This document shows, in pieces, positions 1 to 64,000 of a DNA stretch of 64,000 bases (its first letter is position 1; each line of letters starts with the position of its first letter). The position numbers and the translations under genes are program-made. Below the pieces are notes generated by a model that had not been told where the DNA came from, ran no database searches, and saw nothing but the letters and a program-made list of their open reading frames with translations. Source of the stretch: Priapulus caudatus (lineage: Eukaryota; Priapulida; Priapulimorpha; Priapulimorphida; Priapulidae). The stretch spans positions 47,754 through 111,753 of the forward strand of contig NW_014577292.1 in assembly GCF_000485595.1 (NCBI RefSeq). The letters run 5' to 3'.

Positions 1-169
1 TGATGCGAAAATAAATGTTTCAGATCTGTTAGCATACAATCTGATAGCGTTGACCGTAAGCAGACACTGAACTGCATAGTGAAATTGCAAAAATATACAT
101 AATTTGCATAATTTAAAAAATATATAAAAACCCGTGTGATATGTTTTGGGGCCAGTTCTTATTCATTCA

Positions 170-495
170 CATACCAGAATTGAGCAAAATCCGTTGAACT
201 TGAACTGACTTATGGCCATTTCCATTTTTACCAAAAAGTGGACGTCGCTCCAAAATAAGACGTTCAAACCTCTCTCATAGGAGTAACAACTATATGCAAT
301 TTGAAACATGTGGGTCAAACGGTTCCTGAGTTATCGTTGACCGTAGCCAAATGTTGACGGACGGACGGACGGACGGACGGACGGACGGACGGACGGACGG
401 ACGGACGGACGAACGGACGGACGGACGGACGTACGACGGACGACACCCCATGGCAATAGCTCATCTTGACGATGTCAAGGTGAGCTAAAAATGGG
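170..495 (+). repeat. Retroposon-type 3' tail with (GACG)n array
   Basis: This looks like the 3' end of a non-LTR retroposon or SINE of the kind common in aquatic invertebrates. A non-coding stretch with phrases such as GAGCAAAATCCGTTGAACTT is followed by a GACG array (about 356-436) and a closing stem-loop near 460-486, where AGCTCATCTTGAC pairs with GTCAAGGTGAGCT. No coding part is present, so this would be a 5'-truncated copy. Assignment to RTE or a dependent SINE is inferred from the array-plus-hairpin layout; a homology search would be decisive. Confidence 0.5.
356..436. repeat. (GACG)n tetranucleotide array
   Basis: Near-perfect tandem GACG units with one GAAC variant and a disturbed distal end (GTAC, GACGACAC). 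It lies inside the retroposon tail and probably arose with it. Confidence 0.9.
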
Positions 496-2591
496 CGGGG
501 GGATCATAAAACGTCTTCAATTGCACTGCGATTCCTTTGCCGTTACAATGACTAAATAGGATCATAAAGCGGTTATTCTCCTACTGTCCAGCTGACCGAT
601 GGAAACAGCAATGAAGGCGAAATTCAGGCACAACAGACCTGTAATGCCATGTCGGGTATATCAAATAATATACTACTATATACGCACATGCATCGACCTG
701 CCTGCAAGGCCAAAGCAATAAATAGAACAATCCACGTGTTATAGGCTCCCGGGCTTCACGAACCGTCACATGTAAACACTGTGTGCACAAAACGCACGGG
801 GGCTCGTTTGATGGTGCCAATCTTTATGTGAGGAGTACATAGATTGTCACGGCGCAGATCTCCTCTAGGTATAAATTTTGCTAATCATTCGATACGCGCC
901 TCCTTCGCGACTCCGTCCGCGGACCTCATTACGGTATACTAAATACTAAATAGCAAAGGCAGCTATTCTCAGTAACGCCCTAGACTATTGACTATTGGCA
1001 GACGACCGCACATGATTAGGTTCGTAAAGCCACAATCTAACTACAGTTCCCTCAAGCTATCGTGTAGAACGCAAGCGCACAAAGCTGCAGCGCGAACACT
1101 AATGATAATAATGTACCGTTGTCCGACGACATGCCGCATAGTAGAATTCTATACGCTCTTTCCGGATCCTTCCTTCTGTCAGCCCAGAAGCCGCAGCAAC
1201 TCGGCGCATACACACACACACACGAGCGCGAGCGCTCACACTAACAGATTGTCTGTTGCAACGGCGTATATCCGCGCCACCAGGCGGTACGGGGACAGCT
1301 GGCGGTCAACCACAAGTGCCGCAACAACGTGAATGAATGAAATGACCCCGCTACTACCAGCAGTAGCAACAGCAGCCAGCACCCGCGACAGATCCACACA
1401 GCATATGCCGGTACATGTACAAAAGCTGCAACCTTTGTGTGCCCGGACAATGCACGGTAGCGGCAGCTGGTTGGCTTGGCAGCACGTGTCGGTTGGCGGG
1501 TATGTCGGCCCGCCTGCCTGCCTACCCGCTGTCGGAAGGAGCTACACTGCTTGCCCAACAAATAGCGTCTAAATTGCTTCGGCAAATGAGAAGGCTGGCT
1601 AGATGAACAGATTAACTGCTATTGCTTAGCGCAGCGCAACATTCATAACGCCTACGACGCTCGCATATCCTTAGCAGACGTAACGTAATATTCCGTCTTA
1701 CCACAAACGCGCGACGCAATCAAATTTGTTCGTAATTACGGTATCCCTCGTTGCACATTGCGCATTAAAACTTCATCCATACGTGAAAATCAAATAAAAA
1801 CATCTCATCTGAATTTTTTATCATGTAAATTCCGGATTTCTAAAAAAAGAAAGAAAACTAGGTTCCAGACACTCGCTGTGGCATGAGCCGACACTATAGT
1901 GTCGCATCTAGCTAGACGTCGATACCATTATTTCACATAAAATTTAAACTCCGAAAGATCCATTATTGCAAGCGACGCGAACAAAAGTGAGACAATTGCC
2001 GAGCAAATTGGCAATGTAGAAGAAGTAGAGCTTGTAACACCTGGCAACCGCTGCGAGGCAGCTCGTACGGAGAGATTACATAACTCCGTGCAGATGGCCA
2101 ATCTACAGGCAAATAAAGGCAGGCATTGCCAGGCAAACAGATAGACGCGATAGCGTAAATGGGTATTAATGTCCCGATACATGTAATATGGTGACAGGTG
2201 CCTGGTGTGCGATTCGATTTATTATTCACTGAGACAATGAACGCACCGCATTTTGCAAATTATCATAGATTAAATAAGCCTAGCAACGGTTATACACAGC
2301 ACAGGTCTTGTGATCGTGTATGATTATCGAGGCGTATTATAGCCGCTATGTGTTCAATAGCAGGAGAAGAAGACGAGCAACTGATTCAGCTGCTGCACCA
2401 CTGTCCGCGGAGAGTGAAGACCAACTTATGACTACCAGGACTACCAACTAATCATAAAAACCTGTCATGCTACAATAGTTTGATGTTTTGTCGATTTTAC
2501 TACAACGTCATCGAATGTAATTCACTATTTTTATAACCCGAAAAGGTTGAAGATGTAAAAGACGCCATAATTTTTCTTGTGCGCTGGGTTC
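496..2591. other. Non-coding stretch, no gene recognised
   Basis: No protein family, RNA gene or complete mobile element was recognised. Open frames near 988-1332 and 1241-1585 overlap on opposite strands and cross a short CA/CG run (about 1207-1236); their composition looks random. A GC-richer patch lies at 1190-1570. Confidence 0.4.
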
Positions 2592-3086
2592 TTAAAGCCG
2601 CACAATGCGCATCCAAACGCTAATTTCTCCAGTACTAGAGTAGCAAATACTTCGTGTCATGCATAATCACACTATTTTATGACAAAATAAACTCTAGTTG
2701 CTCCCATTTCACTGCGCGTTTGCTTAAAACCCACAAGAAAGAGGTGAGAAAACTGGCATTCTGGTGCAAACGCCGACTGTTAGCCAAACAATTTAGCCTC
2801 GAAGTGGTGAGGTGAAGTTACATGTTTTTATCTTTGCTACACCCGTACCGCTGTACCGCAGCACCGCTGCACGGTTGCTTGGGGATTGGGGAAATTGTCA
2901 ACAACATCGGAGAATTTGAACAACATTGGAGGTATTTTCAAATAACCTTTATAAGACAACGCGCAGTGAAATGGGAGGAACTAGAGTTTATGTTGTCATA
3001 AGGTAGTGTGATTATGCATGACACGAAGTATTGGCTAGTCTAGTACTGGAGAAATTAGCGTTTGGATGCGCATTGTGCGGCTTTAA
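2592..3086. mobile_element. Non-autonomous TIR element with TTAA target sites
   Basis: Two inverted arms of about 131 bp (2596-2726 and 2952-3082) match with roughly ten differences. They start AGCCGCACAATGCGCATCC and end in its complement. TTAA lies directly outside each end (2592-2595 and 3083-3086), the target duplication of piggyBac and Kolobok transposons. The roughly 225-bp middle has no coding capacity. The TIR does not begin with the CCY usual for piggyBac, so Kolobok is the better guess; the superfamily is inference. An apparent frame at 3012-3200 minus begins inside the right arm and is not a gene. Confidence 0.75.
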
Positions 3087-4588
3087 GTAGGAGTGCTGAG
3101 TGTGCAATGAATGTACACGATGAATAGAACTGGTAACCAGCCCAGCACACATTGCATGATACGCATATATATATACATTTCTCAAAATTTTTGAAAACAC
3201 AGTTATCTGCTGTTAATAAACCGAGAAAATGCTTGTCAGCATCCGCGTCGGGGAAAATGCTAACGCACGCATCCTCATACTACTACTAGTAAATTTTAAA
3301 AGCGATGAGTCGTTACTATGGCAGTTATTGCTGACTAGAAGATGCCTGCTGACGGCTCGTGTTGCCCCCTAGTGGCTAATAGCTAATGGACGCGAATCGC
3401 GATGACTGGGTGCATGGAGACAGGCTGCACGCATGCCTGTCATGCGCGAACACCTGCATGCAGAGTGCACCAGCACCTGCATCCTATGGCAATAATTAAT
3501 CCAGCAAATTATTACAGCTTGCAAACATCTGCCCCCTCACTCAATATATCGCTGGTGCCGAGTACATAGATCGTTATCAAAATGTATAGAATTATTATGG
3601 CATTATATAAAGTATTTCTTGAATAGCCATTAGCAAAGAATATCAACAGTCGGCTTATTCAACGGTGTTTAGATGAGAAACGAATTCACAGCGACTTACT
3701 CAGTTCATTGAAAGAGAGCTTCATTGTAACAGATAAAGGGACATTAAAATCAATTTTTGCATTTTGCACTGACAACATTACTAATGGACCAAGGGTTCAC
3801 TTATACAACGTAATGTATTAATGCACATTAGCTCCCAATAATACATCTATTTCATCGCAACAACAAGCGAAGTTAGTATATACTGTCTGCCTTGATGGTG
3901 ATACGATTTATGTCAGAAAGCACGTAGGCTAAAGTTATCAAACGTGCAGAGAAACCACGGTTCCATGGTTAACTCTGCTGCAGTTATTCTTACAATGATG
4001 CTCATTGTTCGTGTATTCCACAAAGATCCACTACGGCTACAGCACCACTTATTAAAACGCTTGATAAATACTAGCGCATCTACCACGGACATCGAGGTAA
4101 CCCCGCCGAGGCCAATCTAAGCTAGCAGCGATAGCGCTCGCATTGGGAACACCCATAGGAATGCCATTCTGTCTGGTGTCGCTGAGGGGCCGCCTCTGGC
4201 ACCGCCGGTCTCACTCTGAAGTGATCATCACTCTTTCACAAAGACAGCGACACTGCTGGCTACCTAAACGCATGAATGGGCGCTATGTCCCGCAGACAGG
4301 AAGCACACTGCTGTCTGCGGACAATCACGATGCGTGCTGAATGGATGGCAACGTCAAGGGACAACCAAAACAGCCGAGAAAGGTCGCTCAGTAACGAAAG
4401 GGGCTGGCGGGTTGGGGTGGAATAGTAATAAAGTGGCCATTGAAGTCAGACTACGAAAATATTATAAGTAGTACATACGGTTTTAAGTGTGATTAAGAGG
4501 CTGAGAATAACCTAAAAGTAATCAGCGGTAGCCTGCTGAGTTACCGATCCAATAACTTATATATTAAAGCATAATATATAAATTATAT
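3087..4588. other. Non-coding stretch, no gene recognised
   Basis: Mostly unique-looking sequence. A GCCCCCTAGTGG-type motif near 3364-3376 resembles pieces of old repeats in many animals but is too short to assign. A short open frame at 4143-4340 (+) matches no family I know. Confidence 0.35.
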
Positions 4589-4630
4589 CAGAAGTAGATA
4601 ATAGGGGATTCCCTACAATATCTACTTCTG
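4589..4630. mobile_element. 42-bp CARGAG micro-hairpin, 7-bp TSD
   Basis: A short inverted repeat: CAGAAGTAGATA at the left pairs with TATCTACTTCTG at the right around a small AGGGGATTCCCT-type centre. It is flanked by the direct repeat ATTATAT (4582-4588 and 4631-4637). Its stem is close to that of the 29,557 copy. The ends fit the family consensus CARGAGYNNATAATARA. Confidence 0.75.
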
Positions 4631-4870
4631 ATTATATGCATAATATTACAGATTCGGAAAAAACGTCCTGCCCTATCTACCTATGCTACCTCAGTGATAA
4701 TATCAAAATGTCTTTGAACGTACTATACACTCAATACATATATATGCATGTCCCATTTTAATTCACAAATATCTTACCCAATTGAAACAAACAATAATAT
4801 AAGTGCTTCAGTAGAAACAATTGACAATCACACAGGAATAATATATATAACAATACACATATAATAACTA

Positions 4871-4902
4871 CATATATACATATATATATATATATATTAT
4901 AT
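4871..4902. repeat. (TA)n microsatellite
   Basis: An imperfect AT dinucleotide run directly abutting the left end of the fold-back element that follows. Confidence 0.85.
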
Positions 4903-5923
4903 GAGTTAATAAAGACAAAGGAGTTTGACACGTATTTGGTACTGATTTCACTACATTTTGTCGTACGAGTTTGATGTGAATAAAAATACAAATGAATACA
5001 AACATGAGCTTCTTTTGTTCACTGGTCCTTATTCTATCTTCCGGTAGTATTACAAACCGCGTAGCTTCCTTCGTTTTGACATAAATCGTACTTTTGCACG
5101 ACATGGTGTTCACGTTATTTACCGTCGTGTGGAGAGGCCAAGCGGTAAATTCGCATACACAGCAACTGGAAGGAGGCGCGGCAGGGCTTTTAGGCCGTAG
5201 TCTAGCCGAGTGCAGAAAATGCGCTTAGAAATTAAGTTACGTTGCACCCATGCTGGGTTTAAAAATTAAAACTATTTTACATTGAAACTATAGTTAGAAT
5301 GCCTTGTTTTTATGGTTGAATCCCGCAGTTTTCTTAAATAAACGCTGCGCTGGTAAAATATCTGAACGACTTCACCCGCGGAGGAATGATGTGTATGAAT
5401 CTTAGCGAGTAAATTGACGCTCCACCTGATTGCAAGGAGCTAAATATAAATAAGGAGTTATATTTAGCTCCTTGCCTGATTGTAGCTTTTCGCACGAGTT
5501 TTGCATAGCAACCGTTACTATGCAATTGCAGGCAAACGCATGCGTCTACACCTACCTTACTTATCATGACCATCTGTATGTGATAAAAGCGAGAGTTAAA
5601 AAACTTCTTCGGGAGATAACGTGCGGGAGACGCGATCCCTGTCGCGCCTCCTTCCAGTTGCTGTGTATGCGAATTTACGGCTTGACCTCGCCACACGACG
5701 GTAAATAACGTGAAAACCATGTCGTGCAAAAGTACGATTTATGTCAAAACGAAGGAAGCTACGCGGTTTGTAATACTACCGGAAGATAGAATAAGGACCA
5801 GTGAACAAAAGAAGCTCATGTATGTATACATTTGTATTTTTATTCACATCGAACTCGTACGACAAAATGTAGTGAAATCAGTACCAAATACGTGTCAAAC
5901 TCCTTTGTCTTTATTAACTCCTG
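4899..5923. mobile_element. 1-kb fold-back element with ~290-bp arms
   Basis: The left arm (about 4900-5187) and right arm (about 5634-5923) are reverse complements with few differences. The right end reads TTAACTCCTG followed by ATACTAT. The left end is degraded (GAGTTAATAAAG after ATATTATAT), so the 7-bp flanks ATATTAT/ATACTAT match at 6 of 7. The intact end, CAGGAGTTAATAAAG, fits the consensus of the micro-hairpins, so this may be a long member of the same family. Similar open frames occur in both arms (4868-5113 minus, 5710-5976 plus) only because the arms are copies; they do not encode a recognised protein. No transposase is visible. Confidence 0.7.
5433..5474. mobile_element. 42-bp CAAGGAG micro-hairpin, perfect 8-bp TSD
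   Basis: CAAGGAGCTAAATATA pairs perfectly with TATATTTAGCTCCTTG around a loop of about ten bases. The flanks are the perfect direct repeat CCTGATTG (5425-5432 and 5475-5482). It lies in the spacer of the 1-kb fold-back, so it appears to be a later insertion there. Confidence 0.8.
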
Positions 5924-7472
5924 ATACTATGTATATATGTATGTATATATCAATTATGTTATATATATATGAATGAATGAATGAGCAAGAAAGATTGCCT
6001 AACATTTCCACAACCGCGAGTAAACGTGAGTGTTCAAGTGCTACAGGCGAGCAGGCAGGCGCACACATGCGCATACACCCGGTCACTTGTGTAGAGAGAG
6101 AAGATCGGCAGGTTGCCGTGGTCACAGCACTTAATTACCCCACCGGGCGGATTTTCTCACCTCCGCAAAATGACTCGCTGAAAAGAGAAATGCTATAAGC
6201 CTGCAACTAATCCGGCCACACGTTGCACAATGTGCACTGTTGCACAAGGATTACTTGTACAAAGGCTGCACATATTAGCGACAACAATAACATATTCATG
6301 ATGTGAAAACTGATTTCGCGGAGTCGAAAGCTGCGCTGCACTCATCTGCTCCGCAAATATTAGGGGAATTAGTTATTTGCTGGTTGACATGACAACGATT
6401 CACTCTACTCTCCGTCTCATGAAAGTTTCAAGGTGAAAGAGCTTTCAGCCAGAAAATACAGCCATCAGGGGAAAATAATGCTCTCAATATTTCATGCTGC
6501 GCATTCTGAGGGCTGAAAGCACGTTTGTGCCATTATACCCGGCCACACAAACGCTCATTAAATTTTCAGTCTTATTTGCTGATCAACGGGAAGCTACATT
6601 TTGATACGTACTCTATATTTCCCATATGACTCACTCGGTGACAGGGGAAGCAGTCCATGCTGATCCTATGCCATGTCACTAAAACCGAGGCCTGATGATG
6701 TTTTACATATTTAAGGATACTCTCAACCTTTTGCACGGGTATTGCTCTAATGAAGATTAAACGTTTATTGACGAATGAATCGAATCAATCACTTGTTTTA
6801 TTTATAGATGAGATATATCTCTATGCTCAAGGCAAAAAATTTCATAAAATTTCCACCACCTAATTATGTTACCACAAAAATTTTGAATTTTTATGTAAAA
6901 ATGGTATTTTGGATATTTCTCAATTACCAGAAAGAGTGAGAATACAAAATTTTCGCCACATGTTAAGCACAATATGTACCAAAATTGTGCATCAGGATTT
7001 TTATTTAAGTTTCATATTTACCGAAAAAAATTAAAAAAAAACTGCCTAAAATTCAAGTCGCACGTTTGAATTTAAAATTTTTGCGAATAAAGAGACATAA
7101 CTAATAAAATACGGCACTTCCCTGACACACTTTTTTACAGCAATATGTTACCATTAAAACGAGTGTAAAATTAAATTATTCCGAGTTGTAATCACAGAGA
7201 AATATCCATTTATACATCGACTACTAAGTCAGAAATTGGAACGAAGAAATCAGCGTTTTTCTGACGTCAGCCGCGGCTCACTACACATGTACGCGGGCAA
7301 GCAAAACGCTCTGACAGTTCACATGTACCGTTATATGGAGAAATGAGCATGTGCACAGGTGGCACATAGAGTTAGCCATCGAATAAAGTTGAAAATGAAA
7401 AATCGGTAAAAATGTTCCTAAAACCTTGAGAGTATCCTTAAAAGATTGCTATTCGACCACGCGCACAGGCGT
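5924..7472. other. AT-rich non-coding stretch
   Basis: No gene recognised. The part from about 6740 to 7240 is markedly AT-rich with several A-runs and T-runs and no long open frame. Confidence 0.4.
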
Positions 7473-7564
7473 GTACGCACGCACGTAACACACGCACGCA
7501 CGCACGTAAAACACACACACACACACGCACGCACGCACGCACGTAACACACACACACACACACA

Positions 7565-7604
<40 letters not shown>

Positions 7605-7614
7605 CGTAACACAC
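7473..7614. repeat. Compound (ACGC)n/(AC)n microsatellite
   Basis: Alternating blocks of ACGC and AC units, with ACGTAAC interruptions repeated several times. Long open frames through it on both strands (7418-7648 minus, 7446-7661 plus) simply translate the repeat. Confidence 0.95.
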
Positions 7615-9512
7615 GGGCGCGCTCTAAGTGCCGATTTATCACTTCCACCGAATTAAATTAAGATGACACGAAATTAAGCTAGACGAGGACATACCATGGA
7701 ATGGTGAAATAGCGTGTAATAGATCTAACAACGCACAGCGTGTGAGTGCACAACGCAGGCGTAATTCTGTGAGTATCGCTCGCTACAGCAAGGCCTACGG
7801 CAAAATGAGTATTGTACTTCGTTTCTTGCATCACCAGACACTAGAGCATAGCTCAATATCGCAACGTGTTCAAGCTAATATCACACAGCAATGTGCCGTT
7901 ACAGACAGCCAACACCTGCCAGGAGCAGCGCAAAATCTAACCGACATCACCTGGCGAGCAGAATTTCCGTTAAACTGAAATTACGACTTTCAGATAAAGC
8001 CTTTTATTAAAGGTCCTTCCCTTGACAGCTGGGCTATTGTTGATTGTTTTAACCACCACGTCGTGCCCAAATGCCAGGGCAGATGTGCAGGACATTTATG
8101 CCACACACAGCTTCGCTGCAGAATGTTGGACCAGACAAAAGAAAATTGCCTACTAAAATCATCGACAAATGGACTCGTGTCTGGTGTTTCTTCGTACCTA
8201 CGCATCAGCTGTCGGAACGACGAAAAGATTGTCAAAATAGGATAAAACTAGCCACGTGAAAGCTTGCACTGAGCGTCCACATGCATAGAATAATATTTTA
8301 TCAAACGGCTGCATTTGCTATGCCAATACAGGGGCAGTGTTGGGCGGTGGAAATTGCAAGAACTATGGAAGACATTATTTCATTAACCATGCAGGCAAAT
8401 ATTTACAACAAAAGTGTGAGTGCCAGGCTGCTTCCCTGCATCTAGTGCATACCATATGGCGCATTTCGCAGCGTTTAAAAATTAATTCGACCACCTCGCA
8501 GGAAATTGCGCTTGCACGGTAGGTAATGCATGCAAGCACACGCAGCAGTGACAACTATACACCTAGTCTACATACCCGTGCGAACCGTCTACGCTGGCCT
8601 GCTGCCACTATGCTCGCTGTATCCATCCATACCTACACGTATTTTACCATAATGTATTGCACATGTATGAACTTGAGCCACTATCTCGCTGTTTTTCACA
8701 TGATTATAGAGACACGTTTTGCTTTGGCATCTCGACTAATCATTTACCGACGGCACACTAGCGTTTAAACCAAATTATACAGATTCACCACACAACATAA
8801 CACAAAGGAATTCCGGCTACTCATATATCTCACCCTAATCAGGCAAGAAAGGAAAGGACTTCCTCCGCCAGCTTCCACTAAAGGGCAAAGGTAGATTAAA
8901 AGTACTGTTAGCAGAAAATATATTCCACACACACGCTGCTCATACGGACACGTGCTGGAATCCACAAATTAGGGCTTCTCTTGAGCACCTGAGACCTATA
9001 GCTTGATAACACCTGAGAACCGTAGTAATAGTAGCTTCTTAGAAATAATACTGGTCACACATACCACATACAGCAAACGAAATAAACATTTCACTTAATG
9101 TGATCTTTGGTTCGTCACGCGTATTATTAAAAAAAAAATTAAATAGTGACATTATTCGTCGTATTCGGTCTGCGACCAGAAGCCAAACCATTTGAGCCGG
9201 TAACGATGTATCCGGTATAGTATCCGAACATCGACTTCATCCCAGCACTGGAGGTCAACAGATATCGAGGTGAACCACTGATATCTCTAGCCTTTATACC
9301 CACGAAAACTCTTAATGCACGAACTAATTACCATATCCGTCGTTTCTCATAGCTTCCTCAACAGGTGGCCATATGGCCCTACTTCACCGGACGATGAAAT
9401 ACAAGTTACATGCACGTTCAGCTGCACATACTACTACTGTGAGGCTCACTCAAGCTCCCAGTGAGCGAAACCTATGTTCATAATGACAAGAGCGTATTAA
9501 AAAGGAGAGCGT
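7615..9512. other. Non-coding stretch, no gene recognised
   Basis: Short open frames occur on both strands (for example 7742-7978 and 8526-8768) but none resembles a known domain or carries convincing splice context. No repeat structure was noticed. Confidence 0.35.
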
Positions 9513-9768
9513 ACAACGGTGAAATGCTGAAACCATGCTGCAGTATAAGTCGAATTAATAAACTTTGCCCGTTTTATTTTGACGATTCTTTGACAGCCAC
9601 TACGTATCTCGAGTCGGTTTTCGGCGAAAATACCAGATTTTCACCGCTCATTATCTCAGCGTAGGGACATCGTAGGGACAAGCGGTTGGTTTTACATTAT
9701 CAAGGAAGGGCAGCTGAATAATAATACATCAAATAATTATCAAAATAAAACTCGTAAAATGTCTTCTC

Positions 9769-9773
<5 letters not shown>

Positions 9774-9822
<49 letters not shown>

Positions 9823-9838
9823 TCTCTCTCTCTCTCTT
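9774..9838. repeat. (CT)n microsatellite, copy 1
   Basis: CT dinucleotide run with one TGTT interruption. The shorter allele-like version is at 10,237-10,281. Confidence 0.95.
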
Positions 9839-9967
9839 CCCTTCCCTTTTCAATTTTCACCTTCCTATATCTTACGCCATCTTCCCCTTTCTCGTTTCTT
9901 TTTTATACCTGTCTCTTCCTCAGTCCTGCTCCCCCGCTTAACCTCCCCGCATGGCCACTGATAACAG

Positions 9968-9977
9968 NNNNNNNNNN
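9968..9977. other. Assembly gap of ten Ns
   Basis: Ten N characters of probably arbitrary length. The flanks overlap in sequence, so the true gap may be negative. Confidence 0.98.
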
Positions 9978-10232
9978 CAACGGTGAAATGCTGAAACCAT
10001 GCTGCAGTAGAAGTCGAATTAATAAACGTTGCCTGTTTTATTTTGACGATTCTTTGACAGCCACTACGTATCTCGAGACAGTTTTCCGCGAAAATACCAG
10101 ATTTTCACCGCTCATTATCTCAGCGTAGGGACATCGTAGGGACAAGCGGTTGGTTTTACATTATCAAGGAAGGGCAGCTGAATAATAATACATCAAATAA
10201 TTATCAAAATAAAACTCGTAAAATGTCTTCTC

Positions 10233-10236
<4 letters not shown>

Positions 10237-10281
<45 letters not shown>
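10237..10281. repeat. (CT)n microsatellite, copy 2
   Basis: The same CT run as in copy 1 of the duplicated block, but shorter. Confidence 0.95.
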
Positions 10282-10421
10282 TGTTCTTCCCTTGCCTTTT
10301 CAATTTTCACCTTCCTATATCTTACGCCATCTTCCCCTTTCTCGTTTCTTTTTTATACCTGTCTCTTCCTCAGTCCTGCTCCACCGCTTAATCTCCCCGC
10401 ATGGCCACTGATAACAGCACG

Positions 10422-10470
10422 CTGGTAGTATTTTAAATATTTAATACACTCATTACGATCTGACTAATGA
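10422..10470. repeat. Interspersed ~48-bp repeat, copy 1
   Basis: From GCTGGTAGTATTTTAAATAT to GATCTGACTAATG this matches 30,236-30,285 with about three differences. Both copies sit on the same side of a microsatellite-rich block, so this may be the conserved flank of a microsatellite-bearing mobile element. Confidence 0.65.
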
Positions 10471-10755
10471 ACTAACACGATGAATTTGTCATTGAGATGA
10501 GCATCTCCTGCACAGTACACCATTCATCCACTGCTATACACAGTCAACTATTCCATTATTATATACTAGTGTATCTTATATTAATTACCATATACTCATC
10601 AAGAGCGGCCAACACTTGTATTTAACATTAAGTATTATCCTCTCTTGATATCATATACCCGTGTTCAGACGATGTTCAATACCTGTCTGAGCACCACCAA
10701 AAAACATAGCGATTACTAACAGTAACAATACTTGCCTTCGTCACAAGTTAGCAAT

Positions 10756-11049
10756 GCCGATAGGGTCGATGTCCCCCGGTATACCGGAACGTACCCTGGT
10801 AACTATCTAGCTGATATGGTTAGGGTTATTGTTAGGGTTAGGGTTAGAGTTAGGGTTAGGGTTAGGGTTAGGGTTAGGGTTAGGGTTAGGGAGTAGGCGT
10901 AGGCGACTTCCTAGACTCGTTAGTGGAGTAGGCGAGGTAAGGTCAGGCATATTAGATAGTAGTATTTAGTACCAGGGTACGTTCTGGTATACCGGACCGT
11001 ACCCAGGGTACGTTCCGGCACGACCCTGGGGGACATAGACCCTATCAGC
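10756..11049. mobile_element. TIR element with internal TTAGGG array, copy A (9-bp TSD)
   Basis: Ends are GCCGATAGGGTCGATGTCC on the left and the complement of GCTGATAGGGTCTATGTCC on the right. A perfect 9-bp direct repeat, GTTAGCAAT, lies at 10,747-10,755 and 11,050-11,058. The right arm is about 79 bp; the left has lost roughly 35 bp compared with copy B. The interior holds about ten TTAGGG units with a few variants (about 10,819-10,890), then an AGTAGGCGTAGGCGAC segment. No coding capacity. A 9-bp TSD suggests Mutator-like mobilisation, but that is inference. Confidence 0.85.
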
Positions 11050-11682
11050 GTTAGCAATAGCACTACGTAAAAATTACATAATTGACTACGCACGTCCTGG
11101 AAATACGAAGTTACGTATGTTTTACAACGAGCGACAAAAATGGTATCACCAATGACAATATCAGTTTAACGCGTAACTAATAGCGGTTTCAAGGTTTTGC
11201 CGCGCGGATAAACCAACGCATGTATGGTACTCCCCCCCCCCCACTGTCAAATGCCACGGCTTAGTTACATTGACTACCCTACAAGGATTAGTGTGAACAG
11301 ATTACACTGACAGCTGATGGATTTCGGTGCAAGCCAGATGATCATGACTATGCCATCTGCTCATCTAGTTTAGTCATCGCCAGCAGCAGCAGGAGTATCA
11401 CCCGTGATACCAGGCTTCGCACCCACCCACTGACCTTTGTATGGATTACGTTACCAACACTGAGAGACACTCGCCCACAATAGTCCCAAATGACGCGCGA
11501 ATCCTTTCTACTTGGCGCTTACTCGATTTTTTTCTTTCTCCTGCGTGGCATAAAAGAGCCCCGCTGTTCAGTATGTATACAACCTTGCATTTACCTCGTC
11601 TACGGCTGATGCCACTATTCGTGATTCATCATGCTCCATCCAGCCATTTCAAATAACCATTTATTCACTATCCATTTCTTCA

Positions 11683-11722
<40 letters not shown>

Positions 11723-14062
11723 CAGGATATTATATCTATCAAATTCAGTCAATTCCGCGGAACGCACATAGACCCCCCCCCCACGATTTAATGGCCATGA
11801 ATATCACTCCCTTGCCCATATAAAGCGTACAGCATCAACCACCAGCTTCGCTGACAATTACAAGCCTAATATTAGCGCTAAATTAATCAAGTATGATCCG
11901 ATGCTGGTGTGTACCCGCAACAAAGTGCTACTTACCCTGACCAGCAGCCACCTGAGACCACGCCACAATAAATTCATATTGCGCTCATAATTCTTAATTG
12001 GAACTATGGGTAGGAGCAAGCAGATGGTCAATGATATCTTATTTTGGAAGTCACAGATAGTATGCCAGCGGTGTTGAACACTTTAGTTGGACCGACGAAT
12101 TACACAATATTAAATAATTACAATATTTTAGCTTTATTACTGTTCCGTTCAGTTAAATTACATATTCACTATACTAGAAATGCCTATTTTTGCTTTTCAG
12201 TAGCAAACTGAACGACATTTTAATTTCACCAATATTACGTCTATTGGTAAGGCTACGACTGTGGGATTCTCGAATTTTGCATTAAAATGTTGTATGGTCA
12301 CTGAGATGCTTGCCGTTGTTAACATTGTGTATATTACGTTAATTATGTATGAAGTCTACAATTATTGTCTGACAAATTATCAAAAATAAATATTTACCGT
12401 GACTCCAGTATTGTTTGAATTTCTTCTACTCTCAAAATAGCTATAAGTCTGTAAAGGCTAAGCAGACGTATACAGCAGCTACATATGGGCGGTGAGTATT
12501 ACTAACAGACAGTGAAACAAGAGCGCGGATGGAACATTGGATCTGCAATCATCAATCAGTATGGCTGTGCTATGGTTGATGATTCAGCTGTTGTCTCTTG
12601 GGAAAGACCTATAATTTATGTTTACATTGCCCGGCAGTATCGCCGTAGCAAGACACATGTAATTGCTGCATGTAAATACATATATACATAATGCACATAG
12701 TGGCTTGAAGACACGGATGGATGTTTCACCTTAATAGATCTGTCAAGTTATAGAATTATTGTAATAGAATATATATATATAATAGAATAAAGTAATAGTA
12801 GATAGCAGAATGTGAAAGACCCGAAAAGAAAGAGTGAGAAGCTTGCAGAACGCATGCAGTAAAAAGAAAACAGACCTATGTGACCTTTAGTTATTTTTAA
12901 AAAGTGGTGGGGAACATATCTTAGTTATAGGTTGTCAGTAGATTAATGAAAACAAATGGCACAAATTATCACCCAGTTATAAGGTCACAAGGTGCGACAT
13001 GTCACAGCGAATGGGACAAGCGTGGAAGCATGGGTGTGATGCCACGAATCCATCCGGACAGCTTGGATGAGAATTTCAGATTCATGATCAATGCAGACGA
13101 GAAAGACAATAGAATTATGCACGTTAGTCATGCAATCTTAAGTGCAGGTTAGATATATGGGTGAGGGACTACTTTTCAAAACAGAAACACTATCTATAGT
13201 TATTTCGCCGATGACACAGGGGGTATCACATGAATTTTCATCTACCTGTGAATAAGACTGAACTCAATACATTGCTTCTAACACTCGTTCATTCAATGAT
13301 TAGCAGTAATGACACCACGACCGAATTAAAATGCTCACAGTGACTACGTTCCAAACTTATTTAGACCAAGTACTAGGTTCAGATACAGTTCCACATCAAT
13401 CTTTGTTAAACACACGGGCATGAAATCAGTCTACGTGTTGTGAAGAATCTGGTACATAACCTAATTCTGGGCAAAGACATGATGTAAAATGTTGGCAAGC
13501 CATGATAGGTGTAGACAGTTTGATCGAACCCATGAATCAGGGAATTGAGCCACGACTGACAAAACGTAACGAAGCTTTTGGTTAAGATGTAAAACTAGTG
13601 TGCAAACAATCGGATGACAAGTGGTACTATCAATCAGCTAGCCTGCCATGGCTGTGCAACTAAACGTGTAAATAACACGAGTAGGTAGGATTGCAATAAA
13701 TGACCGCTTATTGTAACACTAACAGTGACCAGCCAGCTGAAGGTATGCAACTGAATAGATATATAGTATGCCATAAAATAAGCCATTTGTCCATTAAAAT
13801 AAACATCGGTCTATACTGGCGTACACCTGATTAGACATTGAAACTAGGAAGCGCACTATAGATTGAGCATTATCCTAATCAACAATGTCATAAATTTAGT
13901 GGAAAGGTGCACCTACTCTAGTAATTGAGCACCGGTACAAGCTTGATGTTATGTTATGCAGCAACCGACTAACCAAGAAGGTGGTAACTGACTTCACTCA
14001 AAAAAGCACAACAATTCTGTGAATGTAAATATTGATACCGCAGTGCTTGTGCAGGCTTTATC
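11050..14062. other. Non-coding stretch with small simple repeats
   Basis: Contains a C-run at about 11,232-11,242, another near 11,773-11,781 and a (TA)n run at about 11,689-11,719. A weak inverted repeat (AATCATCAA with TTGATGATT) lies near 12,550-12,590. No gene recognised; the open frame 12,946-13,152 (+) has no family resemblance I can name. Confidence 0.4.
11689..11719. repeat. (TA)n microsatellite
   Basis: Uninterrupted TA dinucleotides ending in TATTATC. Confidence 0.9.
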
Positions 14063-14092
14063 CAGAGCCGTATATAGAGATATACGGCTCTG
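14063..14092. mobile_element. 30-bp CAGAGC micro-hairpin, perfect 8-bp TSD
   Basis: CAGAGCCGTATAT pairs with ATATACGGCTCTG around a loop of only four bases. It is flanked by the perfect direct repeat GCTTTATC (14,055-14,062 and 14,093-14,100). It is the shortest member of the micro-hairpin family found here, essentially all stem. Confidence 0.8.
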
Positions 14093-14114
14093 GCTTTATC
14101 CACATATATATATA

Positions 14115-14169
14115 CGAGAGCTAATAATACATTTATTATTAGCTCTCGAGATTGTATTATTAGCTCTTG
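14115..14169. mobile_element. 55-bp CARGAG micro-hairpin with doubled right arm
   Basis: The left arm CGAGAGCTAATAATAC can pair with ATTATTAGCTCTCG (ending 14,148) or with a second arm GTATTATTAGCTCTTG (ending 14,169). The outer end CTCTTG followed by ATATAAA fits the family. The left flank ATATATA matches the right flank at 6 of 7, weak evidence in AT-rich sequence. The two right arms suggest partial duplication of the stem. Confidence 0.55.
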
Positions 14170-17100
14170 ATATAAATTATGTACATGGTGTATATAAGCT
14201 ATTTACATACATGTGCACAAAACATGTATGTAACAACAGGCGATGATTCAGCAATTGGGAATTCATCGATTAGGGAAAAACTGCATTAAAAGGCAAAATT
14301 TGTCTGTCATCTACGGCAGGCGATGTCAAGTAGAATGTGCAGACAACACATGTACGCGCAGATCTCCGGAATAACTACGACATATGCTGACAAATACACG
14401 CGCATCATCTGCCTACAACTTCTGCGTGCACTCTACATGTAAGGTCTTGATTGCCAGTATTGTATGTCAGCAGCGTGATAGATTATCGCCATGCTAGCCA
14501 AGATGCACGCCGCATATATAGGAAAGCACGACCGCGATGCAGTTGAGCCAATAAAGCGGGACGGCGGTATTCGCGGTGGCTCCATGTTTCAAGAACTCAA
14601 AGCATGAACTTTGTAGGGTGTCTTCCAGCTGTCACAGTTGTGTGTATGCTAAAAGCGCGTGCTCGCTCGCTCGCTCGCGTGAGTGTGTGCAGCTGCCGTA
14701 CCAACCCTGCCAAAATGCAGGCTGTCCTGTTTACACGATGAACTAGTGCTGTGTTACAGCATTCCTTCCTTTCACATCTGGTTTATTTAAAAGGTGTTTC
14801 AAAATCCATGTTGAGGAAGGGGAGTGATATAGGCGCTATCATCTGACCTGTGCTGGTTCTATATTGGCCATGTGGCTCCAAGCAATCAGCGCACATCTGG
14901 CAATTATATTAACTCTGTGGCATGTGAAAAATTCCAACTTCTCCCATGTGGTAGCCTTGTATAGACTGAGCCATGGGTGTTTGGCGCCGTACAATGTTTT
15001 CCTTTTTGCTAGCCATATGGGCTGCTAACTGTCACATAAGACTTGATACTTGCTCTTCTTCTGGGTAGCTGTTTATGTAGGAAAAACTAAATGCCAGCAG
15101 TAGTTTTTTTTTACCAAGAATGAAAAAGATCAAACATAAATTTGGTATCAATCTATGTGCAAGTATGTGAAGCAGCAACCAACACGTGTATTCAAGAAAT
15201 GAAATGAGATATTTACTTTTTTATACGAAAAACAAAAAATATACAAATAAAAACAATACCATAATAGAAATGTAGACTTGTGGAATGAGTCATAGTCTAA
15301 TAACAGATGCATCTGCTGTGGATTACTCACATAACATTCAAATTTCACTGCGCGAACTTTCATCCATATGACGCCAACATTCGGCCTGGCAGTTACACAG
15401 TATAGTTCTTTTTACTAGATATATTTATATAATATGATAACTAGCAACAATATTTACATACATAACGTTTAAGAATTGAAAACATAAATTAACTGAAAAA
15501 ATGTAACAATTGATAAATCCCACAGAACTTTGTGACAGTCCTGCTACGAGGAGGCGAATCAATTGTACATGTTTAGTGATAAATGATGGCAAAGAAATTG
15601 GGTTGAATAACGTCACTTTATTTTACCAAGATTTCGTTCATGAAGCTAGTGTCAGTATGTGCACATTTAAAATTCTTTCCATCAATTGTATGAACAAATT
15701 CCTTGTAGACAAAGCATGCATGCACATGTGGCAGATGGCTGGCGTATTAGCAGAAGCATTTATGCGTTTACAATAAGAAAGATACCAGAATGCGCAAAAA
15801 TGTGACAGCAGATCTATAAAGAATAGCAGTGATAAAAACTCAGTTTTACATCAGTAATGAATTAAGTGCATCTCTGCATCAGCGACGTTCCTTCGTTGTG
15901 AGTTTAACATAAAACATACAGCGAATCCAGTGACAATTGCTAGCACGATCCTTGATATATATAATGAAATAATAAAACAGGAAGATTAGTTTCCTTTACT
16001 TACCATTATTGGTTGATAATGATAGTGTGCTCTCGTTTGGGACACTAACGACCTAAAAGCCACAGCTTCGCCACGAAATTCTTGTCATTGCTTAGCAGAA
16101 CTAAGCTGAGTGCAATGGAGTTTATGTACCCACCTCACACTTAGTCAAAACAACAGGCGTTTGTACATTTCGGCTGCGCGGCTCTCATGACTAGCACAGA
16201 TGATGGACAACCGACATGTGTTTGCCTGATGTTAGCCAAGTGTCGGAATGCTTGTGCTTCCTGGTTTACCAGTGTAGCACGGGGAAGGAACGCCTGGCAT
16301 GTAAACCGGGCATATTGGGAAGTGAGCTCCCCGGGTTATAGTTACGAGCAGCGATACCCGAGCTCCCCAGCAGCTGTTCCCAGCCACCCTGAATGTTACA
16401 TAACCCTGATCACTCCTCAATTCGGGCTCGCTACCTTCTGTGCCATCAGGAATCATCAGACATCAAAAAGCGGATGGTTCTTGTTAAATGGTGACACCCA
16501 CTGCCGCATCCTGGTTTGCATGTGCGGCAATTTATACTAACTGATGGTGTTCCTGGCCATGTGCGTGCCACACACCCATCACAGAACCCGATCCATGTGG
16601 GAAGTCTTGTGTTTTCCCAGAGGAAAGAAGTAACAGGATCACACTTGATTGGTCATGTGAACTGCATTTTTTTAAACATTTTCCCACAATTGCGCACATG
16701 CAGCCGTGTAACAATTTTAGAAAATTCAACCCTGGCAAACTTTCCAGTGACTAAAACATCAACAACCAAGGACCACATGGCTTTACATGCACAAAATATA
16801 GAAAAATATGAAATAATTTGATATCGCTAATATACACGAGCCTTTCCCCTTTGGACAATTGGGTTGGCAAGCCCTAGGGGCAGGTACACACGGCTGCGTG
16901 CATACAAGGGTCTATGTAATCAATGTGGTGGTGCAAGTACAAAACAGTGTATGCCAGCTGGACTGGTGTTATAAATTTTTCATATTTCATTAACAGCTCA
17001 ACAATATTACTGTAAATGTAGATGCCTGGTAGTGGTAGATATATATTCAGGAATAACTTCCAACCGCGGAATAATTTACCATGCGCAGGAAGTGAAACGC

Positions 17101-17498
17101 AACATTATTGTTATTGCTAGTGAAAAGGTGTTCTGGGAAAAAAAAAAATTAAAAATTGTTGCGCTTATAAATTATTTAAAGGTCTCATGAATTTAATGAA
17201 AGGCTTATGGAAATGCAAAAAGACACAAGATTCAGCACGTACTGCATTCAGTCCAAGTAATTAGTGGTTCTATAAATGTAAATTGTTTACTCACACTGCA
17301 GTACGCACTAGAACCTATGGATAATCACGAAATAAAGATGTATATATATATACATGTGGGCTATAGTATTTGCGCCACTACAACTACTAGAAGGGGCAGC
17401 TATCTGTTTAGACATGATTGCGTACCTGAGCTACACAGTACACACAGCTCTAGAACAGAAGTTACAGAACTATATAGGCAATATAGCCCTTCGCTCTG
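14170..17498. other. Non-coding stretch, no gene recognised
   Basis: Includes a (GCTC)n run at about 14,659-14,680 and a 117-codon open frame at 16,187-16,540 (+) with no recognisable domain and a competing frame on the opposite strand. Nothing else was supported. Confidence 0.35.
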
Positions 17499-17970
17499 CC
17501 ACAGGCATAGCTCTAGTACTATAGCTCAAGGGGTCGTTGTTGTCGTATAGGGACTATATAATGCTAGTCTAGGGAGTCGCCTACGCCTACTCCCTAACCC
17601 TAACCCAGGGTTCTCCAAGCTTTTTCATTATAGCATGGCGGGTGCTGCCTTTACGGTCCTAGTTGCAAATCGTCGAAGGCGGTTTGCGTGCTAGGGGGGT
17701 CCGGGGGCTATGATATTTATAGTGGCGGGTGCATTTTAGGATGGCGGGGCTCGACGATAGCCTGGCGGGCCGCCAGGCTATAAGTGCTCTTGGAGAACCC
17801 TTAAACCCTAACGAAAGGGTCGTTGTCGTATAGGGACTATATAATGCTAGTCTAGGGAGTCGCCTACGCCTACTCCCTAACCCTAACCATATCAGATAGT
17901 TACCTCGGGTACATATATGTAGTACCCTATACGACAACGACCCTTCGTGCAGTACTAGAGCTTCCACAGG
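17499..17970. mobile_element. Telomere-cassette inverted-repeat complex (copy C)
   Basis: Two left-half copies of a cassette, 17,529-17,605 and 17,813-17,900, read GGGTCGTTGT...TATAGGGACTATATAATG, then AGGGAGTCGCCTACGCCTAC and CCCTAACCCTAACC. The second copy continues to an inverted end, ACCCTATACGACAACGACCC (17,921-17,944). On the minus strand its core, from GGTAACTATCTGATATGG through the TTAGGG units to GGCGACTCCCTAGACT, matches the core of the elements at 10,756 and 33,333, but the termini differ. Outer sequences AGCTCTAGTACT (17,509) and AGTACTAGAGCT (17,951) are also inverted. Another element interrupts it at 17,606-17,802. Confidence 0.7.
17606..17802. mobile_element. hAT-like short element nested in telomeric repeat
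   Basis: It begins CAGGGTTCTCCAAG and ends CTTGGAGAACCCTT, near-perfect inverted ends with the CAGGG start typical of hAT transposons. Subterminal stretches with GGCGGG boxes are also partly inverted. It sits in a CCCTAA array (CCCTAACC on the left, AAACCCTAAC on the right), so the target duplication cannot be told from the repeat itself. Non-coding, 197 bp. Confidence 0.7.
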
Positions 17971-18060
17971 TAGCTCCAAGAAACGGTCTTGCTAGGGTTA
18001 GAAGACCATAGGTAATATAGGGTAATATAGACAATCGGTCGCACAGCCTGGTCGAGCTAC

Positions 18061-18474
18061 CACAGGCATTTGGAACGTCTCAATAAAAAAAAAAAGGTAA
18101 ATAAACACAAAATGTATTTACTACCAGTCTTAATGTTTCTCTACTCTATTTCGCCTATAATCACCTGTAAATGCCGGTCAAATGCTCATCTGCAACACAC
18201 AAGTACACTGCACGCCCGCCCTGTGCACAAACAACATGAATAAGAGAGATTATATTGATCATCTCAAGATTGATGATCTCTCTTATTCATGTTGTTTGTG
18301 CACAGGGCGGGTGTGCGGTGTACTTGTGTGTTGCAGATGAGCATTTGACCGGCATTTACAGGTGATTATAGGCGAAATAGAGTAGAGAAACATTAAGACT
18401 TTGGTACCGTAGTAAATACATTTCGTGTTTATTTACCTTTATTTTATTTTATTGAGACGTTCCAAGTGCCTGTG
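18061..18474. mobile_element. 414-bp near-perfect palindromic element, hAT-like
   Basis: Two arms of about 200 bp are reverse complements with few changes, from CACAGGCATTTGGAACGTC to its mirror at CAAGTGCCTGTG; the centre is near 18,268. The right arm has a short GGTACC-containing segment missing from the left. Flanks CGAGCTAC and GTTGCTAC agree at 5 of 8, compatible with an aged 8-bp TSD. Terminal sequence and structure match the 94-bp element at 18,636. No open frame of note. Confidence 0.75.
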
Positions 18475-18599
18475 GTTGCTACATTATTGTTATGGTACGT
18501 GAAACACACGGCGTAATATATACTATGGAAAATGCACAGTCCGGGTTGTTTTCTATCACCCTTTGATGGCTGTTTTGTTTGGAGAACTGAAAATATTTC

Positions 18600-18787
18600 C
18601 AGGGCCCAATCCTAGTTTAGCACCCCGGATTAGTTCACAGGCACTTGGAACGTCTCAATAAAAAAAAAAGGTAAATAAACACGAAATGTATTTACTACCA
18701 AAGTTATTGAGACGTTCCAAGTGCATGTGGATTAGTTTAGCACATTTGCGAAAATGAAGGTCGGGGTTCCAAACTAGGATTGTGCAT
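18600..18787. mobile_element. Small hAT-like element hosting a nested insertion
   Basis: Left segment CAGGGCCCAATCCTAGTTTA and right segment CCAAACTAGGATTG share inverted AATCCTAGTTT plus a nearby ACCCC. The CAGGGCCC start resembles the TIR of the 22,049 element. The outermost right bases do not match, so the boundary is approximate. The 94-bp element lies inside it. Confidence 0.4.
18636..18729. mobile_element. 94-bp deletion derivative with perfect 8-bp TSD
   Basis: It starts CACAGGCACTTGGAACGTC and ends GACGTTCCAAGTGCATGTG, the same termini as the 414-bp palindrome. Inside, about 70 bp of that element's arm, up to ACTACCAAAG, is joined straight to the opposite terminus. It is flanked by GATTAGTT at 18,628-18,635 and 18,730-18,737, an exact 8-bp TSD, which defines the ends of the family and suggests hAT-type transposition. 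Confidence 0.85.
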
Positions 18788-19112
18788 ATTGCCAGGTAAG
18801 TTCAAAGGCAAAATATTACAACCATTGCTCACGTACGTGGCTTCTTCGTCAATGACACAACACAACGTTTTCTCTCGCCGAAGGCCTCACAATAGCATTA
18901 AACATATAGGTACATATATATAACGTATATTAAACATAACCTATCAGTATGCGGGCAAAAATATCTCACACCTTGTTGCTAGTGGTAATACTAATAAGTA
19001 ATAGTATTGATACTTAACCCGACCAGGCTGTGTGACTAACGTCAATACACCGCAATACACGTCAATACTAGGGGTATTCTAACCCTAGCAATACCGTTTC
19101 TTGGAGCTAATT

Positions 19113-20129
19113 GATACTTAGCTCTAGCCTCTAGAACTATACTAGCTTTGATTACATTGACGCAAACTTACTGACAATATCCTGCAAGCAGATCATGGAC
19201 ATTCGGTTGCTCGAATCTGGCTCTGGGTTATTTCCGTTCAACCACAACATGCACGGCAGCGATTCTCCGTCTTGGAAGAGCTAGGTCTCGCTCCCGCGTT
19301 CTTCCCTTCTCGAGTCACGTTTCAGTTGCACCGGCTAAGATAAACTGGCTGAAGCCTACGGTTCAGTTCGCACAATTATAACAGTCAACGGCGATAGATG
19401 ATTCCCTATAGTCGAAACGCTTGCTAGCGCGTAAACTAGTCAGTGTAAGTTCGTAGCTGCCATGCATGCTCTCACTATGCGACGTACAAGAACGTACGAC
19501 GGTGGAAGACCGCAGTATACTGCCTGCTCGCACGTGTTGCCTGCATTCTTCACTGAACAGGGACAGCTGCACATATGGCGCGGTGTACTGAGCGGGTCGT
19601 GCCACTTTTGCAAGGGGTGAGTCGCTGGTCAGCACGCGCAGCTCGCGTCTTATCCGGCTGTCACATGCTACCGTACGCACGTGGCTATTGTTGTCTTCCC
19701 GCCACACAAATCGTTCAAGGTCATTTGAGGGCCTGGTATGGGGCAGGTGTGTTAACGTCAGGTGCACAGGCCAGGTGTGCAGACTAGAGAGGAAGCTTGT
19801 AAATCTTGAAATTGGTATCCTTCGTCATGAGTAGTATATATTGGCGGTCGATGGCTAAATATAGTATTACGTGAACAGCTACGGAGTGTTATGAAAAAAT
19901 ATAAGTTGTTCAAAACTAAGGCGATGTATATAGCTTATAATAACTTACAAATGATATCATGAAAATTTATGATATCCCGGGCGTGAAAAGATCTCACTGA
20001 AAGCACCCACCCCGCTCAGAAGTACAACAACGGCGAGATATTGATCACTGGTAAACGCGAGTTGAACACAGACTGGCAATACATGTGCGTATAATTAGAA
20101 CCCGCAAATGCAGATATACATAATAATAT
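19113..20129. other. Non-coding stretch, no gene recognised
   Basis: A GC-richer section at 19,200-19,790 carries opposing open frames (19,363-19,767 minus, 134 codons; 19,575-19,787 plus). Neither shows a recognisable domain. I cannot exclude an unrecognised exon. Confidence 0.3.
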
Positions 20130-20198
20130 CAGGAGTGTATCATAATAATATTCTATTTACATTCTATTCTATTCAGATTCTATTATTATACACTCCTG
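20130..20198. mobile_element. 69-bp CAGGAG micro-hairpin, 7-bp TSD
   Basis: CAGGAGTGTATCATAATAAT pairs with ATTATTATACACTCCTG (one extra C on the left). The roughly 30-base loop is made of TTCTA-like units. Flanks are ATAATAT at 20,123-20,129 and 20,199-20,205. It is the longest of the small copies. Confidence 0.75.
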
Positions 20199-20681
20199 AT
20201 AATATAGGTATGTGCGGTAGCCTATGTCAAGTTCCTATCGCATATACTTTAATGAGCGCAAACACACATACGTACGCACGCACACAATTTTACCTAAATA
20301 TTTTCGACCAGTTTAATTACTAGATTTATACACAGTAGTTGTATTTACAGATGTACGTGCACACTGTAGGAGACAGACCTCATTCTGCTGAGTGCTAGGA
20401 AAGGTATAGTGTGAACCAGCGATACTATAATACATTCTCGTGTATGCCGATGGTGCTGTCCATAAATGGTTGCATATAATAGCCTCGAACAAGCGACCTG
20501 AGGCTACATCAGATCTTACGATAGATATCGTAACATGACTCAATAGGCACTGCACCTGGATAGCCAGGATAGGTGTAGCGCTTGTATGCTGACAGTTTTC
20601 TCTGTTCCCTGTTACCTACACATTGCAGAGCAGTATCATCACAGACGGAGCTCATTCATGAATGCGGCGATTATAGTAACG

Positions 20682-20775
20682 CGCGCGCGCGCGCACACAC
20701 ACACGCACGCACGCACACACACGCACGCACACACACACACACACGCACGCACGGACGCACGCACACACACACGCC
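20682..20775. repeat. (GC)n/(AC)n/(ACGC)n microsatellite
   Basis: Alternating purine-pyrimidine tract starting with CGCGCGCGCG and passing into AC and ACGC units. Open frames through it (20,582-20,956; 20,586-20,783) are products of the repeat. Confidence 0.95.
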
Positions 20776-22048
20776 GTATTTAATTTGCTACGTAAAAACG
20801 TTTTTACCCGATGTCAAAAACGCTCGTGTATATATATATATACGTTGTACACACGCATATATGTGCGAATCTCACAATGCCAATGCGCCCGGGGCAAGGG
20901 GATCATTTCTCATTCAGTTTTCCCGAGCGTTTACTCAGATGCTGCCGAGATATTAGCACGAGACGGAAACAATCTCCACCTGCATTTCATGAAAGTGAAA
21001 CATTTATTGTTCGCTGTGTTCACGCGCAGGCAAAGCCGGTCTAAGGACCAACTACCGATTCAACATAGAATTAAAATGGGCGCTTGGTCTATTCAGTTGG
21101 CTTGATCACGTGACTGGGACTGGCTTCTAACGTATTAGATGACATTTGAGAATATTCCTCATTGCAAGGTATAGATAACACCGGCAAAGTAGCTATTATA
21201 ATTGTTTTGTTGTTTGCAGTTAGATTGTTTTTCTCTCGATTTGACTCACGATGTTCAAGATCCCGGGAGGTTTGCTTTGCTATCTAAGAAAAACTCTAAC
21301 AAAATACATGGATGGCGGTTTGCACTGGCAGGTGTTACGGTTTCTCGTCTTCTAACCGAATCCTTTCTTAGAAAATATGTAATGTGACGCCAAAACGCGA
21401 AAAGGAAACATATGGCTGTTCGTAATGCTACACAATTCAGCCCACTCTCATAGGAGGACGAATCTACACAAATAGTAACTGATCTATAATAATCGAGCGC
21501 TGACAAAACGCGTTATGCCGAAATACCATATGATTTAGCAGTCTCGGCGCGGTTATTAGATATATTGAAGATATATGCAAAACAGATGGGTGCACATGCA
21601 GTGGCAATGTGTGCGCCATACCGTTCGCAGTAGGAAGCATATGCAGATAAACGATAGCGATAGAGCCATATACAGAGCAGGGAATACGCCACCACCTCGT
21701 ACATTGCCGCCACGATCTCAATGTTGTCACCATATGTATAAGTAATAGTAACCACAATTTCAGGTGATAATTCCAGGTTTAAGATTATTTACTCCGGATT
21801 GTACTTGGCTTATAATCATGGAAACAGCTAGCATTTTTATATCTAAAATGCGGAAAAACATCTGAGAAACAAAAGTTTCTGTTCGTGCATTACACATTTA
21901 ATTCACGTTGGATCAAAAGGGTGAATCTAAAAGGCGTTATGAAAAGTTCTTAGCTCAACGTCAATGCTAGATTCATATGACAATCAGTAGCATTACAGAT
22001 ACATGTAATTGTCATAAAAAGCGCTGTATCACAGTGTAGGCCTATACT
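20776..22048. other. Non-coding stretch, no gene recognised
   Basis: Short overlapping frames on both strands; none is recognisable. No repeat structure noticed apart from a TATATA run near 20,831. Confidence 0.35.
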
Positions 22049-22509
22049 CAGGGCCCGATTTAAGAGTGGGCAGAGTGGGCAGCTGCCCACGGGCCTCCAC
22101 AAACCAGGGGCCTCCACATTATTTAATAAAAAAAAAATTGTGAAGGAAAAATATAGGCTGACCTGAATGACATGCACGCAACCCGTATCAATCAAAACCA
22201 AACCGTTATTGCGCGCATTTTACATCTTACATACGTATGACATAGCGGCATAACCCATATTGTATTTGTTTGTGAATGGTATACCCGTAGTCAACTACAG
22301 GGGGAAACGTACCAACGGTTCAACGTAGTTAATATTCTCTCTCTTATTGCAGTTAACTTTGTTATTTTGCAAGATAGCACTATACACATGATATGTATCT
22401 ATGTCTTAATTGTTACCTTTTAGTTTTTAGTATTTTTTTCTAAGGTAGTGGGGGCGCCTCCATAAATGATGGCTGCCTATGGGCCTCCACATGTCTAAAT
22501 TGGGCCCTG
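22049..22509. mobile_element. hAT-like non-autonomous element, 461 bp
   Basis: TIRs are CAGGGCCCGATTTA on the left and the complement of CAGGGCCCAATTTA on the right. GGGCCTCCAC boxes repeat near both ends. The flank CCTATACTCA precedes it and CCTATATACTCA follows it, consistent with an 8-bp CCTATACT duplication whose right copy gained one TA. The interior is AT-rich and non-coding. Confidence 0.8.
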
Positions 22510-25500
22510 CCTATATACTCACTCAAAAGATAATTTTTAGTTTTTTTCTTGTTACTGTCTATAGTGTTAGTCAGTTTGTGTATGTGAGATATTTGTGAAT
22601 GCAATTTAAAATTTGCAGGTATCCGAATGTTAATGGGAATAAAGATAATATATTCTGATCATGTTAAAACATACAATTCTAATCAGATAGGCCTACACCT
22701 ATATAGCAGAAAGAAGTTTAAGATCGAATCATTTACGATGGGCAAGTAATTTTGGTCAAGATGGATGCCAAAAAACGGAGCAATCCAACCGGAAATTCGA
22801 AGCAATCAGCGCAGAAGCTTTCTACGTTAAATTAATTTATGAAATGATTCCATCAAATATATTAGTGCTGACATTAAGGCAATGTGTATTAAACATGTCA
22901 ATGTAGTTTAAACACAATGCAGAGTTCATGGCATCATTAAACCACAATGTGGTATTCATACATTCATGGAATTTCCACCCAATCACCCACTAAACATTCA
23001 TTGCAGTGATGAATCGATCGACACCATCTCAGGCTGATTCTCAGCTATATTAAAAACTGTAAACACGTGTAACTATAAGCTTGGCTATAAGCATATAATA
23101 AGACATATTTGTGGGTTGGCTCGTAAATACTTTTTCAAAACGCATGCACGTCACACAGAAATGATTCTCATTTCTAATATATATACGTGCATGTGCAAAA
23201 CATGCACAAATTTCTTGTTCTTTCATTCGTCGTCTCGAAACAAACACGGTCATATATCTACAGTTCCCTCAAAACCTCACTTTAATTAATAACAATTAAA
23301 TATGTATCGCGGGAAAAAACAAAATGCATCATTCATCGGGCTTTCAATGCGAATTATTTGTATTGCGTTGCTTCAGAAACTCGTTAGGCTACTATTAAAT
23401 TTAAGCTAAAAAGCTGCATAGTAGTTTTTTAATGCAGTGTAAGCCGTTGGAAGATCCTGCTGCAGAAATCACATTAATGAATTAAAACAATTTAGCAAAA
23501 TATTATTCTAGTTTTCAGACGTTTGCCTTCTTAATTTGCAGTGAGGAAACCCTATATGCGTCGAATTTGCAAACTTAATTATATAATTAATTTACCGATT
23601 CAGGAAGCTGACATATTGTCACCACGCAAATTTCACTCATAGCCACGCGAAATAGTTTGCGTGAGAAGCTCACAAGCACAAACCGTGTATGTGTGGCGAG
23701 CAATATAGGACATCGCTAAAGATAACAATTACGTGAAAAATGACCCGTGGGCCATTTTGAGCAGTAAATGAGTAGTTAGCCACGTGCATCAATGGTAGAG
23801 GCGTCTGCAAGAACACTGCGCTAAAATAATCTCAAAGCAAGCACAGCTGTTACTTGTCAGGATCGAGGTGGAAATTACTTTTGCTTTTTTTAGCGTCCAA
23901 ATATGTGAAGCATTCCAACTTCCCAAGTAGATCGCCTCCAAGTGTTCCGAATTTAAATTGTAGTTTAAAAACAACAATGAAAACCCTTATTTAGCTCAAC
24001 CTTCTTTCCTAAAACTGCTAAAAGTTGAGCATTTCCAGATAAGGAAATATAAAAGAGTATAATTATAACATTCCTAGCATATTTATGCGGCATTACAAAG
24101 GAGAAACCCCCTTCCCCATTTTGCCAATATTAGTCACAACGTTTAGCATATATGATGTCAGAATTAATTACTTAGTTTAAAGTACATAATATGTTGCTGA
24201 TCATATATCTTTGAGTTAAAAACCGCTCAACGCCTCGCCTTGCAGTCTCATTGAATTGCACTCCTTGGCTGGCTTCAAGCGTTCTATGGCTGCGTTATCA
24301 ATGCTAATGCCAAACAAGCTAGGATAATGTTGAACCCTCAATGTTTCGTTGGGAAACAAAATGGAAACAGGGAAGACGATATGGAGTCAGTTTACTGCTT
24401 CGAAAATAAATGGTATCGCCTTTTCCTAACTACCAGCATAACTTCATTTTTTCATAGTTTGGGTATTCGGTGTTGGAGGTAAATAACAAAGATATTCGGC
24501 CTCTGTACCATAGGCCTACTGTTAGCCTCAACCGTGACCCCGTCGGCAACAACCTAACCGTGTGAAGGCAGCTACAGGAACTTTTGGAGTCAGTACAGTC
24601 TTAATAGAACGACACTGCATGAACACATCTAATCAAACAAACCTTGGCAACAGAGATTCTTCAGAGTTTATTTTATTTAGACGTTTATTAACCTTTTCAT
24701 CCCACCCGGGAACATTTAGCAAAATGGACAATAGTATAGTTTTAATCATAGTACGTGTGAACGCCCTGTTACTTGGCCCAGAAGTAAGAAGCAGTGAAGT
24801 ATAAGCATGCATAGTCCGATGAAACGGGAATTATTAGAACTTGATAACCGTTCACGAAACGGTCGCATATATATATAATTATATACCCGACACGTGAAGC
24901 CTATAGCTCTCGAAATCTATCAGCAGGCAGTATTATAACTCCTCAGCACTTCAACCCTCAGCTCCTTTAACATTGCCGTCAATATAGGCATCCATTCCAG
25001 GTCGCGTGGTTACATCACTCCTGGTGCAAGGGGGTGTCACGGTGTCCTTGATTCTCAACGTCATAGAGCGTCAATCTACTTATTAGCGGAATACATGCGC
25101 AGGTATCTCTTTACACACACTTCGCACACGATGTTTCCCTCGACAGAAAATCAAGGCAGCACCACAATAAACTGCTGTACACCAGACCCATTTCTCTTAC
25201 ACGTATATAATTGTCCCATCTTTCAATGTTTTTCTGCTCGTTACGCCATTCTTTAGCAACGAGGGCAGCAGCGCTGTTTCGTACTAAGTGATCGGCGGGA
25301 GAACAGCAGAAGACAGAAGGGACGTTAAATTACCGAGAAATCGCTTAACGAACAATTAGCTATCGTCGGCGTGCGTAGGCGGGCCTTGTTTTAGACGATG
25401 CAGGCGGCCGGTTGCCGTGTTGTGCGCTAAAAAGCACCATGTCATATCGCTACCATTTCTCTCACTCGCCGGCAGCAAAAAGCAGATCTGGGGTAATCAG

Positions 25501-28500
25501 AGGCGCATCAGTTGCTGGCTCATGCCGCATTGCTCCCGCCAACATCTGCCAGAGCAAATTCCTACCCTAAAAACTCTCCGCCTGCTATTTTTGAACCAAG
25601 AAAATATGTAAAACTGTTGACATAGGAATTTCATTCTGATAGGAAGCAGCCAGCGCGTTGGCAGAGGATCAAGAGAGCAGATCTCCAAATAGGCAACACC
25701 TGCCGAGTGCAGCTATTTGCCGTTAGGCTGATTTAACCCGCTCATCTGCATCACCATCTGTATGATATCACCTGAGGTGTAACACGGACTGGGTTACAGT
25801 TTGCAATACCAGAAGCCAGGTAATCCCTCACGCTGCACGATACGCTCAACTACATGATTTCTTCAGTACTTAAACTGTTCGGTGAATTATACAATAAATA
25901 GAAACACATGTTGCCGCGTATCTGTTGAGCCGAGGTGCTCGACGGAGGAAGGACTTCGAATGACACCTTAACAGGGACCATATGGATTGTTTTAAAGATT
26001 AAATAAATATATTGGTCTAATATAGTTATCTATTTCGAGAAGATGAGTCAATTTACTGTGATTTTAGCTGCATATTATTGAAATGCGTTATTACGGTGAA
26101 TAAGATAGGCCATAAAACATTTACAAAAACAAATCCCATAATACCAGTCATTTAAGCGGAAACGTTCGTAAATGGTTTAAACCTAGCACCAAAACTATTT
26201 TCTGTGATAACAATCACACTCGACAGAAACTACGGAAAGCATGAAAAATTAATGTCACTTGCAGTGAAACTTTCGACAAACATTTAAATATTTCAACATT
26301 AAAATTGAATAGTTAATTGCCTAAATTTTTAAGTGTTAATTCGATATGTTTTATTAATGATTAAATGAAAAAGCATTATTAATTAAATTTTGTAGCAATT
26401 ATCAGAGAGGCAGTGTTTAAACATGAGAGCACCATCAAACATATGCTATGCTGTTTTTTATCATTTTATGAACCAATCAAAAGTAGGCATAAATGATTAC
26501 ATTTCAAGTAGAATCATTATTTACGTCAGTAACATTGTAACATTTCATTCAATATACGTGCACTTGGATGCGAATGTATAGTATTATGTATAGTATGCGA
26601 ATGGATGAATGTTTTAGCCTAACACTAAATGTAGCCCTCGCTGGAAAATGCTAACAGCTTACTATAAAATGTACTGGTAAATATAACCCAAACCACATTT
26701 ACATGTAAACTGTCTTTTATAACGAAGATATGGCGGTATAAGCAACAGTAGACTCAGCATTACGACATGATAATGACATGGAATTTGTATAGACACAAAA
26801 TGTAAAAACGACCCGCAGAATGAGAATAGTTTTTTTCTTATATATGCTATTTATATATGTGTTGTTATAAACAGACTGTATATGGGTAAACAAAGAAAGC
26901 GGTAAATATAAATACACACATGGATTTATTCTGCCTAGCTGCATCTGTCCACTAACGTTAATAAAAAACCGGTTTTATGAAAAAATAGAATTGCCTGAAA
27001 GAAACTATAATTGATCTTCATCTATGTAAAACGATATAGCGTTGTATTTACAACAGTTTGATATAGGCCTACCCATATCAGCTATATTGAAGTCATTGGG
27101 ATGTATTTACAAGTAGGCACGTCGAAACGCGACCTGTTGTCGCGATCGTGTGACTTGATGACTTCCTTCCGAAAAAAACTAAAACGACCTGTTGTAACGT
27201 GTTTGATTAATTAACATCGTGTGTGCATGTGCACGTGTGCGCGGGTGTCTGCCCGTGTGCGAGCGTGTGCGCGTCATAAATCTCTTTGGGTGATGTCAAA
27301 CGTAGCAACGTGATATGGCTGCAATACGGAGCAGTTATATACAGAGGATATGCGATACCTTAGTACGGCTTGAGACGTTATAGTTAAGCCGTACTGCACT
27401 AAAATATGTGAAGTCAATCCGTGCATGTGAATCGCGAGAGGCTCTGGTAATGCAGGTATCTCAAATCTGCTGTAACAACTATAATCAACGGCGAAAGACA
27501 TGCCTCCTGCGCTTTAATTTTGCAAATCTTTTTGGTTTGACATTACCTCTCCGGAAACGTTTAATATTCACATTTTCCGCTCTTGCATATCATTGCTTAT
27601 GCATGCAAGTGATCCTATAAAGCATCTATAAGCTATAAGGCAAGACAGATTTATCTGTGTTACATAGTGCTGCAATGCGCCAAGAAAAAACTCGTTGCAT
27701 CTCATCTATTTGGGAGCACTGCAGCAGATTTGCCAGCGACACGCTGCTCCCAATTAAAATGCGTGCGCAATGTGGTAGCGTTTTTATGAAGCGCCGCGAT
27801 ACGCATTAAATAGCGTATCAACAAGGTGGAAGGGAAGATAGTCATCTACGTGGACGTGAACGTTGTTGTTAAACATTTCCGCATATAATAACTGAAAGAC
27901 AACTCAACCGGACAGTTTAGTTGTCTGACGCGCTAGTGCGTAACACAGGCAGTAGACATACTCGATCGATTTGTGGGACAATCATGCTACACAATGTGGC
28001 TAAAACGATGAGCATGTACGCATGTATTTTAGTAAGTTTCCCCAATAATAGGAAACTAGATATTATTGGTTAATTATATCGCGGATATTTTTTAGAGCTT
28101 TCACTGTTGCATTAAAAATAGATCAATATAAGTAATCTTACGTACGCGATGACTCTCTCCAAACCCATTTCACCATTCCTTATGTGTAAATAAGAGGAGC
28201 GGTTATAGTATCTAAACCTCTACACAACAGTTTCCGCAAGAAATAATCTTAGAATATTAAGAAAACCATCAACCCTTGCATCTCTGTTGGGGTTTCTATT
28301 TCCACACTCACCACACGCGGTTATTGTGCAGTTATTTTAATACTTTGTCTCAGCAGCTCCACTGCCCTGACATAGATCTCGTCAATGACTTGCAACTAGC
28401 AACTCTTGAATTTTGAATTCGAGTGCGTGGGCATGCTACGCACTGATTACGATAATTTATTTCATCGTGGACCCTCTTAGATGACAGGGGGACTACGTAA

Positions 28501-29556
28501 GCCGCGGGACACAGTGTAGGCTCGTTATAGCTGCAGAGCTCAGACGGGCGGCTAAAATTACAAGTGCCAATTTTCTCACAAGAAAAAGCTGCCTGCAACA
28601 CTTCGATACGCTATCTATACGACATCGTTTCTATAACATCGGGCATGCGCGTGGCCGATACTGTCGGCAAGGGCAGAGGGCATGGCCTCGTCCGTCTGCC
28701 TCTTCACACGCCTTTGTGCGTAGCGGCGGCGCTATATTTCGTACAGTTTGTTTTTACGCAGCTGCTGCGGTGCCACTCATTTACCACAACCAATCAAATA
28801 CAAAAATTTTTACGCGCGCGCGCGCACGGTGCTATCGGTCGTAGCGTAGGCGGTCTGTGATGGCTGCGGCGAAGAACGCATGTGAATTTACCATATGTTA
28901 CAGGTGTACCAGGTGGAGCGTACACAATGTGATAGGAAAAAGGGGGATTTTTTCTCGTTTAAAAATGATTACAAATTGATAAATCGACGAACACAATGTG
29001 ACCACGCGCGCGCGCATTAATACACGCAGCCACAGACATTTACGCACAAGTACTGCACATGGATTTTTTGAAGAGAGGCCGCTACCGAATGACAGGTCGA
29101 ATGCAAACCCTGATGCAATGAATCACAGCTGACAATCGCAACCACGCGTACACGAGCCCGTGCACTCCTGTAGATTAAACCGAGGTTTTTTTGAACGCGA
29201 TGCCCTCACCGGATGCAAACATTTAGACGTGGGAACGCGTGCCAGAGCCTGATTGCGCCAAGTACTTGCTTTACACCACCGTCATACCCAAACGAGCCGC
29301 CGTGTGCACAGCAAGATAAGATAGGTTGTTTTTGTGGAGATGTGGTACTGGGTAGCACCCGCGCATCGGATTAGCACATACTACTACTAATCAACACAAC
29401 TCTATGCACGCGGCGGCCACGGCGCGTTTCTCACGCACCCACAAACAAGTTCACCCCCGCGCAGAACAACCGCTTCCGCCCCACGTTGTTCAAACAATTG
29501 AGGAACGCGCATGCGCATGTGTGTGATTGATTACTTGGCGTGCGCATCGATGGTAT
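22510..29556. other. Long non-coding stretch, no gene recognised
   Basis: About 7 kb with no recognisable gene. Most is AT-rich; 28,350-29,500 is GC-richer, with short CG runs at about 28,815-28,826 and 29,005-29,013. Open frames such as 24,562-24,804, 28,350-28,601 and 28,564-28,860 have no domain I can name. Small inverted repeats near 27,362-27,395 and 28,042-28,074 lack TSDs. Confidence 0.35.
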
Positions 29557-29597
29557 CAGGAGTAGATAATAGAAGATTCTTCTATTATCTACTCCTG
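29557..29597. mobile_element. 41-bp CAGGAG micro-hairpin, 7-bp TSD
   Basis: A perfect palindrome: CAGGAGTAGATAATAGAAGA pairs with its complement almost without a loop. The flank ATGGTAT occurs on both sides (29,550-29,556 and 29,598-29,604). A tiny further palindrome, CAAGAGCTTG, and an ATGGGT follow at 29,605-29,620. It is the best-conserved relative of the 4589 copy. Confidence 0.85.
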
Positions 29598-29798
29598 ATG
29601 GTATCAAGAGCTTGATGGGTTACACGCGGAAGAACGCGAGCAACTATAACATCAGCCCCGCGGTGTTACTTTGGAGGCTTATTCGTTGCAAGCAGCTTCA
29701 CACTATTGCTAGTGGTTGGTGCGGTAAAGAATTATACTGAACACATATTGATAAGTTTTACTCATAAAGCCGGAAGAATGATGTAAATGATTGCAAAG

Positions 29799-29840
29799 TA
29801 TATATATATATATATATATAATATATATATACATATATAA

Positions 29841-29899
<59 letters not shown>

Positions 29900-29940
29900 C
29901 GTGCGTGCGTGCGTGCGTGGCGTGCGTGTGTATATATGTA
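29799..29940. repeat. (AT)n-(GT)n-(GTGC)n compound microsatellite
   Basis: An AT run to about 29,837, a GT run to about 29,898, then GTGC units and a short TATATA. Open frames across it are repeat products. Confidence 0.95.
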
Positions 29941-30039
29941 AAATGGTAGAGCGAAACACTGAAATTGCTGTGTCAGTATAGCGGGCGTAAACATAGTTAA
30001 TAAAATGACACACATAGTTCCGTTAAATCTCTTCTTGCG

Positions 30040-30165
30040 CACACAGGCACACACACACACATGCAACAGGAACACGAACACGAACACACGGCACGCACGC
30101 ACCACACAACACGTTCACGGGCAAGGCACGCACACGTACACGCACACACGCGCAGCAGCCGCACA

Positions 30166-30199
<34 letters not shown>

Positions 30200-30205
30200 A
30201 CACCT
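30040..30205. repeat. AC-rich alternating tract
   Basis: AC dinucleotides mixed with GAACAC and GCAC units, densest at 30,168-30,197. Open frames on both strands here read only the repeat. Confidence 0.9.
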
Positions 30206-30235
30206 ACCATACCCCACACACTGATACGGGTCTGG

Positions 30236-30285
30236 CTGCTGGTAGCATTATAAATATTTAATACACTCATTATGATCTGACTAAT
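30236..30285. repeat. Interspersed ~48-bp repeat, copy 2
   Basis: GCTGGTAGCATTATAAATAT through GATCTGACTAATG matches 10,422-10,470. It lies immediately downstream of an AC microsatellite, as copy 1 lies downstream of a CT microsatellite. Confidence 0.65.
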
Positions 30286-32385
30286 GCACGCGTGTACGCT
30301 ATAATCGACACGTGTATGCTGCTATGTGAATTGGGTAGAGGGAGCCTTATCTGGGCTCTGTAAGACCGAGAGTGAGCGAGCTTCGTGTAATAGCAGTTGC
30401 TGACAGCCAATATCTGACACGAGGTGATGTAAATCAGCAGCTGCTCAGCTTGAAAATACCCTCGGCATTTCAAAAACCCAGCAAGCTGCGAACAGTGTTG
30501 CCAATTGTCAAAAAAAACGCAAGCAGAAACTTGAGAAACCGCCGAGAGATGCACATTTCAATATCGGCAAGAATGGATTTTTGTTTGGATACACTAAATG
30601 ACACTTGCTAGTCTAATGTGCAATCCTTTTAGCCTGACGATTTTTCATACTTTTTGTGACTATCTTAACCCCCCCCCCCTCCAACACACACATTCGCACT
30701 CGCCTCCCCGCTCCCATGTAGGTTGGACACGGCCAACAGGTTTTCGACATATGGCTCCGATTGCAGCAACCACGAAGACTAAAATTCTGCCGGAACCTGC
30801 CAAGTACATTCCACAAATGCGCACATGTTCCAAAGGTGTGCAATCTGTACTATTATAATCCTTAATTATAAACATATCAAGCGAGGCAGCCAATCGCAGC
30901 CAGTCCCTATCCGCTCACTGCAGCTTCCTTCTTTCTTCGCGTGTATCAGCTTGTGTGTACGACTACTGCTACTGCTACTACTACTGCCAGCTCGAACACA
31001 ACCTCAATGGCCAAGTTGGAAAATCTCCGACGTTTGAAATCAAGATTACAACTTTTAGAATTCTCATATATGCAATTTTCCTTGCTATGGATTCGTGACA
31101 CACGATGGTGATTCGGGCGCGAATATTCACAACATGGATTGGTATTTTAACATATTAAGTACTAAAATATTAATAAAATATTACTACAGGCAAGCCACCT
31201 AATACAGATTGCTACAGGCGATGCCGGTCGGTACCCTCTTTCTTTGTGAAGGAAGCTACGGTAGGCACATCATGCGGTCAGAGTTCAGTAGTAGTCCTAG
31301 TCTTAGACGCCGCTAAAGAAACCGGGACAACCTACGCTGTAAATGAAGCTGCATATGATTGAGAAGGATTTTTAAACGATTTACCCGGATTTACTATATA
31401 TTTAACACAAGTGCCCTACTAAATCAATAAATCTCTTATCAGTTAACGAGCATTTCAAGCGTAATATGGATATAGGATTACTTTCATTCTACAATTGGCG
31501 AATCTCGGATGCTTTGCGTCCTAACACTATCAATGCGTCTATTATTCTACGTTGTGAGAATAAATGTAGGAGAACGAGAGAAACAAAATTGATTGATACA
31601 CAGACGTGTATCATAATCTGACCCCCAAAACCTCCACCGTGTTATTACTTTACAGCCGATTAAACTTCAGATAAACTCGGCTGTAAGAGTCAGTTAAACA
31701 AGACTGACATTAATTGCCGCAGCAAGACATATCAGTTGTTTTTCATAATTTATAAGAGAGTGAAGTAAGCCACATGTGGCACATTGTAAATTACTGCCTC
31801 CGTCACCATTTCGCTGAGCCGCCAGACAGCCATGTTTATTTCTTGGTGGCCGGCTAAGCCAAATAAAGTAATACATGCATGATTTAATTTCAAATGCTGC
31901 TATATATATACCGGCGGCGCGCGCAGCGAAGCCATGCAGGAATGCGCAGAATTTGCAACATGTTAATTTGCGAATGGTTGGAAAAGGGCTGCAGCCAGTT
32001 GTGTGGTGCAAGTGATGGCAAACACATGGCCGCCGGCGATCAGTACTAGCGGCAGCTGCACCTTTTCTGGGCACGTTAATGCAGCGCACAACTCCCGGCG
32101 ATGCCATCTCACATTCGCCGTGCCGGCTTCTCACACGTGCAGCACATTAAAACCATTCAACACTAACAAGACCGCAAAAAAGACACGATGAGATGCAGTG
32201 GATTGAAGAACAGCGTGCCAAAAATAAGCCCCACGAGTGTAGATACACACAAGCGCATCGCGGTCCTTCGAAATTTGCCAGTGATATCGAATATAGACAG
32301 TAGCCTTACGCAAAAACCAAGGGCGGCTAAAGAACAAGAAAAACATTTTCTGAGCATTACTCTACCACATGAGCGTAATGAATCG

Positions 32386-32427
<42 letters not shown>

Positions 32428-33332
32428 TATACATATAAAGTGAAGAAACTTCCACATCCGCTTGATAGGTGTCATCTTATCTGAAATCGCGGTTGACTCC
32501 TGCCGCCTCCGCGGGGTACGGTCTGTAGATCACTTTATGTAGCTTTTTATGTATCGTTACATAATTACGATTATGTAAATACTAAATCGTGTTTTAGTAT
32601 GGACTACCGTGGTCCTCGTTTGATTTTGATCAAATGTCCTGGTAACGTATTCACAAGAAACCTTTCTGATTACAATATATACATCAAGCCCACATTTGTA
32701 ATAATTACGCTATAGGGATCATAGAATACAAAGTAAAGACGAACAACATATAGTAATTCAAATGTATCACATATAGATACTGTGTATCACGGGTACAGAT
32801 GATCATCTCGATCGAATCCAGGACAAGATCTAAACATACAAAATGTGCAAAGACTAATAAACTAATAATATTCAGGAAATGAAGTACTAGTTTAGCCAGA
32901 GCAGAACATAATGGCAGCTTTGTACATTAGTCAACGACCGGATTGAAAGGTAACAGAGGAAGAAGAAGACTCTGGAGCTTAAACTCTCCATTTTGTCTAG
33001 TTCCTATTGCATATTAGCATATACTACTCATAATAGCTATATGTATCACAGGGGCATTGGCTAGTCAGGTAATAAAAACACATCAACAATGGATATATGA
33101 GAGAGCAGCACGTATCAACGACCTTGCTTGTATGTGCCGCCTACTTATGCAGCCCAGACACAACAGACATGACTAGGTATCAAAAAGAGAGCAGCTAGCT
33201 AAAAAAACAAAAACATAGCTGCTATGCAAAATTGTCACAACTGCTATCAAAGGCTAATAATACCGTATAATGTACTAGCTATGATGTATTATTGGCTCTT
33301 GCTGATAGTATATCAAAGATACTATCCCTAGT
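30286..33332. other. Non-coding stretch, no gene recognised
   Basis: Contains a C-run at about 30,670-30,679, TAC/TGC triplet repeats near 30,960-30,990, a small TTACAGCCGA inverted repeat at about 31,650-31,686 and an (AT)n run at 32,389-32,425. The 146-codon frame at 31,694-32,134 (minus) has no recognisable domain. Confidence 0.35.
32389..32425. repeat. (AT)n microsatellite
   Basis: Uninterrupted AT dinucleotides. Confidence 0.95.
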
Positions 33333-33642
33333 GCTCATATAGGGTCTATGTCCCCCAGGGTACTGCCGGAACGTACCCTGGGTACGGTCCGGTATACCGG
33401 AACGTACCCTGGTCACTATTTGATATGGTTAGGGTTAGGATTAGGGTTGGGGTTAGGGTTAGGGTTAGTGTTAGGGTTAGGGTTTGGGTTAGGGAGTAGG
33501 CGTAGGTGACTCCCTAGACTCGTTAGTGGAGTAGGCGAGGTACGGTCCGGCATATTAGATAGTACCAGGGTACGTTCCGGTATACCGGACCGTACCCAGG
33601 GTACGTTCCGGCAGTACCCCGGGGGACATAGACCCTCTCAGC
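33333..33642. mobile_element. TIR element with internal TTAGGG array, copy B (9-bp TSD)
   Basis: The arms (33,333-33,413 and 33,564-33,642) are about 80-bp inverted repeats. Both carry GGGTCTATGTCCCCC near the end, then repeated GGAACGTACCCTGG blocks. Flanks ATCCCTAGT (33,324-33,332) and ATCACTAGT (33,643-33,651) match at 8 of 9. The core has about ten TTAGGG-like units (about 33,426-33,495), then AGTAGGCGTAGGTGACTCCC. It is fully non-coding and more complete at its left end than copy A. Confidence 0.85.
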
Positions 33643-34308
33643 ATCACTAGTATGTAAAACAGCTATGACTCGCAGACACAGCAAACACATACACTACTCC
33701 ATATAACATATTCAGGAGTAATGTATCGAACGCGAACTGCAGTGCAAGGGAGGCACGAGGCACAAGTATCAAGAAGGTTGCAGATATGTACCACAGCTGC
33801 TGTGTATCACAGGCGCAACATATATGTATCAAAGACATCAATTATCGATATATCGAAGATATAGACGCTATGAATAGACGATATAATATAATATAATGGG
33901 CACATTCAGCTATTTGTGATTTAAACATTATAGCCGTGTGTCATAAATAACGCAACTGCAAAGCAAAGACATTTAGTCACAAAGTTACATAGTCAACAAC
34001 AGTTAGTATAATAGTTATATACCATGCCCGCGCTAACTATACATATATCATTGACACGCGAGCTATACTGCAGCCCTGTATTACAGATAGAACAGGAATG
34101 CATCCCAAACGAAGCAGCAGTGCAGCGCACGAGGAGCCGTAAGCCAAGGAAACTAGCTGCAAGCAACAACAGCAGCTGTTTTGCTTCTCAGCTCAGCTAT
34201 GCATGGTTTACATCCTAGTAAATGCCAGCAAATACCTCTGCTCTGTTCACACACACCCACTGAACATCTTACAGCAAATACCATTTGTATTATGCGTAAA
34301 AGCAAGCC

Positions 34309-34346
<38 letters not shown>

Positions 34347-35671
34347 CTGCGTGCGTTCGCGTGTGGGTATTGGCGTGTGTGCATAGACGTATGCTCATGT
34401 GTGGTGCAAGTGATTGTACGCGCGTATGTGCATCCACGTATGCATGTGTATGTCTGTGCGTGCATGCGCGCGTGCATGTGTCCTGTATGCAATCACGTAA
34501 TTGATGTAGCGTATCCGATTTGATATTTCTTTTGTCATATCATTTCGGTGGACATAATGACCGCAACGCTGAACAAAGTGCTTTTTATTAGCTATCGCAG
34601 TTTTTACAGCGCACAATCTACATTATGCTCTCTAGCGTCAAGCAATTGTACGTGACCACCGCTTATAAATTATGAATGTACGTGTTAATACGGGAGGCCG
34701 ACTACGACACACTGATACGACGGCGAGCATCCCAATGGATTTAGCTATTTTATTTCACGACTTCTACTAACAAGTTAATGCTGACATCACTTCGCACGGA
34801 TTCCCAATTATTCACATTTTTTATGTATTCAGCTCAAGGGAATCGTAGTTTGAGAACATGATATACTGCTGAGACTGATAAATATGGCAGATGACAAATC
34901 AGCTTACCTAGATGCCACACAGAATACAAGATGTGTACACATTAGGCGTTCACTGTGGAGATTTACTAAAACCAGGTGTGAGACACATAATTCGGCGATA
35001 GAAACTACTCAAGGTGCGACTATTAATTTCATATATGATAACGATGTTATGAAGATTATATAATTATGTAAAATAGGTGAAATTCTGAATCGTATTAAGC
35101 ATAAATTTAATGTAATTACATGGTTAGTTTTAGGCACATTGGTGTGGTGAAACCAACAGCAGATTTAGGGCAATCAATCTAACTAATAACAATTAATAAC
35201 AAGATTAATAACAATTAATAACAACAACTAATAACAAGGTCCCGCCGAACGAAATCCCTTTAAGGTATGCCAAACAAAATAAATCAGCAAACATTAAACT
35301 GTGCGTATTTTGCATGTTCAAAAATCATTTACAAAACAGATTTACGCACGTGTACTCAGTTTCCCTGGACTGACACCAACACCGTAACGCAAACTGTGGG
35401 AACTGTTTCAGAAAGGTAATTGGTGTTGATTCATAGATTCGATATAAAATCAATATCAATATTGCAGCTAAAGATTACAATATAGTAACATATTCGTAGT
35501 GTAGAGAATTACCTATACGCAACGCGTAGGTTCTGCATTAAATGTTTTTTTTAATTTAAAAAAAATAGTTTTCAATAAATAATCACATTGATTCCAAACA
35601 CTTGACTCCATCTTTCGGCTCACGCACCGTCCTTTCTAGATTTCCACTTTACCATCTGTTTGTAGTCAGAT
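33643..35671. other. Non-coding stretch with AT and TG microsatellites
   Basis: An (AT)n run at 34,313-34,341 passes into a degenerate TG/CG alternating section to about 34,490. A TAACAA-like AT-rich cluster lies at 35,180-35,236. No gene recognised. Confidence 0.4.
34313..34341. repeat. (AT)n microsatellite
   Basis: AT dinucleotides followed by a TG-rich imperfect tract. Confidence 0.9.
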
Positions 35672-35707
35672 CAGGAGTGAACGAAAACACATTTTTGTTC
35701 ACTACTG
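35672..35707. mobile_element. 36-bp CAGGAG micro-hairpin, perfect 7-bp TSD
   Basis: CAGGAGTGAACGAAAA pairs with TTTTGTTCACTACTG with two mismatches. Flanks are GTCAGAT at 35,665-35,671 and 35,708-35,714. The flanking repeat is not AT-rich, so chance identity is unlikely. Confidence 0.8.
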
Positions 35708-36006
35708 GTCAGATGCGTATGCGGCAGCGGCTGCTAGCCTGTATAAACGATGCTTGAGAATGCACAACCACGCGGTGACATGGACAGGGTCCAGCTGCCA
35801 ATGTCAGCTGTCACTCGCACGTGACATGCTAACCAGCTTCTCACGTCATGTTGCACCAATATCCTGACACTTTTGTAATTACTCTTCATCTGCCACGAGC
35901 AGGCCACAAATTCTATGGCGGCTCCTGATAGAAATACCAGCCGACTTAGAGGTTTAAACTAGCAGTGTAAAAACATCGCTTACGGAATTTCCAAAAACCT
36001 ATCATA

Positions 36007-36583
36007 GTGTGCGTGTGTGTCTGTATGCGTGTGTGCGTGGGTTCGTGCGTGGGTGTGTGCGTAGGTGCGTGCGTACGTGTGCGCCTATGCGAACGCGAGT
36101 GTATGAGCATGAGCATATTTGCGTATGCGTGTGCGTGTACGTGTACAAGTGCGTGTGCGTGCGAGTGAGTGTGTGTTTGTGCGACCGTGCGTGCATGCGT
36201 GCGCTCACGTGTGCCTGCGTGTTGGATGTAGGTGTGTAGGTGCGCGTATGTTTGTATGTAGGTGCACATGTGTGTATGTGTATACGTGCGTGCGTGCGTG
36301 CGTGCGTTCGTGCGCGCGCGTGTTTGCACCTGTGTGTGAGTGCGGATCCGTGTGTGTTCGTGTGTATATGTAAGTGTGCGTATGCATTTGCGTATGCGTG
36401 TGTGCGTGCATGTGTACGTGAGCGTGTGTGTTTTCGCATGCGCGTGTGAGTGCGCGAACGTGCGTGCGTGTGTGTGCATGTTTATGTATGTGTGCGGGGG
36501 GACGTGTTATGTGTGTTTGTGCGTGTTTGTGTGTGTATGTGTGTGCGCGTGCGTGCGTGTGTGTGTGTGCGTGCGGTTACAAC
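36007..36583. repeat. Degenerate TG/CG alternating tract, ~580 bp
   Basis: A long run of TGTG, TGCG, TACG and CATG steps that is almost wholly alternating pyrimidine-purine, without a fixed period. Several 60-177 codon open frames on both strands are repeat products rich in His/Thr/Arg or Cys/Val. Confidence 0.9.
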
Positions 36584-37895
36584 ACCCATTCATCGCTGGT
36601 ATTTAAAAAAAAAATTATGAATGTTTATAAAAACAAATTGTGGAATCTATATTTATGATAGCAAGCCCTTTGTATATGAATCCATAGCATTGTGTTTTTT
36701 TATGGTTTTAATCATCTTTCTGAGTCACGTGTACACTAAATCAACTTATTAAATCTGCAATTAACTCTTCTTTTGAGCCATTACAATACCTGTCAAGAAC
36801 AAGTGACCAGGTTCTGTTTACCAATCACAATCTGATTATACTAATTAGCTAAGTTAATTAATCACCCGACAAATTCACTCAAAATCATTAATTTCAACAT
36901 ACAATATATATAATAAAATCGGCAGGAATTATTGTACGCACACAAGTTGTTACTGAGCTGTCAGTTGCATCATTGCTTCGAGTCTGCATGACCATACTGC
37001 GGTAAGCATATGACAGATTCGTTGCAGGAATGGGTCACAGACGTTTTTCTTTAATACATCGTTTAATAATAATTAAAGGCAATGGGTTTCGTAGTTAAAT
37101 AAACAAGATACATTTTCAGAACAACACTAAACCGGTTGTTATAACAATTTTAACATTATTATTTCTTAAATAATTTGAAAAAATGAATAATGGATACACG
37201 TGGACAAATTAGGTGTCACCTGTTAGCGGCTATACCACGGATTACTCCAGCATTAACATGACTACGCGTTTGTGCCGTTATACGCTATAAGGCAGCGGAT
37301 GAACAGTAAACTCGCGCGCCTGCGTTCCTGAGATTCGCGTAAAGAAAATATGAAAATGCTGCCACAAATACAATTACACCTGTTTACGTGACGTAAATTG
37401 TTCTAGACTGGTACCCCACCTCGACATGTAGACAAAGGTAACATAGTGCAGCGACAAGGTTCCAGTCTATATCATCTCGTGAGATGCGAGAATCGCATAT
37501 GCTATTAATGTGGACACATGTAAATAAATCTACGCTGAAATGCAGACCGGTGTACATATTGGTGGAAATAATGAAGGGTGAGTGTTCTAAGACATGTTAG
37601 CCTTACTGTATATACTGTTACGCAACGAGCACTGGTAAGTATCAACAAGGTCAATAAAATAATTAGAACGGTTGCGAAAACATGCGAAATAATTGCTTTA
37701 AATGGACTGCAATGCAATTTTAAATTAAAACGCCTATATTTGGTTTGTTATTGAAAAATCTAATACCAGGGACTTTGCGACCGATTAGTGACCCGAGATT
37801 TAATTGCCATTTATATACTTGTATATCGAAGAAGAATCTCTGTCCTTCTCCAATCTCTGCCCATGCCCTCTCCCTCTCACTCACACTCACACATT

Positions 37896-37898
<3 letters not shown>
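36584..37898. other. Non-coding stretch, no gene recognised
   Basis: AT-rich, with no recognisable coding or RNA gene. It includes one small inverted-repeat element at 37,404-37,469, listed separately. Confidence 0.4.
37404..37469. repeat. Small TAGACTGG inverted repeat, copy 1
   Basis: TAGACTGGTACCCCACCTCG at the left and CCAGTCTA at the right resemble the hairpin at 53,029-53,103, though only the outer eight or nine bases pair here. No clear TSD. Probably a decayed relative. Confidence 0.4.
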
Positions 37899-37978
<80 letters not shown>

Positions 37979-38127
37979 TTCACAAGCGCGCTGACACATA
38001 CATGTGTACGCACACGCACACGCGAGAAAACCCCAAACACATACGTACTAGCATGCAAACACGTACGCAACACGCGCACAACATGCACCCACACCCACGC
38101 ATGCGCGCGCGTACGCACACAAACACG
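37899..38127. repeat. (AC)n microsatellite and AC/GC-rich extension
   Basis: Perfect CA run to about 37,974, then imperfect ACGC, ACAC and GCGC motifs. The apparent 135-147 codon frames here are repeat products. Confidence 0.95.
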
Positions 38128-41100
38128 CCAATTGATAACACATTACGATTAAAACGTTTACCCAGAAAACCTAGCAGCCTAGTTTTGCAAAACACATATA
38201 GTAGTCTATTACGAATTGATTCTGCAACGGCAAGTTTCGAAAACTAAACAGCAAACTGCGAGGCTAGAGAAATTCAACGCACACGCTGCAACAAAACGTT
38301 GATAAGTAATTTCACTTCAAAGCAAACAGGTTGAGCTACGAGCAAGTACTCCTATAAAGAGTGCACTTCGCAAAACTGCCGCAGCAATTGGCAGACATAG
38401 GGCTGTGTTTGTGTAGGCACTGCTTAATAAGTTACTTTATAGACACAGCTTGAAAGCTGGGCAAGCGGAGCGCGACGCAATTTAGCAGGCGCATAATGAA
38501 CGCGATACTGATCCAACACTGGACGACGAGGTACTGTTACACTACCGACAACTGCTCAAACAAATTATCTTACATCTTTTAATGGCACATAAAATATTCA
38601 GCGTTCCTTCCTCTTTCTTGCAGCAACCACAAACACACTTTAGGTTCGCCTTCTCTCTTAAATTTCATCGATACGAGGCCTTGTCTAGGCAAAGTTCAGT
38701 CGACAATTTTTCCGTGATCAGAAATGTCATAGCCTAGTATGATGTAGATGTCATATATATTTCTACGACGCACGTCAAAACAGTGATAAACCAGACAGAT
38801 AAATAGATAAAAGGTTGATGAGTGTAATATAGTCAGAGCAAACAACGATAAGGCGACAATTAAGATGAATCACATTCATGAATGTTTAAGTATTGAATTC
38901 AATGAGGACTGAGTAGAATATAAACATGCGTACACATATTCAGCATGTGTAATGTTATTCCACAAGTTTGCCCAGCGACATATTTCAGTTTGGTCAGGTA
39001 GAGAACGGCAGAAACGCACGCACTTCTGCAATTAGTTGACTTAGATGCAGCTGAACAATTCCACAGAAAGCTTTAGATAGATGAGACCGTGTAGGTACAA
39101 GATGGCGATGGCTCTAACATAATTCTTAAAGGATATGTGTCTTGGTCGCACCAACACCGAAATCTGTTCGGCCCACTAATATCTGACCGAATCGATCTAT
39201 TGATTATTTGATTTTATCGATTTTTACCACTCAGCGTGCGCCTTTCTGTAGCAAGCAGTGTTATTAGACTCGTTTTTAGTCTAGTCTTTTTCCTGCCTAT
39301 ATCGATTATGGACTCGTGCAATGGGTAGGTTGGCAACCATCTAGCGAGGCTATAAGAGCCAATAGGAACACCCCCTTTAACTACGATTATAGCTTATACA
39401 TATATAGACGGACGTAGACGAACTATCACACTCATAGTTATGCTTGTTTATGTCACATGTTTGAATAGATCTTCGTGTCACTACGCTTGCATCTTTGTTC
39501 GTTTTATTGACCTCTAGTAGTCACCCCTGCATGCTGTCTAATATACAATTTGTACTAGAGCAAGTAATGATTGAATTTACATTGAACTGACATCTTGTTT
39601 AGCCAATATCTTTAGCAATAGGACAATAACTCATTTATTTATAATGTAATTTTATCTGCATATTTATTCTTACACCCAGTTGCTCATACGTATGTATAAT
39701 CACTTAGCAACCTTAATTTGCGAACTGGAATTGATTGGGTGTTGTCACCACTACCTCGTAAACGCAGTGATAACGTACATATTTCCACGAGTTCCATCTT
39801 GGTCTCGCTGAACGTCGGAAAAATATTGGGATTTAAAAGGAAATCACATACGTATGATAAAAGCTATACTTGCTCAAAAATTGTTGTCTGCGACATGAGT
39901 GATTATACAGCACTATTATTGAGATCGTGCACATTTCTCAAGAGGTCGCGTGGGACGTTTTTTACTTGAAACCTTCTCTCTATGGAACAAAACGCGGTAG
40001 GCGTGTATGCCTATTTCAATATGCACTGCATCAAGCAAATGAGACGAAATTAAAATGCCAAAGAGCCGATCTCGATATTTCCTCAAATGTCAATGACAGC
40101 GAGCGTATGCAGGTGTTCATGAAAGATTTATAGGTTCCGTCCATACAGAGCGCAGATGAAGCTGAAGCTGGGCATACTTAACAACATGAAGCAGAAATGC
40201 CGCGACGACGACGACGACGACGCCAAATGCACCGCTATTTTTTTACTCATAAAAAAGGCAGGGGTAGGCCTAATGATTTCCGTCAACTCATCGCAAGTTT
40301 ACAAAGCATAATTATAGTGTTATTTCAACACTATATCGGCCCCGAGGCTAAATAATGCCCAAAACTAGCGGCTGGCAAAAACATGCATCAGTCATGCAGT
40401 CGTTAAAATGACGACCATTTCGAACCGGCGCCATGTGAATGACGCGAACCTGGTCGCACCAAGATGTCAGCCATTGTGAGGGCACTCGGGGGATACGCCG
40501 CGAGACGCGCTCGCTGCCCGCGTATTTACATAACGACGGCGCCATCTGTTGATGAGACGATTCGGCGACTGCACGTGTCATTCGCTGGCTTCGGTAAAAC
40601 TTTGCTTTTTTACTCCGCGAAACTTGTGGCATTTAAGCTCGGGTGTTGGCAACTCGCGGCCCTCATTGATTTCATATGGGAACTCAGCAGGTTGCTGCAT
40701 CTGTCTGCAAAGCTTAGTCCATCGCAAGTAAATATTTAGCCATCTGTGTGTGGTGTTTCTTGGCCTGTGGAAATCAATACACTTGCTGCTCGTATATCCA
40801 TTATTAATCACAGGTCTTATTGCAGCTTGCAGTTGCATAACCAACAGTTGGTGCTGCCGCTGTGCTCAAAACCAACAGCTAGTCATGGCTTCATTCGCCG
40901 TCCGACGGAGAGAACGAGAGTTTATTGGGACAAGCCTCTTGAGACGGTGCTATTCCCCAGCTGCTCTCTGCGTCTCCCACGAACTACCGAACGCTGCGTT
41001 TTAATGACGTGCATGGTTCTGTTCATACACTGAGCGAATGCGAGGCGTGTTTAACGCGCGGATCTTTTGCCGCTGCTGTCGCTGCTGCCATTAACATGCA

Positions 41101-43150
41101 CCAATGTAAACAGATGCTCCTGTATGAACACAGTTCATTCACTGTTGTGCAAATAACACATCATATGCGTACATATATTCGAGCAGTATATTTAGTGATT
41201 AAGTAGGGATAAAGGCAGACATCGCGATATCGCAACAGGAGAAAAGCGCGATAGACAACGATGCCAGAGGATGTACGGCATTAACATGACAGCTAGTGTA
41301 AAGACGGTTGGGGTGTTGCTGGTGGGAAGGGGGGAGGGGGCGCGTTGAAACAATAATTAAATTTCTTACGAATATCAGGCAAGAATTTTGCTGTCATGCT
41401 TAGTATTAGTTGATGATAGGAACATGGTTGCAACTGATAACACAGTGAGCTATATGGCTCAGGTGGTAATCATGCCAGTATATTATCCTCTTTCGCTCTA
41501 CAATTTCATAAAATGGTATATCGCCTGGATTCATCTAGTTTAATTGGAATGCCAAATCATGAGACGTTGTTGCAAGCTGTGTCAAATACAGCGATGTAAA
41601 GACATCACAGCAACCCGTGGCATGCAAAAACACGTTTTATCGTCAATAACTGAAGACATTAAGGCAAAAATTTACTCGCCGTTTAAATTACAAAACAATC
41701 AAGCACCAGCTGCTGCGTTAAAATACACGGGTTCTAGATCTTTACAAAGATGTCATGAAAGGTGATCAGCAAGCATGAATAAAGACCCGCCAATTACATT
41801 ATGATTCTAACAATCGTGACTGGCAAATCATGAATATTTGCCGTGTAAATTCGTTTAAAATTGCGTTATACGCTGTCTGAGGATAGACTAGGTTTCCCAA
41901 TGCAGCATAATTCATGAATCACAGAGAATGGATCGAAATGTTTGACTGTTGCATTACAAATATGTACAGATAATACTTTGCCGCATAAGCATCGCGTCGC
42001 AGAATTGTAATTCGACTAACAGGCCAATATGGGACGTTGCATTAACACAAAACATAATATAAGTTAGAGAGTTATCTTCAACCGTACCGATACTGATCGA
42101 AGTACTGCACGAGCATGACCAGCTAACAACCTACAAGACTGCTGACTGCCGACATTTATTTTTGTTCCCACTAAGGTTCTGGTGACATCAAGGTAGAATA
42201 ACCTGTAATACGGTACGTGGGACCTGGAAACTATTTTTCTTTACAACAGATTACTTACCACGATGTGGTCTGTCTACAGACCGACGTTTCTTTCCTATAC
42301 CTACCAGTATGTACGTTTTCGCAAGAAAATTCCCCGCACATTTCTGCGTACGCTACACGCTGATGGTGTGCTAATCTCATCAGTCGAACGTAACGACTAT
42401 TTACATTGTAGATGATGAAATCTTAGCCGGTAACGAGGTTCTGGCAACATGCGGGTGCTGGCAGACGCAGTCCCAGGAAGATCATCGGTAAGCTGATATG
42501 AAGGTGGCAACAGTATCGTCAGAAGGGAGTGTTAAGAAGAGTGTTACCAATAACAACCGAGACAATCAGGCCATGCCACGCGTTTATACGTGGAAGTTAT
42601 TGGGAGGATGTCGACAGCGATCAGTAATACGCTTCAGCGATGTATGTTTGAATATTAATATTAACCGCCGTAGTTGCTGTATGTTAGAAATGTTGAAGTT
42701 TCAGCCTGAACCTCGATCAACCTCTATAGATTGATACAATGAAGTGAATGTATGCATAGCACTACGTAATAAGAGCAAATGTGGGGTTTTTAATATTAAC
42801 AAGAGATGTTAATGTCAAGATTTGAGATGTGTCTACAGGGATGTTAATGTTAGAAATATCACATACACTGTCTAGTGAAATTCGGACATACCAGAACGAC
42901 ATGCCATGTAGATGTAACACAATGAACCGCGTTACAGGATTACCAACGGCACGATATGCATACAACATTTTCCATACCATGCATGCAACCCCTGTAAAAT
43001 GTACCGCGGTTTGTATATCGGTACGTGACACACACGCGCATTCTATTCTGTGATTCGTTTCTGACAATAATAAAATGCCGCACTGCATAGAACTGTCAAT
43101 ACGACACTAAAAACCGAAATGCCTCAACCGAACCCCTGCACTGAGTGGGT
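38128..43150. other. Long non-coding stretch, no gene recognised
   Basis: No recognisable gene. A GC-richer patch at 40,340-41,030 holds opposing open frames (40,348-40,632 minus; 40,464-40,739 plus). The plus frame has a possible splice donor after TTCG at about 40,594 but no domain I recognise. A GAC triplet run lies at 40,202-40,221. Confidence 0.35.
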
Positions 43151-46100
43151 GATTGCAGCTGTCGTATATTCCCTTTTCCGGCACATCTGCAGGTGTAAAC
43201 GTAGAGGGGAACATCGTACTTGATTCAGACGGCTGTTGGCTCATCTCACATCGCCACAACGAACCGAAATGCATCCCGCGTGCACATCACGATATAATGT
43301 CAGCCTTTCGCGACACAGGTGCGCATTTATTCAATGAAATATTAATCAAAGGAGCGTCGATAGGGGTTTTTCCTGCGCGATCAAAAAGACGCGAAGGTTT
43401 GCGAACTGATTCTCTCAGTATATTCGATCTGCGACCGAGGGATTAAATCGCCTGTTTCCATTAACTTAAAAGAGTAGTTCTGAGAAAAAAAGAGCTTACG
43501 AAAGGTTATCCGCGGTATGACGTGTGACGAAGGCACAGTCGCGATTCGCACCCCGAGCCTAGACGGACCCCAAGCGTTCAGCGTCTGTGGATTCGCGGCC
43601 GACGAGCTGCGTCTCCACGACTTACGACGAAGTCTGTCTAAACGCCACCGTAACTTGATAAGACGATCAAATTTTCGGTGAGGCGAGGAAGAAACCCTAG
43701 AACATCACCTTTCGCATTGATTTAGAGTCCGCTGCAGCTTCGCTAATAGTACAATCTAACGAGTGATCATCTAGAATCTAGATCCAGAAAGCGTAGAGAA
43801 TGACATCAGTTCATTACTGTCGAAACCACACCGCTCCTATAATAATTAACTGCATGGCTTTTGTTGGTATTTGCTCAAGAGAAAAATGAGTTTTTAAGGA
43901 TTTACACTACAATTCATAAGAACAATACGGTGGTAATGAGCAGCAGGCAAATTGCAGTCAACGTTCATACGCGATGGTAATAGCGAAAGAACGCGATTCG
44001 CGTTAACTCACATAGCGAAAGTACGACGCGCTCCGTGGACAAGTCATGTTCCAGTTTAAGCTAGACAACCCGGATTGCGCAGAAATCCGTAAATATCAAC
44101 GAAATATAGGAAAGAGCGCCAATGGACATTTTAACGCTTTATGGGGGTTTAATTGGAGAGGAGTTGAATGCCTGTTTTATTTCTGGCTATAATCGTTCGC
44201 AGTAAAAACGGTTTACGTCGAAGCGTTTTTATCAGAATTAAAATATATATGACAGATTATGAAAACTACGTATTTTCTATAATAGTATTACTCGTGACAC
44301 ATTGATGTAAGATTTATTAATATATCGCTGGAATACGCTTACACGTCACGCTACATTTCGGGGATAAAACATTTCGTGTATTGCAAAGGCGACACTTTAT
44401 CAACGTCAGTAGTGATAGAATTTCGAGGTACTCTTGTTTCTCGCTGCAAATAGCACTTTTCTTCTCTACCACTGAAATCTCTACCATTACGGATGCCTTC
44501 CAGGCCATGGTAATAACTCCGTGATATTCATAATCTGGACCTGGCCACGACTAGTTACTGAATGATCATTTCACCATACACTCGGAAGTGATAAGCTAAA
44601 TGAAAGTGAGACAGTTCTTTTGGCTACCGCTATGATTCGCAGGGATGGATTTAGACAACTATGAAAAAATCCGGAAATCATTCGGAGGAAGTATAATTCA
44701 GCGCTTGCCGCCGTTTTTGCATGACATAGAAAGAATATTCGTCTGCTCGTTGCCTTAGTGGTGGCAGCAGCAACGCTGGCAGGTTTCTAACGCCGAGTGG
44801 AATGTAGGGGTAGTAGCTATATAGTGTTACAGATGACGGCGGTTCATGTACAGGCTCCGTGGCAAACTAGCACCTGCCATTGGTTAATATTGAATTTCTG
44901 CTAATCTTAAAAGCACAAAGTTTGTGTTAATAATTTATGCAGCATTAATTCATGTTATTCTTCACAACAGCCTGCATCAATATACACATGGCGATTTCAC
45001 AACGCTTTGCCGGCACGCACTGTCAGCCTTCCCACGAACCTGTTCAATATCTAACAAGTGCCACCGTTACATTGCGGCTGCACGGCTAGGATTTTTTTAC
45101 ATCACATTATTCACTTGACAATATCCACGTGTCATTACAGATTTATGGCAAACTATTAGGTATAGGCTTTTGTTGACTGCGTGGACCACCTCACTCCAAC
45201 AAAACTGTACATCGCCACGGTGCTTATTAAGAATGCGATTGCTTATAGCTGCGTCTCATTACTATACGTGGTTGATTACAATTTATTATTTTTAACAGAA
45301 AAGCGTTTTTATTTTCATCGCTTTGTTAACGGGTGTGCTTTTGCACCTAACACACACAGTGAAATTAGGCTACGTAATTAGAGCGTTTATGGTTATAAAA
45401 TCACAACACTCGACGTTTTCCCGCAGTCTGTTGCAGACTGTATATGCTGCGAGGCGATTGAACGCGGTGTCGCGGGCATCGCGATGATTTGTATATGCAC
45501 TGCTGTGTCACAGGTTCCACTCAAATATGAATATGCAAAGATGGCGTAAATGCAGAGGAAAACCTCAGCGTCTTTCATACGATGTCAGACAATTATGTTA
45601 GATTTGTAAATTTGCGTTATCCTCCACGCCCTCAAGTCCGCACCGACGCCACGGATCTCAATTTAATCAAACCCGAACTACTCTAGCTCCTGCGTTCGAC
45701 TGAAGAACTGAACACTTACTAGATTTCAATAAGCACATTAAGATGTAGCACCAGCAGTCATACAATTCAACACGATATGTTGCACCGCAAATTTGCATTA
45801 CGGATCTTTACTACTCAGAATTGCTTTCATTGTGCAAATTTTATAAAATGCAATTTTATCTTCAGTGTCACATACATGTGTTTCAATCTCAAGTCTGAAT
45901 GAACAAATTGACAATTTAATTGTGAACTCGGGAAACAGTTTAGCCGAGGTGCACAAAGACTCACAATGATGAAATCGAGCGGAGTAAATTACTCGAGTCT
46001 GCTGGTGTCATGAATACGATGCGAGGAGTCCGACGATAAAACATTTCCGAATGCAAAATTTTAATTATGCCTATCTGAAACTGTCATTCGTTCGGGGCAA

Positions 46101-47658
46101 CGAGTACTATGAACCGTTGGACCTGTCACGGCGAGAGGCACACTATGCAAATTGCTAACGTCGAATTATCGACCCGTGTGCGTATGGCACCTCGGCTTAC
46201 ACGAGTGCATGGCGGCTCAGCGCGTGTAGAATTAAGACACAAAGTAGGAAAAAAAACCGCGAATGACTGGCATGTGCAAAGATGACAGGCTCGTGAGCTG
46301 CGTATAAGTAATGTCGTCATGATTGTTTGGAGCCAATTAGATTCGTCGAACTTGCCACGTGAGAACGTACTCAGCGCCATTGTCTATTCACTTGCGTCGA
46401 GCACCCTTTAACATCGTCTCACCACGGCCGTATGTGACGACGCAAACGTCACACGCGACTTGTCCACGACGCGGGCAGATCACGTTCTTTCGTGCATACA
46501 TTAGCGAAACGTGAGAAATGTATGACGTGAGATATCGAAAATTATTGATGATATGACGCACATGAAAGACTACGGCGAGATATGAAAGAGAAGAACGAGA
46601 GTGATATCATATATGACGTAGTAAATTATATACATCAATCCTGATACACGTCTTACGCATCGCATACTAGAGAATCGAGTCTTGACGTGAGAACGGTAGA
46701 ACGATAAAATAAATGAGAGATGTTATTGAAAATCCGGGATTGGCGCACTGACGAAAGTTAGAATACATTAGGGATGTAAGAGAAAGCCCGACCATTGTGG
46801 CAGAACGCATGCAAATTACCTATACAGATTGAGGCAAGGCCGGCACTGTAATATTTTTACCAGCTAGTGCCAGCTAAAAACGCAGGAAAGATGTCTCCAA
46901 ATGATCCAGGAAGCACCCAAAGATGTCCAGCAAAACCGTCTATTGATCAAGACCATATATAATGTTTATGCATTATAATCTATTCTGCCATTAGCTTGTC
47001 AGCATTGGATTAATTGTAGATCGCCGTTCTATTTTGCATATAGCTCGTCATTACAGATGCGTCATGGCTCTCAGCGTGGCCATCTCCACACTCATGGCAA
47101 TTAAACGGCGGTATATATAACCCACGCAAAGTGTTCAATTTTCAAGCACGAAGAATTCGCCTTGATTTCAGGAATCACACGGCAGATCAAAACAGCCGGC
47201 AAGACGTAACCTATAAAGTAATCTTAACCTATTCTGTTTTTTAAAGCGTATTACAGTCGAGATGAATCAGCGCGCTTCTAACTACGCTTGACACTGCAGA
47301 TGTTTAACACATCTAATTACAACGTCCTTGAGACATGCAAAGATACAGCAAGCACGGTGACTGCGAGGACCTGTCATCATGTGTTTATGTCCACATGCAT
47401 CGAGTGGGACATTGCTGTCGGTGACTAACAACAGAAGCGCATTGCATTAGGACGCTCAGATAGCCTTGATCGCTCTCATAAGTGCTTCCCATATGTCGGG
47501 GAGTTTACAGGCAGCAGCCCTTCACACGGTTATCTGAAGAGTGCTCACAGCCTCTATACTGTGACATAACATAAATAAATTATCTATCTACTACGGTATT
47601 ATATCCGAATGTGTATTATATAGACACACTATAGAATTTTATATTATGTACTATATAA
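43151..47658. other. Long non-coding stretch, no gene recognised
   Basis: Low in simple repeats, with many CG dinucleotides at 43,200-44,100 and 46,090-46,760. The open frame 43,153-43,446 (+, 97 codons) has no family resemblance. If a host regulatory or exon sequence exists in the window this is a plausible place, but I cannot support one. Confidence 0.3.
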
Positions 47659-47662
47659 ATCA

Positions 47663-47664
<2 letters not shown>

Positions 47665-47707
<43 letters not shown>
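47665..47707. repeat. (AT)n microsatellite
   Basis: AT dinucleotides ending directly at the flank of the next hairpin. Confidence 0.95.
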
Positions 47708-47711
<4 letters not shown>

Positions 47712-47763
47712 TAAGAGCGTATAAAGAAGTAAAGGTACAAGTATCCTTCTTAATACGCTCTTG
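47712..47763. mobile_element. 52-bp CARGAG micro-hairpin, near 7-bp TSD
   Basis: TAAGAGCGTATAAAGAAG pairs with CTTCTTAATACGCTCTTG with few mismatches around a loop of about 16 bases. Flanks ATAGAAT and ATATAAT match at 6 of 7. The right end CTCTTG followed by ATA is identical to the copies at 14,169 and 58,639. Confidence 0.7.
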
Positions 47764-47770
47764 ATATAAT

Positions 47771-49323
47771 GATTGCTATGTGGTTCGACATGTAAACCAC
47801 CGCGTTTACTAGATGAGACGGATATAATAGAGAATAATAGTTTGCCGTAGAACTCGTGGTAGTATTAGGTAGTCTACCTTGCACGCACACGTGCACGCAC
47901 CCACATATAGGTACGCACACAACAAGGACCCAGTTTATGCAACATCATCAGTGTTCTTTCCCGCGCTCTAAAAAGTTATGTTAGGTTTCATTTTCGGTAA
48001 ATTACCACAACATTGATTGTCATGCATGACCAGAAGAGACAAACAGGCGTTTTCCGTACGCGTGGAATATACGACAGCTTCCAGACAAGCAGGTCAGCGC
48101 AGCTAGCAGACGTTGACTGCTCATTTCATACTGCACACAAAACATTAATTAGCTTCACAGAATTTGTGCAGGGCTCGATGCCAGCTGAAATGCATCAAAT
48201 GGCCCAATTAACTTTTCATCAACCGGCCCCTTCTGAGACCATTTAGTAATCTAATTAAAAGCCGCGAAACCTGCGTCTCGGTTTTTTTTATCGAGAAGTT
48301 TGTTCACCGTCATATAGAGCAGGAAGAGCACAAATCTTGTGTTTTTTCTTTGGTGTATATAGGGCAGGGTACTACAAATTACAGTGATATATACATAGGA
48401 AGTTGGGAGGGTCAAGTTTACTTCATAATGGCTAATGTACAGAGGATTACCCAGTGTGATAACACGTGCAGTTTAGTCATTCTTTTAGAATGTAAATCCA
48501 ATTGGAAATCGTGAACGCGAAACCCTAAATATCCATCGTGCAAGGAGTGAATGGAAATTTGATTTTATTCACTCCTGATCGTACATTTGTTGCTTGCAAT
48601 TACGCTAATAACTGCTAAAGAAGACGTTTTGCATATCTATCAACAGAAAACCGGGGTTCAGCGCCTTTGGTCGACATATAGCCATCGAGATGCCTTTTTA
48701 TTATGAATGATGAATTTAAAATGTGCACATTTGTCTTTTACCAAAAAGTATAATTCTATCTACGCAATGACATTCGCAGCAGTAGCAAATATATCGTCAA
48801 TTCTGTGAACGCGAAAGTGGATAAACACTGATATACTGTTAATGAACTTTTGAAGTGCTGTTATATATCATACTAAACATGCACCAATATCTGCTCGGAT
48901 AACGAGAACGTGACAATGAATGCATAAGTCATTTGCTTTGCACAGGAAAGCGGTCGAGAACAAGGACATCTTTAATGCGGTTGCTGATTTGACAAACAGT
49001 GATGGCGCGGATAACAAACATGAATCTTCTCACACATAACTTGACGATGTCGGGAGTTCCAGGAAGGTGATTACAATATCTATTTGAGTACGCACATTTA
49101 TAATGTTATAATTAATAAGAGCGCCAGGTGCAGAATTCCATAATTGAGTGTCTTTGACATATATTATCAAGTGCGCATGTTGACTATGGTGCCAAGTATA
49201 TGGATCAGTTGGTAACAGCTTGCCCCAGACCGACGCATGATATATTGCGACCGTAGATGACTGTGTCATGTATTTGGCACGATCGAGGCACTTTCGAATC
49301 TCAGAATAAAGAGGTATATATAA
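47771..49323. other. Non-coding stretch, no gene recognised
   Basis: Contains one micro-hairpin (listed separately). The 77-codon frame at 48,013-48,246 (+) is unrecognised. Confidence 0.35.
48542..48577. mobile_element. 36-bp CARGAG micro-hairpin, near 7-bp TSD
   Basis: AAGGAGTGAATGGAAAT pairs with ATTTTATTCACTCCTG with a few mismatches. Flanks ATCGTGC (48,535-48,541) and ATCGTAC (48,578-48,584) match at 6 of 7. The first base of the left end has changed from C to A. Confidence 0.7.

Positions 49324-49354
<31 letters not shown>
49324..49354. repeat. (GA)n microsatellite
   Basis: GA dinucleotides with a GAAAGAGAGG end. Confidence 0.9.
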
Positions 49355-49355
<1 letters not shown>

Positions 49356-50006
49356 GCAGCTGCATGGTTCTGTAAGCAGCTATACAAAATACATTTGTTT
49401 CTTCGCATTGCATGTGAAGTATAGTAAAAATACGTGTGTTGAATAGTGATGTAACCTATATCTATTGGATATACATGGTTTCGTTTTTTTGAAATATGCC
49501 TATAAACGTGCATGTCTCAATTTCACATGAATGCAGTTCAGTTGCTTCATAATAATATCGTGGACCAAAAAAGATCGATACTACGTCGGGTATATTGTCT
49601 CTGAAGCCTCATATAATTCTCACGGACCAATCGCATTCAATGTATGCATGTTGAATAATAGATATAACAGCTATATCACTATCAGATAGATGAGGAGCTC
49701 GCACATGTCGCAGGGTGAAACTAAAAAAACGCATGTAGTATAGCCACATATCGTCTTTGCTTTGCGTCTTATGTCATTAAGGATAGGTATAGCTGTTATG
49801 CAGTTTACAGATGCAGTGTACTTCTTATCTATCATTACTCGCTCAATTGTAACTTATTGATGGCATGTCCGTGATGTCATCACTCAGGAGCCATCTATAG
49901 GCACATTACCCCTTGGTCCGATTCAACCAAATTTCTACCAATTAGAACAGACCCCGTTACAACAGGCAGTGCTGTTAAATTTGTTCTTCGTTCTATTCCT
50001 GCAAAA

Positions 50007-50672
50007 CTATGAAGGGGACCCGCCAAACCAGCCAGCGGCACAGCATGCTATATATACTGTAAGTGCCAACATGGCCACCCGCACCTTTAATATTAACTTA
50101 CTATTCTCATTGCAGCAGTCGAGAGAGGAGCTGTCACTGTAATGACGAGGACGTCGGATCATTAGGTTAAGCAGATTGATTGGGTTGCTCTCTTTCGTGT
50201 CCCGTGATAAGCTAAGGTCAACTGACCTCGCAAGATTAGCAATGCAATAAGACGACGCCAGTGCTGAACTGGTACAGGCGCACTCTCGTTTAGTGTTTCC
50301 AGTGAAGTGCGCCAGTCCATTACTGCTTCCCGTGCATTTGAGTTCACTAGTGACAACAGAGTGTTCCAATCTAATTGTATCACGGCGTTGCCTTAGTTTA
50401 GTGGTGCCACCAGAGGAATCGGGTTCAGCACCACCAGCAGTTGTGCCAGCAGAGTGTCCCAGTTCAATAGCAGCACAGGCGCGTTCTAGTTTAATCGTGT
50501 CACCAGAGTTTTCGAGTGCGGCAGAACGCTTCAACCGGTGGCTAGCACGCGAGAGTGCCACGCCACTAGCAGTATAAGTACGTTCCGTGTTGGCATTGCC
50601 AAGTGAGCATTTTGAATCCCGAGCACCGCCGTCATTTGTTGTCCTGGCGTGTGTTTTAGCTGACGTAGTCAT
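50007..50672 (-). other. Open frame of 221 codons over a 27-bp minisatellite
   Basis: This is the longest open frame in the window not caused by a dinucleotide or tetranucleotide repeat. Its middle consists of about eleven degenerate nine-residue units, for example GDTIKLER, DTIRLEHS and NTKRECA. The C-terminal part, VRVAMLALTVYIACCAAGW, is hydrophobic. No known domain is recognised, and the plus strand is also open through much of the array. Because 27 is a multiple of three, long open frames are expected if one unit lacks stops, so coding is unproven. Confidence 0.2.
50233..50541. repeat. Degenerate 27-bp minisatellite
   Basis: Units start at 50,233, 50,260, 50,287, 50,314, 50,341, 50,368, 50,395, 50,422 (39 bp), 50,461, 50,488 and 50,515. 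The clearest share AGTTTAATCGTGTCACCAGA-like sequence. Units differ at many positions, yet the period stays exactly 27 except one unit lengthened by 12, also a multiple of three. Confidence 0.75.
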
Positions 50673-51569
50673 TATTTCGTCGTCCTCGTGCTTCAGGTCA
50701 CTGGTAAAGAGTTCACGCTTTATCCGTGGTTTGTCTGGTCCTACCTATAAAATGCACACTCATTACCGCTGTAAACTGGCCCTGCATAAATGGTCGAATA
50801 CACTTAATGCCGAGCGCCGCTCGTTTGCCGTTGCGAATCCTGAAAATGTGTCTTTTGTCAATTAGTGTACAATTAAGAGGTATTTTCGCCGTCAATATTC
50901 GGGGTAATACCGTGGCGGAGGTTGCTTATGCTAGGCTGCAGGTGTTTCCAGCAGAAAAATATTCATTAGTGAGCTTGTGCGCTTTTCCGCACATGCGACT
51001 GGCTTCTGTTGTGTGACGCTGGGCTGAGGCTTATACAGATTATATCCAAGCAAATACTATCAGCTTATATCTGAAAGTTTATAATAAGCGAAAGTAGATA
51101 CTGCATGCTTCTAACAAGTCGTTACGAACAACACCAATTAAAACCACCGTACCGTACCTTTTATACGTCTGCTTTATTATGGAATTATTCAACGTTACTA
51201 GGATAGAGATAATAAAGGACGATAGCATTATAGTCCAGTCAATATATGAAATTTTTTGGCCTACCTGGAACAAATTGCAACAGAAGGTTTTATTGTTGGA
51301 AATTGTTGATTGGACCCTCCTAAACTTCATATGCAAAATCGGCCAAAATCGGACCACGGAAAATTGACTAATTAGCATAAATCCAAAATGGCCGCCATTT
51401 TCAAGTTTGAGGCTAGTTTGTCCTAGATAGTACAAGAGCTAAGAGCCAAAAATCAGATGAATTAATTGTGCACTTTTGACAAAAGCATGAAAATTGGCAG
51501 TTTAAGATATGTACATTCATATGAGATCGGGTACCCATCTCCATCGGTATGGTATCTGAGCGCCATCTT

Positions 51570-52085
51570 GAATTTCAAAATGGCCACCATCAAAATCCAG
51601 TATCTTACATTTTTCAGCTAATATTCAACATAGAAACAATATTTTGGCATCTAAACCAACATTATCGGGGTCAAGAAACCCATTACAATCAAAACGATTA
51701 TCGGTCGGTAGCCGCCATCATGAATTTCAAAATGGCCACCATCCAAATCTATTAACTTTCATATTTCAGCTAATATTCAAGATAGAAACATGATCTTGGT
51801 GTCTAAACCAACATTATCGGGGTCAAGAAACCCATTACAATCGAAACCATTATCGGTCGGTGGCCGCTATCTTGAATTTCAAAATGGCCGCTATCCAAAT
51901 CTATTATTATTAATATTTCAGCTAATATTCAACATAGAAACATCATCTTGGTGTCTAAACCAACATTATCGGGGTCAAGAAACCTATTACAATCGAAACC
52001 ATCATCGGTCGTTGGCCGCCATCTTGGATTTAAAAATGGCCGCCATTCAAATCCATTATCATTTAATATTTAATAATGCAGCAAT
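51570..52085. repeat. 152-bp tandem repeat, about 3.4 copies
   Basis: Homologous GAATTTCAAAATGGCC starts occur at 51,570, 51,722, 51,874 and 52,026, an exact 152-bp period. Each unit carries AGCTAATATTCAACATAGAA, ACATTATCGGGGTCAAGAAA and TATCGGTCG. The first part of unit 1 lies inside the left arm of the surrounding fold-back. Confidence 0.9.
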
Positions 52086-52189
52086 TTAACCATAAAAAGT
52101 AAACAGAATTACTTGCATTTTGTGAAAAAAGGGTCGAGTAAAAGCATTACGATGTAATTACTTATAAGACGCCTTCACAACGGCGTGTA

Positions 52190-52275
52190 TACAAAATTAT
52201 TACAAATGAATATACAAATATACAAATATACAATATACATAACAATATACAAATATACATATATACAAAGGGATA
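52190..52275. repeat. ATACAA-rich low-complexity stretch
   Basis: Repeated ATACAAAT and ATACAT units in the spacer of the fold-back element. Confidence 0.75.
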
Positions 52276-52980
52276 CAAAGAATTAATCTAGCCTGTAAAA
52301 ACTATTCATACCAGTCTGCATCAGTCATAAGCAAGGTAACACACTTCTGTTGTCTTCAAAATCTTGTTTCTATGTTGAATATTAGCTGAAAAATATAAGA
52401 TAATGGATTTTGATGGTGGCCATTTTTTAATTCAAGATGGCGCCCAGATACCATACCGATGGAGATGGGTACCCGATCTCATATAAATGTACATATCTTA
52501 AACTACCGTTATGCCAATTTTCATGCTTTTGTCAAAATGTGCACAATTAATTCATCTGATTTTTGGCTCTTAGCTCTTGTACTATCTAGGGCAAACTAGC
52601 CTCAAACTTGAAAATGGCGGCCATTTTGGATTTATGCTAATTAGCCAGTTTCCCGTCGTACGATTTTGGCCGATTTTGCATATGAAGTTTAGGAGGGTCC
52701 AATCAACAACTTCCAACTATAAAACATTCTGTTGCAATTTGTTCCGGGTATTTCATATATTGACTGGACTATTAGTTCTTTTTCAGTTCACATGTATTTC
52801 TTTTAGTTTCGATGATAATTATTAAAATGAGTTGCGCGCCCATTATTATACACATACAGATATAATAAAATAAAAAGGCAGACAGTGTATGGCAAATAAA
52901 TACGAGGTATTCATTTAGAACTGCATATGTGCATATGTGCATATGTTAGAGGTGCATATGTGTTAGGAGCTGGCTCGCTG

Positions 52981-53160
52981 CGCTGGCTGGCTGGCTGGCT
53001 AATATCGATCGCACGAACACACGAACACTAGACTGGTACCCGGTCCCACCTCTCGGCTTAGTTACTCGATGGGGGAATCGAGGTGGGAGCGAGTACCAGT
53101 CTAACGCGAACACACGAGAGCGAAAACATAACCTCCTCCAACTCCGTTGGGCGGAGGTAA
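52981..53160 (+). repeat. Retroposon tail with CGAACACA array and terminal hairpin module
   Basis: A short CTGG run, then a CGAACACA-type array (about 53,009-53,028 and 53,104-53,116) interrupted by an inserted hairpin. It then ends GCGAAAACATAACCTCC, a loop, GGCGGAGGTAA (53,120-53,160). The same module ends the repeat at 57,735-57,763, so both are probably tails of one non-LTR retroposon or SINE group, RTE-like by general resemblance. Confidence 0.6.
53029..53103. mobile_element. 75-bp TAGACTGG hairpin inserted in tail array
   Basis: TAGACTGGTACCCGGTCCCA at the left pairs with GGGAGCGAGTACCAGTCTA at the right, with CACCTC/GAGGTG continuing the stem. Flanks ACACGAACAC and ACGCGAACAC match at 9 of 10 but belong to the surrounding array, so the TSD is uncertain. 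Related ends occur at 37,404-37,469. Confidence 0.6.
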
Positions 53161-55558
53161 TTATGGATGCTATTTGAGGAAAAGTCGTTTTTTTCCTTAT
53201 ATATAAACGTACAATAGGCACATTAGGATGTTTGGAATTACACATATTCCATGTATTTACCTAGAATGTAGAACTATCGGGACTGGTGCTATAAATAGCC
53301 TTTACTATTCCCACGGCTTGCCGTTATTATTCAAAACCGCGGTGGGAGGTGACTAATTTAGAGTGGTGTATTTCTGTCAGATAGTATGATCATGATAGTC
53401 ATTTGTATAGTTTGGTTTTACGACCAGCATTTACTTATAGCTCAATTTATTAATTATATGTGGTGTACTGTGATTCATTACGAATTAGCTACGCGGGAAG
53501 ACATATTTATCAGCTATAGGAGCATAAAACACATCTTCACGCATCTGCCTTTTAATAGCATTTTTACTTGTGTCAAAATCTCTGTACTTTATAATTGTAA
53601 CCACCGTCTTACTTGTACAAAAGTACTGATACTATCAACTTTCCTATATGAGCTAGAACGCCCCCTTTTCATAGAATGCTGCTTTATCAAAATAAATACC
53701 ATAAACCACGGCACGGTGCGGTTTCCGAGCGCGTACTATACTATATCTTCTCGCTGTTTGCTTTCACACACCACCACCTTCCCACGCTCTATGTGCACTG
53801 AATCCTTTAGCATCACACGCCTTGTTTTCACCTTGTTCATCTTTGCTCGCCGATGCGCATACTAATTCGCTGATATTGTCATTTTCAAATTCCGCAGACT
53901 TGGGCTGACATGCAAATCATGCGTTAAGTAAACATCCTGTGTACGCGCAGATAGCACCAGAGTAAGCTTGCCGCGATGCTCTCTACAAGGCATCCCTAAA
54001 TTAATCCCAGCGTTTCATACGCGTCTGCCATTGATCCTCGTAAATACTACTATACTGTTGGATGCAATGTGTGCAATGTTTCCGTTCGACTTAAGCCACT
54101 TTCGATAATAGCAGCCGTACCTATTATTGCATCACAACAGGGGCACTTGTATAACATAAGAGGCAACATACGTAAACACATCTCACGCGTGAACAGCTAG
54201 CCGTGAGCCTCCTAGAATGACATGTAGTCAAGTATACTTCTCCCCATGGGCATTTCATAATTCGTTTGCCGCTCGTTTTCCTTTGGGCAACTTTTAATAC
54301 GCGTCGTAAGTCGTAAAATCGTGATGAAATGTACGCACAGTTGGCAACACTACGGTATATAGAGGCTATACCCAACTGTCAGAAAGAAGTAGGGGGAGTA
54401 TCACACCGCATCCTAAACAGAGCACAGCTGCTCACATCTGCACGCGCATTACAGGTGTTACATCATTATTAATTGCTACACACCCGAGGCGAGCAATCAG
54501 GATATAATTTTGCTAATATAATATGTCGGTTTTTATCGTGTTAACTATGTGTACTCAAGTGTACACGCAGTTACGTACAAGTATTAGAGATATGAATGAA
54601 AACGACAGTAGATTATATCAAATATACTTTACCGCTTGTTAAGAATAGATATATGAGTATCGCATATAACTCATTCATGACAATGTGTAGCGATATATTA
54701 TTCCCTAGTCATAATAAAAGAAATATGAAGAATTCCCGACAATCGTGCGATTCTGATGACAAAACTCGACAAAACACGTGTTCTCTATCAAAACTGATAC
54801 GCATGCCTTTAACACTATCTACATTTCCCTCTAATTGTTTACGCCTGCTAATCACATTACACGATTCCTTCGATTTATAGAATTTGTAAAAATTAAAAGC
54901 TTATTAAATATATTAATAAATAATGTACTCGGGCCCATGCCTGAAGCGTCTGGACAGATGAACAGGTGTGTCGTAATAGAAGTGCTATACTCGTCAACTA
55001 AATGTAGCTGAACACGAATTAGGAAACAAAACTTAGCTGTGTAAATGTGTGCCTGTGCGTGTGCGTGTGTGCGTATGTGCATGAATAACCTAAGCTAATA
55101 CACAAGCATTCGTGTAACACCTCGCTTTCTGGGGAGCGGAAGTAACCTAATACTTACAAGGGGGATGTGATTCAGCCAAGGGGTTTTCTGGGATAATGCC
55201 CAAATGTGTGTTTGTAAAATAAGCAGCCAATGTAATCACATTATTATGTATAACTATTATATGAGTAGATATATATTTGTATATCCAAAGCATGTATTCA
55301 ACACAGCGCATTATAAACAGGGGGAAAACAAATAACCCACAACTACCGTTGCAAATGACGACTGGTCTATCCCCTTCACTGTGTTACTACAGGCGTATAT
55401 ACACGCATCTTCCATCAACAAAGTCTTAAGCATGACCCCATCTTTATCGCACTATGCCAGTATCCTCCCAGCGTAGGTAGTACATGCTTCATTTGCCGCA
55501 CATTGCACGTGCATGCCGCTTTCATCAAATCATGCTATAATTATAGCACTGCGAGGTT
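53161..55558. other. AT-rich stretch with one unassigned open frame
   Basis: The open frame 53,386-53,865 (+, 159 codons) is long for AT-rich DNA but resembles no family I know. It has several hydrophobic stretches and no Kozak-like or splice evidence I trust. The rest shows nothing. Confidence 0.25.
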
Positions 55559-55733
55559 CTTATTTCTTATTTCGTATTCTATCTATTCTCATTCTGTTTC
55601 TATTCTATTCTATTTTTTTCTATTTTGCCAATTTTTTTTCTTCTATTTTATCAATTCCATTCTTTTTCCATTCTATTCTATTCTATATTCTTTTTCAATT
55701 CTATTATTATTCTTAGTTCTTATATATTTATTT
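55559..55733. repeat. TTCTA/TTTCTATT pyrimidine-rich low-complexity tract
   Basis: Irregular TTCTA, TTCTATTC and T-run units, strongly pyrimidine-biased on the plus strand. Open frames here are Phe/Ser/Ile-rich repeat products. Confidence 0.9.
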
Positions 55734-56732
55734 TTAGCGTTCGTTGGCAAGGAATTCATCAACTACGCATACGTAATGAACGTAACTGCGATCGACATCA
55801 CGTAAAGATAATCAGGTTTCAACATGGCATGCTGTCCGCAACAACAGGCACGTCAATAAACTAGAATACGTGGAGCAAATAGCTGCACGTATAGCCGAAT
55901 ACAGGCAGCTGTACATTTTTATTAAATTCTAAGAACCTCGTGGCTTCTCACAGACAACTAGAACCTATAGCAATATAGCTGCTGTTATGGTTGCTGTTAT
56001 ATGGTTACTGTCGAGTTGTCTGGATTACCACACTGCTGCTAAAACTAATACAACATAGCAAACCATAACGACGAGCTTTGCGACTATTTGGATACGTACA
56101 ACCTGGCATAAAAGCGATACAAACCTTGCTACGGATTGAAAAGCAGAAATGGAGAGGTGGCTTCGTTCACTTTACTCGTCAGCTCTGGGAACGGTGTGGG
56201 GTTAAATGCACGCATCTGCAACATACTACAGAGCATTGTAGACTAGGCAAGGGAAGGGGAAACTACACGGCCATAGCTGGCTATTACATTGATCCGCGTG
56301 GCAGTGTAACTGTAGATGGCTTCCTGAATTGGTCGCTAGTGCTGGCCGTGCATGCATTTCCGTGTGCTTGCAGCCAGTTTAATAGTCTCGAGATGCCGTC
56401 TAAACGCAAAAACACCGGCCTGCAGTAGCATGTGTCTGTATCTACTTATTTACTTTATTTTCGAAATTTATCCCCGAATGAGAGGTATATCTCTTGAAAA
56501 TGTATTCGCGATTTTTAAAATTTTTACCCGATACGAAGACGTTCTGCAGCGTTTCCTCTTGTTCTGATTGCACCTCGATAATCATGTGTCATGCAAAATG
56601 TCTGTGCGATTACGAAAACAAATACGAACCCGTGCGTTTGCTAGTTATTTTGAGCTTGTAGCGTTATATTACACAACATTATCTCTCCTCTCCCTATGAG
56701 GTAAACATAGCAGAAGGGAAGCAGCGGAGAGC
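55734..56732. other. Non-coding stretch, no gene recognised
   Basis: The 116-codon frame at 56,078-56,428 (+) is unrecognised. No repeat structure seen. Confidence 0.3.
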
Positions 56733-56775
56733 TAGAGAGAGCGAGAGAGAGAGAGAGAGAAAGAGAGAAAGAGAG
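56733..56775. repeat. (GA)n microsatellite
   Basis: GA dinucleotides with GAAA interruptions. Confidence 0.9.
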
Positions 56776-57439
56776 CCATGTGGGCAGACATACCGCCAGG
56801 TGTCACCTGAGCTGGCATGTGCTAGACAGCCAATATCGCACCGACTTATGCACACAACACTTCGCTAGAGAAGACGAGACCACACAGCTGCCCGCCAGAT
56901 GGTAGCAAATCACTGCTGCACAGAAGCAGGGGACATTGGACACCTTTGGAAAAACTTGTGTTTTTTTCGCGCAAAAACAGTGTACTGTTTCGCAGCATGT
57001 GCAGCTAGGACTGATGCTGCGATAAGTGGAGACAAATGTGGCAGTGTTACTAGGCGGGAGGCCATGGTAAAGACGCGGGTGCCTGATGCCACATGGCTGG
57101 CCACTGGGGGTGTGTGATTTGACAAGTCGGTCCTTTCCCAGTTTTCCCACCATGACCAGAGCGTAGGCCCATGTGTCGGACAGTCAACGCAAGCCACGTA
57201 TCAAAACAAGACGGACGTAACACTACGCGCACATGCGTCCTCATAATTATAGTGATCACCATAGTTATCATCGGGCCAGCATTGTACTAATAATTTGTGC
57301 TAATTAGGCACTCGCGTGAAATCAGAGCATTTTCAGGCTATAATGACACTCGCTTGATAAGCGCTCCATGTAAACGCATCACAAACAAGAGCAATCGGAG
57401 ATAGCAAACCTCCGCCACAGCGTAACAGTCCCCCCATCT
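56776..57439. other. Non-coding stretch, no gene recognised
   Basis: Opposing open frames (56,803-57,153 minus; 56,899-57,117 plus) with no recognisable domain. Confidence 0.3.
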
Positions 57440-57765
57440 TGCTGGTACACCCAATATATGACTTTAATGGAATTTTCAGAAATTCGAAAAAAGGTCCAGG
57501 ATTGTTTTGGATGAGTTTTGAATGCGTCCGAAGTCTTCCCCACAAAAAGAAAAAAAGAAAAAGAAAATCCGGATCCGGATCAGCACCAAAATCTAATAGA
57601 TTGCTTGTTGGCCCAAGACCAAGTCGTCCAAAAAAATTCATCAAAATCCGTCCGTAACTTATGGGATATCCTGTTGACAGACAAACCAACAAACCAACAA
57701 ACCAACAAACCAACAAACCAACAAACTAACAGGGGCGAAAACATAACCTCCTTGGCGGAGGTAGC
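57440..57765 (+). repeat. Retroposon 3' tail with 8-bp array and hairpin module
   Basis: Non-coding sequence with phrases such as GGATCCGGATCAGCACCAAA and TTCATCAAAATCCGTCCGTA, then an AAACCAAC array (about 57,679-57,730), then GCGAAAACATAACCTCCTTG and GGCGGAGGTA. CCTCC pairs with GGAGG across the short loop. This layout resembles the 3' ends of RTE-type LINEs or SINEs using them, from general knowledge. No reverse transcriptase frame is present, so it is truncated or a SINE. Confidence 0.65.
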
Positions 57766-57977
57766 AATCACAAAACATGCAGGCATCCACGAGTAGAGCC
57801 TACATCGAACATAGAGCCAATACCAATTACGCAAAATGAGCAGTTGGCGACAGTAAAATTCGCGAGCATACAGAATTCTTGAGATAATTCGTACAGCACG
57901 AAACATATACACGCGCAATACGCAACGCAGATCGACACGTAAAAATACATCAAACAGAACCGTCCATATTCGCCGTA

Positions 57978-58172
57978 CACACGTACGCATGCACGAACGC
58001 ACGTACGCACGAACGCACGTACGCACGAACGCACGTACGCACGCACGCGCGTACGAACGCAAGCACGCACGCACGCACGCATGCACGCACACATGCATGT
58101 ACGAACGCAGGCACGCACGCACGCACGCATGTACAAACGCATGTACGCACTACGAACGCCTGCATGCGCACA

Positions 58173-58207
<35 letters not shown>

Positions 58208-58209
58208 GC
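57978..58209. repeat. (ACGC)n/(ACGA)n-type alternating tract
   Basis: Imperfect ACGC, GTACGCAC and GAACGCAC units over about 230 bp. The 93-180 codon frames on the minus strand and 84-119 codon frames on the plus strand through it are repeat products. Confidence 0.95.
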
Positions 58210-58599
58210 ATCGTTGCCGCCAATTCCCCACGTGAATCGTGTTTCTATGACATTCGTAATGCAGGCCATCGTTCGCCGATGCGCGCGTGCGTGCGTAGTG
58301 GTTGGCTGGCTGGCAACTCGCTATATATCAACTGAAGCTTGTGAATGAAGCGAGCCAGCTGCGGCCAGCTGGCGCATCTGGACCAGCGCGGGCTAATGAA
58401 GATTGTTAGCTCTGCACACAAGATGAGCACAACCATCGCCGAGCATCCCGCGGATATCGCCTGCATTAAATACCAAGCAATGCCACGGCGGCGGTGCGCA
58501 ATCTCGCCTGCTCCGCCATTACTATAGCCGCGGCCGAGCGTCGCAGTTACGACCGCAGTCGCGCGGCGGCAAAAGTTATATACACGAGTTATATACAAA

Positions 58600-58639
58600 C
58601 AAGAGCCCACAATAGAAAATTATCTATTATGGACTCTTG
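58600..58639. mobile_element. 40-bp CAAGAG micro-hairpin, perfect 7-bp TSD
   Basis: CAAGAGCCCACAATAGA pairs with TCTATTATGGACTCTTG with two mismatches. Flanks are ATACAAA at 58,593-58,599 and 58,640-58,646. The end CTCTTG followed by ATA matches the other CAAGAG members. Confidence 0.85.
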
Positions 58640-59908
58640 ATACAAAGTTATACACGAGGCGTTTCCCAATTCCGCTTATTGCTCACGCGAGCGCACGATG
58701 GTCCGCGGCAAACTAGCCGTGGGATTTCACGATGCCTTCTTTTTGATTGTGGGGCATTTGCTCGTTCGTTCGTTCGCTATGCTAATGCTAATGGGCGATA
58801 TACGCGTAAACAACAAGTAACACCTCTCAGGTAATATAAATGCACGCCTCTCGCACACACATTTCATTCGTGGGCGTATATAGTTGGGAGAGTTGTTGAG
58901 GATGGTTGTGATGTTTTACTGGAGGAGGGAGTGCGTACGTTCTGACACCCACTTGCTCATCAAAAGACGCGCATTCACGGGGCACGATCACACGCGACGA
59001 AAACTGAACAACCCCGTTGGCACTGAATAAGGATGTGATGGGGATATTTCATATTTAGTCGCTTGTGATGAAGGGGGAAGTGAATGGGGCATGCGCCACT
59101 CAACCGGAATGGCCAATATATTTCTACTCCAGTGCATGCCACTCGATAACCATGCTGTTACTGCATACATATAGCAGTGGTTTAATTTTTATTTTCTGCA
59201 CATAAGACACAATCGTTCAATTGTTATCGTTTTAATTAATAATTCAATCATGCATTATGTTTTTAAATATGGTTATTTCACATTACTAATTTTGCGATTA
59301 TACTGTAACCATGAAAGATAATGTAAAAATATTATTGGATAAATATCCAAGCATATTTCAAGACTTAATTGATAGAAAAGCTATTCTCAGATTGAGCATC
59401 CCGCTGTCACGATCTCATACAGATTAGCGATAGACGCATACGTTCTATCGGCAGAATAGACAGTATACCCGACGTTTCACAAGTCATGCTAGCTGCTATT
59501 ATACAGCGTCGTGTGAGTCAGTACTCGCAGCATGAAAACACTCACCGCCCCCACCCGCGGGACCAATGTAGGGAATTAGTGACATTTTACACTACATTAC
59601 CCAAGTTGTTAATAAGACTGCCTCGGCCACCTGAACCCAGACTAGCCCCAAATGCAGCCTGAAGAGCTATTAGGATGCGTCAGATTGCACATGCCTGAGT
59701 TGCATGCATCGCACGTGGCCGCGAAAACGTTGTGCGCACGTAACATTACAGCTAGCCAGGGGAGCGTTATCCTTGCCACTAATGACTGTACTCAACCTTT
59801 ACCCCCCCCCTGATCCCAGTATGCACTGAATAATTTATACAACCGGGAAAGAGTCGAGTAGTGATAAACTTCCCGTTAGACACATTGTCAGGCCAGCCGC
59901 CTTGTCGA
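58640..59908. other. Non-coding stretch, no gene recognised
   Basis: No gene or repeat supported. A short (TTCG)n run lies near 58,763-58,775 and a C-run near 59,802-59,810. Confidence 0.35.
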
Positions 59909-59970
59909 ACGGTCGGTCGGTCGGTCAGTCGGTCGGTCGGTCGGTAATTGGTCGGTCGGTTGATCGGTTG
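59909..59970. repeat. (TCGG)n tetranucleotide array
   Basis: GGTC units with TCAG, TAAT and TGAT variants. The array ends about 30 bp before the first recognisable reverse-transcriptase sequence. Confidence 0.9.
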
Positions 59971-60000
59971 ACCATGGGAGCGAAAAGTAACATGTTATAA

Positions 60001-61443
60001 ATTTCAGCTGAATTTTTGAAGTTTTTTTGAATAGATCTGGGACATTTTCTATTACGTTCCATAACTTTTGGCTATTCTATGGAACAAATGTCTAACTCTC
60101 AAAGAATAGGTATTATAACGTGTCTCCCAAAGCCTGGCAAGCCTAGATGTTATCTAAAAAATTGGAGGCCCATAACCTTACTTAACACTTCATACAAAAT
60201 ACCTGCAGCCTGTATAGCAGAAAGGATAAAAAACAATCTAAACAAATTAATACATGAATGATGAAGATCAGAAGGGTTTCATACCAGCCCGCTTTATTAG
60301 TGAGAATACGAGACTGATTTATGATATACTATTTGAAACAAAGGTAAAAGAGATACCAGGAATGATTATGATGATTGATTTTGAAAAGGCATTCGACACA
60401 TTATCATGGGATTTTATCCAAAAGGTACTTGACTTGTGTAACTTTGGCGAATCAATAAAAAAAGGGGTTAAATTGTTTAATATTAAGTCAGAATCGAGCT
60501 TAATTTTAAACGAACACTTCTCCACGCCATTTATCCTAGAAAGAGGATGTAGGCAAGGCGATCCAATTTCTCCATATATATTCATCCTCTGTGCAGAAAT
60601 CTTGGCTACAGCAATCAGGCAAAATAAACAATTAAATGGTATAAACTTATGGGGGAAAGAATATACAATCTCTCAATAGGCAGACGATACACATTTATTT
60701 CTAGATGGAAATGTACAATCCATGAAGGAAGCCTATAACATTTTGGATTGGTTTTATGATATATTTGGACTAAAGGCAAATATTGGAAAAACAAAAATAA
60801 TATGGATCGGCTCTATGAAGGATTCTGATAGACGTTTCTGCAGGGAAAACTGTCTAGAGTGGATTGGGGATGGCAGCTTGACAGCTCTAGGTGTAAATTT
60901 TAACATAGATCAACATAAAATGACCATTGAAAATCTGAGTCCAAAATTAAACTCAATCAAATGCTTGCTAAATACCTGGAAAGCTAGAAACCTGACATCA
61001 TTGGGAAAAATTACAGTTATTAAATCTCTAGCACTTCCAATTATAACTCATTTGCTGACAATATTACCAGACCCACATCAAGCATTGTTATGGTGATAGA
61101 CGTGAATCACTTGTGCATTTACTTGTAGAATGTAAGTATGTAACTGATGTCTGGCAAGCACTGCACGCTTGGTTGGTCAATAATGGATATATACACTTGG
61201 AACAGTTTTCTAAAATAGATATTATACTTGGAATAGAAGGTGTGGACATCATAGTTAATTTATGTATACAGGTAGCTAAGCTAGCTATATATAGATGTAA
61301 ACTGAATAATTCCAGACCAACCATCGCTGCAATAAAAGCCAACATCAAACATATGATGGATATAGAAAAATATATTGCACAAACAAATAAGAATATGAAC
61401 AAGTTTTATGGTAAATGGGCTGCTTTATTTCACAGCTTACAAT
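60001..61443 (+). pseudogene. L1/Tx1-like LINE reverse transcriptase, decayed ORF2 fragment
   Basis: ORF2 of a LINE copies the element's RNA into DNA at a nicked target. Visible in order are LPKPGKPRCYLKNWRPITLLN (about 60,124-60,186), EDQKGFIPARF, the motif-A region MIDFEKAFD (Asp codon at 60,377), RGCRQGDPISPY (from 60,542), then ADDTHLFLDG (from 60,680) and a thumb-like region to about 61,080. A cysteine-containing C-terminal piece, HLLVECKYVTDVWQ, follows in another frame. Damage: TGA at 60,028 where Trp is usual, a frameshifting insertion near 60,256-60,262 with TGA at 60,259, TAG at 60,677 in place of the Tyr of YADD, and TGA at 61,094. An internal deletion between the thumb region and the C-terminus is inferred from the missing sequence and frame change. 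The endonuclease domain is absent. The L1/Tx1 assignment rests on motif resemblance; the copy is dead. Confidence 0.9.
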
Positions 61444-63828
61444 AAAACAATATACTATTCTATTGAATAGGACTACAAAAGGTATGCCAATGTGCAGAAC
61501 TTTGTTGAATTAGTAGTCGTGGCCTTTACACAGTAACTTATTATAATTCACCGCCTAACCGCCTTTACTATATGTAATGTATACATCTTACTGCATTTTG
61601 TTGGTGACTTTATCTAGTGTAGTCCGTACTTATAATCTTCCCAAATTTTTGAATATGATCCAAAATATGCTTTGAATATGTTCTTATTAGTGTACAAATC
61701 CTGTATGTGTCTACATATTTGATCAGCTATATGTGTAAATGTATGTACTTGTGTCAAATCTAAAAAAAGGATATAAATTTCACAGAACCAGGAGATAATA
61801 TTATGTTCTAAAGCAATAATAAAAACACGATAAAATCTATAGCTGTAACAACATCGTGATATTCTCCATACCGGGACGAGAATGTGATAACTGCAATAAC
61901 CAGAATTAGAACGTGATAACGTATATAGCTAGACAAGCGTCTGATACCCTATTTTTGTTTGTGTATATTTATCGTTGTATAATTTAATAGAGCGTATATA
62001 GCTATTTAGCAGAAAGCAAGATACCAAGAATTCGTGTTCTATATCGAATACAGTTACGGACTTTCGCAAAAACATATATTCCGACTCAATTGCGGAAATC
62101 GTGATGTTTTATGTAAAAATGTCTAAACCTGTCTTTGACCCTGATATCATATAAATCTTTTATCAGTTCAACAAACATATTACTGTATCGTCTAAGTAGT
62201 GTCCACAGCATCAATAAGGAAACATCTGCACCAGCTGCGAAACATCTAATGTTTCATATTTACTGAACTAACTGAACGCTAGCTGTTTGAGGATTGCGAT
62301 TTGAAGCACATTTTACTTATTTTTTAAGTTTCTACAATAAGAAAAAATAGACTAGGCCTACAGATAGTTGACGTACAAATCATAAGCACGCAGCACGTCG
62401 TAATATATTATAGAACTGTCGCATCAAAGTTATGACGAGAAATGTTAGAAACGCACTATTGTATTGCTTACGTGCGAAAAGACTGCTTGCCTTGCCCCAA
62501 TACAACCCGCGTTGACATCTTTTTTGGCGCGTGTTTACACTGAAAGAGTTTATAAAGTAATTGTGTTTATACAATTCACCCCTTCAAGTGAGTAATGAGA
62601 GGCGAGTACAAGCTCGTTAGATAGTCGCCTGTGAGTGAAAGGTAATAAAAATATATATTGACGAAACGTTGTATGATAGGGTGCGATCAACGAAACACGT
62701 TTACAATCGCGATCAATCCCGAATTTATATACTGCAAACCATCTCGTACAAGATAGCATAACACGCTACACTGTATTTTTTCTCGTTACGTGTCAATTTC
62801 AATAAATGTCAAAGCACGAACAAAAACTTTCGGGATTGCCTGTAAATGCACTTTAAACTTCATCTTATTGAAAACCTCTGAAAAATTGGATTGAAATAAT
62901 AATTCGCACTCTTGTTTTCCACATCACACTAGTCTGTTGCTTTTTATCATTGCGTGGGACGATCATCTAGCTTGCACTCGACTTGACGTTCGGTTCTATA
63001 TTAGCGGACGATTTCAAGGGACTAAACGACATATTGACGATGGCATTCGGATTTTCAAGAGAGTGCATTGTTGCACTCTGTCTAACAAGCACACATAGCA
63101 CACCCGAACGCACTCAGCATGTAGACACATACCGGACAGGCTCTGTTTAACCCTATAGTATGAAAAGAAATTTATATAAAAATATGTAGTCCAAGGCAAC
63201 CATGAATATCTAAACTACGTGCGTAATCAAAACTACGAAACGTTGACGTAAAGGTTGGTTGTCAACGACTTGCGGATATAGTAGTAACAGGTAGAAAAGA
63301 GCAGCCGATATTTTAGCGTGTCTCGTCTCCCTGCTTAATGTAGGGGTCATCCAGACTCAGTATATATCCCTATTGGACCTCTTTTCTGTCGACCAGATTA
63401 ATTACCGCAATCGACACTACATCTCCATCAGGCTAGGATAACTCCCCATCTGTCAATGTGATTGGCTTCGCAAGTGCTGAATGAGTATATCTCTCTGCGT
63501 CATCTATTGAGTACTGCGTATATTAGACGTGATGAGTCCTCCTACACAAACGTTAGCAACTGAGCGCATCTTAAGTAACGATGGTCCTAAAAACTCGTCC
63601 CCCCTCAGAAGTCCCTGGTCGTAAAATGGGTACAAGGAGGACACCATATTTTTATCGTCACATCTCACAGATGAATATTATACGTTACGTACAATGTGTT
63701 TGACACTCGCAAAGAAGCAACAAACAAACGTGCAGAACGTGCTAACAGCTGAGTTGCCTCACCACATGTGACAGTGTTGCTGCATATCCATCATCTCACG
63801 TGGATAAACGGATGTCAAAGAGAAAAAT
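61444..63828. other. AT-rich stretch, no gene recognised
   Basis: The first part may be the 3' untranslated region of the LINE relic, but no clear poly(A) or microsatellite end was identified. The remainder shows only short frames and no repeat structure. Confidence 0.35.
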
Positions 63829-63924
63829 AATGAGAGAGAGAGAGAATGAGAGAGACAGAGTAAGAGAATGAGAGTGCGAAAAAAAGTGATAAAGAGATAG
63901 TGAGCGCGAGGAACTGAGAGAGAA

Positions 63925-63981
<57 letters not shown>

Positions 63982-64000
63982 AGAGAGAGAAGAAGAGAGA
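63829..64000. repeat. (GA)n microsatellite running off the window
   Basis: GAGA units with TGAGAG, GACAG and AAAAAG interruptions, becoming a pure GA run after about 63,927 and then GAAGAG variants to the last base. The true end lies outside the window. Confidence 0.95.

Follow-up and report, generated by a model that had tools for sequence, protein, structure and literature searches.

Interior-free hairpins with 7- to 8-bp target duplications in Priapulus caudatus are probable excision scars of a P-like transposon

The window analysed here, the whole stretch of 64,000 nucleotides from Priapulus caudatus, carries ten hairpins, most of which are flanked by exact direct repeats of 7 or 8 bp. 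We propose, with a probability of roughly two in three, that these hairpins are end-joining scars of a P-like transposon that was cut about 20 nt inside its ends. According to this model a DNA transposon would insert at an AT-rich palindromic target, of which 7 bp, and sometimes 8, would be duplicated. The transposase would later excise the element but leave roughly the outermost 20 nt of both terminal inverted repeats on the flanks, and end joining would unite both remnants. The joint would be direct, bridged by a base or two, or filled with sequence templated on the remnants themselves. Read across, the repaired donor site would show a target copy, at most 20 nt from the first end, filler, at most 20 nt from the opposite end reversed and the other target copy, hence a hairpin without interior. 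From these features we infer that cutting and repair were the cause, that the transposase belongs to the P superfamily, and which polarity the overhang had. The sequence-only reading had regarded the hairpins as interior-free miniature elements; the duplications were borne out, but their insertion as they are is less well supported. Scars fit better than the insertion of a unit because in the sample the centres are copy-specific, the filler in many copies consists of arm pieces, one arm is trimmed or missing in some and longer elements have the same ends. In a literature search, with subscription papers partly covered, no earlier account was found that interprets a hairpin family across a genome as excision scars.

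The ten hairpins of the window, none with an assigned strand, are as follows.

4589..4630, no strand: hairpin; 7-bp duplication ATTATAT, copies at 4582-4588 and 4631-4637
5433..5474, no strand: hairpin; sister end type CAAGGAGC; 17-nt arms; 8-bp duplication CCTGATTG
14063..14092, no strand: hairpin of end type CAGAGCC; 13-nt arms; 8-bp duplication GCTTTATC
14115..14169, no strand: hairpin; 17-nt outer arms with 1 mismatch; duplication ATATATA/ATATAAA, 6/7
20130..20198, no strand: hairpin; 18-nt arms with 1 mismatch; 33-nt centre; 7-bp duplication ATAATAT
29557..29597, no strand: hairpin; 20-nt arms and a single unpaired T; 7-bp duplication ATGGTAT
35672..35707, no strand: hairpin; 16-nt arms with 2 mismatches; 7-bp duplication GTCAGAT
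47712..47763, no strand: hairpin; 18-nt arms with 2 mismatches; 16-nt centre; duplication ATAGAAT/ATATAAT, 6/7
48542..48577, no strand: hairpin; arms resembling those at 35672, equal total length; duplication ATCGTGC/ATCGTAC, 6/7
58600..58639, no strand: hairpin; 17-nt arms with 2 mismatches; 6-nt centre; 7-bp duplication ATACAAA

All ten were present where the earlier reading had placed them, as were the exact 7-mers it had reported beside 4589, 20130, 29557, 35672 and 58600, the exact 8-mers beside 5433 and 14063, and the 6-of-7 repeats at 47712, 48542 and 14115. At 14115 the hairpin itself was seen but its extent had to be revised to 14115-14169 (55 bp), the claimed 14115-14148 being its inner part, a 34-bp hairpin without a target duplication. 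The 21-nt centre of the full hairpin includes a 15-nt copy of its left arm. A further copy of the 5433-type hairpin was found in one of the sampled loci (L017:882-921), with the 8-bp duplication CTTCTACG.

The flanking repeats are far beyond chance, as had been claimed. The chance rate of an exact 7-mer was 0.00025 per locus for matched spans at local positions and 0.001 per locus for the hairpins' own flanks at random offsets, against 5/10 observed; once 8-mers are included the repeats are exact in 7/10. Scanning the window without any motif (spans of 26-120, inverted ends matching at at least 12/14) returned 5 structures at k=7, all of them family members, and 4 at k=8, of which 2 were. The 30 dinucleotide shuffles of the window in 2-kb blocks together gave a single k=7 match and none at k=8, on which chance palindromes were rejected. 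The sequence-only reading had also suggested an assembly-wide search with the end motif. The exact arm CAGGAGTNNATAATA occurs 4,425 times (2194+2231) in the 385-Mb genome, compared with 7 (1+6) for the reversed pattern. Searches for RNA families at curated scores and for tRNAs found none, and a gapped hairpin pattern had no match when scanned over viral contigs.

The length over which the arms agree is bounded. Among 83 sampled elements of less than 300 bp, local duplicates and pairs with poor duplications included, unbroken arm identity ended at or before 20 nt in every case. In 10 of them, all perfect palindromes, the length of the element itself sets the cap, which leaves 73 to carry the 20-nt test; perfect identity over 18-20 nt was seen in 12 of the 73. 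In 45/83 the unbroken identity was shorter than 13 nt, and with mismatches allowed five arms of the filtered 59-element set (see below) extend to 21-26 nt. A limit of 17 nt, suggested by the window only, was discarded as the larger sample gives 20. The hairpins' 20-nt ends are shared with long elements of 398-828 bp, most of which have 7- or 8-bp duplications and which were found in two end types only.

L009, 398 bp: long element
L010, 775 bp: long element
L021, 809 bp: long element
L076, 770 bp: long element
L077, 828 bp: long element
L037, 695 bp: long element, second end type

In the long elements the inverted repeats continue past 20 nt, being perfect over 42 nt in L010:4815-5589. Their left arms read GGGAAGG in L009, L010 and L076, AGGAAGG in L077 and GGGAGG in L021. 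In 16 arms from 12 hairpins, the bases following GGGAA (nt 20) were TT in 11, TC in 3, CC in 1 and CA in 1; GG was found in 0/16, so none continues like the long elements. A search for a full-length transposon with the same ends had also been proposed earlier; the five long elements of GGGAA type, with longest stop-free runs of 63-200 aa, look non-autonomous as judged from their sequence.

The centre of the hairpin is a variable junction, frequently patched with pieces of the arms. Across the 20 centres tested, 7-mers from the element's own arms covered 481 of 1335 nt compared with 141 expected from dinucleotide shuffles, although a single element (L012) contributes 153 of the 481; templating reached P below 0.01 in 9/20, and own-arm 7-mers were absent from 5/20, including the window hairpins 20130 and 47712. 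Among the 21 listed rows of one end type the junction was GGGAATTCCC in five, GGGAATCCC in two, and GGAATTCCC, GGGACCCCC and GGGTCCC in one each, the remaining rows being longer patchworks or without a clear partner. Centres of at least 6 nt were compared between filtered-set elements of 36-300 bp, and among the 14 best matches listed only a 40-mer was common to unrelated sites, the next filler identity being 0.73; two look-alike pairs are local duplications. The hairpins resemble MITEs in being short, with inverted ends, target duplications and many copies, but the compared copies at unrelated sites, the 40-mer excepted, lack a common interior and have junction-like centres.

Copies outside the window were sampled at 34 extra places, each picked by one exact arm. 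An exact 7- or 8-bp duplication surrounded a paired element at 14/34 and was one mismatch short at 9/34, rates that carry selection since the pairing score also used the duplication. At a further 3/34 the paired ends had a duplication of only 4/7, and one place (L061) held a 28-bp hairpin without a duplication. A separate neighbouring hairpin near L061 has the exact duplicated pair. No pair was found at 7/34; these include two termini of long elements and a single-armed copy (L063) with an exact 8-bp duplication. The 59-element set kept only duplications of at least 6/7 or 7/8 with an end motif of at most 1 mismatch, so its proportion of exact duplications, 42/59, is a biased rate. This set excludes the window hairpins 5433 and 14063 and includes the nested or composite spans L016:1900-2163 and L019:5872-6576 as well as L010:2953-3821, the span between two duplicated scars. 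The loci L009-L028 (200 kb) were chosen around listed arm matches and are biased to long pairs.

One-sided trimming occurs in L062, L063 and L027. In L062 one arm is shortened to 6 nt while the exact 7-bp duplication is kept, and at L027:5423 one arm is 10 nt, with the duplication inside a TA repeat. In 309 kb scanned for segments of 6-33 nt that begin with CARG, end with CYTG and lie between exact 7-bp duplications, 4 matches were obtained, every one of 30-32 nt (seven control end pairs gave 0, 0, 1, 0, 0, 0 and 4), so two-sided trimmed products below 30 nt with an exact 7-bp duplication were absent from the 309 kb scanned. Empty sites with one copy of the duplication, which had been put forward as a check, were seen for two hairpins, L019:5872 and L019:7094, both missing from an adjacent paralogous copy that has one target copy.

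The layout of the hairpins is that of Drosophila P excision junctions, which show templated inserts (PMC2895639, Table 1). Both have a duplication, a remnant of each inverted repeat up to a fixed length, short or templated filler and the mirror image of the remnant; trimmed products occur, those seen among the hairpins being one-sided. The remnant limit is about 20 nt in the hairpins and 17 nt in Drosophila, and the duplication is 7 bp, sometimes 8, compared with 8 bp. A further difference is that hairpin fillers reach about 200 nt. Drosophila P junctions frequently lose most of both ends, whereas among the hairpins no short product trimmed on both sides with a duplication was found in 309 kb; the former come from a laboratory assay and the latter are a natural genomic population. 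Galileo, of the P superfamily, has 7- or 8-bp duplications and the palindromic target GTATTAC (PMC4168063). Among the hairpins, too, duplications of 7 bp prevail over the less frequent ones of 8 bp, and in both the AT-rich palindromic target extends past the duplication. The hairpin target motif is ATAWTAT (n=38), with T at position 2 in 35/38 and A at position 6 in 32/38. The long elements described here also have long foldback-like inverted repeats as Galileo does. Unlike in Galileo, no transposase was linked to the hairpin ends, and most copies found in the present genome are of 30-130 bp.

The earlier reading had taken duplications of 7-8 bp to indicate a cut-and-paste transposase, with P, Dada or hAT as candidates. 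This stands for a family of transposons whose ends read CARGAGY, and among the three superfamilies P has the best support. A P-element HTH model matches 14 places in the genome. Around these, within about 1.5 kb and in loci of about 3 kb, which a longer element would escape, family ends were found only at L037/L041, where they belong to a 695-bp insertion adjoining the P-type gene, and one extended P locus (L043) had none. At the P-type places examined no transposase linked to the hairpin ends was found, and these loci did not emerge as the source of the ends. Homology breaks between P copies did not resemble element borders.

The scars might instead come from another superfamily with a similarly long stagger (Dada, hAT-like or undescribed), which we consider unlikely though a serious contender; as it overlaps with the P-like explanation, the odds given to the various readings do not add up to one. 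No transposase is tied to the ends in the loci examined, and the T at position 2 and mirrored A of the duplication recall the hAT target motif nTnnnnAn. However, what hAT excision leaves behind is a few nucleotides of the flanks and not a 20-nt piece of either end. hAT elements have 8-bp duplications and short footprints, whereas the duplications here are mostly 7 bp and each end can retain as much as 20 nt. A long internal stagger of the cut is described for P (PMC7776569).

It is doubtful, but conceivable, that the hairpins, or at least a 40-bp perfect palindrome, are mobile as two 20-nt ends back to back, palindromes of 30-60 bp serving as transposase substrates in trans and each hairpin being an insertion. 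The 40-bp palindrome, with an identical centre, makes up 5 of the 21 listed rows of its end type with differing duplications, which its transposition would also yield. A requirement for working ends would predict the lack of doubly trimmed copies below 30 nt, and the presence or absence of hairpins between paralogous copies takes one step if they are mobile and two if they are scars. Against this, centres are copy-specific and often templated from their own arms, trimmed and one-armed copies retain both target copies, and the 20-nt limit coincides with the part common to the longer elements. P transposase also binds internal sites (PMC7776569), presumably missing in such short hairpins.

An origin by template switching during replication, or by chance where the DNA is AT-rich, would account for palindromic AT-rich hairpins with centres partly derived from nearby sequence, but is very improbable given the genome-wide abundance of the end motif, the exact 7- or 8-bp duplications with a target consensus, the single match over 30 shuffled windows and the longer elements with the same ends.

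If the hairpins are excision scars, then this one genome would hold a natural library of approximately 15,000-60,000 excision repair junctions, each at a marked donor site. The lower figure follows from the 4,425 exact arms and the exact fraction of arms in the window, 3/20, and the upper from 10 hairpins per 64 kb. Germline end joining, whether blunt, by microhomology or templated, would become readable at scale without experiment, the position of the transposase cut would be obtainable from genome sequence alone, and annotators would be cautioned about classing such hairpins as MITEs. If the scar reading is true, the hairpins would also open a direct test of the minimum size of a DNA transposon. 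Should the 40-bp palindrome instead prove mobile, it would be among the smallest eukaryotic DNA transposons, with remobilised excision scars as a possible origin.

The ten hairpins of the window and their flanking repeats are as the sequence-only reading had described them, except at 14115, where the true span is 14115-14169. A motif-blind scan of the window found the family among both its 7-bp and its 8-bp duplications, and 30 shuffles of the window (2-kb blocks) gave one comparable match in total. The remaining two 8-bp matches of the scan lie in foldback elements at 18.1-18.7 kb with common ends CACAGGCAYTTGGAACGTCTCAATAAA, both of which are matched by sequence in L040, another stretch of this genome.

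Window 18061-18474: larger foldback element
Window 18636-18729: smaller foldback element, within an exact 8-bp duplication GATTAGTT

The window also holds inverted repeats (51281-52731) around a 152-bp tandem repeat (51561-52071), interstitial GGTTAG arrays (TTAGGG-type telomere unit) at 10818-10891 and 33427-33494, and a LINE-type reverse transcriptase fragment at 60251-60676 (PF00078, E 1.6e-11), whose nearest protein among the matches listed is 83% identical over 74%.

An assembly-wide search for the arm gave a large excess: in 385 Mb (2,952 contigs, including the window) the exact arm CAGGAGTNNATAATA occurs 4,425 times versus 7 for the reversed pattern. From the resulting listing we sampled 20 stretches of 10 kb, then 32 short stretches at further arm places plus two 2-kb stretches. 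The window and the 10-kb stretches yielded 59 candidates passing the arm and duplication criteria, with exact duplications at 7 bp in 42 and at 8 bp in 4, these candidates having been selected on near-duplications. At 34 places picked by one exact arm, a paired element had an exact duplication in 14 and a near-exact one in 9; three further pairs matched at only 4/7, one place (L061) held a 28-bp hairpin with no duplication, and seven had no pair, including two long-element ends and a one-armed copy with an exact duplication. The family is genuine and abundant.

The consensus of 38 exact 7-bp duplications is ATAWTAT (35 have T as their second base and 32 have A as their sixth), bordered at either end by a weaker palindromic TA. 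Since three successive hairpins at L028:2079-2225 have ATATTAT between each, and a second series at L016:1191-1279 occupies one repeated 7-bp target, existing duplications have served as targets again. In two sister end types the duplications are 8 bp long and depart from ATAWTAT; these types may come from a related transposon with a different stagger at the target.

Window 5433: end type CAAGGAGC, duplication CCTGATTG
L017:882-921: end type CAAGGAGC, duplication CTTCTACG
Window 14063: end type CAGAGCC, duplication GCTTTATC

The 5433 hairpin is enclosed by a TTAA-flanked inverted-repeat structure of ~1 kb (4910-5913; arms about 4853-5186 and 5637-5970).

Longer elements carry the same ends, and those in L009, L021, L076 and L077 are relatives of the one in L010.

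L010:4815-5589: 775 bp, duplication ATTTCAT, largely inverted repeat
L009:4422-4819: 398 bp, ATACGTAT on the left and, after 7 extra bases, on the right
L021:6117-6925: 809 bp, ATACGTAT both sides
L076:34-803: 770 bp, ATATCAT
L077:34-861: 828 bp, within a TA repeat
L037:1806-2500: 695 bp, second type, absent from the paralogous locus L038

Past about nt 20 the long elements read GGAGTGTGAC or GAGTATGAC, with small variants; this continuation was found in 0 of 16 arms of hairpins reading GGGAA at nt 20 (12 elements). Perfect arm agreement was at most 20 nt in 83 of 83 hairpins, 10 of them perfect palindromes incapable of showing more; once mismatches were permitted, five reached 21-26 nt. Pieces of a hairpin's own arms, in both orientations, fill 481 of 1335 centre nt versus 141 expected in shuffles; of 20 centres tested, nine were enriched at P below 0.01 and five had no such pieces. 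The 14115 element carries 15 nt copied from its own arm, L012:4940 a series of about 21-bp repeats composed of arm pieces, and L060 repeated partial copies of one arm. A spectrum of junctions was seen across 21 rows of one end type; both target copies are exact where one arm is reduced to 6 nt (L062) or wholly missing (L063).

Cleavage of the 5' strand by the Drosophila P transposase falls 17 bp within the inverted repeat (PMC7776569); donor ends retain 17-nt 3' tails, and inserts at repaired sites are often templated, partly dependent on polymerase theta (PMC2895639); the repaired sites in Table 1 of the latter resemble our hairpins. A P-like cut leaving a 20-nt tail instead would account for arms that agree over no more than 20 nt, for the range of junctions and fillers, and for copies with a single arm. 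The arms of a hairpin would then derive from opposite ends of a single excised transposon rather than being co-evolved arms, which would explain why arms are alike within an element and unlike between elements.

The genome contains P-type transposases, and no connection to the hairpin ends was found at the places examined, including the following, around which no inverted ends with a target duplication were found.

L043 (G000:C1414), minus strand: P-type transposase, long open frame (827 aa)

Our scan of 309 kb for doubly trimmed short scars with duplications found none under 30 nt, and a 40-bp perfect palindrome recurs with an identical centre at different targets among the rows of its end type; together these leave room for the hairpins being mobile themselves. 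Two diverged adjacent copies in L019 (about 2400-4090 and 5870-7330), which may reflect tandem duplication or the end-to-end assembly of two haplotypes, share some hairpins, and two hairpins occur in one copy only. Overall, we consider the hairpins most likely (probability about 0.65) to be excision scars of a P-like transposon.
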